Part shown: positions 1 through 56,575 of the stretch, one piece after another
Layout of the letters: each line of letters opens with the position of its first letter
Position numbering within the stretch: the stretch's first letter is position 1
Notes under the pieces: generated by a model
What the model was told of the DNA's origin: nothing
Databases searched by the model: none
What the model saw: the letters and a program-made list of their open reading frames with translations, nothing else
Position numbers and translations under genes: made by a program
Source of the DNA: Teichococcus aerophilus
Lineage (GTDB): Bacteria; Pseudomonadota; Alphaproteobacteria; Acetobacterales; Acetobacteraceae
Reading direction: 5' to 3'
Length of the DNA: 56,575 nt
NCBI RefSeq assembly: GCF_014490485.1
Contig: NZ_JACTVA010000037.1
Coordinates: 1 to 56,575, forward strand

Positions 1-2
1 TG

Positions 3-263
3 GCCGCCCCGGCGCCGGTCGCCGCGCAGCCCGCACCGCGCCCGGCAGCCCCGCCGGCCCGCAAGCCGGCCCCGGTGTCCAACGCCATCGTCCGCCCCTT
101 CCTGCGCAGCAGCAGCCGCAGCTGCTGCTGGCCCATCGGCGAGCCCGGCACCCCGGAATTCCGCTTCTGCACCTCGCAGGCGATGTCCGGTAAGCCCTAC
201 TGCCCCGAACACGCCGCCGTCGCCTATGTGAAGGTGCGGGACCGCCGCGAAGACGCCGCCTGA
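3..263 (+). CDS. gcrA: GcrA family cell cycle regulator, C-terminal part (5' end outside window)
   Basis: The reading frame is open from the first bases of the window to a TGA at 261-263, so only the last 86 codons are present. The visible part starts with an Ala/Pro-rich linker and ends in a short zinc-ribbon-like module with CCWPIGEPGTPEFRFC followed by YCPEHAAVAY, the arrangement typical of the GcrA C-terminus. GcrA proteins are sigma70-associated regulators of cell-cycle genes in Alphaproteobacteria. The DNA-binding N-terminus cannot be seen. A GTG at 75 could be mistaken for a start, but the frame stays coding-like upstream of it. Assignment rests on the C-terminal motif alone. Confidence 0.82.
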   Translation, partial: AAPAPVAAQPAPRPAAPPARKPAPVSNAIVRPFLRSSSRSCCWPIGEPGTPEFRFCTSQAMSGKPYCPEHAAVAYVKVRDRREDAA

Positions 264-322
264 GCCAAGCCGGCCTTAGGCTCGGCAGCGAACCAGCCGC
301 CGCATTTAGATCCGTGATGAGA

Positions 323-353
323 AAGGCCGGGGAAGACATTCCCCGGCCTTTTT
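323..353 (+). terminator. Intrinsic terminator of gcrA
   Basis: A perfect 12-bp stem (AAGGCCGGGGAA at 323-334, complement at 339-350) with loop GACA runs directly into TTTTT (349-353). It lies 60 bp after the gcrA stop codon. The stem is the same GGCCGGGGAA/TTCCCCGGCC found in the arms of the intergenic repeat family, although this hairpin is not part of a copy. Confidence 0.9.
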
Positions 354-447
354 GATGTTCCCGGGCGAAGGCGCCTGCCCCGGACTTGTCCGCTTCAGGC
401 AAATACCACAGGCTTTGCCCAGCGCCGCCCATCTCGCCTTGGAGCCG

Positions 448-693
448 AAGGTCAGGGGAAGGAATTCCCCTGAAACCCCATCTTTTTTCTGTCCGTTGGC
501 GTGCCGCTTCGGGAGCGGGAGGGGACGCCATGGGACTACAAAGGGCCATCGAGCTGAACCGTCAGGCACCGGAGGTCACACGCCTCAAGCGCGACCCGGC
601 CGGGACGCAAAAACCTGACGCCTCCCCAATCACACCCGAACGACCCGCAGAAAAAAAGATGGGGGTCCGGGGGAATTCCTTCCCTCGGCCTTT
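448..693. repeat. Intergenic inverted-repeat element, copy 1
   Basis: About 246 bp with inverted arms at 448-500 and 642-693. The left arm hairpin is TCAGGGGAA/TTCCCCTGA with loop GGAA, followed by AAACCCCATCTTTTTT. The right arm is the reverse complement type (AAAAAAAGATGGGGGTCCGG and so on). The interior holds a CACCGGAGGTC remnant of the central hairpin. It lies between the 3' ends of gcrA and the phn operon, so each gene reads into an arm oriented as a terminator. Confidence 0.9.
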
Positions 694-718
694 ACCCCAT
701 CCCGAAGGCAAGACGCCC

Positions 719-1564
719 TCACCCCACCGGCGTCTCCCGCACTCCGATCAGCCGCTTACGCACCTTGGCCGAGAGGTAATCGATCACCCCCACCGTGATC
801 ACCATCAGGATGATGATGAACGCCACCTCGTCCCAATGCCGCACCTTGATGCGCTCGGCGATCTGCAGGCCGATGCCGCCGGCGCCGACCACGCCCAGGA
901 TGGCGGCGGAGCGGGTATTGCTTTCGAAAAAGTACAGTGCCTGCGCCAGCATCACCGGCATCACCTGCGGCAGCACGCCGTAGCGCATCGCGTGCAGCCG
1001 GCTGCCACCGGCGGCGATCACGCCCTCGCTCTGCTTCTTCTCGGCATTCTCGATGGCCTCGGCATAGAGCTTGGCCAGCACCGCCATGTCGCTGGTGAAG
1101 ATGGCCAGCACACCGGCCAGCGGCCCCAGCCCCACCGCGCGCACATAGGCCAGCGCCCAGATCAGCTGGTCCACGCCGCGCACACCATCGAACAACCGCC
1201 GGACCGAGAAGCGCAGCAGCGTGACGGTGACGATGTTGCGCGCCCCCAGGAACCCCAGCGGCACCGCCACCAGCGCGGCCAGGAAGGTACCCAGGAAGGC
1301 CATGGCGACGCTTTCCGCCATGCCCTTCAGGATATCCATCCACAACTCGCCCGGGCTCGGCGGCACCATCAGCCGGACGATGACGGCCAGGCCCGACAGC
1401 CCGTTCCAGATGCGGGTGGGCGTGATGTCGAACCACCACAACAGCGTGCCCAGCCACAGGATGAAGGCGGCGCCCGCCACCCAGCGCAGCGCCTTGACCG
1501 CCGGCGTGGGCCCGAAGGCGCGCGGCAGCCGGTTCTGCCAGAGGGCGATATCTGCCTGCGTCAT
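719..1564 (-). CDS. phnE: Phosphonate/phosphate ABC transporter permease PhnE (second permease)
   Basis: 281 aa inner-membrane permease with a hydrophobic segment near residues 30-45 and further segments spread over the rest. The permease coupling region is EGVIAAGGSRLHAMRYGVLPQVMP, and a GVVGAGGIG motif lies near the C-terminus, as in the PhnE/PtxC family of binding-protein-dependent permeases. It should pair with the neighbouring permease, the ATPase PhnC and a PhnD binding protein to import phosphonates or phosphate. Its ATG follows the stop of the upstream permease by one base, so translational coupling is likely. It is the last gene of the operon and reads into copy 1 of the repeat. Substrate specificity cannot be told from sequence. 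Confidence 0.92.
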   Translation of the reverse strand: MTQADIALWQNRLPRAFGPTPAVKALRWVAGAAFILWLGTLLWWFDITPTRIWNGLSGLAVIVRLMVPPSPGELWMDILKGMAESVAMAFLGTFLAALVAVPLGFLGARNIVTVTLLRFSVRRLFDGVRGVDQLIWALAYVRAVGLGPLAGVLAIFTSDMAVLAKLYAEAIENAEKKQSEGVIAAGGSRLHAMRYGVLPQVMPVMLAQALYFFESNTRSAAILGVVGAGGIGLQIAERIKVRHWDEVAFIIILMVITVGVIDYLSAKVRKRLIGVRETPVG

Positions 1565-1565
1565 G

Positions 1566-2465
1566 TCAGTGGCCCTCCGCCGCGCTGCCGATCACCCGGT
1601 GCCGCAACCGCTCGGACACCATGTCGATCAGCACCACCGCCAGCACGATCAGCACGATGATGGCGCTGATCTCCTCATAGTAGTTGGACGAGATCACCAG
1701 GTTCAGCTCCTGCCCGATGCCGCCGGCACCGACGAAGCCGATGACGCTGGCGCCGCGCACGTTGATTTCGAAACGCAGCAGCGCGTAGCTGATGAGATTG
1801 GGCATCACCTGCGGCAGGATGGCGTAGCGGCACGCCTGCGCCCAGTTGGCGCCGGAAGCCCGCAGCCCTTCCCACGGCTTCAGGTCGGCATTCTCGATGA
1901 CCTCGGAGAACAGCTTGCCCAGCGCACCCGCCGTGTGGATGAAGATCGCCAGGATGCCCGCCAACGGCCCGACGCCGAAGGCCCAGACGAAGATCAGCGC
2001 GTAGACGATCTCCGGCACCGTCCGCGCCGCTTCCAGCCCACGCCGCGTGGCGATGTTGATCCAGCGGGCCGGCGCCACGTTGCGCGCGGCGGGGAAGGCC
2101 AGCAGCAGCGCCACCACGGCGCCCGCCAGCGTCGCCAGCGCCGCCATCTGCGAAGTCTGCAGCAACAGCCAGGCCCAGTCGTCCAGCCGGTAGAACCAGA
2201 AGGCGATGCTGCCTTCCGTCCCGGCGCCGGAGAGCAGCGCATGCCACTGCAACGACGGCAGCAGCTTATAGAAATATTCGCCCACGCGCGGCAGGCCGGC
2301 GGCCAGCGAAGCCGGGTAGAACTCGCTGATCCGCGCCGCCAGCAGCAGGCACACGGCCAGTACGGCCAGGGCCAGCAGGCTGGAAAGCCGCCGCTGCCGG
2401 CGTTGCGCCTGGAAGGCCGCCTCGCCGCGCAGGGCGGCGGGATGGGCTGTCACGGCCAGGCTCAT
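1566..2465 (-). CDS. phnE: Phosphonate/phosphate ABC transporter permease PhnE (first permease)
   Basis: 299 aa membrane permease of the same family as the gene that follows it. Visible signatures are EGLRASGANWAQACRYAILPQ in the cytoplasmic coupling loop and GFVGAGGIGQELN near the C-terminus. The N-terminus has a charged cytoplasmic stretch (RQRRLSS) and then a membrane segment. Two PhnE-type permeases in tandem are common in phosphonate transporters and probably form a heterodimeric channel. It starts 20 bp after the upstream phnD paralog. Divergence from its partner is substantial, so the duplication is old. Confidence 0.92.
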   Translation of the reverse strand: MSLAVTAHPAALRGEAAFQAQRRQRRLSSLLALAVLAVCLLLAARISEFYPASLAAGLPRVGEYFYKLLPSLQWHALLSGAGTEGSIAFWFYRLDDWAWLLLQTSQMAALATLAGAVVALLLAFPAARNVAPARWINIATRRGLEAARTVPEIVYALIFVWAFGVGPLAGILAIFIHTAGALGKLFSEVIENADLKPWEGLRASGANWAQACRYAILPQVMPNLISYALLRFEINVRGASVIGFVGAGGIGQELNLVISSNYYEEISAIIVLIVLAVVLIDMVSERLRHRVIGSAAEGH

Positions 2466-2485
2466 GGCTGATGTCTCATGAAGTG

Positions 2486-3478
2486 CTATTCCCGGCGGCG
2501 TCGCGCCGCCGCCTCTTCGCGCCGGAGGTCGATGAAGATCTGGTAGTCGCTGTGCCGCGCCTCGCGGTACCCGGTGCCCTCGCCACGGCTGATCTGCGTG
2601 TAGATGTCCGGATGCGCCTTCGGCAGGCCCAGGAAGAACTGCAGCAGGTCGGCCTTCAGCGCCGCCGGCAGGTCGGACCGGATGGAGATCGGCCCGGTCG
2701 GAATGGGCTCGGACCGCCAGACGATGCGCAGGTCGCTCATCGTCAGCATGCCCTTCTCCACCATCGCCCGCAGGTTGCCCCGGGTGAAGCCGCTATCCTC
2801 CGGCCCCTGACCGGAGGTCCAGGTGCAGGCGGCGTCGTACTGCTTCTGCAACACCGCCACGACGGCCTGCTCATGTCCGCCGGCGAAGCCGGTACGGCTG
2901 AAATACTGCTCGGGGTTCACCCCCTGCCGCCGCAGCGCGGCGCGCGGCACCAGGTACCCGCTGGCCGAATTCGGGTCCGCCCAGGCCAGGGACTTGCCCT
3001 TCATGCCGGCCAGGTCGTCGATGCCGGAATCCGCCCGCGCCACCATCACCGCCAGGTAGCCGATCGAGCCATCCTCCTGCTCTGGCACCACCAGCGGCTC
3101 CACGCCGCCATTGGTATCCAGCCACGCCCCCGCATAGGCGGAGGAACCGAGCGAGGCGATCTCCACCTGCTTCGCCCCAAAGGCCTGGATGGCGCCGGCA
3201 TAGTCGCTGGCCGGATACACCTTCACCGGCACGGCGAAGGTATCCTCCAGCAGCCTGCGGTAGCCGTCGAACCGCGCCATCCGGTCCACCTCGTTCTCCC
3301 CGCCCAGCAGCGCGATGCCGAGATGCGGCTGCTGGTCCGCCCAGGCGCGGCGCCCCGGCGTGGGGAAGGTGACATCGGCATCCACGCTCCGCCGCGGCGC
3401 CGCCTGCGCGCGCGCCACCGCCGGCAACAGCGCCGTGGCGGCAAGGGTGGTCGTGATCTGGCGACGGGTCATCAACAT
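2486..3478 (-). CDS. phnD: Phosphonate/phosphate ABC transporter substrate-binding protein PhnD, paralog 1
   Basis: 330 aa periplasmic binding protein. I start it at the ATG at 3478 (MLMTRRQ) because it gives an export signal (TRRQ, then a hydrophobic run ending in ARAQA, possibly Tat type); the open frame upstream only reads through the adjacent repeat. The body carries motifs of the PhnD/PtxB fold: LLGGENEVDRMARFDGYR, KSLAWADPNSASGYLVP and SRTGFAGGHEQAVVAV. It is strongly similar to the second binding protein upstream in the operon, so it is a tandem paralog. An intergenic repeat with terminator-like arms separates the two, so this gene and the permeases may be expressed at a lower level or from their own promoter. 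Confidence 0.93.
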   Translation of the reverse strand: MLMTRRQITTTLAATALLPAVARAQAAPRRSVDADVTFPTPGRRAWADQQPHLGIALLGGENEVDRMARFDGYRRLLEDTFAVPVKVYPASDYAGAIQAFGAKQVEIASLGSSAYAGAWLDTNGGVEPLVVPEQEDGSIGYLAVMVARADSGIDDLAGMKGKSLAWADPNSASGYLVPRAALRRQGVNPEQYFSRTGFAGGHEQAVVAVLQKQYDAACTWTSGQGPEDSGFTRGNLRAMVEKGMLTMSDLRIVWRSEPIPTGPISIRSDLPAALKADLLQFFLGLPKAHPDIYTQISRGEGTGYREARHSDYQIFIDLRREEAAARRRRE

Positions 3479-3586
3479 GGCAGGGCTTTCACGGCGCAAC
3501 GGGCCAAAACGGGCAAAGTCTCTTGCGCCAGTAAGGCACGGAGGCCGCCCGCCAGCCAGTATTGCCGCCGATGTGTCGGCGTGGGG

Positions 3587-3838
3587 AAAGGCCAGGGGGA
3601 ATGAATTCCCCGCGGACCCCCCTTCTTCTTTTTGCGAGTCCAGGACCGTGCGAATGGCCTGAGGGTGGCGCAATGGGCAAAGCCTGTCGTTCAAAAAGGC
3701 CACGCTCGTGGAACCCTCAGTCACCGGGGGTCTCGGACCCCTGGCGTCGCCCCGGAGCGTGCCGCGCCCAAGGCCGAAACCGCTCCAACACCGCAGAAAA
3801 AGAAGGGGGCCTGGGGGAATTCCTTCCCCCAGCCTTCC
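3587..3838. repeat. Intergenic inverted-repeat element, copy 2 (inside phn operon)
   Basis: About 252 bp. The left arm (3587-3640) has CAGGGGGAATGAATTCCCCG then CTTCTTCTTTTT. The right arm (3795-3838), read on the minus strand, gives a GGCTGGGGGAA/TTCCCCCAGCC-type hairpin and CCCTTCTTTTT. The centre holds a variant of the family hairpin (GGGGGTC/GACCCC) after AACCCTCAGTC. It lies between two same-strand operon genes, with phnD paralog 2 reading into the right arm. Confidence 0.9.
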
Positions 3839-3873
3839 TCACCCCAGAACCTTCAAGCGGCGCCCGGTACCAA

Positions 3874-4854
3874 TCAGGACCGGCGGCGACGCTCCGCCGC
3901 TTCCTCGCGGCGCAGCTGCACGATCGGCTCGAACTGGGCGTGCGTCACGCGGGCATAGCCCTTGCCGCCGCCGCGCTCGATCGCCTCGTAGATCGCCGGG
4001 TGGGCGGCAGGCAGCGCCAGGTGCAGATTGGTGAAGTCTTCCTTGAAGGCCGCCGGCAGGTCGCTGCGGACCACCAGCGGGCCGTTCAGGATCGGGCGGG
4101 ACTTCCAGATGATGCGCATGTCGCCCATGTTCAGCATCCCCTTCTCCACCATCGCGCGCAGATTGCCGCGGGAGAAGCCCTGCGCCTCGTCGCCGATGCC
4201 GGATGCCCAGGTCACGGCGGCGTCGTACTGCTTCTGCTGCACGGCGACGACGGCCTGCTCGTGCCCGCCGGCGAAGCCGGTGCGGCTGAAGTAGCTGTTG
4301 ATGTCGATGTTGGACCCGCGCAGCTCGGAGCGCGGCACCAGGTAGCCGGACGTGGAGTTCGGGTCGGCCCAGGCCAGGGACTTGCCGCGCATCTGCTCCA
4401 GGCTGGTGATGCCGGAGTCCTTCCGCACGATCATGACCGAGATGTAGGAGATCGAGCCGTCATTCTCCAACGGCACCACCAGCGGCTCCACGCCGCCATT
4501 GGTGTCCAGCCAGGTGCCGGCATAGCCGGACGCACCCATGGAGGACGCCTCGATCTGCTTGGCGGCGAAGGCCTGCATCACGCCCGAGTAATCGGCAGCG
4601 GGGTACAGCCGCGTCGGCACCTTGAAGGTGTCCTCGATCAGCTTGCGGTAGCCGTCGAAGCGGCCCAGCCGGTCGCCTTCATTCTCACCGCCCAGCAGGC
4701 CGATGCGGATCTGCGGCACCTGCTTGGCCCAGGCGCGCTCGCCCACGGCCGGCATGGCGGCGGTGGCACCGGAAGCGGCGCCTTGGGCGCGCAGGGAAGC
4801 GGGCAGCACCAGAGAGCCGGCCGCCAGGGCGGCCAGGGAACGACGCGTAATCAT
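3874..4854 (-). CDS. phnD: Phosphonate/phosphate ABC transporter substrate-binding protein PhnD, paralog 2
   Basis: 326 aa secreted binding protein with signal peptide MITRRSLAALAAGSLVLPAS ending near RAQGA. GGAG lies 8 bases before the ATG at 4854. The same landmarks as in paralog 1 are present: LLGGENEGDRLGRFDGYRK, KSLAWADPNSTSGYLVP, SRTGFAGGHEQAVVAV and MVEKGMLNMGDMRIIW. By eye roughly two thirds of aligned residues match the downstream paralog. It follows phnC by 45 bp and is clearly in the same transcript. The two binding proteins may differ in ligand (phosphonate, phosphite or phosphate), which sequence reading cannot settle. Confidence 0.93.
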   Translation of the reverse strand: MITRRSLAALAAGSLVLPASLRAQGAASGATAAMPAVGERAWAKQVPQIRIGLLGGENEGDRLGRFDGYRKLIEDTFKVPTRLYPAADYSGVMQAFAAKQIEASSMGASGYAGTWLDTNGGVEPLVVPLENDGSISYISVMIVRKDSGITSLEQMRGKSLAWADPNSTSGYLVPRSELRGSNIDINSYFSRTGFAGGHEQAVVAVQQKQYDAAVTWASGIGDEAQGFSRGNLRAMVEKGMLNMGDMRIIWKSRPILNGPLVVRSDLPAAFKEDFTNLHLALPAAHPAIYEAIERGGGKGYARVTHAQFEPIVQLRREEAAERRRRS

Positions 4855-4899
4855 TTCAGCAATCTCCTCGGGGGTGCCCCCTGTCCGGGGGCGACGGCC

Positions 4900-5733
4900 T
4901 CAGGCTGGCATCGGTGCGGCCCGCGCATGGGCCACTGGCGCCGCGGCGGGGGCGCCATCCGGCACCTCCGCCTCGGCGAATTCGTCTTCGGACACGCCGT
5001 AGATCTCGCGGATGCGCGCGCCGGTCAGCTCGGCGGGCGGGCCGTCGAACATCATCCGGCCCTGCTGCATCGCGACGATGCGGTCGCAATACTCGCGGGC
5101 GGTGTCCAGGTGGTGCAGGTTGACCAGGACGGTGATGCCGTCCTGCCTGTTCACGTCGCGCAGCGCATCCATCACCACCTGCGCGTTGCGCGGGTCCAGG
5201 CTGGCGATCGGCTCGTCCGCCAGGATGATCTTGGGCTGCTGCATCAGCGCGCGGGCAATCGCCACACGCTGCTGCTGGCCGCCGGAAAGCGTATCCGCCC
5301 GCTGCAACGCCTGGTCGTCCAGGTCGAAGCGCGCCAGCGCGGCCAGCGCCATCGCCCGCTCGGCGGCGGAGAAATGCTTGAACAGGGACGCGACGGTGGC
5401 GGCGAAGCCATGCCGGTGGTTCAGCCGGCCGACCAGCACGTTGGTCAACACGTCCAGCCGCTGCACCAGGTTGAACTGCTGGAAGATCATGGCGCATTCG
5501 GTGCGCCAGTTCCGCAGTTCCTGCCCCTTCAGCCCCGTCACGTCCACGCCGTCATGCAGGATGCGGCCCTCGGAAGGCTCGGTCAGGCGGTTGATCATGC
5601 GCAGCAGGGTGGACTTGCCGGCACCGGAACGCCCGATCACCCCGACCATCTGCCCCGCCGGCACGGACAGGCTCACCCCATCCACCGCGGTATTGGCGCC
5701 AAACCGGCGCGTGAGACCTTCAAGCTGCAGCAT
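4900..5733 (-). CDS. phnC: Phosphonate/phosphate ABC transporter ATP-binding protein PhnC
   Basis: 277 aa ABC ATPase. I start it at the ATG at 5733 (MLQLEGL), which has AAGGGCGG just upstream; the longer open frame would run through the promoter. Walker [10 protein letters not shown] is at residues 34-42, the Q-loop is in [15 protein letters not shown], the signature LSGGQQQR is near 149 and Walker B is [11 protein letters not shown]. The motif IFQQFNLV and the phrase GRLNHR are typical of PhnC. An Ala/Pro-rich tail extends the C-terminus. It is the first gene of a minus-strand operon with two phnD and two phnE genes and lies behind a Pho-box-like sequence, which suggests induction by phosphate starvation. 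Confidence 0.94.
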
Positions 5734-5759
5734 CGACCGCCCTTCGCGTTCCCGGGGCG

Positions 5760-5802
5760 TATATAGGGCACGCATGACAGACCGATGACCAGCGGATGAC
5801 AT
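5760..5802 (-). promoter_or_regulatory. Pho-box-like operator with -10 element, upstream of phnC
   Basis: Read on the minus strand, three TGTCAT/GGTCAT/TGTCAT hexamers occur at exact 11-bp spacing within 5770-5802. A TATATA (5760-5765) follows about 9 bp after the last hexamer, and the phnC start lies some 27 bp further on. Direct 7-bp repeats with 11-bp period replacing the -35 box are the layout of PhoB-activated promoters. The site is seen directly; control by PhoB is inferred. Confidence 0.75.
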
Positions 5803-5888
5803 CCGTATGGAAGCCGCGAATGTTCAATCCCGGTTGACGTTGCCCGCCGATCCCTCAATAGCCGCGCCGCAGCAAACCGGAGCAGCCC

Positions 5889-8297
5889 GTGCCGCCAGCG
5901 CCCTCGTCCCGCTCACCGGCCGCCCCTGCCCCCGGCGCCAGCATCCTCCCATCCGCGGCCCCCACAGGCGCGCCCGCGACGCCGGTCCCGGCCCCCGGCG
6001 CCGGCTCCGTGGGGGCTTCCACGTTGACCACCAAGGACACGCCAATCCCGGCCATCCCCACCGGCTCCGTGGCGCCTTCCACACCCACCGCCATCACGGG
6101 TGGCCCCCCAGCGGCCATCCCCGCCTCTCCCAACCCCACCTCCGGCATCGGCACCACAGCCGCCGGCGCCACCCTTGCCCTGGGCAGAGGCACCACGGGC
6201 AGCATCGGCACCAACGGGGTGACCGCCGGGGGGCCCACCGGGGGAGCCGGCGCAGCCCGGCGCGGCCGCCTGGAAGCCTATGGCATCGGCCTGCTGCTCG
6301 GCCTGCTGATGGTGGGATGGCTGCTGCCGGCGGAGGTTCTCTCCGGCCAGGGCGGCCTGTGGCGCAGCGCGGGGGTGGACCTGTCGCAGAACCTCTCCGG
6401 CCACCTCGCCTACCAGTCCGGCCCCTGGCACTGGCCGCTGCTGGTCAGCGGCAACCTGTTCCCGCCGCACGGCCTCAGCATCGCCATGACGGACAGCAAC
6501 CCGCTGCTCTCCCTGGTCGCGCGCATCGTGGTGGCACCGCTGGCCGGCCACCCGGTCAACCTGTTCGGCGCCTGGATCGCGCTGTGCTGGCTGCTGCAGC
6601 CGGTCGCCGCCATCTATGCGGTGCGCGGCTTCACGCCCCCGGCGCTGCCACGCGGCCGCGCCCTGGCCATCGCCGCCGCCGCCGCAGCCATGGCGCTGCT
6701 GTGGCCCACCCTGCTGCACCGGCTGGGCCACACCAACCTGCTGGCGCATTTCTGCCTGCTGGCCGCCCTCGGCCTCGCCGCCCGGGCGTTGCGCGACGGT
6801 ACGCCCCTGCGCTTCTGGCCCGGCTTCGCGCTGCTGGCCGCCACCATTCTCATCCACCCGTATCTGTTCCTGTTCGCCGGCGCGGTGCTGGCCGCGCCGG
6901 TCCTGCGCCCCCAGCCCGGCGGCTGGCGCGGCCTGCTGCGCCCGGGTGCCACTTTCCTGGCCATGCTGGTGCTGCCGGTGCTGCTGCACCGCCTGCTCAG
7001 CGGCACCAGCGGCGGCGCGGACCGGGGCTACGGCTTCTATTCCATGAACCTGCTCTCGCCGCTCTGGCCCCAGGTCTCCGGCCTGTTCGGGGCGGACCTG
7101 CCGGTGCTGGATGCCACCGGCGGCCAGTATGAAGGCTTCAACTACCTCGGCGCCGGTACGCTGCTGCTGGTGCTGCTGGCGCTCATCCTCGGCTGGCGGC
7201 GCGGCTGGCTGGGGGGCTGGCGCCGCTGGGCGCCGCTGCTGGCGGTGCTCGCCAGCCTCACCGCCGTGGCCGTGACGCCCCGCCTCTATGCCGGCCCCTG
7301 GCTGATCCTGCCCCTGCCCGCTTGGCCGTGGGACCAGGTCTTCGGCATCGTCCGCGCCTCCGGCCGCGTCTTCTGGCCGGTCGGCTACGCGCTGCTTCTG
7401 GGCGCCATCGCCCTGCTCGGCACCCGCCTGCCCCTGCGCGCCCTGGCGCCCGCCCTGGCCCTGGCCGTGGCACTGCAGGCCGCCGATGCCGCTCCGCTGC
7501 TGGGCGAGGTGCGCAACCGCCTCGCCCAGGGCGATGCCGGCCTCACACCGCTACCCACCCTGCCGCCCGGCACCACCCTGCTGCGCACGGCCCTGGCCTG
7601 CCCCGCCACCGCGGCCGACACCACCCTGGCCGAGCGCCTGCGCCTGGCCGCCGTGCAGCAGGGCGCCGCGCTGGCGGAAATCCGTGCCTCCCGCCAGCCG
7701 CGCTGGTTCAACTGCGAAACCGCGCTGACCGACGCGCTGGAGACCCCCCTGGCCCCTGGCGAGACCCGCCTGCTGCTCGGCCCCGCCATCGCCCTGCTGC
7801 GCCCGGCCGCGCTGGGCCCCGGCGCCACCTGTGTCCGCCAGCCCAACGCCGGGGCGGACGCCGTGTTCTGCGCCACCACCCCCCACCTGCCCGGCACACC
7901 ACTGCCCGCCACCGCGCCCCTGCCCCGCCTGGGCGCGGCCCCGGTGCTCGCCAGTTCCTGGAAGCCCGACGCCCACGGCCTGCCCTGGTCCGAAGGCCCG
8001 CGCGCCACCCTGCTCTTCACCACCACCGCCCCCCGCCTGCGCCTGACGCTGGACGGCATCGGCCGCCGCCCCGGCGAGGCCCGCGACATCACCCTCCGCA
8101 TCCAGGACGCCCCCCCCCTCACCCTCTCCCTGCCGGACCTGCAACCGACCGAAATCCTGCTGCCCATCCCCGACCCCACCCGCCCCGTGCGCGTGGCCAT
8201 CGACATCTTCCGCCCCATCGACCCCACGCGGCGGGCCCTGGCCGCACCGGTGGACCGGGCGGGGGTGCGGCTGCGGGCCATCAGCGGCGTGGATTGA
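5889..8297 (+). CDS. Large multi-spanning membrane protein, DUF6311-like
   Basis: 802 aa from a GTG preceded by GGAG seven bases upstream. The first 115 residues are a Pro/Ala/Gly/Thr-rich low-complexity stretch. Then come about ten to twelve hydrophobic segments (for example YGIGLLLGLLMVGWLLP and PWHWPLLVSGNLFPPHG), and a soluble C-terminal third of about 270 residues with beta-rich character. The stretch DLSQNLSGHLAYQSGPWHWP followed by MTDSNPLLSLVARI resembles the DUF6311 family of bacterial membrane proteins, which look like lipid-linked glycosyltransferases (GT-C fold) but have no proven function. The real start could lie further downstream, past the low-complexity part. The gene is alone, and its stop is followed within 2 bp by a solo repeat arm that can act as its terminator. 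Confidence 0.7.
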   Translation: MPPAPSSRSPAAPAPGASILPSAAPTGAPATPVPAPGAGSVGASTLTTKDTPIPAIPTGSVAPSTPTAITGGPPAAIPASPNPTSGIGTTAAGATLALGRGTTGSIGTNGVTAGGPTGGAGAARRGRLEAYGIGLLLGLLMVGWLLPAEVLSGQGGLWRSAGVDLSQNLSGHLAYQSGPWHWPLLVSGNLFPPHGLSIAMTDSNPLLSLVARIVVAPLAGHPVNLFGAWIALCWLLQPVAAIYAVRGFTPPALPRGRALAIAAAAAAMALLWPTLLHRLGHTNLLAHFCLLAALGLAARALRDGTPLRFWPGFALLAATILIHPYLFLFAGAVLAAPVLRPQPGGWRGLLRPGATFLAMLVLPVLLHRLLSGTSGGADRGYGFYSMNLLSPLWPQVSGLFGADLPVLDATGGQYEGFNYLGAGTLLLVLLALILGWRRGWLGGWRRWAPLLAVLASLTAVAVTPRLYAGPWLILPLPAWPWDQVFGIVRASGRVFWPVGYALLLGAIALLGTRLPLRALAPALALAVALQAADAAPLLGEVRNRLAQGDAGLTPLPTLPPGTTLLRTALACPATAADTTLAERLRLAAVQQGAALAEIRASRQPRWFNCETALTDALETPLAPGETRLLLGPAIALLRPAALGPGATCVRQPNAGADAVFCATTPHLPGTPLPATAPLPRLGAAPVLASSWKPDAHGLPWSEGPRATLLFTTTAPRLRLTLDGIGRRPGEARDITLRIQDAPPLTLSLPDLQPTEILLPIPDPTRPVRVAIDIFRPIDPTRRALAAPVDRAGVRLRAISGVD

Positions 8298-8298
8298 G

Positions 8299-8350
8299 GG
8301 AAAGGCCGGGGGAAGGAATTCCCCCGGACCCCCATCTTCTTTTTGCGGTG
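8299..8350 (+). repeat. Solo arm of the intergenic element family
   Basis: Left-type arm only: hairpin GGCCGGGGGAA/TTCCCCCGG with loop GGAA, then ACCCCCATCTTCTTTTT. It begins 1 bp after the stop codon of the upstream gene, so it is placed as an intrinsic terminator. A complete copy begins 220 bp downstream. The DNA between them (8351-8572) shows no gene that I can support. Confidence 0.85.
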
Positions 8351-8572
8351 TTGGCCGGGGCGCTAGTGGCGGTGGCTGCCAGTAGAGATGGCATGGCCTG
8401 CGGCGCCAACCTCAGGCCGGCCGCGAACGGCGTCTGCCAAGGCGCCCATAGCGCGCCATCGCCATTGGTCGAGACAGAAGGCGCACATCACCCGGCCGGA
8501 CAAAGGCACCGGCCCCGTTCCGCCCACCTCCTATAGAAAACTAGGGCTGATCGACATTCGGTTCAGTGTGAA

Positions 8573-8821
8573 AGGGAAGGTCAGGGGAAGGAATTCCTCT
8601 GCGTAAACGTATACGTTGACGCCATCTTTTTTCTGTCAGTCGGCATGGGATACGGGGCCAGCAGGTGCGACCGTGACAAAGATCACGGGCCATCTGGACT
8701 GAACCAGCAGCCTCCGGCGTCACCCTGGTCCGGGCCTGGAAAAGCCGACGCCGCCACATCCACGACCGAAAGACTCGCAGAAAAAAGAAGGGGTCCGGGG
8801 AATTCCTTCCCCGGCCTTCCT
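8573..8821. repeat. Intergenic inverted-repeat element, copy 3, with inserted palindrome
   Basis: About 249 bp with arms at 8573-8640 and 8776-8821. In the left arm the GAAACCCC segment after the hairpin is replaced by a 23-bp palindromic sequence (8601-8623) centred on ACGTATACGT. The T-tract follows immediately after. The right arm is standard (CCGGGGAATTCCTTCCCCGG). The element lies between convergent genes, and the minus-strand SDR gene ends 21 bp to the right. Confidence 0.88.
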
Positions 8822-8842
8822 CTCCCCGACCGCAGCCCCCCC

Positions 8843-9700
8843 CTAATCGTCCTTCCCCTCGACGAACGCCTTGAACGCCTCCCCGTAACCGCCATGCCAG
8901 CGGGACAGCGGCGGCCGGTTGCGCACGATATCCCCGGCTGCCCACAGGATGCGCCGCTCATCCAGCGCACGCGAAACATCGTTGTCCGGGCACAGGATGT
9001 AGAAATCCCCTTCCGACAGGCGTTCCAGCATGAAGTCCACGGTCTGCTCCGGCGTCCACGCGCCCGCCGGCTTCTCGGTGCGCCCCCCGGCTGCCAGCGG
9101 CGTGAACACGAAGCCGGGGATCAGCAGATGCGCGCTCACCCGGCACCCCTCGGTGTTCCGCAGATCATGCTGCAATGCCTCGGTAAACGCCTTCAGCCCG
9201 GCCTTGGAGACATTATAGGCCGGGTCCCCCGGCGGCGTGGTGATGCCTTGCTTGGACCCGGTGTTGATGATCATCCCGGGCCGCCCCCGCGACACCATGC
9301 CCGGCCCGAAGGCCCGGCTGCCATGGATCGGCCCCCACAGATTGACGCCGATCACCCGTTCCCAGTTCTCCACCGGGCCGAAGATGGCGCTGCCCGGCTG
9401 CACGCCGGCATTGTTCATCAGCAGGTCGGTGCCGCCGAATCGCGCGCGCACGGCAGCCTCCAGCCGCTCCAGCTCCTCGGCGCGGCTGACGTCGCAGGAC
9501 ACGGCCAGAATATCCTCCTGTCCACCCCTGGCCGCGGCCACCAGCGACGCCTCGGCCTGGGCCAACCGCTCGCCGCCCAGGTCGGCGATGCAGACCTTCA
9601 GCCCCATCGCCACGAAGCGCCGCGCCGCGGCCAGCCCGATGCCGGAGGCGCCCCCGGTCACCACGGCCACGGCATCGTCCGGTAGGTTCAGGCTGGGCAT
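8843..9700 (-). CDS. SDR family NAD(P)-dependent oxidoreductase
   Basis: 285 aa classical short-chain dehydrogenase. Cofactor motif TGGASGIG is near residues 14-21, NNAG near 95, a serine in NTGSKQG, and the catalytic YNVSKAG. The C-terminal region ends in WHGGYGEAFKAFVEG, a tail seen in SDRs of uncertain substrate. The motifs predict an active alcohol/ketone oxidoreductase; the substrate is unknown. The gene probably shares a transcript with the EamA-family transporter that ends 72 bp upstream on the same strand. Confidence 0.9.
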   Translation of the reverse strand: MPSLNLPDDAVAVVTGGASGIGLAAARRFVAMGLKVCIADLGGERLAQAEASLVAAARGGQEDILAVSCDVSRAEELERLEAAVRARFGGTDLLMNNAGVQPGSAIFGPVENWERVIGVNLWGPIHGSRAFGPGMVSRGRPGMIINTGSKQGITTPPGDPAYNVSKAGLKAFTEALQHDLRNTEGCRVSAHLLIPGFVFTPLAAGGRTEKPAGAWTPEQTVDFMLERLSEGDFYILCPDNDVSRALDERRILWAAGDIVRNRPPLSRWHGGYGEAFKAFVEGKDD

Positions 9701-9771
9701 GGCATCACTCTCCTCGGCGGTTCATCCTCGGCAGCCATATCGGCAGGCGCCGGCGCCGGGCCAATGGTGCG

Positions 9772-10686
9772 TCAGCGCATCGCGCCCAGCAACAGCAGCA
9801 CCACGCCGCCGACGATCCCCAGCGCCCCGATCATCTCCTGCCGCTTCAGCGTCTCCTTCAGGTAGAAGCGGCTGAACAACAGGGTGAACACGATCTCCGT
9901 CTGCCCCAGCGCGCGCACCATCGCCACCGGCGCCAGCGCGAAGCCGGTGAACCAGCACGCGGACCCGAAGGCGGAAAGCGCGCCGACCGGCAGGCTGTCC
10001 CGCCAGGTGCGGAACACGGCGCGGAACTGCTCCGGCTCCTTCCAGGCCAGGAACCCACCCTGCATCACCGTCTGCATCGCGTTCGCCACGCACAGCGTCA
10101 CCAGCGCGCGCAGCACCGGGTCCTGGTGCGGCAATTCCAGGTTGGCGGATTTGACGAAGATCGCCGTCAGCGCGAAGCCCGTCCCCGCCCCCAGCCCGCA
10201 CAGCGCCGCCGGCTGCACCGTCGCCCGCAGCAGCTCCGCCCCCGTCAGGTTGCGCCCGGCCAGCGAGAGGTACAGCACGCCCCCCACCCCCACCGCGATC
10301 CCCAGCCAGGACAGCGCGGAGAGATGCTCCCCCAGCAGCACCAGCGCCAGCACCGCGCCCTGCACCGCCTCGGTCTTGGAATAGGCCGTCCCCACCGCGA
10401 AGCCGCGCGGCCCGAAGGACATGATCAACAGGTTGGTGCCCAGGATCTGGGTGAACCCGCCCAGCGCCGCGAAGCCCAGGAACGCCCAGCCGGAGATATC
10501 CGGCAACGACTGCCCCGTCGCCAGCACATAGGCCGCCAGCAGCGCCAGCCCGAACGGCACGCCATAGAGGTAGCGCACCACCCCCGCGCCATTGACCGAG
10601 AGCTGCCCGCGCAACCGCTGCTGCAACGCCGTCCGCCAGCACTGGAACAGGGCGGCGGACAGAGTGGCGGCGATCCAGAGCGGCAT
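9772..10686 (-). CDS. DMT superfamily (EamA-type) transporter
   Basis: 304 aa inner-membrane protein with about ten hydrophobic segments and a two-fold repeat of EamA type (first half ends in GIAVGVGGVLYLSLAG, second in IGALGIVGGVVLLLLG). I place the start at the ATG at 10686 (MPLWIAATLS); the longer frame gives an arginine-rich non-membrane extension. EamA proteins export metabolites or take them up by exchange; the substrate is not predictable. It lies back to back with phnW, 249 bp between starts, so the pair may share a regulatory region and the transporter may serve aminophosphonate metabolism. That link is inference only. Confidence 0.88.
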   Translation of the reverse strand: MPLWIAATLSAALFQCWRTALQQRLRGQLSVNGAGVVRYLYGVPFGLALLAAYVLATGQSLPDISGWAFLGFAALGGFTQILGTNLLIMSFGPRGFAVGTAYSKTEAVQGAVLALVLLGEHLSALSWLGIAVGVGGVLYLSLAGRNLTGAELLRATVQPAALCGLGAGTGFALTAIFVKSANLELPHQDPVLRALVTLCVANAMQTVMQGGFLAWKEPEQFRAVFRTWRDSLPVGALSAFGSACWFTGFALAPVAMVRALGQTEIVFTLLFSRFYLKETLKRQEMIGALGIVGGVVLLLLGAMR

Positions 10687-10935
10687 GGCGGGTATCCCAG
10701 GCTTGGCAGTGCGGTGCAGCAAGCTGGACCCGCAACGTCCCCGCCGCAAGCCGCCACAGCCGGAAGCACGTCCCATAACAGAGCCGCATCCGCCACGCCG
10801 CGCCGCGAGCGGGTAGGCCACCCCGCGTCACCCTGTCGGGAACGCCTCTCACCCCGCGAAACAGGGGGTTTCCTTCCGGCGCGGCCCCGTGCAGCTTGTG
10901 GCGTCAACCGCCCTTCGTCCAGGACCACCCCTTCC

Positions 10936-12051
10936 ATGCTGCTCCTCATCCCCGGCCCCGTGCAGACCCGTCCCGAGATCCGGGCGGCCATGGCCGTGGA
11001 CATCGCCCCCTGGGACAACGACTTCAAAGCCGAATACGCCGCCATCCGCGAAGCGGTGCGGGAACTCGCCGGCGGCGTCGCCGGGCAGCATGTCTGCCTG
11101 CCGCTGCAAGGCGCCGGCCACTTCATCACCGAAGCCGCCGTGCGCACCTTCGTCCCGCAAGGCCACAAGCTGCTGGTGGTGATGAACGGCACCTATGCCG
11201 AGCGCATGGCCCGCCTGGCCCGCGAGGCCGGACGCGAGGTCGTGGTCCTGCCGGTGCCCGACACCCGCAGCGTCACGCCCGAGGAAATCACCCAGGCTCT
11301 GGCGGCCGACCCCGCCATCGGCCATGTCGGCATCGTCTATTCCGAGACCGGCAGCGGCATCATCAACGACATCCCCGCCGTCGGCGCCGCCGTGCGCGCC
11401 GCCGGACGGCGGATGATCGTGGACGCCGTCTCCGCCTTCGGCGCCCTACCCTTCAGCCTGAAGGACCAGCCGGAGGTGGACGCCGTCGTCTTCACCTCCA
11501 ACAAGTGCCTGGAAGGCCTGCCCGGCATCGCCTTCGCCATTTCCCCGATCGAGCGCGTGACGGCCTGCGCTGGCCAGGCCAACTCCTGGTCCTTCGACCT
11601 CGCCGATGTCTACGCCGTCTCGCTGCGCGCCGGCCCCGGCAGCTTCCGCTTCACGCCGCCGGTGCAGGCGCTGCACGCCTTCGGCAAGGCGCTGGAGGTC
11701 TACAAGGCCGAAGGTGGGCGCGAGACCCGCCTGGCCCGCTACCGCGAAAACGCCCGCCTGCTGCATGAAGGCGCCCAGGCCCTGGGCCTGAAGCCCTACC
11801 TGGACTGGCAGCACCAGGGCCCGATCATCGTCACCATCCACCAGCCGGGCGACCCCGCCTTCAAGCTGCAGGACTTCGTCGATGCCCTGAAGCGCCGCGG
11901 CGTGCTGATCAGCAACTTCTACAACACGCCCGTCCCCACCATGCGCATCGGCTGCATCGGCGACGTTCATGCGGACGACATCCGCTTCGCCCTGCGCGCG
12001 ATGAGCGAGGCGCTGGACGAACTCGGCATCCAGCGCCGCAACGCCGCCTGA
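10936..12051 (+). CDS. phnW: 2-aminoethylphosphonate--pyruvate transaminase (PhnW-like)
   Basis: 371 aa PLP enzyme of the class V/PhnW group. It begins at ATG 10936 (MLLLIPGPVQTRPEIRAAM), the N-terminal motif of this group. Asp163 in VDAVSAFGA should bind the pyridine nitrogen, and Lys190 in TSNKCLEGLPG should carry PLP; the NKCLEG/PG context is typical of 2-aminoethylphosphonate transaminases. It would convert 2-aminoethylphosphonate and pyruvate to phosphonoacetaldehyde and alanine in the cytoplasm. No phosphonoacetaldehyde hydrolase (phnX) is visible in the window. The phn transporter operon is 5 kb away. Related alanine-glyoxylate type aminotransferases are the main alternative. Confidence 0.85.
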   Translation: MLLLIPGPVQTRPEIRAAMAVDIAPWDNDFKAEYAAIREAVRELAGGVAGQHVCLPLQGAGHFITEAAVRTFVPQGHKLLVVMNGTYAERMARLAREAGREVVVLPVPDTRSVTPEEITQALAADPAIGHVGIVYSETGSGIINDIPAVGAAVRAAGRRMIVDAVSAFGALPFSLKDQPEVDAVVFTSNKCLEGLPGIAFAISPIERVTACAGQANSWSFDLADVYAVSLRAGPGSFRFTPPVQALHAFGKALEVYKAEGGRETRLARYRENARLLHEGAQALGLKPYLDWQHQGPIIVTIHQPGDPAFKLQDFVDALKRRGVLISNFYNTPVPTMRIGCIGDVHADDIRFALRAMSEALDELGIQRRNAA

Positions 12052-12311
12052 CGCAGCGCCACCGGCCGAGGCGGCCCTGATCCACGCCGCCCGGCCACCG
12101 CTACGGAAACCCGCCGCGTCCGCCGCGGCGGGACCGGGGACCCGACCCCTGCGCTGCTAGCCTTACCCCTGCGGACGCCAGAGGCCGCGCTCTGGCCGGC
12201 CCTCTACCAGCAGGGCATCCCCGATCGGCTGAACGTCGTGCGCCACCTCGTCCTGCCCGCTAGCCAGGCAGGGCCGCAGGAGCCAGCCGACATCCCACAG
12301 GGTTGGGGAGA
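12052..12311. other. Intergenic stretch with no supported gene
   Basis: 260 bp between phnW and repeat copy 4. One frame from about 12150 to the repeat reads like degraded coding sequence (LWPALYQQGIPDRLNVVRHL), but it has no start codon or ribosome binding site and ends at a stop inside the repeat arm. It may be a gene remnant. Confidence 0.3.
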
Positions 12312-12560
12312 GGGAAGGTCAGGGGAATGAATTCCCCTGAAACCCTATCTTTTTTCTGCGAGTTTGGCGTGGGCTTCAGGACTGGCAGGCCCAGCCTGGA
12401 TGAAAATCAAAAGCCTGATCCAGGCCCGCAGTCATCGGAGGTCATGAACCTCGTGCGCCGCCCCGGGCCAAGGCTCGCGAAGACCGACGCCCCCACAACC
12501 ATGCCCGAAAGACTCGCAAACAAAAGATGGGGTCCGGGGAATTCCTTCCCCGGCCTTCCT
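12312..12560. repeat. Intergenic inverted-repeat element, copy 4
   Basis: About 249 bp with arms at 12312-12370 and 12510-12560. The left hairpin is TCAGGGGAA/TTCCCCTGA with loop TGAA, the same compensated stem as copy 1. The right arm is the CCGGGG type. The interior has CATCGGAGGTC and GAACCTC, a degraded central hairpin. It lies between convergent phnW and the phosphodiesterase gene. Confidence 0.9.
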
Positions 12561-12585
12561 GCCCCAGGCCCAATGTCGATCCTCG

Positions 12586-13383
12586 CTAGAAAAACGGCAT
12601 CGGCCCCGGAAAGCTGCCGATCGGCACCCAGTGCGTCACCAGCCCGGTGCCTTCCCGCCAATGGTGCAGCAACAAGGCCGGAGGCTCGACGAAGGACGCC
12701 GGCACCGCACCCGCCCCCAGCCGCAGCGCGATGGCGGTGGTCGTGCTCGGCGCCGTCACCAGCAGGGTGCCGCCGAAGCGCAACTGCATGAAGCGGTGGA
12801 TATGCCCGCACAGGATGCGCTCCACCGCCGGGTAGCGGGAGACGATCGCCGCCAGCCTCTGGCCCTGCCGGCAGCAATAGGCATCGATGCAGCCTATGCC
12901 GCTCTCGAACGGCGGCTGGTGCATCATGATCAGGGTGGGCCGCTCCGGCTCCTCCGCCAGCCGCGCCTCCAGCCACAGGCAGGCGGCGTCGTCCATCTCG
13001 CCATGATGCCGGCCAGGTACGGTGACATCCAGCGCCAGCACCCGCACCGCGCCCGCATCCCCCACCGCCGCATGCAACGGGCCGGATGGCGCTACAAAGG
13101 GGTTCCGCCCCAGGCAGGCACGGAAAGCCTCCCGCTCGTCATGATTACCGGGAATGACCACCAGCTTCTGCCGGATGCGCCCCAGCAGTTCCGCCGCCAT
13201 GGCGTAATCGGCCGCGCCGCCCTCATCCACCAGGTCACCGGTCAGCAGCACCAGGTCCGGCGCCGGCACCATCGCCTCCAACTGCCGCAGCGCCGCCTCG
13301 AACATCGCGTTGGAATCGACCAGCCCCTGGTACAGCACGCCACGCGGCCGCAGATGCGGGTCCGATAGATGGGCAATCAGCAT
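12586..13383 (-). CDS. Metallophosphoesterase, GpdQ/CpdA-like
   Basis: 265 aa calcineurin-type phosphoesterase, started at the ATG at 13383 (MLIAHLSDPHLRPRG), where the family begins. All metal-binding motifs are present: SDPH, TGDLVD, PGNHDE, MMHQPP and CGHIHR. The N-terminal phrase LAHLSDPHLRPRG..GLVDSN resembles GpdQ, a promiscuous glycerophosphodiesterase that also cleaves phosphonate monoesters; CpdA-type cAMP phosphodiesterases share the same motifs. The neighbourhood of phosphonate genes makes a role in releasing phosphorus plausible, but that is inference. It stands alone on the minus strand and ends 26 bp from repeat copy 4. Confidence 0.85.
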   Translation of the reverse strand: MLIAHLSDPHLRPRGVLYQGLVDSNAMFEAALRQLEAMVPAPDLVLLTGDLVDEGGAADYAMAAELLGRIRQKLVVIPGNHDEREAFRACLGRNPFVAPSGPLHAAVGDAGAVRVLALDVTVPGRHHGEMDDAACLWLEARLAEEPERPTLIMMHQPPFESGIGCIDAYCCRQGQRLAAIVSRYPAVERILCGHIHRFMQLRFGGTLLVTAPSTTTAIALRLGAGAVPASFVEPPALLLHHWREGTGLVTHWVPIGSFPGPMPFF

Positions 13384-13528
13384 CCCGCACACCCCGGCGC
13401 CACGGCCCCATCGCCCGGCAGCGGTCAGCAGACCAGCAACCACCTGCCCGCGTCAAACCCCGGCCCGCCCACACACGGCACTGAATGCCGGGCCCCACCC
13501 AGCATCCCGCCCATCCCGGACGCCATGC

Positions 13529-14416
13529 CTACCCCGGCTTGCGCGCCACTATCAGCGTCGCCGTCGCCGCCAGGTCCTCCAGCGGCCGCCCGGCGAATTC
13601 CGGCGCCAGCCGGCCCTCCAGCCGCATCTGCCGCACCTCGCCCAGCACCTTCGGCGGCACCCGGGCGCGCTCGCTGACAATGATCCAGCCCGCCTCCCGC
13701 GCCGCCGCCAGGTAATCCGAATGCCGGAAGCGGTTGGTGTAGCCTTGGATGTTCATCGAGGCCAAGCGCCAGCGCAGGCTCTCCGCCGGGTAGCACAGGA
13801 AGCTCATCAGGCTGCCGCGGCCGTCGCCATGCTCCCAGTGGTCGGTGTTGTCGATCGAATGGCACATATGCCCGCCCGGCCGCACCACCCGCAGCAGGTC
13901 CCGGAACAGCCCGGCCACGTCCTCCGCCGGCACATGCTCCATCACGGCGCGGGAGACGGCGATATCCACCGAATCCGCCGGATGCCTCCCCGGCTGCCAC
14001 GGGCAGATGTAAGCCGGCGCGAACTCCGCCATCCGCGCCTCCAGCGCCGCCACCTCCATCCCCAGCCGCCGCGCCGCCTCCGGCAGCCTGGGCCGCAGGA
14101 ACGCCGCCGCGGTCGGGATGGACGTCTCGTCGTACAGCCGCTCCAGGTCCGTCAGCGTGACATGCGTCACCCCGGCCATATGGAACAGCATGGGCGCGAT
14201 CGGCGTCCACCCGCTGCCAACCTCCAGCATCTCGCCCTCCAGCCCCACCCCGGCCGCGCGCAAGGCATCGACCATGTCCAGCGCATCATCGAAGGTGAAG
14301 CCGTTATGGGCCATGTTCGGCTGGTACGGCACCAGCCGCCGCTTCAGGCGACGCGCCGTATCGGCAAACGGCAAGGCAGCCTTCAACAGGCTGCGGGCGA
14401 GCTGAATATTCTGCAT
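13529..14416 (-). CDS. Class I SAM-dependent methyltransferase
   Basis: 295 aa. The SAM-binding motif I LEVGSGWTPIAP is at about residues 64-75, an acidic end of beta2 in TLTDLERLYD, and the post-motif region SVDIAVSRAVMEHVPAEDV followed by RVVRPGGHMCHSIDNTDHW. This layout matches methyltransferases often found near glycosyltransferase or capsule genes, though none adjoin here. The substrate is unknown. A good sigma70-like promoter lies just upstream. Confidence 0.8.
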   Translation of the reverse strand: MQNIQLARSLLKAALPFADTARRLKRRLVPYQPNMAHNGFTFDDALDMVDALRAAGVGLEGEMLEVGSGWTPIAPMLFHMAGVTHVTLTDLERLYDETSIPTAAAFLRPRLPEAARRLGMEVAALEARMAEFAPAYICPWQPGRHPADSVDIAVSRAVMEHVPAEDVAGLFRDLLRVVRPGGHMCHSIDNTDHWEHGDGRGSLMSFLCYPAESLRWRLASMNIQGYTNRFRHSDYLAAAREAGWIIVSERARVPPKVLGEVRQMRLEGRLAPEFAGRPLEDLAATATLIVARKPG

Positions 14417-14445
14417 GGCGGCGCCATCCCAACGTCTCGCCCATA

Positions 14446-14474
14446 ACGTTACGTTTCCAAATCATTCATGACAA
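14446..14474 (-). promoter_or_regulatory. Sigma70-like promoter of the methyltransferase gene
   Basis: On the minus strand TTGTCA (14469-14474) and TAACGT (14446-14451) are separated by 17 bp, placing the expected transcription start about 25 bases before the ATG at 14416. The predicted promoter lies outside the adjacent repeat. Confidence 0.45.
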
Positions 14475-14512
14475 GCGTCGTGTGGGGCTGCCTTCTCCGC
14501 AGGCTGTCGGCG

Positions 14513-14762
14513 GAAGGCCGGGGAATGAATTCCCCGGACCCCTTCTTTCTTCTGCGCGTTTGGCGTGGCGCTTCAGGAATGAGAACTGGACGCTTTGATG
14601 ATTTAAATAACGGGCCACGCGGGCTGGACCCTCAGTCGCCGGAGGTCCTGGACCTCCGGCGCACCCAGCCGTCTCTCAAGACCACGCCTTCAACGGCCAC
14701 GCCGTCAAGAACTCGAAAAAAAGGAAAAGAAGGGGCCCGGGGAATTCCTTCCCCGGCCTTCT
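14513..14762. repeat. Intergenic inverted-repeat element, copy 5
   Basis: About 250 bp and one of the most complete copies. Arms are at 14513-14565 and 14710-14762, and an intact central hairpin GGAGGTCCTGGACCTCC follows the family phrase GGACCCTCAGTCGCC. Both arm hairpins are of the CCGGGG/CCCCGG class, the left with loop TGAA. The minus-strand gene on the right reads into the right arm 9 bp after its stop. Confidence 0.92.
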
Positions 14763-14770
14763 TTCCCCCT

Positions 14771-15217
14771 TCACCCCCGCGCGCCCCCGAACGGCAGCCC
14801 CGCCAAATCCGGCTCCACCCATTCGCGCCGAGCCTCCACACTGAACAATCGCTCGCGCGACCAGTAGGCCAGCATCCATTCCCGCCGCCCCAGGGGCGAC
14901 TCCAACAAGGCATTGCAGGCCGCATGCAACGCCGTCCCCGCCGGCACCTCATCCAGGAAGGCCGAAGTCGCCCGCAGGGAGGCCAGGGTGATGGTCGCAT
15001 GGTAGCCGCGCGTGTCGTCGTTCGGCACGCCGGTTGCTTCGTTATAGGCGCGGATCAGCCCCGGCATGTCGCGCTCCGGCACCAGATGCGGGCAACGCGC
15101 GGTGATCCAGATGGAGGTTGCCACATGCGCGGCATGCGTCCAGTCCGGCTTGGGCAGGCTGCGGTCCATCATCGCCTCGGCAATAGCGCGCAGTTCGTCG
15201 TCATCGGTGAATATCAT
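14771..15217 (-). CDS. Conserved-looking hypothetical protein, 148 aa
   Basis: 148 aa soluble protein, not firmly recognised. The start ATG at 15217 is preceded by GGAG in the leader. Salient residues are FTDDDELRAIAEAMMDRSLP, then KPDWTHAAHVATSIW, RAYNEATGVPNDDTRGYHAT and SRERLFSVEARREWVEPD. The WTHAAH and YN-ATG-N-D-GYH patterns look like conserved histidines and recall a widespread bacterial family without assigned function. There are no membrane segments or signal peptide. It ends 9 bp from repeat copy 5, which supplies its terminator. Confidence 0.65.
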   Translation of the reverse strand: MIFTDDDELRAIAEAMMDRSLPKPDWTHAAHVATSIWITARCPHLVPERDMPGLIRAYNEATGVPNDDTRGYHATITLASLRATSAFLDEVPAGTALHAACNALLESPLGRREWMLAYWSRERLFSVEARREWVEPDLAGLPFGGARG

Positions 15218-15317
15218 CTCGGTCTCTCCTGTGTCGGTGGATGGCCGGCAGGAGGTCCGGTGCCAGGAACCCGCCGGTTGGGGCGGTTCCTGGGGGCCGT
15301 CTCGGCGGGGCGGGGGC

Positions 15318-15455
15318 CTAGCCCCGCCGCGGCCAATCCGCGCGCACCCGCCCCGCCGCGTCGCGGCAGGTTTGCTGGCTGGCCACGCTCAGGCGGCGGC
15401 AGCCCAGGCCCGCCATCGCGGGCATGCGGGGGAACATGCGGTCCATGGCGCGCAT
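15318..15455 (-). CDS. Possible small protein, 45 aa
   Basis: A minus-strand ORF from ATG 15455 to TAG 15318-15320 encoding an Arg/Met/Ala-rich peptide (begins MRAMDRMFPRMPAMAGLGC, ends DWPRRG). It sits in the 331-bp gap between the hypothetical protein and the M20 gene and has no convincing ribosome binding site. A GC-rich palindrome (GGGGCGGGGGCCTAGCCCC) overlaps its stop. It could be chance in high-GC DNA; apart from it I see nothing else in this gap. Confidence 0.2.
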   Translation of the reverse strand: MRAMDRMFPRMPAMAGLGCRRLSVASQQTCRDAAGRVRADWPRRG

Positions 15456-15548
15456 CTAGCCGCCCGGCCCACGCCGCTGTCAATCTTGCGCCGTACCCGC
15501 CCACGCCCGAAGCTGTCGTCCGACGGACTGCAAGAAGGACTGCCTCCG

Positions 15549-16730
15549 ATGACGCTGCGTGACCGCCTGGACGCCCTGCACCCCGAGATGACGGCCTGGC
15601 GCCGGGACTTCCACGCGCATCCCGAGCTGGGCTTCGAGGAAACCCGCACCAGCGCCATCGTGGCTTCGATGCTGGAATCCTGGGGCATCGAGGTGCATCG
15701 CGGCCTGGGCAAGACCGGTCTGGTCGGCGTGCTGCGCGGCAAGCGGGACGCCGCCGGCGCCAACCGCGCCATCGGCCTGCGCGCGGACATGGACGCCCTG
15801 CCGATGCAGGAAGCCAACAGCTTCGCTCACAGCTCGCAGAACCCCGGCCGCATGCATGCCTGCGGCCATGACGGCCACACCACCATGCTGCTCGGCGCCG
15901 CCAAGGTCCTGGCCGAGACGCGGGATTTCTCCGGCACCGTCTACCTGATCTTCCAGCCGGCCGAGGAAGGCCTGGCCGGCGCCAAGGCCATGCTGGATGA
16001 CGGGCTGTTCGAGCGCTTCCCCTGCGACGCCATTTACGGCATCCACAACGAGCCGCTGCTGCCGCTCGGCACCGCCAAGGTGCTTACCGGCACCGCGCTG
16101 GCGGCCATCGACTACTTCCAGGTCACGTTGCGCGGCCGCGCCGCCCATGGTGCCCAGCCGCATAACGGCATCGACACCGTCTCCGTCGCCGCGCAGGTCA
16201 TCAACGCGCTGCAAGCCATCCCGTCCCGCCATGTCGATGCGCTGGAATCCGCCATCATCAGCATCGGCCAGATCCATGGCGGCACGTCCGACATCATCAT
16301 CCCCGAGACCATCGAGCTGCGCGGCTCCGTCCGCACCCTGAAGCCCGAAGTGCGCGACCGCGTCGAGGAGCTCTTCCACCGCGCCGTCCGCCTCACCGCC
16401 GAGGCCCAGGGCGCCACCGCCGAGATCGTCTACCGTCGCGCCTACCCGCCCACCATCAACACCCCGGCGGAGACCGACCGCGCCGCCATCGTCGCCGCCG
16501 AGGCGCTCGGCCCCAACGGCACCATCCTGCGCGACGCCCCGCCCATCCTGGCCGGCGAGGATTTCGCTTTCATGCTGGAGAAATGCCCCGGCGCCTACAT
16601 CCTGATGGGCCAAAGCCAGGGCGGCATCGGCGCCGTGCCCGTGCACAACAGCGGCTACGACTTCAACGACGCCCTGCTGCCCATCGGCGCCAGCTACCTG
16701 GCCGGAATGGTGAAACAGGAACTCGGCTGA
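15549..16730 (+). CDS. M20 family amidohydrolase (hippurate hydrolase-like)
   Basis: 393 aa cytoplasmic metallohydrolase from ATG 15549, with AAGGA ten bases upstream. Family landmarks are FHAHPELGFEE near the N-terminus, LRADMDALPMQE, the metal-binding HACGHDGHT, the catalytic/metal PAEEG, GRAAHGAQPH in the dimerisation domain, and AGEDFAFMLEKCPG near the C-terminus. Such enzymes cleave N-acyl amino acids or N-acetylated intermediates. The substrate cannot be fixed further. It is a single plus-strand gene converging with the TPP enzyme across repeat copy 6. Confidence 0.9.
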   Translation: MTLRDRLDALHPEMTAWRRDFHAHPELGFEETRTSAIVASMLESWGIEVHRGLGKTGLVGVLRGKRDAAGANRAIGLRADMDALPMQEANSFAHSSQNPGRMHACGHDGHTTMLLGAAKVLAETRDFSGTVYLIFQPAEEGLAGAKAMLDDGLFERFPCDAIYGIHNEPLLPLGTAKVLTGTALAAIDYFQVTLRGRAAHGAQPHNGIDTVSVAAQVINALQAIPSRHVDALESAIISIGQIHGGTSDIIIPETIELRGSVRTLKPEVRDRVEELFHRAVRLTAEAQGATAEIVYRRAYPPTINTPAETDRAAIVAAEALGPNGTILRDAPPILAGEDFAFMLEKCPGAYILMGQSQGGIGAVPVHNSGYDFNDALLPIGASYLAGMVKQELG

Positions 16731-16740
16731 TCTTGGCAGA

Positions 16741-16943
16741 AGAAAGGCCCGGGAAGGAATTCCCCGGGCCCCTTCTTTTTTCTCTTCGGTTTTTACCGGC
16801 GTGGCCGTCGGAACGCGCAGCCCGTCTGAGCCCAGACGAGGCACGATCCTGCACCCGCCGTTCCAGAGGCCTCATGCCAACTGACAGAAGAAAGACGGCG
16901 TAAACGTATACGTCTACGCAGGGGAATTCATTCCCCCGAGCTT
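16741..16943. repeat. Intergenic inverted-repeat element, copy 6, with inserted palindrome
   Basis: About 203 bp, with a shortened interior. The left arm (16741-16795) starts 10 bp after the M20 stop and has GGCCCGGG/CCCGGGCC pairing and a TTCTTTTTT tract. In the right arm (16890-16943) a 23-bp palindrome at 16897-16919 stands between the A-rich tract and the GGGGAATTCATTCCCC hairpin, replacing the usual GGGTCC. It is the same palindrome, in mirrored orientation, as in copy 3. Confidence 0.88.
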
Positions 16944-16954
16944 GCCGTCCCGCC

Positions 16955-18736
16955 TCATCCCCCCGGCAGCACCCGGCTCACCACCTGCCGGGCCGTGTTC
17001 TTCAACACGCTGCCCAGTTCCGGTTCCCCGGCCAGGCTGCTCATGAAGGCCTTCGCCTGCTGCACCGTGATATGCGGTGGCATGGGCGGTACGTTGGGGT
17101 CGGTGCGGGCTTCCAGCACCACCGGCCGGTCGGCGGCCAGCGCCTGGTCCCAGGCCGCGCCCACCAGCTCGGGGTCGTCCACCATCAGCCCCTTCAGCCC
17201 GATCATGTCGGCGTACCGGGCGTAGGAGAAATCCGGCACGCTCTGGCTTCCCAGGAATTTCGGGTCGCCCGCCATCACCCGCTGCTCCCAGGTCACCTGG
17301 TTGAGGTCCCGGTTGTTGAGCACAAGCACGATCAGCCGCGGGTCCGCCCAGTCCTTCCAGTATTTCGCGACCGTGATCAGCTCGTTGATGCCGTTCATCT
17401 GCATCGCCCCATCGCCGCAGATGGCTACCACCGGCCGCTCCGGGTGGGCGAACTTGGCGCCGATGGCATAGGGCATCCCGGACCCCATGCTGGCCAACCC
17501 GCCGGAGAGCGAGGCCTTCATCCCCCGCCGCAGCTTCACATCCCGCGCATACCAGTTGGTGGAGGAGCCAGAATCCGCAGCGATGATCACGTCATCCGGC
17601 AGGCGGGGCGAAAGCTCCCAGAACACGCGCTGCGGGTTGACCGGGTCGGCCTTGGTCATCGCCCGCTTTTCCAGCAGCTTCCACCAGCTTTCCGTCCAGC
17701 CGCCGATGCGCTTGCGCCAGCTGGCATCGGCCTTCTTCTCCAGCAGCGGCAGCAGCGCCCGCAGCGTGGCGGCGGCATCGCCCGCCAGGTTCACCTCCAT
17801 CGGGTAGCGCAGGCTGAGCATGGAGGGGTCGCGGTCGATCTGCACGGCCCGCGCCGCGCCTTCCTTCGGCAGGAATTCGGAATAGGGAAAGCCGCTGCCC
17901 ACCACCAGCAGCGTGTCGCATTCCTGCATCATCTTCCAGGATGGCTCGGTACCCAGCAGGCCGATGCTGCCGGTCACGAAAGGCAGCTCGTCCGGCACCG
18001 CGGCCTTGCCCAGCAATGCCTTGGCGATGCCGGCGCCCAGCCGCTCCGCCACCTCCAGCACCTCGTCCGTCGCCTCCAGCGCCCCGGCGCCGACCAGCAT
18101 GGCCACCTTCTTGCCGGCGTTCAGCACCTCGGCGGCACGGGCCAGCGTCGCCGGCTCCGGCACCACCAGCGGCGCCGCGTAGCCCACGCCGCTATGGATG
18201 GTGCCGTGCGCGTGCGGCGGCGTCTCCACCGCGTCCAGTTCCTGGATGTCGTTGGGCAGGATGACGCAGGCCACCCGCCGCTCCGCCTGCGCCACCCGCA
18301 TCGCGCGGTCGATCACGTGGCGCAGCTGCTCCGGCACGCTCACCTGCTGCACGTAGTCGCAGACATCGGCGAACAGCACGGCCAAGTTCACTTCCTGCTG
18401 GTAATGCCCGCCCAGCGCCGCCCGCGCCTGCTGGCCGACAATCGCCACCACCGGCATGTGGTCCGCCTTGGCATCGTACAGCCCGTTCAGCAGATGGATC
18501 GCCCCGGGGCCGGACGTCGCGAGGCAGACACCCACCTCCCCGGTGTACTTGGCATGCGCGCAGGCCATGAAGGCCGCCATCTCCTCATGCCGCACCTGGG
18601 TGAAGTGCATCGTCTCCTTCGCCCGGTCCAGCGCCCCCATCACGCCGTTGATGCCATCACCCGGATAGCCGTAGATGCGCTTCACGCCCCAGGCGGAGAG
18701 GCGCTCCACCACGAAGTCGCCGGCCGTCTTTGCCAT
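16955..18736 (-). CDS. Thiamine pyrophosphate-dependent enzyme, pyruvate oxidase (PoxB)-like
   Basis: 593 aa, started at ATG 18736 (MAKTAGDFVVERL), which has GGGAG eight bases upstream. Three TPP-family domains follow in order: the N-terminal pyrimidine-binding domain with the catalytic glutamate in QVRHEEMAAF, a central domain with MLVGAGALEA, and the C-terminal pyrophosphate-binding domain with GDGAMQMNG near residue 435 and LNNRDLNQVTWEQR. This is the pattern of PoxB-type pyruvate dehydrogenases (quinone) and related oxidases; acetolactate synthase is less likely. It would decarboxylate pyruvate or a similar 2-oxo acid. The gene is alone on its strand between repeat copy 6 and the aldolase gene. 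Confidence 0.85.
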   Translation of the reverse strand: MAKTAGDFVVERLSAWGVKRIYGYPGDGINGVMGALDRAKETMHFTQVRHEEMAAFMACAHAKYTGEVGVCLATSGPGAIHLLNGLYDAKADHMPVVAIVGQQARAALGGHYQQEVNLAVLFADVCDYVQQVSVPEQLRHVIDRAMRVAQAERRVACVILPNDIQELDAVETPPHAHGTIHSGVGYAAPLVVPEPATLARAAEVLNAGKKVAMLVGAGALEATDEVLEVAERLGAGIAKALLGKAAVPDELPFVTGSIGLLGTEPSWKMMQECDTLLVVGSGFPYSEFLPKEGAARAVQIDRDPSMLSLRYPMEVNLAGDAAATLRALLPLLEKKADASWRKRIGGWTESWWKLLEKRAMTKADPVNPQRVFWELSPRLPDDVIIAADSGSSTNWYARDVKLRRGMKASLSGGLASMGSGMPYAIGAKFAHPERPVVAICGDGAMQMNGINELITVAKYWKDWADPRLIVLVLNNRDLNQVTWEQRVMAGDPKFLGSQSVPDFSYARYADMIGLKGLMVDDPELVGAAWDQALAADRPVVLEARTDPNVPPMPPHITVQQAKAFMSSLAGEPELGSVLKNTARQVVSRVLPGG

Positions 18737-19108
18737 TGCGGGTCTCCCTTCATGCAAGCGGCTGCCGCGGAACGCCGCTGGCCCGGCCTGGCGGAACCTC
18801 CGGCCCAGCGCTCACGCCCGGCGAAGCACCGGTCCTGGAACCCCGGCCGAGTCCCGCCGGAACGCACCCGCCCAGCAAGCTGAAGCGCAAAAGGCCAAGC
18901 TCCACCCAGCGGGGTTCCGCAACAGTCTCTTGGGGATGCAACGCGAGGGGCGGCCGCCTGTTGCCCGCCTCGCGGCAAAACCGTCCGGCCCACCGCCCCG
19001 GCACCGGGCGCCGGATACGCAACAGGGGGCCGAAAGGCCCCCTGCGCGCCGCCATCGTCATGCCGTGCCCGTGGCGGGGCCCAGGGCCCCGCCACGCGCC
19101 TCCGGCCT
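18737..19108. other. Intergenic region with two GC-rich hairpins
   Basis: 372 bp between two minus-strand genes with no supported ORF. Two strong palindromes lie next to the 3' end of the aldolase gene: 19071-19095 (GTGGCGGGGCC/GGCCCCGCCAC) and 19023-19044 (CAGGGGGCC GAAA GGCCCCCTG). Neither is followed by a T-tract on the minus strand. They are the only candidates for 3'-end signals of the aldolase gene. Confidence 0.5.
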
Positions 19109-20206
19109 TCAGCCCGCCAGGGTGCGCCCGGCGGAGCCCAGGTCCACGAACGCCTCGTCCAGGCGCTTCACGATGCCCTTCTCGGCCGCGCGCAGCCACT
19201 TGCGCGGGTCGTACAGCTTCTTGGTCGGCTTGCCGTTGGAGGGGTCGATCTGGTGCGTGAAGGCCACCGCATTGGCCTGCACATAGGCGCCCACCGGCTC
19301 CGCGAACGCGAACTGCGTGTCGGTATCGATGTTCATCTTGAACACGCCGTAGGACACCGCTTCGGTGATCTTGTCCTTCTCGGAGCCGGAGCCGCCGTGG
19401 AACACCAGCGCCATCGGCTTGTCGCCACCGCCGAACTTCTCGGCCACCGCCACCTGCGACGCCTTCAGGATCTCCGGCCGCAGCTTCACGTTGCCGGGCG
19501 CGTACACGCCATGCACGTTGCCGAAGGACGCCGCCATCGTCACGTGGCCGATGGGCGAGAGCACTTCCCACGCCTTCAGCACGTCTTCCGGCTGGGTGTA
19601 GAGATGCGCGTTATCGGCCGATTCCTCGATATCGTGGCCGATACCGTCTTCCTCGCCGCCCGTCACGCCAAGCTCGATCTCCAGGCTCATGCCCAGCGGC
19701 GCCATGCGCTTCAGTACCTTGGCGCATTCCTCGATATTCACATCGAGCGGCTCGGCCGACAGGTCGATCATGTGGGAGGAGAACAGCGGCTGCCCAGTCC
19801 GCTTCATGTGCTCCTCGCCATGGTCGATCATGGCATTCACCCACGGCAGCAGGCTGCGGTCGGCGTGGTCGGTATGCAGCACCACGCAGACGCCATAGGC
19901 CGCGGCCACCGTGTGCACATGCTGCGCGGCGGAGACCGCGCCCAGCACGCGGGCGGCATTGGCATCGGGGCAACCCTCGCCGGCGAAGAAGCGCGCGCCG
20001 CCGTTGGAGAGCTGGATGATCACGTCGGACTTGTTCTTGGCCGCCGCTTCCAGCACCGCGTTGATGCTGTTCGTCCCCACCACGTTCACGGCGGGCAGCG
20101 CGTAGCCGCCGTCCCGGCAGGCCTCCAGCAACGCCAGGTAATCGGCGCCGGTGACCACGCCGGGCTTCAGCTTGGTGGTGGCCTTCAGGTCGGTTCTATC
20201 GTTCAT
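19109..20206 (-). CDS. fba: Class II fructose-bisphosphate aldolase
   Basis: 365 aa, started at ATG 20206 (MNDRTDLK). The protein follows the E. coli FbaA-type class IIA pattern: ALPAVNVVGTNSINAVLEA, the zinc-ligand region VVLHTDHADRSLLPW, GEEHMKRTGQPLFSSHMIDLS, ELGVTGGEEDG, the HVTMAASFGNVHGVY segment and FHGGSGS with MNIDTDTQFAF for phosphate binding. It cleaves fructose-1,6-bisphosphate to dihydroxyacetone phosphate and glyceraldehyde-3-phosphate in glycolysis/gluconeogenesis and the Calvin cycle. It appears monocistronic, with its own promoter region containing a direct repeat. Confidence 0.94.
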   Translation of the reverse strand: MNDRTDLKATTKLKPGVVTGADYLALLEACRDGGYALPAVNVVGTNSINAVLEAAAKNKSDVIIQLSNGGARFFAGEGCPDANAARVLGAVSAAQHVHTVAAAYGVCVVLHTDHADRSLLPWVNAMIDHGEEHMKRTGQPLFSSHMIDLSAEPLDVNIEECAKVLKRMAPLGMSLEIELGVTGGEEDGIGHDIEESADNAHLYTQPEDVLKAWEVLSPIGHVTMAASFGNVHGVYAPGNVKLRPEILKASQVAVAEKFGGGDKPMALVFHGGSGSEKDKITEAVSYGVFKMNIDTDTQFAFAEPVGAYVQANAVAFTHQIDPSNGKPTKKLYDPRKWLRAAEKGIVKRLDEAFVDLGSAGRTLAG

Positions 20207-20231
20207 CAAGGGGATCCCCACGGTCGTCTGT

Positions 20232-20257
20232 CACTATACAGCACCGGCACTATACAT
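20232..20257 (-). promoter_or_regulatory. Direct repeat with two TATAGT boxes upstream of fba
   Basis: CACTATACA occurs at 20232-20240 and again at 20249-20257, 17 bp apart. On the minus strand each contains TATAGT, a good -10 hexamer. The two could be alternative -10 elements or an operator half-site pair 26-51 bp before the fba ATG. Confidence 0.45.
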
Positions 20258-20296
20258 CATTGGCGCCGCCGGCCAGAGAGGGCGGCCGGCTGGCCA

Positions 20297-20770
20297 TCAA
20301 ACTGTCTTGTCATGCTTATCGTTGCCCGGCAGGAAACGTTCCGCCCAGCGCACCAGGGTCAGCAACACCAGACCTATCGCCGTGGCCAGCCCCGCCAGCA
20401 CCCACTGCCCGGTCCCGGCCGCAATGCCCAAGGCCACGGCCAGGATCAGGCTGGCCGCGCTGGTCAGGTTGTGCACATCCCGGTGCCGGGTAAACACCAG
20501 CCCGGCCCCGATGAAGCCCACCGCCTGGAACAACCCCTGCACCACCCGCAGTGGATCAGCCTCCCCACCCTGCCGGTGCACCATCTCGTGCAGCATCAGG
20601 CCGGAGATCACCACGACCGCCGCGCTCAACGCCAGAATGCCATGGGTCCGCATGCCAGCGGCAAAACCGCGCAGCTCACGGTCCAGCCCCAGCGCCATGC
20701 CCAGCACCGCCGCCGCCACCAGCCGCTCAGCCATCTCCCAGGCCGTGAATGAGCCGATCGTCGCCTCCAT
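20297..20770 (-). CDS. MgtC/SapB family membrane protein
   Basis: 157 aa with four hydrophobic segments. The family pattern is visible: ERLVAAAVLGMALGLDREL, GMRTHGILALSAAVVV, then the FQAVGFIGAGLVF motif with GFIGAG and LTSAASLILAVALGIAAGTG. MgtC proteins sit in the inner membrane and modulate ATP synthase or magnesium/phosphate homeostasis in bacteria that possess them. This is the short form without the cytoplasmic C-terminal domain. It follows fba by 90 bp upstream on the same strand, but the fba promoter lies between them. Confidence 0.85.
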   Translation of the reverse strand: MEATIGSFTAWEMAERLVAAAVLGMALGLDRELRGFAAGMRTHGILALSAAVVVISGLMLHEMVHRQGGEADPLRVVQGLFQAVGFIGAGLVFTRHRDVHNLTSAASLILAVALGIAAGTGQWVLAGLATAIGLVLLTLVRWAERFLPGNDKHDKTV

Positions 20771-20819
20771 CCCCCTCTAACGGCGTAACCCGGGCCGGGA
20801 TGCGCTTCAGCGGTGGAGC

Positions 20820-21065
20820 GAAGGCCGGGGAAAGAATTCCCCGGGCCCCTTCTTTTCCTTCTTCGAGCTTGGCGTTGCGCCTCAGGACTGAGAGCGGACG
20901 CCGCTTGATGATTTTCATAATGGCCACAAGGGCTGAACCCGCAGTCGCCGGAGGTCTAGGACTCCGGCGCACCCAGCCGTCTTTAGGAACTGCCCTACCA
21001 ACAGCCACGCCCGAAAACTCGCAGAAAGAAAAGAAGGGGCCCGGGGAATTCTTTCCCCGGCCTTC
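20820..21065. repeat. Intergenic inverted-repeat element, copy 7
   Basis: About 246 bp, complete. The left arm is at 20820-20873 (hairpin CCGGGGAA/TTCCCCGG, loop AGAA, then GCCCCTTCTTTTCC) and the right arm at 21015-21065. The central hairpin GGAGGTCTAGGACTCC is slightly degraded. It lies between the start of the mgtC-like gene and the end of the LysR gene, both minus strand; LysR reads into the right arm 20 bp after its stop. Confidence 0.92.
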
Positions 21066-21085
21066 CTCCCCACCCAGCAAAACCA

Positions 21086-22009
21086 TCACGTCAACGCCCC
21101 CGCCCACCGGCTCTCCGGCTCCCGCAGCAGGTCCACGAAGGCGCGCAACGGGGCCGGCATCAGCCGCCGGCTGGGGTAGTACAGGCAGGGTCCGGGGAAG
21201 CTCTGCCACCACTCCCGCAGCACCGGCCGCAGGGCGCCGCTGGCCAGATGCGGCGCCAGCACCTCGCCGAAGGAGAAGATGATCCCCAGCCCCTGGGTTG
21301 CGGCCTCCATCTGCATCTCGGCACCGTTGGTCAGCAGCGGCCCATCGGGGCGGATTCGCACCACCTCCCCGGCCCTCTCCAATTCCCAGGGCAAGGTGTG
21401 GCCGTTGATGAAGCGGTGGCGGATGCAGCGATGCGCCAGCAACTCCCGCGGGTGGCGCGGCTCGCCGTGGGCGGCCAGGTAGGCCGGCGCGGCGGCCAGC
21501 GCATAGCATTGCTGCCGGGGCCCGATCGGCACCGCGATCATGTCCTGCGCGATGCTCTCGTCGTAGCGGATGCCGGCATCGTAGCCCTGCGCCAGCACGT
21601 CGACGAAGCTGTCCTCCGCCACCACGTCCAGCATCACCCCGGGGTGGCGCAGCATGAAGCGCGCCGCGATCGGCGGCAGCACCACGCGCGAGACGATCCC
21701 CGGCACGTTCAGCCGCAGGGTGCCGATCAACCCGCCGCCGTCGCGGAACCCGTTCACCGCATCCAGCGCCGCCGCCACCTCGCGCAGCGCGGGCGCCAGC
21801 CGCTCCAGCAATTGCTGCCCGGCCTCGGTCGGGGTCACGCTGCGGGTGGTGCGGTTCAACAGCCGCACCCCCGCCCCCTCCTCCAGCCGCCGCACCGCCT
21901 CGCTCAATGCGGAGGCCGAGACCCCGCGCAGCCGCGCCGCGCCCCGGAAGCTGCGCTCCCGCGCCACCGCCGCGAAGGCATCCAGGTCAGCGAGGTCCGG
22001 CTCAGCCAT
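21086..22009 (-). CDS. LysR family transcriptional regulator
   Basis: 307 aa. An N-terminal winged helix-turn-helix (DLDAFAAVARERSFRGAARL.. SALSEAVRRLEE.. VRLLNRTTRSV) is joined to a LysR substrate-binding domain (from about residue 90, RLNVPGIVSRVVLPPIAARF). It starts 107 bp from the aldo/keto reductase start on the opposite strand, the classical arrangement for a LysR regulator controlling its divergent neighbour and itself. The effector is unknown. The sequence most resembles regulators of oxidoreductase genes. Confidence 0.92.
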   Translation of the reverse strand: MAEPDLADLDAFAAVARERSFRGAARLRGVSASALSEAVRRLEEGAGVRLLNRTTRSVTPTEAGQQLLERLAPALREVAAALDAVNGFRDGGGLIGTLRLNVPGIVSRVVLPPIAARFMLRHPGVMLDVVAEDSFVDVLAQGYDAGIRYDESIAQDMIAVPIGPRQQCYALAAAPAYLAAHGEPRHPRELLAHRCIRHRFINGHTLPWELERAGEVVRIRPDGPLLTNGAEMQMEAATQGLGIIFSFGEVLAPHLASGALRPVLREWWQSFPGPCLYYPSRRLMPAPLRAFVDLLREPESRWAGALT

Positions 22010-22116
22010 TGTGCGGATTTCCGTACAGATCGTGCATGAAAGCGCTGATTATCACCGCAGTCGCCCCGACGCATAACCCCTCCCGGCACGATCCGCTGCC
22101 CGAACAGGAGCACCCC

Positions 22117-23111
22117 ATGCAACAGCGCCAACTCGGCCGTACCGGCCCCCAGGTTTCCGCCCTCGGCCTCGGCTGCATGGGCATGTCGGCATGTACGGCC
22201 CGTCCGACCGCGCCGAAAGCCTCGCCACCCTCCACGCCGCCCGGGACGCCGGCATCACCCTGCTGGATACCGGCGACTTCTACGGCATGGGCCATAACGA
22301 GCTGCTGATCGGCGAGGCCCTCCGCACCCTGCCGCGGGACCAGGTGCAGATCAGCGTCAAGTTCGGCGCCCAGCGAGACCCGGCCGGCAACTGGATCGGC
22401 TACGACGCCAGCCCGGCCGCGGTGAAGACCGCGCTGGCCTACACGCTGCAGCGCCTCGGCGTGGAATACATCGACATCTACCGCCCCGCCCGCCTGGACC
22501 CGGACGTGCCGGTGGAGGACACGATCGGCGCCATCGCCGAGATGGTGGGGGCCGGCTATGTCCGCCACATCGGCCTCTCCGAGGTCGGCGCCGCCACCAT
22601 CCGCCGCGCCGCCGCCGTGCACCCCATCGCCGACCTGCAGATCGAATACTCGCTGATCTCCCGTGGCATCGAGGACGCCATCCTCCCCACCTGCCGGGAG
22701 CTCGGCATCGGCATCACCGCCTATGGCGTGCTGTCGCGCGGGCTGATCAGCGGCCACTGGCAGGCCGGCCAGGGCAGCGCGGCCGATTTCCGCAGCCACA
22801 GCCCGCGCTTCCAGCAGGGCAATGTGGAGCGCAACCTGGCCCTGGTCGAAGCGCTGCGCGCCATCGCCACCGCCAAAGGCGCCAGCGTCGCCCAGATCGC
22901 CATCGCCTGGGTCGCGGCACAGGGCCAGGACATCGTCCCCCTCGTCGGCGCCCGCCGGCGGGACCGGCTGGCCGAGGCCCTCGGCGCCCTCGACGTCACC
23001 CTCACCCCGGCCGACCTCGCGGCCATCGAGCAGGCCATCCCCAAGGGCGCCGCGGCCGGGGACCGCTACATGGCGGCGCAGATGCACCACCTGGACAGCG
23101 AGCAAGGCTGA
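22117..23111 (+). pseudogene. Aldo/keto reductase, frameshifted near the N-terminus
   Basis: Starting at ATG 22117 (AGGAG seven bases upstream) the sequence reads MQQRQLGRTGPQVSALGLGC MGMSA, then leaves the frame; a second frame from 22191 continues at the expected position with YGPSDRAESLATLHAARDAG and runs to 23111. The family consensus is GCMGMS-x-x-YGP, so one base appears to be missing at about 22186-22192. The rest is intact: the catalytic Asp/Tyr in DTGDFYGMG, GVEYIDIYRPARLDP, GLSEVGAATIRRA and SLISRGIEDAIL. Restored length would be about 331 aa, normal for AKR13-type enzymes. It is either a recent inactivating mutation or a sequencing error. Confidence 0.8.
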
Positions 23112-23266
23112 ACGAACGCGCGGCACATCCGGCCCGGGGCGGCATGCCATCCCGGGCCACCGCAACCCAACTGTCATCAATCCCCGCCACGCCACCGCCG
23201 CATCCCCCTTGCGGCGCCCCCGCCCACAAGGGCAAGCATCCACGCATCACGCGCGGAGCCACTCCC

Positions 23267-24607
23267 TTGGACATCGTCATCGGCCTCGGCCTCATCCTGC
23301 TGCTGATCGGCGCCAGCATCCTCATCTCCCTGTCCGAGATCGCCTTCGCCGCCGCGCGTGAAACCCGCCTGCGCGTCCTCGCCCAATCCGGCGAGGCCCG
23401 CGCCACCCAGTTCCTCGCCCTGCGGCGGGACCCGGCCGGCGTGGTCACCGCCCTGCAGATCTGCGTCAACGCCGTCGGCATCCTCGCCGGCATCGTCGGC
23501 GAAGGCGCCCTCACCCCCGGCCTCACCCGCGTGATGCTCAGCCTCGGCGCCGAGGCCTGGGCCAGCAGCCTGGCCTCCATCCTCTCCTTCGTCGTCGTCA
23601 CCTCGCTCTTCGTCCTGCTGGCGGACCTGGTGCCGCGCCGCGTGGCGATGATGCAACCGGAACGCGTCGCCATCGGCGTCGCCTGGTTCCTCGCCATCTC
23701 GGTCAAGCTGCTGCGGCCGCTGATCTGGGTGTTCTCCGGCATCGCGGACGGGCTGATGCGCCTGCTCGGCCTGCCCACCTCCGCCCGCGCGGACGTGGTG
23801 ACGCCCGAGGAACTGCGCGCCACCCTCGCCGCCAGCGCCGAATCCGGCGCGCTGGACGCCAGCGAGCACCGCCTGATCGAGAACGTGCTGGCACTGCGCG
23901 AACGTACCGTCACCTCCACCATGACCACGCGCGACGAGATCATCTTCCTCGACCTGCGCGAAACGCCGGAGGAATGGCGGGAGAAAGTCCACCGCCACCC
24001 CTATTCCCGCTACCCGGTCTGCGACGGCGGGCTGGACCACGTCGTCGGCTACACCCGCGCGGAAGACGTCCTGGCCGAAGTGCTGCAAGCCGGCCCCGGC
24101 GCCCTGAAGCCGGAAGCCCTGAAGCCCGGCACGCAGGAACCCGCCCGTATGCGGCGGGACGCCCCCTCGGTGCCCGAGACCCTCGACCTCTGGGAAGTCC
24201 TGGCCCAGTTCGAGGCCCAGAACGCCGGCTTCGCCCTGGTCGTCAGCGAATACGCCGTCGTCGTCGGTCTCGTCACCTACAAGGACGTGCTCGCCGCCCT
24301 GGTCGGCGGCCTGGCCGACCCGTTCGAGGAACGCGTCATCCTCAAGCGGGACGAGAACTCCTGGCTGGTGGACGGCATCGCCCCCATGGCCGACGTCGCC
24401 ATCGCCCTCGGCGCCGAAACCCTGCCGACCGACGGCCCCTACCACACCGCCGGCGGCTTCGTGATGCACCGCCTCCGCCGCGTCCCCCGCAAGGCCGACC
24501 GCGTGGAAGCCGCCGGCTTCGTCTTCGAAGTGGTGGACGTGGAAGGCTTCCGCGTGAACCAGCTCCTCGTCACCCGCAAACAGACACCACCAACCGGTCC
24601 CGCCTGA
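23267..24607 (+). CDS. CNNM/CorC (hemolysin C-like) family membrane protein
   Basis: 446 aa from a TTG at 23267, chosen because GGAG lies eight bases upstream and the protein then begins at once with the first membrane helix (LDIVIGLGLILLLIGASILI). The 123-base longer frame adds only Pro/His-rich residues. Order: a DUF21/CNNM membrane domain of four segments (to about residue 150, including LSEIAFAAARETRL), a basic/acid linker with ESGALDASEHRLIENVLAL, a CBS pair (YSRYPVCDG.., FALVVSEYAVVVGLVTYKDV) and a C-terminal CorC_HlyC domain (WLVDGIAPMADV). Members are implicated in divalent metal or sodium transport. It stands alone and ends 28 bp before repeat copy 8. Confidence 0.88.
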   Translation: MDIVIGLGLILLLIGASILISLSEIAFAAARETRLRVLAQSGEARATQFLALRRDPAGVVTALQICVNAVGILAGIVGEGALTPGLTRVMLSLGAEAWASSLASILSFVVVTSLFVLLADLVPRRVAMMQPERVAIGVAWFLAISVKLLRPLIWVFSGIADGLMRLLGLPTSARADVVTPEELRATLAASAESGALDASEHRLIENVLALRERTVTSTMTTRDEIIFLDLRETPEEWREKVHRHPYSRYPVCDGGLDHVVGYTRAEDVLAEVLQAGPGALKPEALKPGTQEPARMRRDAPSVPETLDLWEVLAQFEAQNAGFALVVSEYAVVVGLVTYKDVLAALVGGLADPFEERVILKRDENSWLVDGIAPMADVAIALGAETLPTDGPYHTAGGFVMHRLRRVPRKADRVEAAGFVFEVVDVEGFRVNQLLVTRKQTPPTGPA

Positions 24608-24634
24608 AACACTCGGCGCTCCTTCGGGGAAGCA

Positions 24635-25091
24635 AAAAGCCGGGGAAAGAATTCCCCGGTCCCCTTCTTTTCTTTTTTCGAGTTTTGTGGGCGCGGATGT
24701 TCAGAGGTCTGTCTGACCTGAGACACGGCCTGTCTGCGCTAGGGGTCCCTGACGTTGCTATGGACTACCCGTTAGAAGCCGATATTGCTGTGCCGCCGAT
24801 GAGAAAAAATATAATTAAATCAATAGTTTGAACCCAACCCCGTGAACCTTTGGTAAGTATTACGGATCTGCGTTCAAGCATCTGGCATTCCTGCACCCGC
24901 GTACCGCAGGAAGGTGAAGTAGATCAGCGAATCAAAAGCCGCCATCACAGCATTATAATTTCAGCGCATGCGGTCCCAGCCCGTCTCGCCCACGATAAAC
25001 ATCTTCAAAGAGGCGTCCACTCCCACCCCTGAAGCACCGACGCCAAACTCGAAAAAAGAAGATGGGGCCTGGGGAATTCCTTCCCCAGCCT
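24635..25091. repeat. Intergenic inverted-repeat element, copy 8, enlarged AT-rich interior
   Basis: 457 bp, about twice the usual length. The left arm (24635-24690) has CCGGGGAA/TTCCCCGG; the right arm (25050-25091) carries the compensated CTGGGG/CCCCAG stem. The interior, especially 24770-24990, is unusually AT-rich (ATATAATTAAATCAATAG) and shows no central family hairpin or gene. Foreign DNA may have replaced or entered the core. Confidence 0.85.
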
Positions 25092-25135
25092 ACCGCTTCC
25101 CCGCCGAGCCACCAGGCACGGAAGCCGAACCACGC

Positions 25136-25822
25136 CTACCCCCGCCGCGTCGCCACCAGCAGCACGTTCGGGAAGGGCGTCCCTTCCCAGCAGGGTGTCA
25201 CCGTGCTGTCGAAGCCCAACCCCGCCAGCACCGCCTGCATCCGCGGCAGCTGCATCGCCCGCAGGCCGAAGGGCGGCTGGCCGCGCAGCGTGCGGTGCAG
25301 CCGTTCGTTCCACAGCCCCACGGCGCTGCGCCAGCCGGCATCCGGGTCCAGGGTGCGGATCAGCAGGCGTTGCCGCGCCGCCGCCGCCATCGCGGCCAGC
25401 AGCGCGTGCTGCGCCGGTTCCGGCAGCAGGAACAGCACGTCCATCAGCAGCAGCGTGTCGCCTTCCGGCAGTTCCGGCCGGCTGAGGTCGGCCGCAGCGT
25501 ACTCGGCGGGCAGCCCGCGCGCGGCGCGCTGCGCATCCTGCACCCGCACCATATCCAGGTCGTAGCCGGACACACGCTCCGCCAGCCCTGCCAGCAGCAG
25601 CGCGAGGGAAAGCTGCCCCCGCCCGCAGCCCAGATCGACCACATGGCCAAACCCGCCCGGCGTCGCCGCCGCCTGCCGCAGCACCACCGCCGTCGCCGGG
25701 TCCCGCTTCAGCTTGGACGGCACGAAATGCCGCCCCGTCCGCGTCCCCTCCCGGTACCGGGTGGCAACGCTGCGGTAGAGTGCGGGCAGGTCATGCAACG
25801 GCAAAGGCTGGGCCAGGGGCAT
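25136..25822 (-). CDS. SAM-dependent methyltransferase domain protein
   Basis: 228 aa, started at ATG 25822 (MPLAQPLPLHDL), which has GGAAG six bases upstream; a longer frame to 25897 exists without a ribosome binding site. Motif I is VVDLGCGRGQLSLALLLAG, followed by the acidic GYDLDMVRVQDAQRAA and LLLMDVLFLLPEPAQHALL, the usual Rossmann methyltransferase order. The N-terminus YRSVATRYREGTRTGRHFVP SKLKRDP is distinctive. Substrate unknown. It converges with the CNNM gene across repeat copy 8. Confidence 0.75.
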   Translation of the reverse strand: MPLAQPLPLHDLPALYRSVATRYREGTRTGRHFVPSKLKRDPATAVVLRQAAATPGGFGHVVDLGCGRGQLSLALLLAGLAERVSGYDLDMVRVQDAQRAARGLPAEYAAADLSRPELPEGDTLLLMDVLFLLPEPAQHALLAAMAAAARQRLLIRTLDPDAGWRSAVGLWNERLHRTLRGQPPFGLRAMQLPRMQAVLAGLGFDSTVTPCWEGTPFPNVLLVATRRG

Positions 25823-25948
25823 CTGGGCTTCCGTGTCAGGCGGTGCCGCATGAAACCACATGACGTGGCTGCAATCTATCCGCCACCCGCCGCCCATCAG
25901 CGGAAGGTGAACCAGCCCTGCCTCTCACATTGAAGGGTCGGGCGGGAA

Positions 25949-26192
25949 GGAAGGCTGGGGAAAGAATTCCCCAGACCCCTTCTTTTATTTCTGCGAGCTT
26001 GGCGTGGCGCCTCGGGACTGAGCGGACTCTCTTAATGATTTTAACAATGGGCCACGCGGGCTGAACCCTCAGTCGCCGGAGGTCCAAGACCTCCGGCGCA
26101 CCCAGCCGTCCCTCAAGACCGACCCTTCAGCAGCGCCCCAGCAAGACTCGAAAAAAGAAGATGGGGTCCGGGGAATTCCTTCCCCGGTCTTC
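25949..26192. repeat. Intergenic inverted-repeat element, copy 9
   Basis: About 244 bp, complete. The left hairpin is CTGGGGAA/TTCCCCAG with loop AGAA; the right hairpin is of the CCGGGG class, so the two arms of one copy differ by a compensated pair. The central hairpin GGAGGTCCAAGACCTCC and the phrase CTGAACCCTCAGTCGCC are present. tsaC (minus strand) reads into the right arm. Confidence 0.92.
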
Positions 26193-26221
26193 CCTCAACC
26201 GACCACCAAGCGACTCCCCCG

Positions 26222-27184
26222 TCAGCGCGGTGCCGCCGCTCGCTCCAGCCGGTCGTTGATCGCCACGCCCAGCCCCACCATCGGCACCGGCATCGCCGCA
26301 ATGCCCATCAGCCCCAGCCGTGCCCCTTCCGCATCCAGCCAGCGCAACCCGGCGAACAGGCGGGCGGCCGCCTCCACCACATCCCCGCTCTCGCTGAGTT
26401 GCCAGACGGCACCGGCGCCGGCCAGGGCGGGCCCAAAGGCCAGCAGCGCCTCATCCGCCCGCACGTCGCGCGCGCCCAGCCGCACCGGCAGCCCCGGCGC
26501 GTAGTGGGACAGCAGCATCCCGGGGGAAGGCCGCGCGGCGTCCCCGCCATGCGCGCCCGCCACCGCGACAGGCCCGATCTCGGCCTCCAGCTCCTCGCGG
26601 GACAAGCCACCGGGGCGCAGCAGCGTCGCCACCGGCGTGCTGAGGTCCAGCACCGTGCTCTCCACCCCCACCGTGCAGGGCCCGCCATCCAGCACCGCCG
26701 CCAGCCGGCCTTCCAGCCCCGCCAGCACATGCCCGGCCGTGGTGGGCGAGACCTGGCCGGACCGGTTGGCGGAAGGCGCCGCCACCGGCACTCCGGCCTG
26801 GCGCAGCAGCTCCCGCGCCAGGGGGTGGGCCGGCACGCGCACCGCCAGCGTGTCCAGCCCCGCGCCGGTCAGCGGGTCGATCCGGCTCTGGGCCCGGCGT
26901 GGCAACACCAGCGTCAGCGGCCCGGGCCAGAACCGCGCCGCCACCCGCCGCGCCCGCTCATCCGCCTCAACCTCGGCGAAGGCGGCATCGGCGTCGGGGA
27001 AATGGCTGATCAGCGGGTTGAAACTTGGGCGCCCCTTGGCGGCGAACACCGCCGCCACCGCCCGCCCATCCCGCGCATTGGCCCCCAGGCCGTAGACCGT
27101 CTCGGTCGGGAAGGCGACCAGCTCACCCGCCCGCAGCAGCGCCGCCGCGCGCGGCAGCTCGGCTGCCGCCAGCCGCTCGGTCAC
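26222..27184 (-). CDS. tsaC: L-threonylcarbamoyladenylate synthase (TsaC/Sua5 family)
   Basis: 320 aa, long Sua5-type form. The start is a GTG at 27184 whose GTGA overlaps the stop of cysQ, so translation is coupled. The YrdC domain shows FPTETVYGLGANA, AAKGRPSFNPLISH, the WPGPLTLVLPR motif, DTLAVRVPAHPLA and VAAPSANRSGQVSPTTA; the C-terminal Sua5 domain follows PGMLLSHYAPGLPVRL. The enzyme makes threonylcarbamoyl-AMP from threonine, bicarbonate and ATP for the t6A37 modification of ANN-decoding tRNAs. An alternative longer frame upstream is a shadow of cysQ. Confidence 0.93.
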   Translation of the reverse strand: MTERLAAAELPRAAALLRAGELVAFPTETVYGLGANARDGRAVAAVFAAKGRPSFNPLISHFPDADAAFAEVEADERARRVAARFWPGPLTLVLPRRAQSRIDPLTGAGLDTLAVRVPAHPLARELLRQAGVPVAAPSANRSGQVSPTTAGHVLAGLEGRLAAVLDGGPCTVGVESTVLDLSTPVATLLRPGGLSREELEAEIGPVAVAGAHGGDAARPSPGMLLSHYAPGLPVRLGARDVRADEALLAFGPALAGAGAVWQLSESGDVVEAAARLFAGLRWLDAEGARLGLMGIAAMPVPMVGLGVAINDRLERAAAPR

Positions 27185-27957
27185 GGCCGGGCGGGCTCCA
27201 GGCTGCCCTGGCAGACGAAGGGCGGGTTCTCCCAGCCCGGCTTGCCGTATTCCAGCAGCGCGCCATCGAAGCGCGTGCAATGCCCGCCCGCCGCCCGCAA
27301 CACCGCCTCTGGCGCCGCCGTGTCCCACTCCATAGTGCGGCCGAAGCGGGGGTACAGATCCGCCGCCCCCTCCGCCAACCGGCAGAACTTCACCGCGGAG
27401 CCGATCTTGATCACCTTCGCCACCTTGCGCCCCTCCAGGAACGCATCCAGCCGCGGGTCGGCCGAGTAATGCCGGCTGGCCATCACCGTCAGCCCTTCCT
27501 CCGGCACCGCGCGGGCGAAGATCGGCCGGCGGCCCGCCGCATCCTCCTTCCACGCGCCCTGGCCCAGGATGCCGGTGAACAGCTCCCCGGTCACCGGAAT
27601 GGCCACGGCGCCCAGATACGGCCGCCCATCCACCACCAGGCCGATATTCACCGTGAACTCATCCCGCCCGGCGGCGAATTCCCGCGTGCCATCCAACGGG
27701 TCCACGGACCAGAACCGCCCCGCCACCGCCGTCTCGATGCCAGCGGAGCACTCCTCCTCCGCCACCACGGGGATATCCGGCGTGGCGGCGCGCAGCCCTT
27801 CCAGGATGATGCCCTCCGCCAGCCGGTCGGCGGCGGTCACCGGGCTCATATCGTCCTTGCGCTCCACGTCGAAGCCGGCGGCACGGACAGTCAGGATGGC
27901 CTCGGCAGCAGCGCGGGCGAGACGGGAAGCCAGGGCAAGCAGGTCTGCGTCATTCAT
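27181..27957 (-). CDS. cysQ: 3'(2'),5'-bisphosphate nucleotidase CysQ family
   Basis: 258 aa inositol-monophosphatase-fold enzyme, started at ATG 27957 (MNDADLLALASRLARAAAEA). Metal-binding motifs are KDDMSPVTAADRLAE, VVAEEE, the signature SVDPLDGTREFAAG and MEWDTAAPEAVLRAAGG near the C-terminus. The last motif and KIGSAVKFCRLAEG fit CysQ, which removes the 3' phosphate of PAP and PAPS in sulfate assimilation and protects against PAP build-up. It is the first gene of a two-gene operon with tsaC. The 5' side faces repeat copy 10. Confidence 0.92.
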   Translation of the reverse strand: MNDADLLALASRLARAAAEAILTVRAAGFDVERKDDMSPVTAADRLAEGIILEGLRAATPDIPVVAEEECSAGIETAVAGRFWSVDPLDGTREFAAGRDEFTVNIGLVVDGRPYLGAVAIPVTGELFTGILGQGAWKEDAAGRRPIFARAVPEEGLTVMASRHYSADPRLDAFLEGRKVAKVIKIGSAVKFCRLAEGAADLYPRFGRTMEWDTAAPEAVLRAAGGHCTRFDGALLEYGKPGWENPPFVCQGSLEPARP

Positions 27958-28001
27958 GATGCCCTCTGCTTTAAGGCCTGGCGGGCCGGGGGGGAAGCAA
28001 G

Positions 28002-28327
28002 CAAGGCCGGGGAAAGAATTCCCCAGACCCCATCTTTCTTTTTTGCTGTTTTGGCGGGTCGGCTGTGGGGGCGGCCGTCCACAGACCTCAGCCATCCGGA
28101 GCGCGACACAGGTCAGCCCCCAGCCGCTGGCAGATCAGCGGCCCCATTCTCGTCACCCAGGCACCATCCAGCACAGCTCCCGAGCCCGGCCTCCACCAGG
28201 TGGATCTTCTGAAAATCGCGCCCGGCGACGCCGCGCGCATCTTCCCGCCAGCGAGAGCGCCCCTCAAGCACCACACAAAACGCGCAGAAAAAAGACGGGG
28301 CCTGGGGAATTCCTTCCCCAGCCTTCC
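28002..28327. repeat. Intergenic inverted-repeat element, copy 10 (between divergent genes)
   Basis: 326 bp with arms at 28002-28052 and 28280-28327. The left hairpin has one mismatch (CCGGGGAA with TTCCCCAG); the right is the CTGGGG/CCCCAG class. The interior is diverged and has no clear central hairpin. This is the only copy placed between two gene starts (cysQ left, GT2 right), so it cannot serve as a 3' terminator there. Confidence 0.87.
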
Positions 28328-28435
28328 TTCCCTAGCGCCCAAGGCGCGGCCCCCTTGATGCACACCCGCACCCCGCCCACCCTGTCCATCCCGCCAAGCC
28401 GCCCCACATCCCCCGGGACGCATTCAGGACCTTCC

Positions 28436-29368
28436 ATGGCCCCGCCGCCCCGCATCGCCGTGCTGATCCCCTGCCATAACGAGGAAGTGGCCATCCCCGG
28501 CGTCGTCGCCGCCTTCCGCGCCGCCCTGCCCACCGCCGCCATCCATGTCTGCGACAACAACTCCACCGACCGCACGTGCGAATTCGCCGCCGCCGCCGGC
28601 GCCCTGGTCACCACCGAGCCCCGCCAGGGCAAGGGCAATGCCGTCCGCCGCCTGTTCGCGGATATCGAGGCCGATGCCTACCTGCTGGTCGATGGCGACG
28701 GCACCTACGACGCCGCCGACGCCCCCCGCATGGTGCAATTGCTGCTGGCCCAGCGGCTGGACATGGTGAACGGCATCCGCGTCAGCCACGAACAGGCCGC
28801 CTACCGCCCCGGCCACCGCCTCGGCAACCGGGTGCTCACCGGCCTGGTGCGCCTGGCCTTCGGCAACCAGGTGACGGACATGCTCTCCGGCTACCGCTGC
28901 TTCTCCCGCCGTTTCGTGAAGTCCTTCCCCGCCCTGGCCCAGGGCTTCGAGACCGAGACCGAATTCACCGTCCACGCCCTGGAACTGCGCCTGCCCGTGG
29001 CCGAAATCCCCACCGCCTATAGCGAGCGCCCCCAGGGCTCCACCTCCAAGCTGAACACCTACCGGGATGGCTTCCGTATCCTGCGCGCCATCCTTACCCT
29101 GCTGGCGCGGGAGAAACCCTTCGCCTTCTTCGGCGGCTTCTCGCTGCTGTTCCTGCTGCTGTGCCTGGGGCTGCTGGTGCCAGTGCTCAACACCTATTTC
29201 GACACCGGCCTGGTCCCCCGCCTGCCCACCTTCCTGGCCGCAATGGTGCTGCTGATGCTCTCCGCCCTCTCCCTCGCCTGCGGCCTGATCCTGGACACCG
29301 TCACCCAAGGCCGCCGGGAAGCCAAGCGCATCGCCTACCTCTCCATCCCCGCCCCGCCCCAGCCCTGA
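28436..29368 (+). CDS. GT2 family glycosyltransferase with C-terminal membrane anchor
   Basis: 310 aa from ATG 28436 (MAPPPRIAVLIPCHNEE), with AGGA eight bases upstream; ATG 28358 would add a Pro-rich leader. The nucleotide-sugar domain shows LIPCHNEEVAIPGVV, DNNSTDRT, GKGNAVRRLFADIEAD and the metal-binding LLVDGDGTYD, then SGYRCFSRRFVKSFPAL and GFETETEFTVHAL, typical of dolichyl/undecaprenyl-phosphate mannosyl- or glucosyltransferases. Two hydrophobic segments at the C-terminus (FAFFGGFSLLFLLLCLG and FLAAMVLLMLSALSLACG) should anchor it. It likely loads a sugar on a polyprenyl phosphate for envelope glycans. A single gene between repeat copies 10 and 11. Confidence 0.88.
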   Translation: MAPPPRIAVLIPCHNEEVAIPGVVAAFRAALPTAAIHVCDNNSTDRTCEFAAAAGALVTTEPRQGKGNAVRRLFADIEADAYLLVDGDGTYDAADAPRMVQLLLAQRLDMVNGIRVSHEQAAYRPGHRLGNRVLTGLVRLAFGNQVTDMLSGYRCFSRRFVKSFPALAQGFETETEFTVHALELRLPVAEIPTAYSERPQGSTSKLNTYRDGFRILRAILTLLAREKPFAFFGGFSLLFLLLCLGLLVPVLNTYFDTGLVPRLPTFLAAMVLLMLSALSLACGLILDTVTQGRREAKRIAYLSIPAPPQP

Positions 29369-29390
29369 GGGTCACCTCCTGAAGGGACTA

Positions 29391-29634
29391 AAGGCCGGGG
29401 AAAGAATTCCCCGGACCCCTTCTTTTTTCTGCGAGTTTGGCGTCAGGCTGCGGGACTGAGAGCGGCGCTGCTTGATGATTTTTACAAATGGGCACCAGGG
29501 CTGAACCCTCAGTCGCCGGAGGTCCCCGACCTCCGGCGCACCCAGCCATTCGTCAGAACTACCCCTGCGACAGCCACAAGCAAAAACTCAAAAAAGAAAA
29601 AGATGGGGTCCGGGGAATTCCTTCCCCGGCCTTC
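29391..29634. repeat. Intergenic inverted-repeat element, copy 11
   Basis: About 244 bp, complete. The left hairpin CCGGGGAA/TTCCCCGG has loop AGAA then ACCCCTTCTTTTTT; the right arm is standard. The centre carries GGAGGTCCCCGACCTCC after GAACCCTCAGTCGCC. It lies between two plus-strand genes, starting 23 bp after the GT2 stop, so only the left arm faces a gene end. Confidence 0.92.
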
Positions 29635-29722
29635 ACCCGCCCCCCAACGCCCCTGCTTTCGCCAATTCCGCCCCCGCCCATCCCGCTGTAGGATTCCGCC
29701 AGATTGAAAGCAGGCGAACCAC

Positions 29723-31198
29723 ATGACATTGGCGATGAGCTGGGACGAATGGGCCAGGCACGACGCGACGGCGCTGGCCGCCCTGGTCCGGAAGGGCGCG
29801 CTGACCCCGGCCGAGCTGGCCGCCCAGGCCGCCGCCGGCATCGCCCGCACCAACCCCACCCTCAGCGCCGTGGTCGAGGTGTTCGAGGACGTGGTGGCCG
29901 ACCCGTCGAAGGACGGCCTGAACCCTGAGGGCCCGCTCGCCGGCGTGCCCTACCTGATGAAGGACCTCGGCCCCACCCTAAAGGGCCGGCTGCAGGAAAT
30001 GGGCTCCAGGCTCATGCAGGGCAACCGCGCCACGGCGGACAGCTTCCTCACCAGCCGCATCCGCAATGCCGGCCTCAACGTCATCGGCCGCACCACCACG
30101 CCGGAATTCGGCTGCTGCTCCTCGGCCGAGAACCCGGCAATGTACGTCACCCGCAATCCGTGGGACACCAGCTACACCACCAACGGCTCCTCCGCGGGCA
30201 CGGCGGCGGCGGTGGCGGCGGGCGTGCTGCCCATCTCACACGCCACCGATGGCGGCGGCTCCATCCGCATTCCCGCCGGCGCCACCGGCAATATCGGCCT
30301 GAAGCCCTCTCGCGGTGTCTTCTCCATCGCGCCCAATCTGTCGGACCTCTCCGGCCTCGTCTCCATCCAGGGCTGCCACACCCGCACGGTGCGGGACACC
30401 GCCGCCTTCGTCGATGCCTGCCGCGGCGGCGCCCCCGGCGAGTTCATGCCCTTCTGGCAGCCCGAGGAAGCCTACTCCACCCTCATCCAGCGGGACCCCG
30501 GCCGGCTGCGCATCGCCCTCTCCCACGAATGGGGCGACTACCGCGCCACGCCGCATTTCGTGGCGGAGCTGGAGCGCGTGGGCCGCTTCCTCGAATCCCT
30601 CGGCCACCATGTCGAATGGGCGCTGCCGCAGGTCGATTTCCGCGCCGCCTTCGCCGCGCAGACCACCTGCTACATCAGCAACTTCGCCCAGACGGTGAAC
30701 AACCTCATCACCGCCCGCGGCCTGGAACGCCCGCCGGAAGACCTGGTGGAGCCCATCAACATCCGCATCTGGGAAGCCGGCCTGCACACCTCCTTCACCG
30801 AGCGGGCAAAGATGCAGGCGGTGTTCAACACCACCTCCCGCGCCTTCGGGGCCTTCTTCGAGGATTGGGACATCATCCTCACCCCCATCACCGCCCTGCC
30901 CACGCCGAAAATCGGCACCACCGAATACCTGACGATCAGCGACAATCCCTCGGTGCTCGACTGGTTTGGCAACCTCTGGCGCAACTTCGCCTATACGCCG
31001 CTGTCCAACCTCTGCGGCATACCCGGCATCTCCCTGCCGCTGGCCACGCAGGAAAGCGGCCTGCCGCTCGGCATCCAGGCCCAGGCCAGGCAGGCCAATG
31101 ACGGCCTGCTGCTGCAACTCGCCGCCCAGATCGAACGCGCCCTTGGCGGCCGCTGGAACGACGGCCGCCGCCCCGGCATCCACGTCACCCAGGACTGA
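29723..31198 (+). CDS. Amidase signature family enzyme
   Basis: 491 aa. The Ser-cisSer-Lys arrangement of the amidase signature family is visible: catalytic Lys in VPYLMKDLG (about residue 82), cis-Ser in TNGSSAGTAAAVAAG (a variant of the usual GGSSGG), and the nucleophile in TDGGGSIRIPAGATG. Downstream are GLKPSRGVFSIAP and the C-terminal GIPGISLPLA and GLPLGIQ. These enzymes hydrolyse amides such as indoleacetamide, nicotinamide or 6-aminohexanoate oligomers; the substrate is not predictable. ATG 29723 is preceded by AGGCGA. It is flanked by repeat copy 11 and a solo arm. Confidence 0.9.
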   Translation: MTLAMSWDEWARHDATALAALVRKGALTPAELAAQAAAGIARTNPTLSAVVEVFEDVVADPSKDGLNPEGPLAGVPYLMKDLGPTLKGRLQEMGSRLMQGNRATADSFLTSRIRNAGLNVIGRTTTPEFGCCSSAENPAMYVTRNPWDTSYTTNGSSAGTAAAVAAGVLPISHATDGGGSIRIPAGATGNIGLKPSRGVFSIAPNLSDLSGLVSIQGCHTRTVRDTAAFVDACRGGAPGEFMPFWQPEEAYSTLIQRDPGRLRIALSHEWGDYRATPHFVAELERVGRFLESLGHHVEWALPQVDFRAAFAAQTTCYISNFAQTVNNLITARGLERPPEDLVEPINIRIWEAGLHTSFTERAKMQAVFNTTSRAFGAFFEDWDIILTPITALPTPKIGTTEYLTISDNPSVLDWFGNLWRNFAYTPLSNLCGIPGISLPLATQESGLPLGIQAQARQANDGLLLQLAAQIERALGGRWNDGRRPGIHVTQD

Positions 31199-31221
31199 AC
31201 GCTGCTTCCGAATTAGGAAGG

Positions 31222-31275
31222 AAAAGGCCGGGGAAGGAATTCCCCGGACCCCTTCTTTTCCTTTTGCGCGTTTGG
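31222..31275 (+). repeat. Solo arm of the intergenic element family
   Basis: Left-type arm with perfect CCGGGGAA/TTCCCCGG hairpin, loop GGAA, then ACCCCTTCTTTTCC and GCGTTTGGCG, placed 24 bp after the amidase stop. No right arm is found in the 500 bp that follow. It is suitable as the amidase terminator. Confidence 0.88.
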
Positions 31276-31793
31276 CGTTCGGGCCAAACGTGAGGGCCAG
31301 CGCCTTGGATGTTTCAAAGCCACGCTGCCTCAACCGAGAGCGAAAGCCACACGGTCCAGCGAAAGCCATTATGCCCGATGGATACGGCATGCTCCAGCAG
31401 CAAGCGCTGAACCCTGCCCTTAAAAGAGCCATGCCGCTGCCATTCCTTCAAACGATGAAGGCCAGAACAGCACAAAATCTAAATCAGCGCAGCAGAGCTG
31501 GAGCGTTGTGGCTTGAAGCGGAACCACCGAAAAGCCTGAAGCACGCGATCACACAAAGATCGAAAGCCGGGTGCATGAGCAAATATCAACGTGTCACGCT
31601 CTAAAGGATCTACGATCCGCCAGGAATCGCCACCCGCACGCCACCTCCAAGATTCTGACACGCTCCCCAAAAGGACGGCCGCGATGGACACAGACAGCCC
31701 CAGGCCACATCCACCTCCCCTGCAAGATCAACCTGCCAGCGTCACGCCCTCACGCAAGCGGCTCCCCACCCGCCGCCCCGCAGGCGCCCACCT
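31276..31793. other. Intergenic region made of repeat fragments
   Basis: 518 bp without a supported gene. It contains a copy of a second repeat family (31498-31605). A short stretch near 31383-31396 (CGGCATGCTCCAG) resembles the right end of another copy. Base composition is less GC-rich than the surroundings. Confidence 0.5.
31498..31605. repeat. Second intergenic repeat family, copy A (about 108 bp)
   Basis: Inverted ends (CTGGAGCGTTGTGGC and GTGTCACGCTCTAAAG) enclose CCACCGAAAAGCCTGAAGC and CGCGATCA. It aligns over its whole length with a copy at 47682-47786, which shares GAGCGT-GGCTTG, ACCGAAA-GCCTGAA and the inverted end. It is unrelated to the hairpin-arm family. Confidence 0.75.
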
Positions 31794-32231
31794 TCACCCC
31801 ACCTCGCGCAGCAGCGTCATCCAGTTCGCATCCGCCTCGCCCGGCTTGAAGCCGTAGCGCGCATACAGCGCATGCGCATCCGCCGTCGTCAGCGTCCAAT
31901 GCGTCACCGTCCGCAATTCCGGATGCGCCAGGATCGTCTCCACCAGCGACTTGCTCAGCCCGATGCCCCGCGCCGACGGGTCGATGAACACGTCACCCAG
32001 ATGCGCCCGCAAGGCATAATCCGTCAGCAACCGCCCGAAGCCGACCTGCCGCCCCTCCGGCGCATAGAGGCCGAAGCACAGGCAATTCGCCCAGCTCCGC
32101 TCCGTCACCGCCCGAGGCCGGTCCCGCGCCCAATACGTCCCCGCCAAGGAGGCCAGGACGAACGCCATATCCAACCGTCCTCGCTCATCACTGATCACAT
32201 AGCCATCCGGCCGCACCACCACATGCGCCAT
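31794..32231 (-). CDS. GNAT family N-acetyltransferase
   Basis: 145 aa from ATG 32231, with GGAGG nine bases upstream. The sequence follows a well-populated GNAT subgroup: YVISDERGRLDMAFVLASLA, YWARDRPRAVTERSWANCLC FGLY, GFGRLLTDYALRAHLGDVFI, then the acetyl-CoA loop SARGIGLSKSLVETILAHPE and HALYARYGFKP. It should acetylate a small-molecule or protein amine; the substrate is unknown. A single gene; the right side holds repeat copy 13. Confidence 0.88.
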   Translation of the reverse strand: MAHVVVRPDGYVISDERGRLDMAFVLASLAGTYWARDRPRAVTERSWANCLCFGLYAPEGRQVGFGRLLTDYALRAHLGDVFIDPSARGIGLSKSLVETILAHPELRTVTHWTLTTADAHALYARYGFKPGEADANWMTLLREVG

Positions 32232-32437
32232 CACACCGCCTCCGCACCCGTCACGCACCACATCAAGGCCATCTCCCGCCGCACCTCATCCATGGCCAGG
32301 ACACGCGCCGCCAAAGCCAAGGCGCCCGCCCCACCCAACACATTTCCCGGACCGGCCGGGAACCCCAGCTTGCCAAACAGCGCAGCTTTCTGGAAGCGCA
32401 GCCAGGCTCACCTTCGCGCTCCCGCACTGGGTCAAAG

Positions 32438-32687
32438 AAAAGGCCGGGGAAGGAATTCCCCGGACCCCGCCTTTTCTTTCCGCGAGTTTGGCGTCACGCC
32501 GAAGAATCGAGCCGACGCCGCCTGATGATTGTTAAAATGGTCCACCTGCGCTGAGCCCTCAGTCGCCGGAGATCCAAGACCTCCGGCGCACCCGGCCGTC
32601 TCTCAGGTTCAACCCATCAACAGCCACACACCCGAAAACTCGAGAAAGTAAAAGAAGGGGCCCGGGGAATTCCTTCCCCGGCCTTCC
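32438..32687. repeat. Intergenic inverted-repeat element, copy 13
   Basis: About 250 bp, complete, with CCGGGGAA/TTCCCCGG hairpins in both arms and a central GGAGATCCAAGACCTCC. The phrases GACGCCGCCTGATGATTG, AACCCATCAACAGCCAC and GAAAGTAAAAGAAGGGG are shared nearly word for word with copy 14, in the same orientation 3.9 kb away. The histidine kinase gene reads into its right arm 26 bp after its stop. The copy number skips 12, which is the solo arm at 31222. Confidence 0.92.
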
Positions 32688-32713
32688 CCTCCCTCACAAT
32701 CCAGGCCGCCAGT

Positions 32714-35344
32714 TCACCCGGCATCCCCATCCCGTCGCCCCAGCATCTCCTGGATGCGCCGTGCCAGGATCTCCACCGGGAAGGGCTTGCTCAGCACATG
32801 CATCCCCGGCCCGAAATGCCCTTGCCCCAGCATGGCATTCTCCGCGTACCCGGTGATGAACAGCACCTTCAGCCCGGGCCGCAGCAGCCGGGCCGCGTCC
32901 GCCAGTTGCCGCCCGTTCATCCCCCCGGGCAGGCCCACATCGCTCACCAGCAGGTCAATCCGCTGGTCGGAGCGCAGGATCTCCAGCCCGGACGGCCCGT
33001 CCTCCGCCTCCAGGGCGTTGTAGCCCAGGTCTTCCAGCACGTCGGTCACCAGCATGCGCACGGTGGGCTCGTCATCCACCACCAGCACGGTTTCACCGAA
33101 CCGCGCCTTTCGCATGTCCGCCTGCTGCCCGGGCGCCTGGGCCTCGGCCACCGGTCCGGCATGGCGCGGCAGGTACAGGCACACCGTGGTGCCCTGCCCC
33201 ACCTCGGAATAGATCCGCACCTGCCCGCCCGATTGCCGCGCGAAGCCATAGATCATGGAAAGCCCCAGCCCCGTCCCCTGGCCGATCGGCTTGGTGGTGA
33301 AGAACGGGTCGAACGCCTTGGCCACCACGTCGGGCGGCATCCCCGTGCCGGTATCACTGACGCAGAGCGAGACATACTGCCCGATCGGCAGCTCCCGCTC
33401 CCGCGCCGCCGCCTCGTCCAGCCAGCGGTTGGCGGTCTCGATGGTCAGGCGCCCACCCTCCGGCATCGCGTCCCGCCCGTTGATGGCCAGGTTGAGCAGC
33501 GCGTTCTCCACCTGCCCGGCATCCACCAGCGTGCTCCACAACCCGCTGGACCCTACCACCTCGACCGAGATCTCAGGGCCCGTGGTGCGGCGGATCAGCT
33601 CCTCCATCCCCGCCACCAGCCGGTTCAGGTCGGTCGGCCGCGGGTCCAGCGTCTGCTGGCGGGAAAAGGCCAGCAGCCGGTGCGTCAGCGCCGCCGCGCG
33701 CTCCGCCGCCCCCTTGGCGGCGCTGACGAAGCGGCCGACCTCGTTGGCCCGACCCTGCGCCACCCGCGCCTCCAGCAACTCCAGGCTGCCGATCACGCCG
33801 GTCAGCAGGTTGTTGAAGTCATGCGCGATGCCGCCGGTTAGCTGGCCCACCGCCTCCATCTTCTGCGCCTGTCGCAACTGCGCCTCGGAAGCCCGCAGCT
33901 CGGAAGTCCTGGCCTCCACCTGCCGCTCCAGCGTCGCGGCCAGCCCCTCCAGGTCCTTCTCCGCCCGCCGCCGCTCCACCGCCATGCGGGTACGGTTGGC
34001 CACCTCGCGGATGAAGGTCAGCTCCTCCGCCGGCCACTCGCGCGGCCGGTCGTGGTTCAGGTAGAGCAGCGCCACCAGCCCGTCATGCTCCGTCACCGGC
34101 ATGTTGATGAAGGACCAGGCGCTGATGGCCTTCAGCGTCGCCGCCGTCGCCGCCGTGCGCGGGTCCGTCTCCGCATTGGTGACGATGGCCGTCTCGCCGC
34201 GCTTGAGGTCCTCGATATAGGACCCGTGGTCACGGAAGTTCAGCGTGCCGGCAATCGTCTTGATGCCCGGCGCGTTCCAGTCGCGCTCGACGGTGATGGT
34301 CTCCGCCTGCGGGTCCACGCTGCCATAGCCGGCGCGGCTGACATGCAGCGCCTTGCCCAGCACCTCCGCCGCCGCATAGGCCAGGTCGCCCGGGCTCTCC
34401 AGCAGGCGGAAGCGGTCATCCAGTTCCAGCAACGCCTGCGTCCGCAACTCGGCTTCCTTGCGCTGGGTGATGTCCAGCGAGGTCCCGGCCATCAGCCCCG
34501 GCGTGCCATCCGGCCGCAGGCTTACCTGGGCGCGGATCTGCACCCAGCCGATGCGCCCATCCTCCCGCAATACGCGGTAGTCGAGCTGGTAGTCCTCGCC
34601 GGTGCGCACGCTGCGCTCCACCGCCGCCGCCATCCGCGCGGAATCATCCGGGTGGATCGCCGCCTGCAACTCCGCGAAGCTGAACGGCGCATTGGGGTCG
34701 CGGCCGAAAATCTCCCGGCAGATGCTGGACGTCACCAGCTCCCCGCTCACCAGGTCCAGCTCCCAGATGCCCAGCCGCCCGGCCTGGGTGGCGAAGCGCA
34801 GCCGGCTCTCGCTGTCCTCCTGCGCGCGCAGGCGGTCGCCCAGCTCGGCCAGCAGGGCGGCATTGCGGCTCTCCAACCCCGCCATGCGGTCACGCTCCAG
34901 CGTGACATCCACCTGGCTGGCGAAGAAGTATGCCAGCCGCCCCTCCGCATCCCGCACCGGCGCCAGCAGCAGCCGGTTCCAGAACGGCTCGCCGTTCTTG
35001 CGGTGGTTGCGGATATCGATCTCGATCGAACGCGCCGCCGCCACCGCCTCGCGAATCCGCCGCACCGTCTCCGGGTCCGTCTCCTCGCCCTGCAGGAAGC
35101 GGCAGTTGTGGCCAAGGATCTCCTGGCGCGAATATCCCGTCAGCCGGCAGAACGCATCGTTGGTGAACACCACCGGATTATCGTGCTGCCGCGGATCGGT
35201 GATGATCATCGGCATCCGCGTCGCCCGCACAGCCGCGACGAACGGGTCCGTGCCCGAATCGATGCCCAGGATCTCGGCGCCAATCCGCTCCGCATCGCTG
35301 GCCGTGCGCTCGGCCCGCGTCGCGTCGTCCCACGGCTTACTCAC
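32714..35344 (-). CDS. LOV-PAS-GAF hybrid histidine kinase with C-terminal receiver
   Basis: 876 aa from a GTG at 35344 (VSKPWDD), chosen for the GGAAGG eight bases upstream; a TTG at 35464 would add 40 residues. Domain order: LOV domain (about 30-150) with the photoactive Cys81 in GHNCRFLQG and Gln144 in FASQVDV; PAS with PAC (180-300); GAF (305-455); coiled linker; HisKA with phospho-acceptor His508 in GGIAHDFNNLL; HATPase with SDTGTGMPP and GTGLGLSM; receiver domain (750-870) with phospho-acceptor Asp802 in LLVSDVGLPG. It is a soluble blue-light-responsive kinase by its motifs. No partner response regulator lies next to it. The C-terminal receiver suggests a phosphorelay. Confidence 0.93.
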   Translation of the reverse strand: MSKPWDDATRAERTASDAERIGAEILGIDSGTDPFVAAVRATRMPMIITDPRQHDNPVVFTNDAFCRLTGYSRQEILGHNCRFLQGEETDPETVRRIREAVAAARSIEIDIRNHRKNGEPFWNRLLLAPVRDAEGRLAYFFASQVDVTLERDRMAGLESRNAALLAELGDRLRAQEDSESRLRFATQAGRLGIWELDLVSGELVTSSICREIFGRDPNAPFSFAELQAAIHPDDSARMAAAVERSVRTGEDYQLDYRVLREDGRIGWVQIRAQVSLRPDGTPGLMAGTSLDITQRKEAELRTQALLELDDRFRLLESPGDLAYAAAEVLGKALHVSRAGYGSVDPQAETITVERDWNAPGIKTIAGTLNFRDHGSYIEDLKRGETAIVTNAETDPRTAATAATLKAISAWSFINMPVTEHDGLVALLYLNHDRPREWPAEELTFIREVANRTRMAVERRRAEKDLEGLAATLERQVEARTSELRASEAQLRQAQKMEAVGQLTGGIAHDFNNLLTGVIGSLELLEARVAQGRANEVGRFVSAAKGAAERAAALTHRLLAFSRQQTLDPRPTDLNRLVAGMEELIRRTTGPEISVEVVGSSGLWSTLVDAGQVENALLNLAINGRDAMPEGGRLTIETANRWLDEAAARERELPIGQYVSLCVSDTGTGMPPDVVAKAFDPFFTTKPIGQGTGLGLSMIYGFARQSGGQVRIYSEVGQGTTVCLYLPRHAGPVAEAQAPGQQADMRKARFGETVLVVDDEPTVRMLVTDVLEDLGYNALEAEDGPSGLEILRSDQRIDLLVSDVGLPGGMNGRQLADAARLLRPGLKVLFITGYAENAMLGQGHFGPGMHVLSKPFPVEILARRIQEMLGRRDGDAG

Positions 35345-35612
35345 GGGTATCGCCTTCCGCCGCCTGCCCAAAACCGGGCCTGGCGACAACGGCAAAGCCA
35401 AGGCTTGGGCGTCCCAAGGCTCGCGCCCCGGCCCTCCTGCATCCCGAATCGCGTGGGCGTTCAAACGTCATGCTGATGCATGTAGAGCCGTCCGGGGAGG
35501 GCACAAGAGACCTTCGGCCCCGCCTTGGCCTTCGCCGCTTCAACAAGACTTCAACACCAGAACAGCAACGAAATCAGCGGTCGCTCAACCCTGCTGCCTC
35601 GGCCTGGATCTC
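35345..35612. promoter_or_regulatory. Leader region upstream of the LOV kinase gene
   Basis: 268 bp between the kinase start and the end of the C39-like gene on the same strand. On the minus strand it contains a TTGAAG direct repeat (GTTGAAGTCTTGTTGAAG at about 35545-35562) and no repeat element or terminator hairpin that I can see. The kinase promoter must lie here, but no clean -35/-10 pair stands out. Confidence 0.3.
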
Positions 35613-36239
35613 TCAGCCCGGGCCCGCGCCTTCCGGGTACACCGCCACCCCCCGCCCGGCGAAGAAGCGGTCGAATTCCGCCGGCGCCATTTCCGCATTC
35701 TCCTGCGCCGCCCTGTCATGGCCAGACGGGTTGTGGAACACGATCCGCTCCGCCGTCGCCCGGTGCACCAGCACCAGATGCCCGCCGCGCCCCGGCGGCG
35801 CCCGCTCCGGCCAGCGAATGCCCGGATGCACCGACGCCATGAAGAACTCCGCCTGGCGCAGGATGTCCGGCAACGCCGCCGCCTCCACCCCCACCACCAC
35901 CTCGGCCACCATGCCGAACTGCGCCGCGACATACCGGGTGAACGGCGCGTAGATCAGACCCTTGATGCCGCCATCCGGCTGGCGAACATACCCGCCATGC
36001 TCCGTACAGCCGCGCGCCAGCTCCAGCGTCGGCACCACCCGCCCGGTGCGCGCCGCCAGCATCATCTTCAGGCAGGCCATGCCACACACATGGTCCGCCC
36101 ACTCCACATATTCCGCCTGCGTCGCCGCACCGGAGGACGCCCAGGACGCGTCCCTCGCCAACGCCACCTTGGCCCCCTCCGCCACCACGGCCTCCGTCAG
36201 GTCCCGCGATTCCCACTGGCTGAAATACGGCACGCCCAT
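35613..36239 (-). CDS. C39-like peptidase family protein
   Basis: 208 aa, no signal peptide. It begins MGVPYFSQWESRDLTEAVVA at ATG 36239 with GGGGAG upstream. The Cys in DHVCGMACLKMML near residue 52 and the His in GRGGHLVLVHRA with FHNPSGHD fit the papain-like C39-type fold used by bacteriocin-processing and related peptidases. The region between (GGYVRQPDGGIKGLIYAPF) is specific to a subgroup without known substrate. Peptidase activity is inferred from the Cys/His motifs only. It could belong to a transcript with the downstream LOV kinase, although the gap is 268 bp. Confidence 0.7.
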   Translation of the reverse strand: MGVPYFSQWESRDLTEAVVAEGAKVALARDASWASSGAATQAEYVEWADHVCGMACLKMMLAARTGRVVPTLELARGCTEHGGYVRQPDGGIKGLIYAPFTRYVAAQFGMVAEVVVGVEAAALPDILRQAEFFMASVHPGIRWPERAPPGRGGHLVLVHRATAERIVFHNPSGHDRAAQENAEMAPAEFDRFFAGRGVAVYPEGAGPG

Positions 36240-36297
36240 GCAACCGCTCCCCGTCTTTCCACATCTCCGCCTCAGGCGGACCGCTCTTCGAAACGAG

Positions 36298-36547
36298 AAG
36301 GGAAGTCCGGGGAAGGAATTCCCCGGACCCCTTCTTTTTCCTGCGAGCTTGGCGTCACGCCTCGGAACTGGGCGGACGCCGCCTGATGATTGATGAAATA
36401 GACCACGCGGGCTGAACCCTCAGTCGCCGGAGGTCCTGGACCTCCGGCACACCCAGCCACCTCTCGGGCGCAACCCATCAACAGCCACAGCAGAAAAACT
36501 CGAAAAAGTAAAAGAAGGGGCCCGGGGAATTCCTTCCCCGGCCTTCC
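36298..36547. repeat. Intergenic inverted-repeat element, copy 14
   Basis: About 250 bp, complete, with CCGGGGAA/TTCCCCGG hairpins and loops GGAA in both arms and the central hairpin GGAGGTCCTGGACCTCC after GAACCCTCAGTCGCC. It closely matches copy 13, suggesting a recent common origin. The MFS gene reads into the right arm 17 bp after its stop. Confidence 0.93.
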
Positions 36548-36564
36548 CTGACCACCCTCCCCGG

Positions 36565-38217
<1,653 letters not shown>

Positions 38218-38411
38218 CCGCCTTCCTCCTGTGTCTGGTCCGGCTCGGCCCCGGCCACGCTCCGGCCGGTCGGGCGCGCCATGTTCCCTTCGCTCTACAC
38301 CCATCTTCAGCCCACGCCAAAACCGGCAGCCAGCCACAGCCAGGACGCTGCCGCCTCTGGACAAGCCCGGAACCGGTATCCTAATTTCATTTCCGAAACG
38401 GAGTTCCGGCG

Positions 38412-38996
38412 ATGTCGCGTTGGGGCGAATTATTCTCGGGCGCCGGACTGGGCCTCCTGGTCGGCCTGCTGATGGGCCTCTCCGCCGCCTCTGTCGTCGG
38501 CAGCATCCTCGCCGCCCTCGCCGCGGCCTTCGCCGCCTTCTTCGGGCTGGTCCCCAATGTTGGCACGGGCCACGGCCTGCGCGTCGGCGCCTTCGGCCTG
38601 GCCTGCGCGGTGGGCGTCCTCGGCGGCCTTACCCTGCGCACCGGCGCCATCGGCCTCGCCCCCAGCATCCACGCCGATGTCGCCGCCTGGCAGGCCGCCG
38701 GCTACCCGGCGGAGGAAGCCAGGGCGCTGGTCGCCTTCCAGCGCCTCGGCGTCCGGCCGAAGGCGCTGGAGGTCGGGCCACGCCCCAACGCCGGCATCGT
38801 CGACCCGGTGCTGTTCTCCACCGTCACCGACCTCTGCGGCCGCCTCAACCGCCTGCCGCCGCCCGAGGCGCTGAACCTGTTGCGGGACCCGACGGCCGGG
38901 TCGGTCGGCAACGCCCTCGCCACCGGCCTGCAAGCCTCGCCGGAGGCCGCGCGGCCCGAGACCGTCCGCCGGGCGGTCGCTGCCCTGTGCAACTGA
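38412..38996 (+). CDS. Hypothetical membrane protein, 194 aa
   Basis: 194 aa, not recognised. Three hydrophobic segments occupy the first 85 residues (LGLLVGLLMGLSAASVVG, ILAALAAAFAAFFGLV and GLACAVGVLGGLTL). A soluble C-terminal part follows with YPAEEARALVAFQRLGVRP and two cysteines (DLCGRLNRLPPPEAL and the final ALCN). GGAG lies nine bases before the ATG at 38412. The end overlaps the proposed start of the trypsin-like protease by 10 bp, so the two form an operon; a role connected to the protease, for example as membrane partner, is a guess from this arrangement. Confidence 0.7.
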   Translation: MSRWGELFSGAGLGLLVGLLMGLSAASVVGSILAALAAAFAAFFGLVPNVGTGHGLRVGAFGLACAVGVLGGLTLRTGAIGLAPSIHADVAAWQAAGYPAEEARALVAFQRLGVRPKALEVGPRPNAGIVDPVLFSTVTDLCGRLNRLPPPEALNLLRDPTAGSVGNALATGLQASPEAARPETVRRAVAALCN

Positions 38997-40519
38997 CCCG
39001 GCACGGCACACAGGCTCCGCACGGCACCCAGGCTCCGCACCGCGCCCAGCTTCCACACGGCGCCCAGGCTCCGCACGGCACCGGGGCTCCGCGCGGCGCC
39101 CGCCGCGCGCTGGCCGCCCTCGCCGCCTGCGCCACCCTTGCCGCCCACCCGGCCGCCAGCCAGCCCAGCCGGGAGGTCCTTGATGGCGCAGCACCCGCCA
39201 TCGTGCGGGTCATCGCCTCCGGCTGCGGTGGTACCGCCCGCGGCGGCACCGGCTTCGCCTGGGAATCCGCCGGGCAGATCGTCACCGCCCTGCATGTCGT
39301 GGCGGGGTGCGATACGCTGCGCGTCAATTTTCAGGGCATCGGTGAACGCCCCGCCCGCGTCGCCCGCCTGTTCCGCCCGGCCGACCTCGCCCTGCTGGCG
39401 GTAGACCAGCCACCCACGCTCACCCCGCTCCTCGCCTCCACCCGCATTCCCGTGGGGGAGACCGTCATGGTCTTCGGCTACGGCCTCGATACCTCGACGC
39501 GGGAAGAACGGCCGCTCTACGTCACCACCGCCAGCACTAGCACCCCGCTGTTGTCGGACGCGGTGAACGCCGAGGCCCGCACCCAGCTCCTCTCCCTCGG
39601 CGCCCCCGCGCTGGAGACCGAGATCTTGCGCGTGGACGGCAACCTCCTGCCGGGCCATTCCGGCGCGCCGGTGCTGGATGCCGCCGGTCGCGTCGTCGGC
39701 ATCGGCTCCGGCGGCCTGCAGCGCGGCACCGTCGGCGTCGGCTGGGCCATCCGGGCCCGCTACCTGGCGGAACTGGCCCGCGCGCCCGCCCTGGCGGATG
39801 GCCGTGCCCCCGGCCTCGGCACCGCCCCCAACAGCCCCGGCTACGCCACCCTGGTACTGGGCGCCGGCGCTCTGCGCGCCCGCTGCGGGCAGCTGGATTT
39901 CATCCGCTCCCGCACCGGCCTCTCCCTGGCCACCCTCGTCGCCTCGTCGGACGACCAGCGCGGCTTCCAGTCCATCGCCATGACCGCCGGCCGCCCCTGG
40001 GACGTCCTGGCCGCGATGCAATTCGACATCTGGACCGAGCAGCGCAGCGGCGCCGGCGTCGCCGTCCCCGCCGGCGGCACGCTCACCCCCCAGGCCCATG
40101 GCTGCACCGCCCGCTGGGCCAACGGCCTGGTCGACCTTTTCGTCAGCGGCGCCGACGTGCCGGCCGCCAACGACCCCACCTGGCCCATGGCGGTGGAGCT
40201 GACGACAAGCGCCTTCGGCAACGCCTGGGCCCAGGAATTCCTGCCCTTCCTGCAGATCGACCCTGGATTCTCCTACGGCCCGCCCCGCTCCGGCCCCGGC
40301 GGCCTGCTCATCAACCGCATGACCTTCATCGGCCAACGCCCCGGCCAAGTGCCCCACGCCGCCTTCCAAACCCTCCTGGCCAAGGGCAATGCCACCATCG
40401 GCGTCGCCGCCATCACCCGCCACTACCCCTATCCGATGACCCCGCCCCCCGACGAAGCCACCTACCGCGCCTGGGTCGCCGCCGCCCTCGCCGCCTACCT
40501 CTCCACCGTGCCGCCCTAG
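38987..40519 (+). CDS. Trypsin-like serine protease with N-terminal hexapeptide repeats
   Basis: 510 aa from a GTG at 38987 that overlaps the upstream gene; the exact start is uncertain. Residues 6-35 are five tandem HGTQAP-type hexapeptides, then RRALAALAACATLAAHPAAS looks like a signal peptide. The protease domain contains the triad His103 (VTALHVVAGC), Asp133 (PADLALLAVD) and Ser225 (LPGHSGAPVLD), so it should act in the periplasm. A C-terminal region of about 250 residues has no recognised domain and includes paired cysteines (LRARCGQL, AHGCTARW). The hydrophobic signal would be internal if translation starts at 38987; initiation further downstream cannot be excluded. Confidence 0.78.
   Translation: MQLTRHGTQAPHGTQAPHRAQLPHGAQAPHGTGAPRGARRALAALAACATLAAHPAASQPSREVLDGAAPAIVRVIASGCGGTARGGTGFAWESAGQIVTALHVVAGCDTLRVNFQGIGERPARVARLFRPADLALLAVDQPPTLTPLLASTRIPVGETVMVFGYGLDTSTREERPLYVTTASTSTPLLSDAVNAEARTQLLSLGAPALETEILRVDGNLLPGHSGAPVLDAAGRVVGIGSGGLQRGTVGVGWAIRARYLAELARAPALADGRAPGLGTAPNSPGYATLVLGAGALRARCGQLDFIRSRTGLSLATLVASSDDQRGFQSIAMTAGRPWDVLAAMQFDIWTEQRSGAGVAVPAGGTLTPQAHGCTARWANGLVDLFVSGADVPAANDPTWPMAVELTTSAFGNAWAQEFLPFLQIDPGFSYGPPRSGPGGLLINRMTFIGQRPGQVPHAAFQTLLAKGNATIGVAAITRHYPYPMTPPPDEATYRAWVAAALAAYLSTVPP
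39002..39091 (+). repeat. Tandem 18-bp repeat, five copies
   Basis: Five head-to-tail 18-bp units with consensus CACGGCACCCAGGCTCCG, starting at 39002, 39020, 39038, 39056 and 39074. They are in frame with the protease ORF and encode H-G-T/A-Q-A/L-P. Copy 3 is the most diverged. In-frame units of this kind can change number by slippage. Confidence 0.9.
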
Positions 40520-40540
40520 CCGGGCGTGGTGACAAAGCGG

Positions 40541-40866
40541 GAAGGCCGGGGAAGGAATTTCCGGACCCCTGCTTTTTCCCTGCGGGTTTTGGTTGGCATC
40601 AGGGCCGGACGTGCAGGCTCGTTGTGAAAAGCCGCCCTCCGCGCAGGCGCTTAGCTTTCCGAAAACGATCTCCCCGTCACACTTCAAGCGATCGCTGCGA
40701 AGCAGGGCCCTGCAAGGATATGAAAACTCACCGTGGCTGAACCACCCACCGCCAATCGCGCGAGACCCCACCGCGACAAGGCCAAGTCTTCAAACATCCG
40801 CTCCCAATAGCGCCGACCAGAAACTCGAAGAAGATGGGGTCCGGGGAATTCCTTCCCCGGCCTTCC
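40541..40866. repeat. Intergenic inverted-repeat element, copy 15
   Basis: 326 bp. The left arm (40541-40590) is damaged (GGGGAAGGAATTTCCGG, one stem base lost) and the right arm (40825-40866) is intact. The interior is longer than usual and lacks the central hairpin. It lies between two plus-strand genes, 22 bp after the protease stop. Confidence 0.85.
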
Positions 40867-41068
40867 GCCCGCCAAGCCGGTACGGAACACATCCACCCGG
40901 GTACAGCTCCCCCACGCCCCAGCCCCTCCCATCCGCAGCCTGGAAAATGGCGCCCGTGGCATTCCTTCGCCGCTCATCGCCCCCGCCCATGGCGCCCCCG
41001 ATCCGCCATGCTATCCTGGCCTGACGATCCAGCCCCTCCCCATCCCTCACCGATGGAACCTGCCGCCC

Positions 41069-42544
41069 ATGACCGACATCCTCTTCGTCAAGCCCATCCT
41101 CCCCCGGGCCGGCGCCCTGGTGCTGCCGCTGGCGGAGGGCTTCGTGCTCGAAGGGCTGGCGAAGCAGGCGGATGAAGCCACCAGCGGCGCCGTCTCCCGC
41201 GGCCTGGAAGCCGCCGGCTTCAAGGGCAAGAAGGGCCAGTCCGCCACCCTCTACGGCCCCGGCGGCCACCTCTCCCGCATCGTCGCCGTCGGCCTCGGCG
41301 CCGCGCCGCTGGAAGCATCGGCGGCCGAGGCCGCCGGTGGCCACGCCCTCCCCTTCATCGCCACCGAGGTCGAGGCCACGATCGACGCCGGCTCCCTCCC
41401 CGCCGCCCAGGCGGCCTCGTTCGCCCTCGGCCTCCGCCTGCGCGCCTACCGGTTCGACCGCTACCGCACCAAGGAAGCGGCGGAGGAGAAGCCCAAGCTC
41501 ACCCGCGTCACCATCGCGGTGCCGGATGTCCCCGCCGCCCAGGCCGCCCACGCCCCGCTCTCCGCCATCGCCGACGGCGTCTTCCTGACGCGGGACCTGG
41601 TCAGCGAGCCGCCCAACATCCTCTACCCGGCCGAGATGGCCGATCGCTGCCGCGCGCTCGAGCCCCTCGGCGTCACGGTCGAGATCCTGGAGCCGAAGGC
41701 GCTGGAGGCGCTCGGCTTCGGTGCCCTGCTCGGCGTCGCCCAGGGCTCGGCGCGGGAAGCCCGCGTGGTGGTCATGCGGTGGAATGGTGGCGCGGAGGGC
41801 ACCGCCCCCGTCGCCTTCATCGGCAAGGGCGTCACCTTCGATACCGGCGGTATCTCCATCAAGCCCGCCGGCGGCATGGAGGACATGAAGTTCGACATGG
41901 CGGGCGCCGGCACCGTCATCGGTCTGATGTCCGCGCTGGCCGGCCGCAAAGCCCGCGTCAACGCCGTCGGCCTCGTCGGCCTGGTGGAGAACATGCCCTC
42001 CTCCACCGCCCAGCGCCCGGGGGACGTCGTCACCACCCAGTCCGGCCAGACGGTCGAGGTCATCAACACCGATGCCGAAGGCCGCCTCGTCCTGGCGGAC
42101 GTGCTCTGGTACGCACAGCACCGCTTCAAGCCGCGCTTCATGGTGGACCTCGCCACCCTCACCGGCGCCATCATCATCGCCCTCGGCCACGAACACGCCG
42201 GCCTGTTCAGCAACGACGACGCCCTGGCCACGCAACTGACCAATGCCGGCACCGCGGTGGGCGAGAAGCTCTGGCGCATGCCGCTGGGCGAGGCCTACGA
42301 CAAGCAGATCAAGTCCGACATCGCGGACATGAAGAATGTCGGCGGCCGCCCCGGCGGCTCCATCACCGCCGCCCAGTTCATCCAGCGCTTCATCGATACG
42401 AAGGACGGCGCCATGCCCTGGGCGCATCTCGACATCGCCGGCACCGCCTGGGCCACCAAGGACGCCGCCACCACGCCGAAGGGCGCCACCGCCTTCGGCG
42501 TCCGCCTGCTGGACCGCCTGGTGGCCGACCACTACGAAGGCTAG
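41069..42544 (+). CDS. pepA: Leucyl aminopeptidase (M17, PepA)
   Basis: 491 aa. The N-terminal macro-like domain is followed by the M17 catalytic domain with the metal ligands in GKGVTFDTGGISIKP, KFDMAGAGTV, the signature NTDAEGRLVLAD, and MVDLATLTGAII. A full-length family member. It removes N-terminal residues from peptides as a hexameric di-metal enzyme; some homologs also bind DNA. holC begins 4 bp after its stop codon, a gene pair that recurs in Proteobacteria. The 202-bp region before the start, after repeat copy 15, shows no clear promoter. Confidence 0.95.
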   Translation: MTDILFVKPILPRAGALVLPLAEGFVLEGLAKQADEATSGAVSRGLEAAGFKGKKGQSATLYGPGGHLSRIVAVGLGAAPLEASAAEAAGGHALPFIATEVEATIDAGSLPAAQAASFALGLRLRAYRFDRYRTKEAAEEKPKLTRVTIAVPDVPAAQAAHAPLSAIADGVFLTRDLVSEPPNILYPAEMADRCRALEPLGVTVEILEPKALEALGFGALLGVAQGSAREARVVVMRWNGGAEGTAPVAFIGKGVTFDTGGISIKPAGGMEDMKFDMAGAGTVIGLMSALAGRKARVNAVGLVGLVENMPSSTAQRPGDVVTTQSGQTVEVINTDAEGRLVLADVLWYAQHRFKPRFMVDLATLTGAIIIALGHEHAGLFSNDDALATQLTNAGTAVGEKLWRMPLGEAYDKQIKSDIADMKNVGGRPGGSITAAQFIQRFIDTKDGAMPWAHLDIAGTAWATKDAATTPKGATAFGVRLLDRLVADHYEG

Positions 42545-42548
42545 GCAA

Positions 42549-42995
42549 GTGGCCGAGATCGGCTTCTACCACCTCACGCGCACGCCCATGGAAGCGGCGC
42601 TGCCCAAGCTGCTGGGCCGCGTCCTCTCCCAGGGCGGCCGCGCCGTCGTCCGCGTCGGCACCCCGGAGCGGCTGGCGGCGCTGGACACCTCTCTCTGGCT
42701 CTCCGCCGACCCCGACTGGCTGCCCCACGGCACGCCGCTCACCGGCAACGCCGACCTGCAGCCCATCTGGCTGACGACGGAGGACGAGGCCCCCAACGCC
42801 GCCCGCTTCCTGTTCCTGGTGGACGGCGCCAACACCGCCCGCACCCCCGAATACGACCGCGTCTTCGACCTGTTCGACGGCCAGGACGACACCGCCGTCG
42901 CCGCCGCCCGCGCCCGCTGGTCCGCCGCCAAGGCCGCCGGCCACAGCCTCGCCTACTGGCAACAGGGTGAGCGCGGCTGGGAAAAGAAGGCCTGA
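42549..42995 (+). CDS. holC: DNA polymerase III chi subunit
   Basis: 148 aa from a GTG at 42549, 4 bp after pepA. The start VAEIGFYHLTRTPMEAALPK LL and the region SQGGRAVVRVGTPERLAALD followed by LWLSADPDWLPHGTP and ARFLFLVDG match HolC. Chi links the clamp-loader complex to single-strand-binding protein at the replication fork. The conserved position downstream of pepA supports the call. A solo repeat arm follows 15 bp after the stop. Confidence 0.9.
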   Translation: MAEIGFYHLTRTPMEAALPKLLGRVLSQGGRAVVRVGTPERLAALDTSLWLSADPDWLPHGTPLTGNADLQPIWLTTEDEAPNAARFLFLVDGANTARTPEYDRVFDLFDGQDDTAVAAARARWSAAKAAGHSLAYWQQGERGWEKKA

Positions 42996-43009
42996 CGCTT
43001 TATGGGCCG

Positions 43010-43068
43010 AAAGGCTGGGGGAAGGAATTCCCCCAGCCCCCCATCGTCTGTTTGCCAGTCTGCCTGAC
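43010..43068 (+). repeat. Solo arm of the intergenic element family
   Basis: Left-type arm with an 11-bp compensated stem GGCTGGGGGAA/TTCCCCCAGCC, loop GGAA, then CCCCATCGTCTGTTTGCC; the T-tract is interrupted. It is placed after holC. No right arm is found downstream. Confidence 0.85.
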
Positions 43069-43391
43069 GCCTCATTGAAGGGCGCAGAGAGACTGCGGGC
43101 GCAGCAGTGCCATCTTCCAGGCGCACTGAAAGTATCGGCAACGCCAGAAGCGTGATGATGTAGATATTGATCGCCTACCTTCGAAGAACATGAAGGCGAG
43201 AGCTATGATTCACTCTCGTACGCCACAAGCGACGCAAGCATTCACCACAACATCATCTGCCATTGATCGCGTGAATGGCCTTGGATCATGGATCTGATCG
43301 GTATCGCACCCCGGCTGGCGTGAAGCCCCCCTCCTGCCCGGAACGCTGCCGCGCCCCCGCGGTTATGTCCCTCTCAGCCAGGGAAACCGCC
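43069..43391. other. Intergenic stretch, no supported gene
   Basis: 323 bp, less GC-rich than its surroundings between about 43130 and 43280. A 35-codon ORF (43190-43297, begins MKARAMIHSRTPQ) has only a weak GAAG upstream and no recognisable similarity. The promoter of the DUF3175 gene should lie in the right part. Confidence 0.3.
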
Positions 43392-43676
43392 ATGCCGCGC
43401 AAAGACCCCCACCGCTGGTCCGCCCATGTCAACGAGACCAGCGACGCGATGGACCTCAAGCCGGACGTCTTCAAGCAGGACGATCCCACGGCCATCGCCC
43501 GCTCCCTGAAGCGCTCGGCGGAACACAGCGACCGCCGCAAAGCCAGCCCCTTCCGCTCAGCCATGTCGATGCTGACCTTCTACATCAACCGCGCCGGCCA
43601 CAACCTCTCCGCCCGCCGCCGCAAGAAGCTGGAAGCCGCCAAGGACGCGCTGCGCCACGAATTCAAGCGGGACTGA
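43392..43676 (+). CDS. DUF3175 domain protein
   Basis: 94 aa, highly charged, from ATG 43392 (MPRKDPHRWSAHV) with AGGGA upstream; the longer frame to 43275 has no ribosome site. The whole length matches the DUF3175 pattern: RWSAHVNETSDAMDLKPDVF, DDPTAIARSLKRSAEHSDRR KASPFRSAMSMLTFYINRAG and LSARRRKKLEAAKDALR. Function is unknown. The small basic character is compatible with nucleic-acid contact. It stands upstream of the SMP-30-type gene on the same strand with a 169-bp gap. Confidence 0.85.
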   Translation: MPRKDPHRWSAHVNETSDAMDLKPDVFKQDDPTAIARSLKRSAEHSDRRKASPFRSAMSMLTFYINRAGHNLSARRRKKLEAAKDALRHEFKRD

Positions 43677-43845
43677 CCGCGCGCCCCGCCCCACGTCGCG
43701 CCACCGCATATCCACCTTGCGGTCCACGCCCCGCCGTCACACCCTCTCCCCAACCGGCCCCGGCGCCGCGCGCTCCCCGGCGCGCCCGCCCCGGCCGCCC
43801 ATCCAAGTCAGCGGCACAACCCGCGATCCCGGGAGAGAAACACGA

Positions 43846-44937
43846 ATGACCCCAACACGACGCACCCTGCTCGGCGCCGCCGGCGGAATGCTCGGCACCG
43901 CCGCCCTCGCGCGCGGCGCCACGGCGCAATCCTTCCCCTTCGCGCCCAACCAGCGCTACCCGGACCCGGCGGTGCAGGTCCTCGACCCCAGCTTCGCCAA
44001 GTACCGCATCTACAGCAGCACGCTGGAACAGGTCGCCACCGGCATGCGCTGGGCCGAAGGCCCCGCCTACTTCCCGGAAGGCGGCTACCTGCTGTGCAGC
44101 GACATCCCCAACAACCGCATCATGAAGTTCGACGAGAAGGACAACAGCTTCACCGTCTTCCGTGGCCCCGCCAACTACGCCAACGGCAATGCGCGGGACC
44201 GCCAGGGCCGCCTCGTCACCTGCGAGCACTCGGTCACCCGCCGCGTCACCCGCACGGAAAAGGATGGCTCCGTCACCGTCCTGGCCGACAGCTTCGAAGG
44301 CAAGCGCCTCAACGCCCCCAACGACATCGTCGTCCGCGCGGATGAGACGATCTGGTTCACCGACCCGCTCTTCGGCATCAACGGCGAATGGGAAGGCAGC
44401 CGCGCCCAGCCGGAACAGCCCACCACCAACGTCTACCGCATCGGCACGGACGGCAAGCTCGCAGCCGTCATCACCGATCTCGTCAACCCCAACGGCCTGG
44501 CCTTCTCCCCGGACGAGAAGAAGCTCTACGTGGTCGAATGGCGCGGCACCCCCAACCGCAGCATCTGGTCCTACGACGTCAACGCCGACGGCACCGTCGG
44601 CAACAAGACCAAGCTGATCGATGCGGCGGACCAGGGCGCGCTGGACGGCTTCAAGGTGGACCGGGACGGCAATCTCTGGTGCGGCTGGGGCAGCAACGGC
44701 GCGTTGGAGCCGGAAGCGCGCGATGTCGGTGGCCGCCGCGTCCACCAGCTTCGCGGCAAGTCGGAGGACCTCGACGGCGTCATGGTCTTCAACCCGCAAG
44801 GCAAGCCCATCGGCTTCATCCGCCTGCCGGAGCGCTGCGCCAACCTCACCTTCGGCGGCCCCAAGAACAACCGCCTCTACATGACCAGCTCCCACTCCCT
44901 CTACGCCCTGTACGTCGAGGCGCACGGCGCGGTCTGA
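43846..44937 (+). CDS. SMP-30/gluconolactonase family protein, exported
   Basis: 363 aa from ATG 43846 (GGGAGAGAA upstream). An N-terminal TRRTLLGAAGGMLGTAALAR ending in ATAQS is a Tat-like signal, so the enzyme is periplasmic. The six-bladed propeller of the SMP-30 family is recognised by the metal site Glu in RWAEGPAYFPEGGYLLCSDI, RLNAPNDIVVRADETIWFTD P, VNPNGLAFSPDEKKLYVVE and DGFKVDRDGNLWCGW. Family members hydrolyse aldonolactones; specificity is not evident here. It is followed by a GC-rich hairpin. Confidence 0.9.
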   Translation: MTPTRRTLLGAAGGMLGTAALARGATAQSFPFAPNQRYPDPAVQVLDPSFAKYRIYSSTLEQVATGMRWAEGPAYFPEGGYLLCSDIPNNRIMKFDEKDNSFTVFRGPANYANGNARDRQGRLVTCEHSVTRRVTRTEKDGSVTVLADSFEGKRLNAPNDIVVRADETIWFTDPLFGINGEWEGSRAQPEQPTTNVYRIGTDGKLAAVITDLVNPNGLAFSPDEKKLYVVEWRGTPNRSIWSYDVNADGTVGNKTKLIDAADQGALDGFKVDRDGNLWCGWGSNGALEPEARDVGGRRVHQLRGKSEDLDGVMVFNPQGKPIGFIRLPERCANLTFGGPKNNRLYMTSSHSLYALYVEAHGAV

Positions 44938-44946
44938 CCCACCGGC

Positions 44947-44975
44947 GGCGGCCGCATCCCCCAGAAGCGGCCGCC
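44947..44975 (+). terminator. GC-rich hairpin after the SMP-30 gene
   Basis: Perfect 9-bp stem GGCGGCCGC (44947-44955) with GCGGCCGCC (44967-44975) and an 11-base loop, 10 bp after the stop codon. No T-tract follows, so termination strength is doubtful. The rest of the 218-bp gap to the HxlR gene shows nothing else. Confidence 0.4.
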
Positions 44976-45155
44976 CTCACGCCATTTGCAAAACCCGCAG
45001 GCGGTTGCTCAACCTCTGCCCGATCGCGCGCTCACAGTCCCGGCCGCGTCAGCCAGCACACGCCAAAGCATGGCCACCGCGGCAAGACACGGCGCCACTC
45101 CCCCACGTCCCCGCCACGTGCCTCACGCCTGCCGGTCGCGTCACGCGTTCACGCC

Positions 45156-45653
45156 CTACTCTTCCCGCCCATCGAACGCCCGCTGCGCGTCCACCACCGC
45201 CGCCATGTTCCGCTCCACCCACGCATCGAAGGCGCGGATCGGCTCGCTCAGCGAAGCCCCCAGCGGCGTCAGCGCATATTCCACCCGCGGCGGCACCTCG
45301 CTGAAACTGCGCCGCAGCACGAAGCCATGCCGCTCCAGCCGCCGCAGCGTCTGGATCAGCATCTTCTCCGAAATCCCGCCAATCCGCCGCCGCAGTTCCG
45401 CCGTCCGCCCCGGCCCGATCGCCAGCGTATGGATCACCAGCAAGGACCACTTATCCGCCAGCGCCTCCAGCACGCGGCGGGACATGCACCCCTGCTGGAA
45501 CACATTCGCCGCCGGGCACGCCGCAACCGTCGCCACGCCCACCTGGACATCCCCGGTCCGCGCATCCACCACCGGCGCCTCCGGCACATCCGCCTCCAGC
45601 CCAGCAGCGCTCGCCACCCGCGCGCTCATCCCCACCATCCGCCCTTCGCTCAT
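45156..45653 (-). CDS. HxlR family transcriptional regulator
   Basis: 165 aa from ATG 45653 (MSEGRMVGMSARV; ATGs at 45638 and 45629 are alternatives). After a 45-residue variable N-terminus comes the HxlR domain: CMSRRVLEALADKWSLLVIH, IGPGRTAELRRRIGGISEKM LIQTLRRLERHGFVLRR and VPPRVEYALTPLG. The cysteine in QQGCMSRRV is at the position of redox-sensing cysteines in the family. It is divergent from the glutathione transferase gene, 126 bp between starts, so control of that gene under thiol or electrophile stress is likely. Confidence 0.9.
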   Translation of the reverse strand: MSEGRMVGMSARVASAAGLEADVPEAPVVDARTGDVQVGVATVAACPAANVFQQGCMSRRVLEALADKWSLLVIHTLAIGPGRTAELRRRIGGISEKMLIQTLRRLERHGFVLRRSFSEVPPRVEYALTPLGASLSEPIRAFDAWVERNMAAVVDAQRAFDGREE

Positions 45654-45686
45654 CCGCGCGCCTTCGCATGGCACAAAACTTACCAC

Positions 45687-45699
45687 AAGGTACGTACTT
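45687..45699. promoter_or_regulatory. Candidate HxlR operator
   Basis: AAGGTACGTACTT, a near-perfect palindrome centred on TACGTA, in the AT-richer middle of the region between the divergent regulator and transferase genes. Both promoters must be nearby. The site is seen; the binding protein is inferred from position. Confidence 0.45.
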
Positions 45700-45779
45700 G
45701 CCGCCCGCCCGCCCCCATGCGAAGCCCAACGCCCGGAACGGCCGCCACACCCGGCGGCCTTCCCCACGGAGGCCCCGCC

Positions 45780-46385
45780 ATGAAGCTCTACTACACCCCC
45801 GGCGTCTGCTCGCTCGCCCCCCACATCACGCTCCGCGAAGCCGGCCTGCCGTTCGAGCTGGAGAAGGTGGACATCCGCGCCGGCAAGCTCGCCAGCGGCG
45901 AGGACTTCGCCCCCATCAACGGCAAGGGCTACGTCCCCGCCCTGCAGCTGGACAATGGAGAGCTGCTGACCGAAGGCCCCGCCATCTCCCAGTACATCGC
46001 GGACCTGGCCCCCGCCGCCGGGCTCGCCCCCGCCGCCGGTACGATGGACCGCTACCGCCTGCAGGAATGGCTGAACTTCGTCTCCACCGAGATGCACAAA
46101 GGCGTCGGCGCTTTCTTCAACCCGGCCATGACGCCGGAATGGCGCGCCGCCGCCATGCCGCGCCTGACCAAGCGCCTCACCTGGCTCGCCTCCCAGCTGG
46201 AGGGTCGCGACTACCTGATGGGCAACACCTTCACCATCGCCGACGCCTACCTCTTCACTGTCCTGCGCTGGACCAAGCCCACGAATATCGACCTCTCCCC
46301 CTGGCCGATCTTCGCCGCCTACTCCGCCCGCGTCGCCGCCCGCCCGCATGTCGCCGCCGCCATGCAGGCCGAAGGCATCGCCTGA
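45780..46385 (+). CDS. gst: Glutathione S-transferase, beta class
   Basis: 201 aa. The N-terminal thioredoxin-like domain reads MKLYYTPGVCSLAPHITLRE with Cys10 as in E. coli GstA; the cis-Pro region GYVPALQLDNGELLTEGPAI binds glutathione. The helical C-terminal domain has LQEWLNFVSTEMHKGVGAFF and the N-capping FTIADAYLFTVLRW. Length and motifs match GstA over the whole sequence. It conjugates glutathione to electrophiles in the cytoplasm. Its start faces the HxlR regulator and its stop is 56 bp from repeat copy 17. Confidence 0.93.
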   Translation: MKLYYTPGVCSLAPHITLREAGLPFELEKVDIRAGKLASGEDFAPINGKGYVPALQLDNGELLTEGPAISQYIADLAPAAGLAPAAGTMDRYRLQEWLNFVSTEMHKGVGAFFNPAMTPEWRAAAMPRLTKRLTWLASQLEGRDYLMGNTFTIADAYLFTVLRWTKPTNIDLSPWPIFAAYSARVAARPHVAAAMQAEGIA

Positions 46386-46441
46386 TGCACTCGGGGGCAC
46401 CGGAGGAAGCTCCGTCCCCGGTGCCGCCATGCTTTCAGCGA

Positions 46442-46670
46442 GAAGGCCGGGGAAAGAATTCCCCGGACTCCTTCTTTTCTTTTTCGAGTTTCAGGGCCGG
46501 GCTTTTGAACGGGCGATCCCGAAAGACGGCTGGGTGCGCCGGAGGTCCCGGACCTCCGGCGACTGAGGGCTCAGCCCGCGCGTTAAGCAGCGCAATCTCC
46601 CGGTCCCGCAGCCTGACGCCAAACTCGCAGAGAAAAGAAGGGGGCTGGGGAATTCTTTCCCCAGCCTTCT
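46442..46670. repeat. Intergenic inverted-repeat element, copy 17 (core inverted)
   Basis: 229 bp with arms at 46442-46490 and 46628-46670. The right hairpin is CTGGGG/CCCCAG, the left CCGGGG/CCCCGG. The interior is reversed relative to most copies: GACGGCTGGGTGCGCC, then GGAGGTCCCGGACCTCC, then GACTGAGGGCTCAGCC, the mirror of the usual GGCTGAACCCTCAGTC order. It lies between convergent gst and the diguanylate cyclase gene. Number 16 is the solo arm at 43010. Confidence 0.92.
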
Positions 46671-46720
46671 CCATCACCCAAGCCGTCACGCCCCGGCGCC
46701 CGGCCTGAAGCCCCCGCGCG

Positions 46721-47653
46721 TCACACCCCCACGGCGCATCCCAGCCGCAGCCCGTCCGTCGTGCCGTCATGCAGGCAGATCTGGTTCCGCCCTGCCGCCT
46801 TGGCGCGGTACAGGGCCGCGTCCGCTTCCACGAAGATCTGCTGCCCGCCCGCCGCGCCCCGCCGCAGCGTCGCGCCGATGGACACGCTGATATCGATCCG
46901 CTGGCCGTCATGCAGCACCGGCTGGCACAGCACCGGCAGCGCCGCCGAAAGCCTGCGCCACAACCGCGCCCGCCCCATCGGCCCGCCCAGCATCGCCACG
47001 AACTCGTCGCCGCCAATCCGCGCCACCAGCACCGTGTCGCCCAGCGCCCAACGCAGCCGCTCCCCCAGCCGGCGCAGGCACTCATCCCCCGCCGCGTGGC
47101 CCAGCTCGTCATTGATCCGCTTGAAGTAATCCAGGTCCACCACGACCAGCGCGGAGACATCCGGCCGCCGCCCCTGCGCCAACTCGTGGCACAGCGTATC
47201 GAACACCGCGCGGTTGGCCAGGCCGGTCAGCGCATCGCAATCGGCGCGCTGCCGCAGCCGCTCCCAGATGATGCGCTCCTGCGTGATATCCTGCTTGGAG
47301 CCAAACAGCCGCACCGCCCGCCCATCGACGCGCATCACCCCGGCGGTCAGCCGCATCCAGCGGTCCCGGCCCTGGGCATCGCGGATGCGCGCATCCAGCA
47401 CGAAGCCGCTGCCCTGGTGAATGGTATCCGCCCGCAGCTGCTCCATCCGCTGCCGGCAGGCATCGTGGTACATCTGCGCGGTGGCTTCGCGCTGCAGCGC
47501 CAGGCCGCGCGGCAGGCCGAACAGGTCGTACACGCCATCGGTCCAGCGCATGGCGCCGTTGGTCAGGTCAAACTCCCAGGCACCCACGGGCCCCGCGGGC
47601 GGAGCTTCCCACGACTGTGCCTGATACGCGGCAGCTTCCACCCGGTAGGCCAT
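46721..47653 (-). CDS. PAS-GGDEF diguanylate cyclase
   Basis: 310 aa from ATG 47653 (MAYRVEAAAYQ); the open frame further upstream runs through a repeat and is not used. A PAS/PAC module covers residues 22-130 (GAWEFDLTNGAMRWTDGVYD, RLFGSKQDITQERI). The GGDEF domain follows with DALTGLANRAVFD, VVDLDYFKRINDELGHAAGD and the active-site GGDEF at 214-218 in ARIGGDEFVA. The residues just before it do not form the RxxD inhibitory site, so product inhibition may be absent. It should make cyclic di-GMP from GTP in the cytoplasm. There are no membrane segments. Confidence 0.93.
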   Translation of the reverse strand: MAYRVEAAAYQAQSWEAPPAGPVGAWEFDLTNGAMRWTDGVYDLFGLPRGLALQREATAQMYHDACRQRMEQLRADTIHQGSGFVLDARIRDAQGRDRWMRLTAGVMRVDGRAVRLFGSKQDITQERIIWERLRQRADCDALTGLANRAVFDTLCHELAQGRRPDVSALVVVDLDYFKRINDELGHAAGDECLRRLGERLRWALGDTVLVARIGGDEFVAMLGGPMGRARLWRRLSAALPVLCQPVLHDGQRIDISVSIGATLRRGAAGGQQIFVEADAALYRAKAAGRNQICLHDGTTDGLRLGCAVGV

Positions 47654-47681
47654 ACTGATCCAGACGTGTTCGAAGCCGAGC

Positions 47682-47786
47682 CTAGAGCGTGATGGCTTGG
47701 GATGGAAATACCGAAAGCCTGAATCCCGCAATCAAACATCAGCCGAGACCATGGTGCGTGAACGAATGTGAACGCACCATGCTCCA
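47682..47786. repeat. Second intergenic repeat family, copy B (about 105 bp)
   Basis: Ends CTAGAGCGTGATGGCTTG and GAACGCACCATGCTCCAG are imperfect inverted repeats. The internal ACCGAAAGCCTGAATCCCGC and AATCA align with copy A at 31498-31605. It lies just upstream of the diguanylate cyclase gene. Confidence 0.78.
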
Positions 47787-47878
47787 GGCAAGGGCGGCCC
47801 GCCCGGCAAGCACGCAAGCGCCCCCTGCCCGCGCCGCCCCGCGCAGTCCGCAGCGTGGCTTTGACTCCCCCGCTTAAC

Positions 47879-47890
47879 GTTGATATCAAC
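47879..47890. promoter_or_regulatory. Palindromic operator candidate upstream of the DUF899 gene
   Basis: GTTGATATCAAC is a perfect 12-bp palindrome 66 bp before the DUF899 start, in a locally AT-rich patch (TTAACGTTGATATCAACC). It has the look of a dimeric repressor site (ArsR or similar). No regulator gene adjoins it. Confidence 0.45.
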
Positions 47891-47955
47891 CTATCACGCC
47901 GGCGCCCACGACCGGCCCATAACGGAAACGCCACCGGACACACCGGAGAATGACC

Positions 47956-48705
47956 ATGCTGCACAACCGCATCGTCTCCCGCGAAGAATGGCTCGACGCA
48001 CGCCGCACCCACCTGGCGCGGGAAAAAGCCCTGACCCGGGAACAGGACCGCCTGAACGAGGAACGCCGCGCCCTTCCCTGGGTGCGGGTGGACCAGGCCT
48101 ATACCTTCCAGACGCCGCAGGGCCCGCAGCCGCTCGCCGCCCTGTTCGGCCCGCGCAGCCAGCTCATCACCTACCATTTCATGCTGGCCCCGGGCTGGGA
48201 TGCCGGCTGCACCGGCTGCTCCTTCGGTGCCGACCATTTCGATGGCATGCTCCCCCACCTGGAGGCCGCCGATACCCGCCTCGTCGCCGTCTCCCGCGCC
48301 CCCCTGGTGGAGATCGAAGCCTACCGCCAGCGCATGGGCTGGCACTTCCCCTGGGTCTCCTCCGCCGGCGGTGACTTCAACCGGGACTTCCACGTCTCCT
48401 TCCCGCCAGACAGCGTCCAGGACGGGCAAGTGGACTACAACTTCACCCGCACCGACCTGCCGCACGGGATGGACGAGCTGCACGGCCTCAGCGTGTTCTA
48501 CAGGGACGCCGAGGGGCAGGTCTTCCACACTTATTCCAGCTACGCCCGCGGCACCGAGCACCTGCTCGGCACGATGCTGCTGCTGGACCGCGTGCCGAAA
48601 GGCCGCAACGAGCACGGCACGATGGACTGGGTACGCCGTCACGACGAGTACGCCTCCGCCGAGCCCGCCGCCTGCTGCCACGCCGCCGCACCCCTGGCCT
48701 CCTGA
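47956..48705 (+). CDS. DUF899 family (thioredoxin-fold) protein
   Basis: 249 aa from ATG 47956, which has GGAGA seven bases upstream; the ATG at 47950 lies too close to that site. The family pattern is clear: RIVSREEWLDARRTHLAREK, LTREQDRLNEERRALPWVRV, TYHFMLAPGWDAGCTGCSFG ADHFDG, MGWHFPWVSSAGGDFNRDFH VSF and VFHTYSSYARGTE. The CTGCS cysteines lie where a thioredoxin-like redox site would be. Biochemical role unknown. It probably forms a transcription unit with the DUF1579 gene 153 bp downstream. Confidence 0.9.
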   Translation: MLHNRIVSREEWLDARRTHLAREKALTREQDRLNEERRALPWVRVDQAYTFQTPQGPQPLAALFGPRSQLITYHFMLAPGWDAGCTGCSFGADHFDGMLPHLEAADTRLVAVSRAPLVEIEAYRQRMGWHFPWVSSAGGDFNRDFHVSFPPDSVQDGQVDYNFTRTDLPHGMDELHGLSVFYRDAEGQVFHTYSSYARGTEHLLGTMLLLDRVPKGRNEHGTMDWVRRHDEYASAEPAACCHAAAPLAS

Positions 48706-48858
48706 CCCCGTCCGGGCGGCGCCCATCCGCCCGGCCACCACCACGCCCCCCCTTGCCCACACCCACGTGCCCAACCCGCAGCGCTCAGCCCACCGGCCCA
48801 GGCGCCCAGCAAACACCACGGGCCAACAAAGGCCGCCACATCACCGGGAGATGACGAC

Positions 48859-49335
48859 ATGCATGTAGACCCCCAGGCCGAACACCGCTGGCTGCAACGA
48901 CTGGTCGGAGGCTGGACCTTCGAAACCACCTGCTCCATGGGCCCCGACCAGCCCCCCGCCCAATCCAAGGGCAGCGAACAGGTCCGCGCCCTCGGCGACA
49001 TCTGGATCCTCGGCGAGGGCGAAGGCGAAATGCCCGGCGGCGGCATCGGCCGCACCCTCATCACCCTGGGCTACGACCCGCTGAAATGCCGCTTCACCGG
49101 CAGCTTCATCGGCTCGATGATGACGCATCTCTGGCATTACAACGGCACCCTGCAAGGTGACGTCCTGACGCTCGACACCGAAGGCCCCAGCTTCAACGAT
49201 CCCAACCAGATGTCGCAGTACCAGGATATCGTGACCATCCGCTCGGACAGCGAACGCACCCTCGCCTCCCGCGTCCGCCTGCCCGACGGCAACTGGCACG
49301 ACTTCATGTCCGCCACCTACCGCCGCGTCACCTAG
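48859..49335 (+). CDS. DUF1579 domain protein
   Basis: 158 aa from ATG 48859 with GGGAG eight bases upstream. The region HRWLQRLVGGWTFETTCSMG P, LGDIWILGEGEGEMPGG, TLGYDPLKCRFTGSFIGSMM and DSERTLASRVRLPDGNW follows DUF1579, a lipocalin-like small-molecule-binding barrel of unknown role. DUF1579, DUF899 and similar genes are often neighbours, which fits the gene before it. The stop is 25 bp from repeat copy 18. Confidence 0.85.
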   Translation: MHVDPQAEHRWLQRLVGGWTFETTCSMGPDQPPAQSKGSEQVRALGDIWILGEGEGEMPGGGIGRTLITLGYDPLKCRFTGSFIGSMMTHLWHYNGTLQGDVLTLDTEGPSFNDPNQMSQYQDIVTIRSDSERTLASRVRLPDGNWHDFMSATYRRVT

Positions 49336-49360
49336 GGCGCCGCTCGGAGGAAGGCAGCGA

Positions 49361-49696
49361 ACGCCGGGGAAGGAATTCCCCGGACCCCTTCTTTTCTTTT
49401 TCGGTTTTTGGATGGGCTTGTGACGAAGCTGGTCCGGGGCCAGGCCGGTTCGTGCCGGAGGTCCTGGAGCAGATTTCTATCAGGTCGCATCACCTGATGC
49501 AGTGAAGATGCTCTTCAAAACAACAGGCCAGAGCATGGGAGGTCAGCCTGTGCGGATGGAAAATGCTCTAAACCTCCGGCGACTGCCGGTTCAGCCCTGG
49601 CGACCCATCATCAAAAGCGTCCGCCCTCACATCGGAAACCCGACGCCAAACCCGCAGAAAAAAGCAGCGGTTCGGGGAATTCCTTCCCCGACCTTC
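49361..49696. repeat. Intergenic inverted-repeat element, copy 18, with nested insertion
   Basis: 336 bp with arms at 49361-49410 and 49655-49696. The central hairpin is split: CCGGAGGTCCTGG (49454-49466) and ACCTCCGGCGAC (49572-49583) flank about 105 bp of another repeat (49467-49571). Without that insert the element would be about 231 bp, the family length. Confidence 0.9.
49467..49571. mobile_element. Third repeat, nested in copy 18 (about 105 bp)
   Basis: Inverted ends GAGCAGATTTC and GGAAAATGCTCT enclose an internal palindrome CAGGTCGCATCACCTG. It interrupts the central hairpin of copy 18 at its axis, with at most one or two bases of the host sequence duplicated or lost. It resembles the ends (GAGC...GCTC) of the second repeat family but has a different interior. 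Confidence 0.75.
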
Positions 49697-49729
49697 CTGT
49701 TTTCTTTCCAAGGCGGACAGCACCCCCGG

Positions 49730-50419
49730 TCACGCCGGCACCGGCAACGTCACCCCACACCGCCGCAGCACTTCGTCCAGCAATGCGTCGCGCACCGGCG
49801 CATGGGATGTTTCGCGTTCCCGCGTCAGGGCCAGTTCCGCCGCCGCGTCCACGCCGCGCAGCCGTTCCGGTGGTGTCATGCCAATCCAGTCGGCCACGCA
49901 GCCGGCATGGGCCTCGGGGTGGAATTGCAGCCCGACCGCGCGGCGGAAGGCGAAGGCCTGGATGGTGTCGTCCGCCCGCGCCAGTACTTCGGCGTCCGGC
50001 GGCAGATGCACATGGTCGCCGTGCCAACGCACCCAGGGTCCGCGCCAGACCGGCGCCGCCACGTCCTCGATCTCGCCCCAGCCGGCATGCAGCCGCCCGG
50101 TCGCTTCCACCCGGCCGCCGATCGCCGCCGCCAGCAACTGCGCGCCGAAGCAGATGCCCAGCACCGGCCGCCCGGCCGCCACGGCCTGGCCGACATAGGC
50201 CACCTGCCAGCGGATCCAGTCGTCGCCGTCATACACGGCCTTGGGCGAACCGAGGCTGATGAGGAGATCCGCCGCATCCAGCCTGTCGCGGTGCGCCGCC
50301 AGCCCAGGCCCCGGCACGATGTCCAGCCTGGCCCCGCGCCGTTCCAGCGCCGCCCCCAGCAGGCCGATCGGCGCCAGGGGCGAGTTCTCGAGGACGGCGA
50401 CGCGCATCGTATTCTTCAT
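49730..50419 (-). CDS. Class I glutamine amidotransferase-like protein
   Basis: 229 aa. The triad of GuaA/TrpG-type amidotransferases is present: the nucleophile Cys in VLGICFGAQLLAAAIGG (about residue 90) and His/Glu in VGLQFHPEAHAG. The phrase LISLGSPKAVYDGDDWIRWQ and WHGDHVHLPPDAEVLARADD fit the stand-alone group related to the GMP synthase amidotransferase domain. It should hydrolyse glutamine or a gamma-glutamyl compound; no synthetase partner lies next to it. It ends 33 bp from repeat copy 18. Confidence 0.88.
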   Translation of the reverse strand: MKNTMRVAVLENSPLAPIGLLGAALERRGARLDIVPGPGLAAHRDRLDAADLLISLGSPKAVYDGDDWIRWQVAYVGQAVAAGRPVLGICFGAQLLAAAIGGRVEATGRLHAGWGEIEDVAAPVWRGPWVRWHGDHVHLPPDAEVLARADDTIQAFAFRRAVGLQFHPEAHAGCVADWIGMTPPERLRGVDAAAELALTRERETSHAPVRDALLDEVLRRCGVTLPVPA

Positions 50420-50721
50420 GCTCCGGTGGGGCGTGTCGCGCCATCATGCCACCCGCGCCACCGGCCTGCCAACGCCTGCCGCGCCGATTGCACGCCCGCG
50501 CCATTCCCCGCACAAACGCCCGGCGCGCACCCGCGGCCAACCGGATCACTCACACCGCCCATCCGCCCCACCGAGGCAGCCGAACCAACCCGCTCGCCAT
50601 CCACACCGACCAACCGGCCAACCGGCCAACCAAACCAAGAAGCCAGCCGAACCCCTCAGGCAGCCAACAACCCCATCCAACGCATCGGCCCAACGAGGCC
50701 ACCCAGGAAAGGAGCCACCCC
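50420..50721. other. Intergenic region with low-complexity AACCGGCC tracts
   Basis: 302 bp between divergent genes. The part at 50605-50640 repeats CCAACCGGCC/CCAACC units and the whole is C/A-rich on the plus strand. Both promoters must lie here; no clear -35/-10 pair or operator stands out. Confidence 0.4.
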
Positions 50722-51120
50722 ATGCTCACCGGCCAATGCCATTGCGGCGCCATCCACTATGAAATGCCGTCCGAGGTGCTGCACCACGCGCTGTGCCACT
50801 GCACCGATTGCCGCCGCCATGCCGGCGCGCCGGTGGTCGCCTGGGCGATGATCCCGGCGGAGCAGCTCCGCATCACCAGCGGCCAGCCCGCCACCTACAA
50901 CTCGTCGGAACACGGCCGCCGCCTGTTCTGCGCCGCCTGCGGCACCAGCCTGTTCTACATCAACGAGGCCAACCTGCCCGGCATGGTCGATATCCAGACC
51001 GCGACGCTGGATACCCCCGACGCCCTGCCGCCCCCCACCGCCCACATCCAGGCGGCGGAACGCATTTCCTGGATGCAGCACGCCCACACCCTGCCGGCCT
51101 TCGACCGCTACCCCGGCTGA
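50722..51120 (+). CDS. GFA family zinc protein
   Basis: 132 aa from ATG 50722 with GGAG eight bases upstream. Zinc-binding cysteines of the Gfa (glutathione-dependent formaldehyde-activating) fold are visible as GQCHCGAIHYEM, ALCHCTDCRRHAGAP and LFCAACGTSLFY. The family is larger than its name and most members have unknown substrates. It follows the divergent amidotransferase and stands alone. Confidence 0.9.
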   Translation: MLTGQCHCGAIHYEMPSEVLHHALCHCTDCRRHAGAPVVAWAMIPAEQLRITSGQPATYNSSEHGRRLFCAACGTSLFYINEANLPGMVDIQTATLDTPDALPPPTAHIQAAERISWMQHAHTLPAFDRYPG

Positions 51121-51261
51121 GTCAGCGCACCTCGCGCGGCCAAGGCACCTGGTACCATTCGCCGCATCCGCGCTTCAGCCGAGGAATAGCCGCGCCCGGC
51201 GCACGCCAACCATCCGTCCATCCACGAACCAACCGACCCTCTCCCCAAGCGCACCCACACA

Positions 51262-51328
51262 TGGGTTCCAAAGGCCTCAGGCCTTTGGCGGGGAGAGTTC
51301 GAGAGGGGCAGCGCCCCCTCTCGACCCA
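51262..51328. repeat. Paired-hairpin intergenic element
   Basis: 67 bp bounded by TGGGT and ACCCA. It contains two hairpins: CCAAAGGCC TCA GGCCTTTGG (51268-51288) and TCGAGAGGGG/CCCCTCTCGA (51299-51324). No T-tract follows. It lies between convergent gfa-like and SDR genes and is probably their 3' signal. It is distinct from the arm family. Confidence 0.65.
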
Positions 51329-51345
51329 CAAGAGCCACCGCCCTT

Positions 51346-52095
51346 TCAGATCACCAGCCCGCCATTCACATGCAGCACCTGCCCGGTGATGTAGGACGCC
51401 CCCGGCGAGGCCAGGAACGCGATCGCCGCCGCCACTTCCTCCGGCAGCCCCAGCCGCCCGGCCGGGATGCGCGTCAGCACCGCCTGGCGCGCCGCGTCAT
51501 CCACCGCCGCATGCGCCTGCGCGTCCTTGCGGATATAACCGGGGGAGACGGCGTTCACCGTCACCGTCGGCGCCCACTCCACCGCCAGCGCCCGGATCAG
51601 CGCCTCCGCCCCCGCCTTGGCGGCGGCCGAGGCGGCGAAGATCGTCGAATCCGGCCGGAAGTAATGCGCGACGAAGGAGGATACGCCAACGAAGCGCGGC
51701 GCCTCCCCCTGCGCCAGCAACGGCCCGGCCGCGCGCGCCAGCCGCAGCAGCGCCCACAGGATGGTGTCCTGGGACTGGGCGAAAGCCTCGTCGCTCAACG
51801 CCATCACCGCCGTGCGGTCAGCGAAGCCGGCGTTGGAGACCAGCACGTCCAGCCCGCCCATCGCGTCGGCCGCTTCCGCCACCAGGCGCCCGGCGGCATC
51901 GGGCTGCATCAGGTCGGCCAGCAGCACATGCGCGGTGCCGCCCTGGCGCCGCACCGCCTCGGCGGCGCGCTCCGCCCCCTCGCGGTTGCCGCGCGCGTGC
52001 ACCGCCACGCTCACCCCCGGCCCGGCCAGCGCCGCCGCCGTCGCCGCACCGATGCCGCTCGAAGCCCCGGTCACCAGAATCCGCCGTCCCGCCAT
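51346..52095 (-). CDS. SDR family protein with altered active site
   Basis: 249 aa Rossmann-fold protein: cofactor motif VTGASSGIGAATA (residues 8-20), SNAGF, SPGYIRKD and the C-terminal SYITGQVLHVNGG are all as in FabG-type SDRs. The catalytic segment is unusual: Ser139/140 is followed at the tyrosine position by Phe153 and the Lys is displaced to 160 (TIFAASAAAKAG instead of Y-x-x-x-K). This is seen in a subgroup of SDRs and may mean altered or lost redox chemistry. It converges with the GFA-type gene over the paired-hairpin element. Confidence 0.85.
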   Translation of the reverse strand: MAGRRILVTGASSGIGAATAAALAGPGVSVAVHARGNREGAERAAEAVRRQGGTAHVLLADLMQPDAAGRLVAEAADAMGGLDVLVSNAGFADRTAVMALSDEAFAQSQDTILWALLRLARAAGPLLAQGEAPRFVGVSSFVAHYFRPDSTIFAASAAAKAGAEALIRALAVEWAPTVTVNAVSPGYIRKDAQAHAAVDDAARQAVLTRIPAGRLGLPEEVAAAIAFLASPGASYITGQVLHVNGGLVI

Positions 52096-52256
52096 GTCCC
52101 ATCCTCCAGCTTTGTCCGCATCACGATAGGCGCGGCGCCTTGCGCGCCCAAGAGGCCAAGCCCATGCTGACGCGCAGCCGGCGCCAACAGCCGGGCAGCC
52201 GCAGGGCGCCGCAGGCCGGCCCCGCGGCCGGACAAGCGGAAACGACCCAGGGAATC

Positions 52257-53273
52257 ATGACCAGCATGCTGACTGTACTGGAACCGGAAGGCCTCTACCC
52301 CGACACCAGCGAGGAACAGCGCATCCTCGGCCCCGGCGTCCGCCTGCTGCAGGGCGGCGGCGAGGAATCGATCGCGCATATCCCCGACGAGGTCTGCGCC
52401 CAGGTCGATGGCCTGTTCGTCTTCCGCAACTGGCTCGATGCCGCCGATATCGCCCGCTTCCCGCGCCTGAAGGTCGTGGTCCGCATGGGCGTCGGCTACG
52501 ACCGGCTGGACCGCGCCACCCTGGCGGCGCGCGGCGTGAAGGTCTGCAACGTGCCCGACTACGGCACCACCGAGGTGGCGGACCACGCCATCACCCTGGC
52601 GCTGGCGCTGCGGCGCGGCATCACCCTGCATCACGACCTGCAGCGGGCGGACCCGCCGGCCCCCTGGGCCTATGTCCGCCACCCCATCCTGCAGCGCTTC
52701 GGGGAACAGCGCTTCGGCATCCTCGGCCTCGGCCGCATCGGCACGGCGGCGGCGCTGCGGGCCAAGGCGCTGGGCTTCAAGGTCGGCTTCCACGACCCCT
52801 ACCTGCCGAACGGCGTGGACCGTGCCCTGGGCATCACCCGCTACCGCACGAAGGAGGAGCTGCTGGCCAACACCGACATCCTCTCCCTGCACGCGCCGCT
52901 GACCCGCACCACCCGTGGCTTCGTGGGGGAGAAGGAACTGCGGACGCTTCCCGCCGGCGCCGTGGTGGTCAACACCGCCCGTGGCCCGATGCTGGATATC
53001 GAGGCGCTGTACACCTGCATGAAGGATGGCCACATTGTCGGCGCCGGCCTCGACGTCATCCCGGACGAACCGCCGGTGGACCCGATCCCGCGCCTGCTGG
53101 CCGCCTACCGCGCCCGCGAGTCGTGGCTGGACGGCCGGCTGATCGTCACGCCGCACAGCGCCTTCTATACGCCGCATGCCTATGACGACATCCGGATCAA
53201 GAGCGCGGAGACGATGCGGGACGTGCTGGTGGACAGACTTGCCAGCAATGTGATCACGCCTGAGATGGACTGA
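52257..53273 (+). CDS. D-isomer-specific 2-hydroxyacid dehydrogenase, CtBP-like
   Basis: 338 aa from ATG 52257 (AGGGAA upstream). The NAD-binding domain reads FGILGLGRIGTAAALRAKAL with GxGxxG at about residue 160. Catalytic Arg is in VVNTARGPMLD, Glu in DVIPDEPPVDP and His in VTPHSAFYTPHAYDD. The N-terminus VFRNWLDAADIARFPRLKVV VRMGVGYDRLD and the tail match the bacterial C-terminal-binding-protein group of dehydrogenases. It reduces a 2-oxo acid to a D-2-hydroxy acid or the reverse. The 161 bp before it share space with the divergent SDR start. Confidence 0.9.
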   Translation: MTSMLTVLEPEGLYPDTSEEQRILGPGVRLLQGGGEESIAHIPDEVCAQVDGLFVFRNWLDAADIARFPRLKVVVRMGVGYDRLDRATLAARGVKVCNVPDYGTTEVADHAITLALALRRGITLHHDLQRADPPAPWAYVRHPILQRFGEQRFGILGLGRIGTAAALRAKALGFKVGFHDPYLPNGVDRALGITRYRTKEELLANTDILSLHAPLTRTTRGFVGEKELRTLPAGAVVVNTARGPMLDIEALYTCMKDGHIVGAGLDVIPDEPPVDPIPRLLAAYRARESWLDGRLIVTPHSAFYTPHAYDDIRIKSAETMRDVLVDRLASNVITPEMD

Positions 53274-53521
53274 GCCAAAAAAGCGACTAACGTTTTTGTT
53301 AGATTCTTTTTAAGAACTCTCATCTCCAGACGAGATTCAGACACTTCCTTACCAGAAAATAGTTATCATTCTCTGAAAATTAGTTGCTCTCTAAGCCCCC
53401 TCCGCTTCATTCCCAGCACATATCTTCGCGAGTGCAGCATAAAAAACGTCGGTACGGCGGGCACCCGTGTACATTAAGACATGCTCTGCGTGAGCGCTGA
53501 GGGGGTTTAGGGGATTTGGCG
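53274..53521. promoter_or_regulatory. AT-rich leader before the glycosyltransferase/PKS genes
   Basis: 248 bp with a marked drop in GC content (for example TTTTTAAGAACTCTC and ATAGTTATCATTCTCTG). A weak terminator for the dehydrogenase gene, CTAAC/GTTAG with loop GTTTTT then ATTCTTTTT, lies at 53287-53311. Further right GTGTACATTAAG offers a possible -10 element about 45 bp before the glycosyltransferase start. Composition unlike its surroundings suggests acquired DNA or a silencing/regulatory region. Confidence 0.5.
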
Positions 53522-54853
53522 ATGCATGTGATGCTCGACGTATCACGCCTGCTGGTCTGTGGACGCAAGCAGACCCCTTCGGGGATCGACCGCGTCGAAC
53601 TGGCCTACGCACGCCATTGGCTGGCCGCCCCGCAGAACAGCTGCAGCTTCGCGGCCCAGGACCTGCGCGGCGGCTTCGCCCTGTTGCCCCGCGCCCTGGT
53701 GGCCGAGCTGGTCGCCGAACTCTGCATCGCCTGGGATGGCGGGGATGGCCGCATCACCGCCGCCCAGCGTGCCAACCGCATCGGCCTGCAGGCCCGTGGC
53801 CGCCTGCTGCTCGGCCTCGGCCGCGCCGACCTCTCCCGCATGCTGGCCAATACCCGCCGGCTGGTCTTCCTGCTCGTCTCCCACCGCGCGCTGGAACGGA
53901 AGGGCCCGATCGAGAGCATCCGCCGCCACGGCGCCGCCTTCGTTCCGCTGATCCACGACATCATCCCCGTTACCCACCCGGAATACGCCCGCCCCGGCCA
54001 GGCCGAGACGCACCAGCGCCGCATGGCCACCACCGGCGCCCTGGCGGATGGCATCATCGCCAATTCCGAAGCCACCGCGCAGGCGCTCGCCCCCTATCTC
54101 GCCCACCGCGACTCGCAGCCGCCCATCGTCGTGGCGCCGCTGGGGATCGAGAAGGTGCCCTTCAGCCCGCGCCCGCCCGCCACCTACCGCGGCCCCGGCG
54201 CCGCCTACGCGCACCCCTCCTTTGTCACCCTCGGCACCATCGAGCCGCGCAAGAACCACCTGCTGCTGCTTCACCTGTGGCGGGACATGGCCACCACCAT
54301 GGGCAGCGACACCCCGCGCCTGACCATCGTCGGCAAGCGCGGCTGGGAAAACGAGAACGTGGTGGACATCCTGGAACGCTGCACCGCCCTCAACGGCGTC
54401 GTGCAGGAAGCCGGCCAGTTGTCGGACCGCCAGGTGGCCGGGCTGATGCGCAATTCCCGCGCCCTTCTCTTCCCCTCCTTCGCCGAAGGCTACGGCCTGC
54501 CGCTGGCCGAGGCCCTGGCCCTCGGCGTCCCCGCCATCTGCTCCGACCTGCCCGCCCTGCGCGAAGTCGGCGGCGATGTGCCGGACTACCTGGACCCGCT
54601 GGACGGCGCCGCCTGGCGCGAAGCCGTGCTGGACTACAGCCGGCCGGACAGCCCCCGCCGCGCCGCCCAGCTCGCCCGTATGGCCCGCTGGTCCGCCCCC
54701 ACCTGGGAAGGCCACTTCACCCTGGTGGAAGCCATGCTGGAACGCGTGGCCTCCCCCTCCGCCGCGCCAGCCCTCAGCTGGGGCAGCCGCCGCCAGCCGG
54801 AGGTCCTGGCCCAGCCACCTCTTGTTGCGGTGCGGGACGAAGCCGTGTCATGA
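53522..54853 (+). CDS. GT4 family glycosyltransferase
   Basis: 443 aa from ATG 53522; a TTG two codons earlier is the alternative. The N-terminal domain is variable (MHVMLDVSRLLVCGRKQTPS GIDRVELAYA, FVPLIHDIIPVTHPEYARP). The C-terminal donor domain has FVTLGTIEPRKNHLLLLHLW, LTIVGKRGWENENVVD and the GT-B signature SFAEGYGLPLAEALALGVPA ICSDLPALREVGGD. Such enzymes transfer hexoses in exopolysaccharide or O-antigen synthesis. The start TPSGIDRVELAYA is found in a subgroup linked to polysaccharide loci. It is 119 bp upstream of a polyketide synthase gene and probably in the same cluster. Confidence 0.9.
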   Translation: MHVMLDVSRLLVCGRKQTPSGIDRVELAYARHWLAAPQNSCSFAAQDLRGGFALLPRALVAELVAELCIAWDGGDGRITAAQRANRIGLQARGRLLLGLGRADLSRMLANTRRLVFLLVSHRALERKGPIESIRRHGAAFVPLIHDIIPVTHPEYARPGQAETHQRRMATTGALADGIIANSEATAQALAPYLAHRDSQPPIVVAPLGIEKVPFSPRPPATYRGPGAAYAHPSFVTLGTIEPRKNHLLLLHLWRDMATTMGSDTPRLTIVGKRGWENENVVDILERCTALNGVVQEAGQLSDRQVAGLMRNSRALLFPSFAEGYGLPLAEALALGVPAICSDLPALREVGGDVPDYLDPLDGAAWREAVLDYSRPDSPRRAAQLARMARWSAPTWEGHFTLVEAMLERVASPSAAPALSWGSRRQPEVLAQPPLVAVRDEAVS

Positions 54854-54972
54854 GCCGGCGAGCCCGCGTCCACACGGGTCCCGCCTAATCCGTTACCGCT
54901 TCGGGCCCGCCGCTTCGGGCCTGAACCCCTGACCCCATTGCGGGCCCTGCCGGCGCCCGCTGAATAGACGGA

Positions 54973-56575
54973 ATGCCCGAAGGAACTTCCACCAGCGGCC
55001 CCGGCCGCGCCGCCGAGTCCACCGCCACCGCGCCGCAGGGCACGGATCTGGCGGGCGCGCCCATTGCGATCGTCGGCGCCGCGTGCCGCCTGCCCGGTGC
55101 GCCGGATCTCGCTTCCTTCTGGTCCATGCTCGCCACCGGCACCGACGCCGTGGGCCAGCTGCCGGCCGAGCGTTTCGCCCAGCCCGCCTTCTACCACCCG
55201 CGCAAGTCCGAATCCGGCCGCTCCTACAGCTTCGCCGCTGCGCATCTGGGCGACATCGCCCAGTTCGACGCCCCCGCCTTCGGCCTCTCCCCGCGGGAGG
55301 CGGCGGAGATGGACCCGCAGCAGCGCATCCTGCTCGAAGTCGCCGCCGAAGCGGTGGAGGATGCCGGCTGGCCGCTCGCCAAACTGGCCGGCCGCCCCGT
55401 CGGCGCCTTCATCGGCGGCTCCTCGACCGACTATGCCGAGCTGCGGCTGGGCGACCCCGCCGGCATCGACCGCTACTTCATGACCGGCAACACGCTGTCG
55501 ATCCTGTCCAACCGCCTGACCAACATCTTCGACCTGCGCGGCGCCGGCCAGACCATCGACACCGCCTGCTCCTCCTCCCTCGTCGCGCTGCACATGGCGG
55601 TGCAGGCCCTGCGCTCCGGCCAGCTGGAAGCGGCGCTGGTGGGCGGCGTGCAGCTGCTGCTTTCTCCCTATGCCTTCACCGGCTTCTCCCGCGCCGGCAT
55701 GCTCTCCCAGCGCGGCCGCTGCCAGGCCTTCGATGCGGCGGCGGATGGCTATGTGCGCGGCGAAGGCGCCGGCATGGTGCTGCTCAAGCCCCTCGCCCAG
55801 GCTCTGGCGGAGGGGGACCGCGTGCGCGGCGTCATCCTCGGCACCGGCACCAACGCCGCCGGCCGCACCATCGGCCTCTCCTTGCCCAACCGGGAAGCCC
55901 AGGCCGCCCTGCTGACCCGCGTGCTGGCCGAGAGCGGCCTGGACCGCGACGACCTCGCCTATTTCGAGGCCCACGGCACCGGCACCCAGGCCGGGGACCC
56001 GGTGGAAAGCTGGGCCATCGGCCGCGCGCTGGCCCGTGGCCGCGCCACGCCGCTGCCGGTCGGCTCGGTCAAGACCAATATCGGCCACCTGGAACCCGCC
56101 TCCGGCATCGCCGGCCTGCTGAAGGCCATGCTGGTGCTGGAGAAGGGGGTGCTGCCGCCCAACCTGCACTTCAACAACCCCAACCCGAATATCGACTTCG
56201 CCGGCCTCAACATCCGCATCCCCACGGCGGCGGAATCCATCGTCACCGGCCCCGGCAGCCTCGCTGGCGTCAACAGCTTCGGCTTCGGCGGCACCAACGC
56301 CACCGTGCTGCTGGGCGCCGCCCCCGCCGTGGCGCCGCTGCCGCAGGAGGCGCCCACCGCCCTGCCGCCGCTGCTGCTGACCGCGCATTCCGAAGCCGCG
56401 CTGAAGACCCTGGCCGCCAACTGGCGGGACCGCCTCGCCGCCCTGGCCCCGCCCCCCGCCACCCAGGGTCCGGCCACGCCCCCGCCCCTGCCCACGAAGC
56501 GGACAGCGGCTTCCGGCACGCAGCGCCCCGCCGCTTCCACGCCCGCCGCTACCAAGTCCGCCGCACCCGCCGCCA
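54973..56575 (+). CDS. Type I polyketide synthase, N-terminal part (runs off the window)
   Basis: The first 534 codons of an open frame that continues past the window end. After a 28-residue leader, a complete beta-ketoacyl synthase domain covers residues 28-445: Cys199 in DTACSSSLVALH, His334 in EAHGTGTQAGDPVE and His372 in TNIGHLEPASGIAG form the full catalytic triad, so the KS should be condensing-active. Then an Ala/Pro-rich linker (from about 450, with SAPAA-type tract) leads towards what is presumably an acyltransferase domain. Domain composition and product are unknown. The upstream GT4 gene hints at a glycosylated lipid or polysaccharide. A GGA directly precedes the ATG at 54973, so the start is approximate. 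Confidence 0.93.
   Translation, partial: MPEGTSTSGPGRAAESTATAPQGTDLAGAPIAIVGAACRLPGAPDLASFWSMLATGTDAVGQLPAERFAQPAFYHPRKSESGRSYSFAAAHLGDIAQFDAPAFGLSPREAAEMDPQQRILLEVAAEAVEDAGWPLAKLAGRPVGAFIGGSSTDYAELRLGDPAGIDRYFMTGNTLSILSNRLTNIFDLRGAGQTIDTACSSSLVALHMAVQALRSGQLEAALVGGVQLLLSPYAFTGFSRAGMLSQRGRCQAFDAAADGYVRGEGAGMVLLKPLAQALAEGDRVRGVILGTGTNAAGRTIGLSLPNREAQAALLTRVLAESGLDRDDLAYFEAHGTGTQAGDPVESWAIGRALARGRATPLPVGSVKTNIGHLEPASGIAGLLKAMLVLEKGVLPPNLHFNNPNPNIDFAGLNIRIPTAAESIVTGPGSLAGVNSFGFGGTNATVLLGAAPAVAPLPQEAPTALPPLLLTAHSEAALKTLAANWRDRLAALAPPPATQGPATPPPLPTKRTAASGTQRPAASTPAATKSAAPAA

What the first reader, a model, noticed from the sequence alone, without database searches (positions are those of the whole stretch)
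448..49696. Dense family of about 240-bp inverted-repeat elements between genes
Sixteen complete elements and three solo arms occur in 56.6 kb, all intergenic. Each complete element has mirrored arms of about 45 bp, an internal phrase (CTGAACCCTCAGTCGCC) and a central hairpin GGAGGTC/GACCTCC in the better preserved copies. Seven lie between converging genes, eight between tandem genes and one between diverging genes. At this density a whole genome would hold about a thousand copies or more. I know of no named repeat family with this sequence (the known families I can compare are REP/BIME, ERIC, Correia and NEMIS).
Basis: partly seen in the sequence, partly recalled or inferred. Interest (0 to 1): 0.9.

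Follow-up and report, generated by a model that had tools for sequence, protein, structure and literature searches.

The report
Repeated two-way transcription stop elements
This bacterium carries several hundred copies of a 250-base repeat whose two ends each look like a transcription stop signal pointing inward, mostly placed right behind genes, and the ends have stayed almost unchanged while the middles drifted.

Summary
Genome-wide there are 752 arm matches, reversed control 0.

Each arm reads inward as hairpin plus T-tract, the layout of an intrinsic terminator. In copies found only by their middle, 115 of 134 arms match perfectly at 15 scored positions, while middles differ from consensus by a median 16%. 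The strongest covariation lies inside single arms. In a sample, 60 of 104 convergent junctions hold two or more arms. No target-site duplication and no Y1-transposase match were found.

New here: the arms are genus-wide with clade-specific spacing. The central core also sits between different arms without a T-tract ("type B") in sister species; one junction is type A here, type B in G007 and empty in G002.

Best reading: an old non-autonomous repeat whose ends are kept as terminators. Termination is inferred, not measured. Type-B copies favour the same sites, so placement alone proves nothing. How it spread is unknown.

The parts
447..697 (+). Element E1, convergent junction; absent from the orthologous junction in G001 and G002
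3588..3836 (+). Element E2, tandem junction; the orthologous junction holds a type-B element in G007 and none in G002
8301..8345 (+). Solo arm (5-C type)
8577..8820 (+). Element E3, convergent; left arm carries an extra hairpin
12314..12560 (+). Element E4, convergent
14512..14763 (+). Element E5, tandem
16742..16945 (+). Element E6, convergent; right arm carries an extra hairpin
20817..21067 (+). Element E7, tandem; absent from the orthologous junction in G001 and G002
24634..25095 (+). Element E8, convergent, long spacer
25949..26194 (+). Element E9, tandem
28001..28328 (+). Element E10, divergent
29389..29636 (+). Element E11, tandem; reference copy
29389..29430 (+). E11 left arm: hairpin then T-tract, read inward on the + strand
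29515..29537 (+). E11 central hairpin of the core
29594..29636 (-). E11 right arm: hairpin then T-tract, read inward on the - strand
31222..31279 (+). Solo arm downstream of the 29735-31198 gene
32438..32688 (+). Element E12, tandem
36301..36548 (+). Element E13, tandem; in G015 the orthologous genes are almost adjacent (27 bp between alignment ends)
40540..40867 (+). Element E14, tandem
43010..43060 (+). Solo arm (5-C type); the orthologous gene end in G006 carries a full element
46441..46671 (-). Element E15, convergent
49358..49698 (-). Element E16, convergent; about 100 bp inserted at the tip of the central hairpin

Best explanation
An old, non-autonomous interspersed repeat of about 250 bp built as two inward-facing intrinsic terminators (45-50 nt arms) around a spacer with a central hairpin core. 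Transcription arriving from either side meets the hairpin first and the T-tract next, so the element should stop RNA polymerase from both directions and insulate neighbouring genes. Shown: the architecture, the several hundred copies, absence from orthologous junctions in sister genomes for some copies, the tight retention and covariation of the arms, the drift of the middles, and the position behind stop codons. Inferred: that the arms terminate transcription in the cell, and that selection for termination keeps them. Unknown: what copied the element; no target-site duplication and no Y1 transposase were found, and the 77 aligned copies (at most 91.5% alike) show no recent activity.
For: Layout: in 158 of 171 arms (at most 1 mismatch, recognisable tail) the stem base folds to within 3 nt of the T-tract; the inward tail has 6 or more T in 10 in 165 of 171, the outward side, best of six frames, in 19 of 194. 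Retention: 67 copies found by the internal part alone have 134 arms, 115 with 0 of 15 mismatches (mean 0.19; shuffled control 7.06), against a median internal divergence of 16% in the 77 aligned copies. Converse: of 93 internal hits, 75 keep both arms, 17 one, 1 none. Covariation: the outer stem pair is Watson-Crick in 254 of 279 arms, all four types (CG 172, TA 34, GC 28, AT 20); the two top covarying column pairs each lie within one arm. Placement: convergent 59 against 20.5 +/- 4.1 expected, divergent 8 against 28.9 +/- 4.7, of 115 pairs; stop-to-arm median 28 bp, start-to-arm 144 bp; 43 of 48 tandem copies lie in the half next to the upstream stop. Of 37 classified solo arms 28 face the gene that would run into them. 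Insertion: E1, E7, E13 and E2 are absent from orthologous junctions in one or two relatives each.
Against: No transcript data. Type-B elements, whose arms lack a T-tract, prefer the same sites (26 convergent, 11 tandem, 0 divergent of 37, some of them orthologues of each other), so placement may reflect insertion or tolerance rather than termination. The inner stem is 8 nt from the T-tract, and the GAAGG/CCTTC base stem that closes the gap does not covary with the CCATC tail variant. A strict terminator scan of 20 kb gives 15 hits against 9.3 +/- 3.0 in shuffles; by my reading 7 lie on arms, 2 inward and 5 outward. 9 of 37 solo arms face the wrong way. A solo arm in a Pseudoroseomonas cervicalis plasmid lies behind a gene reading into its opposite face. 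No TSD and no transposase, so mobility rests on copy number and empty sites.
Confidence: 0.72

Rival explanations
1. A selfish MITE-like repeat with no host function: copies survive only where insertion is harmless, behind genes, and arms look conserved because they were needed for transposition.
For: The T-tract-less type B shows the same site preference; convergent enrichment is also seen for IS elements and other repeats in pneumococcus (passages of PMC3049150).
Against: The 77 aligned copies are old (pairwise median 0.775, maximum 0.915), yet arms changed far less than middles, with base-pair compensation. Mobility needs explain the master copy, not retention in decayed ones.
Confidence: 0.17
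2. REPIN-like element: two inverted REP hairpins once moved by a tyrosine (Y1/RAYT) transposase, single-stranded and without target-site duplication.
For: Paired inverted hairpins, intergenic, no TSD.
Against: No Y1_Tnp match in this genome and only a 36-position fragment in 1 of 17 genus genomes; the hairpin foot is AAGG in 163 of the 195 arms with at most 1 mismatch, not GTAG or CGTC.
Confidence: 0.06
3. Hairpins acting at the DNA or RNA-stability level (protein binding, mRNA 3'-end protection), with the T-tract incidental.
For: Stable hairpins behind stop codons; the apex GAATTC is nearly invariant.
Against: All four Watson-Crick pairs at the outer stem argue against one fixed protein site; 253 of 279 arms carry a CCCC[AT]TCTTTT-like tail, and it is one-sided.
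Confidence: 0.05

Closest known systems
[quoted passage not shown] PMC3049150, passages read)
   Same: Interspersed repeat folding as hairpin plus U-rich tract, enriched between convergent genes and near 3' ends, proposed as co-opted terminator.
   Different: SPRITE: 30 copies in one genome, AT-rich, one hairpin. Here: several hundred copies, GC-rich, two inward-facing terminators around a core shared with another element type.
REP/BIME/REPIN with RAYT (PMC3733652 passages; PMC3116915 listing only)
   Same: Inverted pairs of small hairpins, intergenic, high copy number.
   Different: No GTAG/CGTC tag at the foot, no Y1 transposase found, a T-tract, about 250 bp.
Caulobacter CIR elements (PMC2229807 passages)
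   Same: Alphaproteobacterial intergenic repeats of about 110 bp, only partly MITE-like.
   Different: Their GANTC motif is absent from the 251-bp consensus.
Correia/NEMIS, RUP, ERIC (PMC2229807 passages; partly recalled)
   Same: Small non-autonomous inverted-repeat elements.
   Different: Most of those have TA ends and duplicate the target; no duplication seen here.
Neisseria inverted DNA-uptake sequences as terminators (mentioned in PMC3049150)
   Same: Repeats doubling as terminators.
   Different: There two 10-bp repeats form one hairpin; here each arm has the full layout.

Membership tests
Intrinsic (Rho-independent) terminator | GC-rich hairpin closely followed by a T-tract | tested here: met
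   stem base 0-3 nt from the T-tract in 158 of 171, mean 7.6 T of 10; a stricter scan flags few inward arms
Intrinsic (Rho-independent) terminator | RNA 3' ends at the T-tract | not testable with these tools
   No transcript data
MITE moved by a DDE transposase | Target-site duplication | tested here: not met
   lengths 2-6, 8 and 9 at offsets 2-13, no excess worth noting; divergence lowers but does not remove power
MITE moved by a DDE transposase | Parental IS with the same ends | not tested
   Only unpaired arms in the 850-kb sample were looked at (three arm pairs, two enclosing four genes each, which I did not identify); no DDE family was searched
REP/REPIN | GTAG or CGTC tag at the hairpin foot | tested here: not met
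   AAGG at 163 arms
REP/REPIN | RAYT (Y1) transposase in the genome | tested here: not met
   no match in own genome; fragment in 1 of 17 genus genomes
SPRITE | Terminator-like repeat enriched between convergent genes | tested here: met
   59 of 115 against 20.5 expected
SPRITE | Sequence homology to the pneumococcal repeat | not tested
   Sequences not compared; GC-rich here, AT-rich there
CIR | Conserved GANTC | tested here: not met
   none in consensus; 26 of 77 copies have one somewhere
Any Rfam family | Match at gathering score | tested here: not met
   0 in the window; only sub-threshold matches on E11

The most novel reading that the evidence does not exclude
A modular repeat with exchangeable ends. 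A genus-wide core (GGCCACGCGGGCTGAACCCKCAGTCGCCGGAGGTCnnnGACCTCCGGCG) sits between T-tract-less arms (type B) in sister species and between terminator arms (type A) here, the two arm types sharing the plan CCGGGG..CCCCGGACCCC..T[TG]CGAGTTT. Gaining or swapping the terminator ends turned an inert 3'-end repeat into a portable two-way transcription stopper, which then spread until it stood in more than half of the sampled convergent junctions, in effect replacing native terminators. A bolder side reading is that the matching lengths of the stem G-run, stem C-run and downstream C-run (all three equal in 217 of 241 arms, Spearman 0.84), plus a GA/TC/TC three-strand change in three G003 arms, mark an RNA triple helix; shared ancestry of a few arm lineages explains this about as well.
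Probability: 0.35. Interest if true: 0.75.

Novelty: new variant of a known kind. Interest (0 to 1): 0.6.

Why it matters
If the arms terminate transcription, a mobile repeat has supplied a large share of one species' gene ends, so the spread of a selfish repeat and the rewiring of transcription termination become one measurable process. Hundreds of diverged copies with strict arms form a natural mutation scan of a GC-rich alphaproteobacterial terminator, and related species with and without the element offer matched gene junctions for testing it.

Tried and rejected
RAYT/REPIN origin: Y1_Tnp searched in own genome and genus, one fragment only. Target-site duplications: none. A long hairpin joining left and right arms: the consensus folds that way (-154 kcal/mol), but no left-right Watson-Crick pair is among the 45 top covarying column pairs. 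A coding function: the internal frame is not preserved between copies (read by eye); longest stop-free stretch of the consensus 60 codons. Rfam: nothing at gathering, chance-level matches below it. Phage carriage: no match. Autonomous partner: three pairs of unpaired arms, two enclosing genes, not followed up. Arms in named relatives: none in the 80 loci. Literature: nine searches listed no paper that I could recognise as being on this family; I judged listings by title and start of abstract and read passages of five papers. The organism could not be named: the one genome-contig scan may leave out the window's own record; the family Acetobacteraceae and closeness to Roseomonas/Pseudoroseomonas are inferred.

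Dropped rows: 38 of 115 pairs had internals too decayed to orient and were left out of the 77-copy alignment; 12 of 49 solo arms at stretch ends or inside genes were not classified; 26 of 93 internal hits were incomplete and left out of the retention test; run-length parsing succeeded for 241 arms only. The 850-kb sample was chosen mainly from contigs known to carry arms, so densities and junction occupancy are biased upward. The 40 core loci were taken from the best listed matches, not at random, and several are orthologues of each other. Gene calls are my own codon-model calls, not annotation.
Full report
Observation. The window is G000:C72 of a 5.66-Mb genome in 140 contigs. Genome-wide the arm 19-mer gives 752 matches at up to 2 mismatches, reversed control 0. 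A full element as BLAST query has 579 first-look candidates of which 40 were scored, the full-length ones at 82-86% identity apart from itself.

Anatomy. In 41 stretches (850,229 bases, window included) I found 279 arms at up to 3 mismatches and 115 convergent pairs, spacing peaking at 213-219. Seventy-seven of the 115 could be oriented and aligned; consensus 251 bp; pairwise identity median 0.775, maximum 0.915. This is an old radiation without recent copies in the sample. The arm reads GAAGGCCGGGGAA-NGAA-TTCCCCGGACCCCTTCTTTTTTCTGCGAGTTT from the outside inward. Ten arms carry an extra palindrome at the ACC bulge (seven classed so, three more under 'other').

Terminator reading. Folding the RNA up to the T-tract puts the stem base 0-3 nt from it in 158 of 171 arms, and the next ten bases hold 7.6 T on average. 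The tail is one-sided: 6 or more T in 10 inward in 165 of 171 arms, outward (best of six frames) in 19 of 194. The tail class is present in 253 of 279 arms. The outer stem pair is CG 172, TA 34, GC 28, AT 20, other 25. Counting only the pairs my pattern allowed at no cost (C or T with G or A), 10 of 216 are not Watson-Crick where independence predicts about 64 (my arithmetic). In mutual information across the 77 copies the two top column pairs are arm stem pairs (226/243 and 9/26), with 225/244 also high; lower ranks mix in neighbours and unpaired columns, and no left-right Watson-Crick pair is among the 45 listed. Against this, a strict terminator scan of 20 kb gave 15 hits against 9.3 +/- 3.0 in shuffles, and of the seven on arms five read outward.

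Retention. To avoid selecting for arms, I found copies by the internal part only. Of 93 hits, 75 have both arms, 17 one, 1 none. In the 67 with complete internals, 134 arms average 0.19 mismatches in 15 positions (115 have none; shuffled control 7.06), against a median 16% divergence of the internals in the 77 aligned copies. That is roughly ten-fold slower change in the arms.

Placement. Of 115 pairs, 59 are convergent (20.5 expected), 48 tandem (65.6), 8 divergent (28.9) under random placement by free intergenic length. Junctions with two or more arms: 60 of 104 convergent, 48 of 474 tandem, 8 of 108 divergent; stop-to-arm median 28 bp (n=166), start-to-arm 144 bp (n=64). In tandem junctions 43 of 48 lie in the upstream half. 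The sample was drawn mainly from arm-bearing contigs.

Origin. Orthologous junctions lack E1 in G001 and G002, E7 in G001 and G002, and E13 in G015; in G007 the E1 junction has a single arm-like hairpin. No target-site duplication was seen. Y1_Tnp has no match. How the element was copied remains open.

Genus-wide arms. A looser arm pattern hits 16 of 17 genus genomes (G000 477, G011 212, G010 186, G003 139, G008 none) and, outside the genus, G043 (10) and G042 (1), of 58 genomes searched, control 0. A 31-mer at up to 3 mismatches hits 9 of 299 family genomes, in genera g1, g28 and g44. Paired arms have clade-specific spacing: G003 82-157 (7 pairs, five at 96-101), G007 74-168 (15 pairs), G006 203-229 (6), G000 median 216 (107), G010/G011 commonly about 189 (read from the capped list). 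Behind the gene where G000 has E4, G001 and G002 hold a single solo arm.

Core and type B. The internal part alone hits 8 of 17 genus genomes: G000 58 matches, G013 51, G006 44, G002 26, G001 18, G007 11, G015 4, G009 1, with at most 40 candidates scored per genome. I fetched 40 of the listed loci from G001, G002 and G013: by a lax pattern 37 have at least one different arm (GCCGGGGTGGAAAGTCCACCCCGGACCCCGC-like, no T-tract) and 3 have terminator arms. The 37 type-B elements are 26 convergent, 11 tandem and 0 divergent, typically with a stop codon close to an edge; several are orthologues of one another, so these are not 37 independent insertions. Counts of the left type-B arm at up to 2 mismatches: G013 45, G002 39, G000 25, G001 14, G006 13, G015 13, G005 4, G007 1, nine genomes none; a laxer pattern also finds some in sampled stretches of G003, G009 and G007.

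Same junction, different ends. With both flanking genes matched and adjacent I can compare four junctions. L275 (G013, type B) against L074 (G000, type A with the same core, same orientation). L265 (G001, type B) against L059 (G000, a short terminator-arm pair without the core). L267 (G013, type B) against L051 (G000, type B kept, core decayed). And window E2: type A in G000, type B with the core reversed in G007, no element in G002. With one flank matched (L242, L247, L248, L250, L255/L278, L259, L263, L264), G000 shows terminator arms in five (L242, L250, L259, L263, L264; core orientation same in L250 and L263, opposite in L259) and type-B remains in three. These are few, and since many sampled convergent junctions here carry type A, chance co-occupancy is not excluded.

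What this changes. Because type B prefers the same sites without a T-tract, placement alone does not show termination; the case rests on one-sided T-tract layout, arm retention and within-arm compensation. The nearest known parallel is SPRITE in pneumococcus (PMC3049150, passages). I class this as a new variant: paired inward terminators on an exchangeable-end core.

Noticed in passing
window 49358-49698 (E16): About 100 bp inserted at the tip of the central hairpin, with its own inverted ends (AGAGCA..TGCTC), apparently another small repeat nested in this one.
   Followed up: no
L047:8226, L062:4314, L065:4302, window 8583 and 16920, and G043: Arms with an extra palindrome (such as GCGTAAACGTATACGTTGACGC or ATCAAACCTATAGGTTTGAT) placed at the bulge between hairpin and T-tract; also seen in another genus.
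   Followed up: partly
arms in G000, G003, G007, G006 and others: Length of the C-run after the hairpin tracks the stem run lengths (all equal in 217 of 241 arms); in three G003 arms a GA insertion in the stem is matched by TC in the tail. Shared ancestry or a third strand.
   Followed up: partly
G000:C1 (L067-L070): The 285-kb contig C1 is poor in arms (6 in 80 kb sampled against 279 in 850 kb overall); it may be a separately acquired replicon.
   Followed up: no
window 2648-3230 and 4036-4618: Two neighbouring genes share about 75% DNA identity over several hundred bases, a local gene duplication.
   Followed up: no
window 38984-39109: An 18-bp tandem repeat lying mostly between two called genes.
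   Followed up: no
L065, around 17390-17450: A type-B left arm in G000 followed by a tandem array of 9-bp units (CAGCTTCGC).
   Followed up: no
window 328-346: A near-symmetric hairpin with flanking A and T runs behind the 3-263 gene that looks like an ordinary two-way terminator, about 100 bp before element E1.
   Followed up: no
L282 (Pseudoroseomonas cervicalis plasmid pL11-B): A 42-bp solo arm at 97.6% identity lies 16 bp past a stop codon; the only named organism with the arm in the plasmid search (two of its plasmids).
   Followed up: partly
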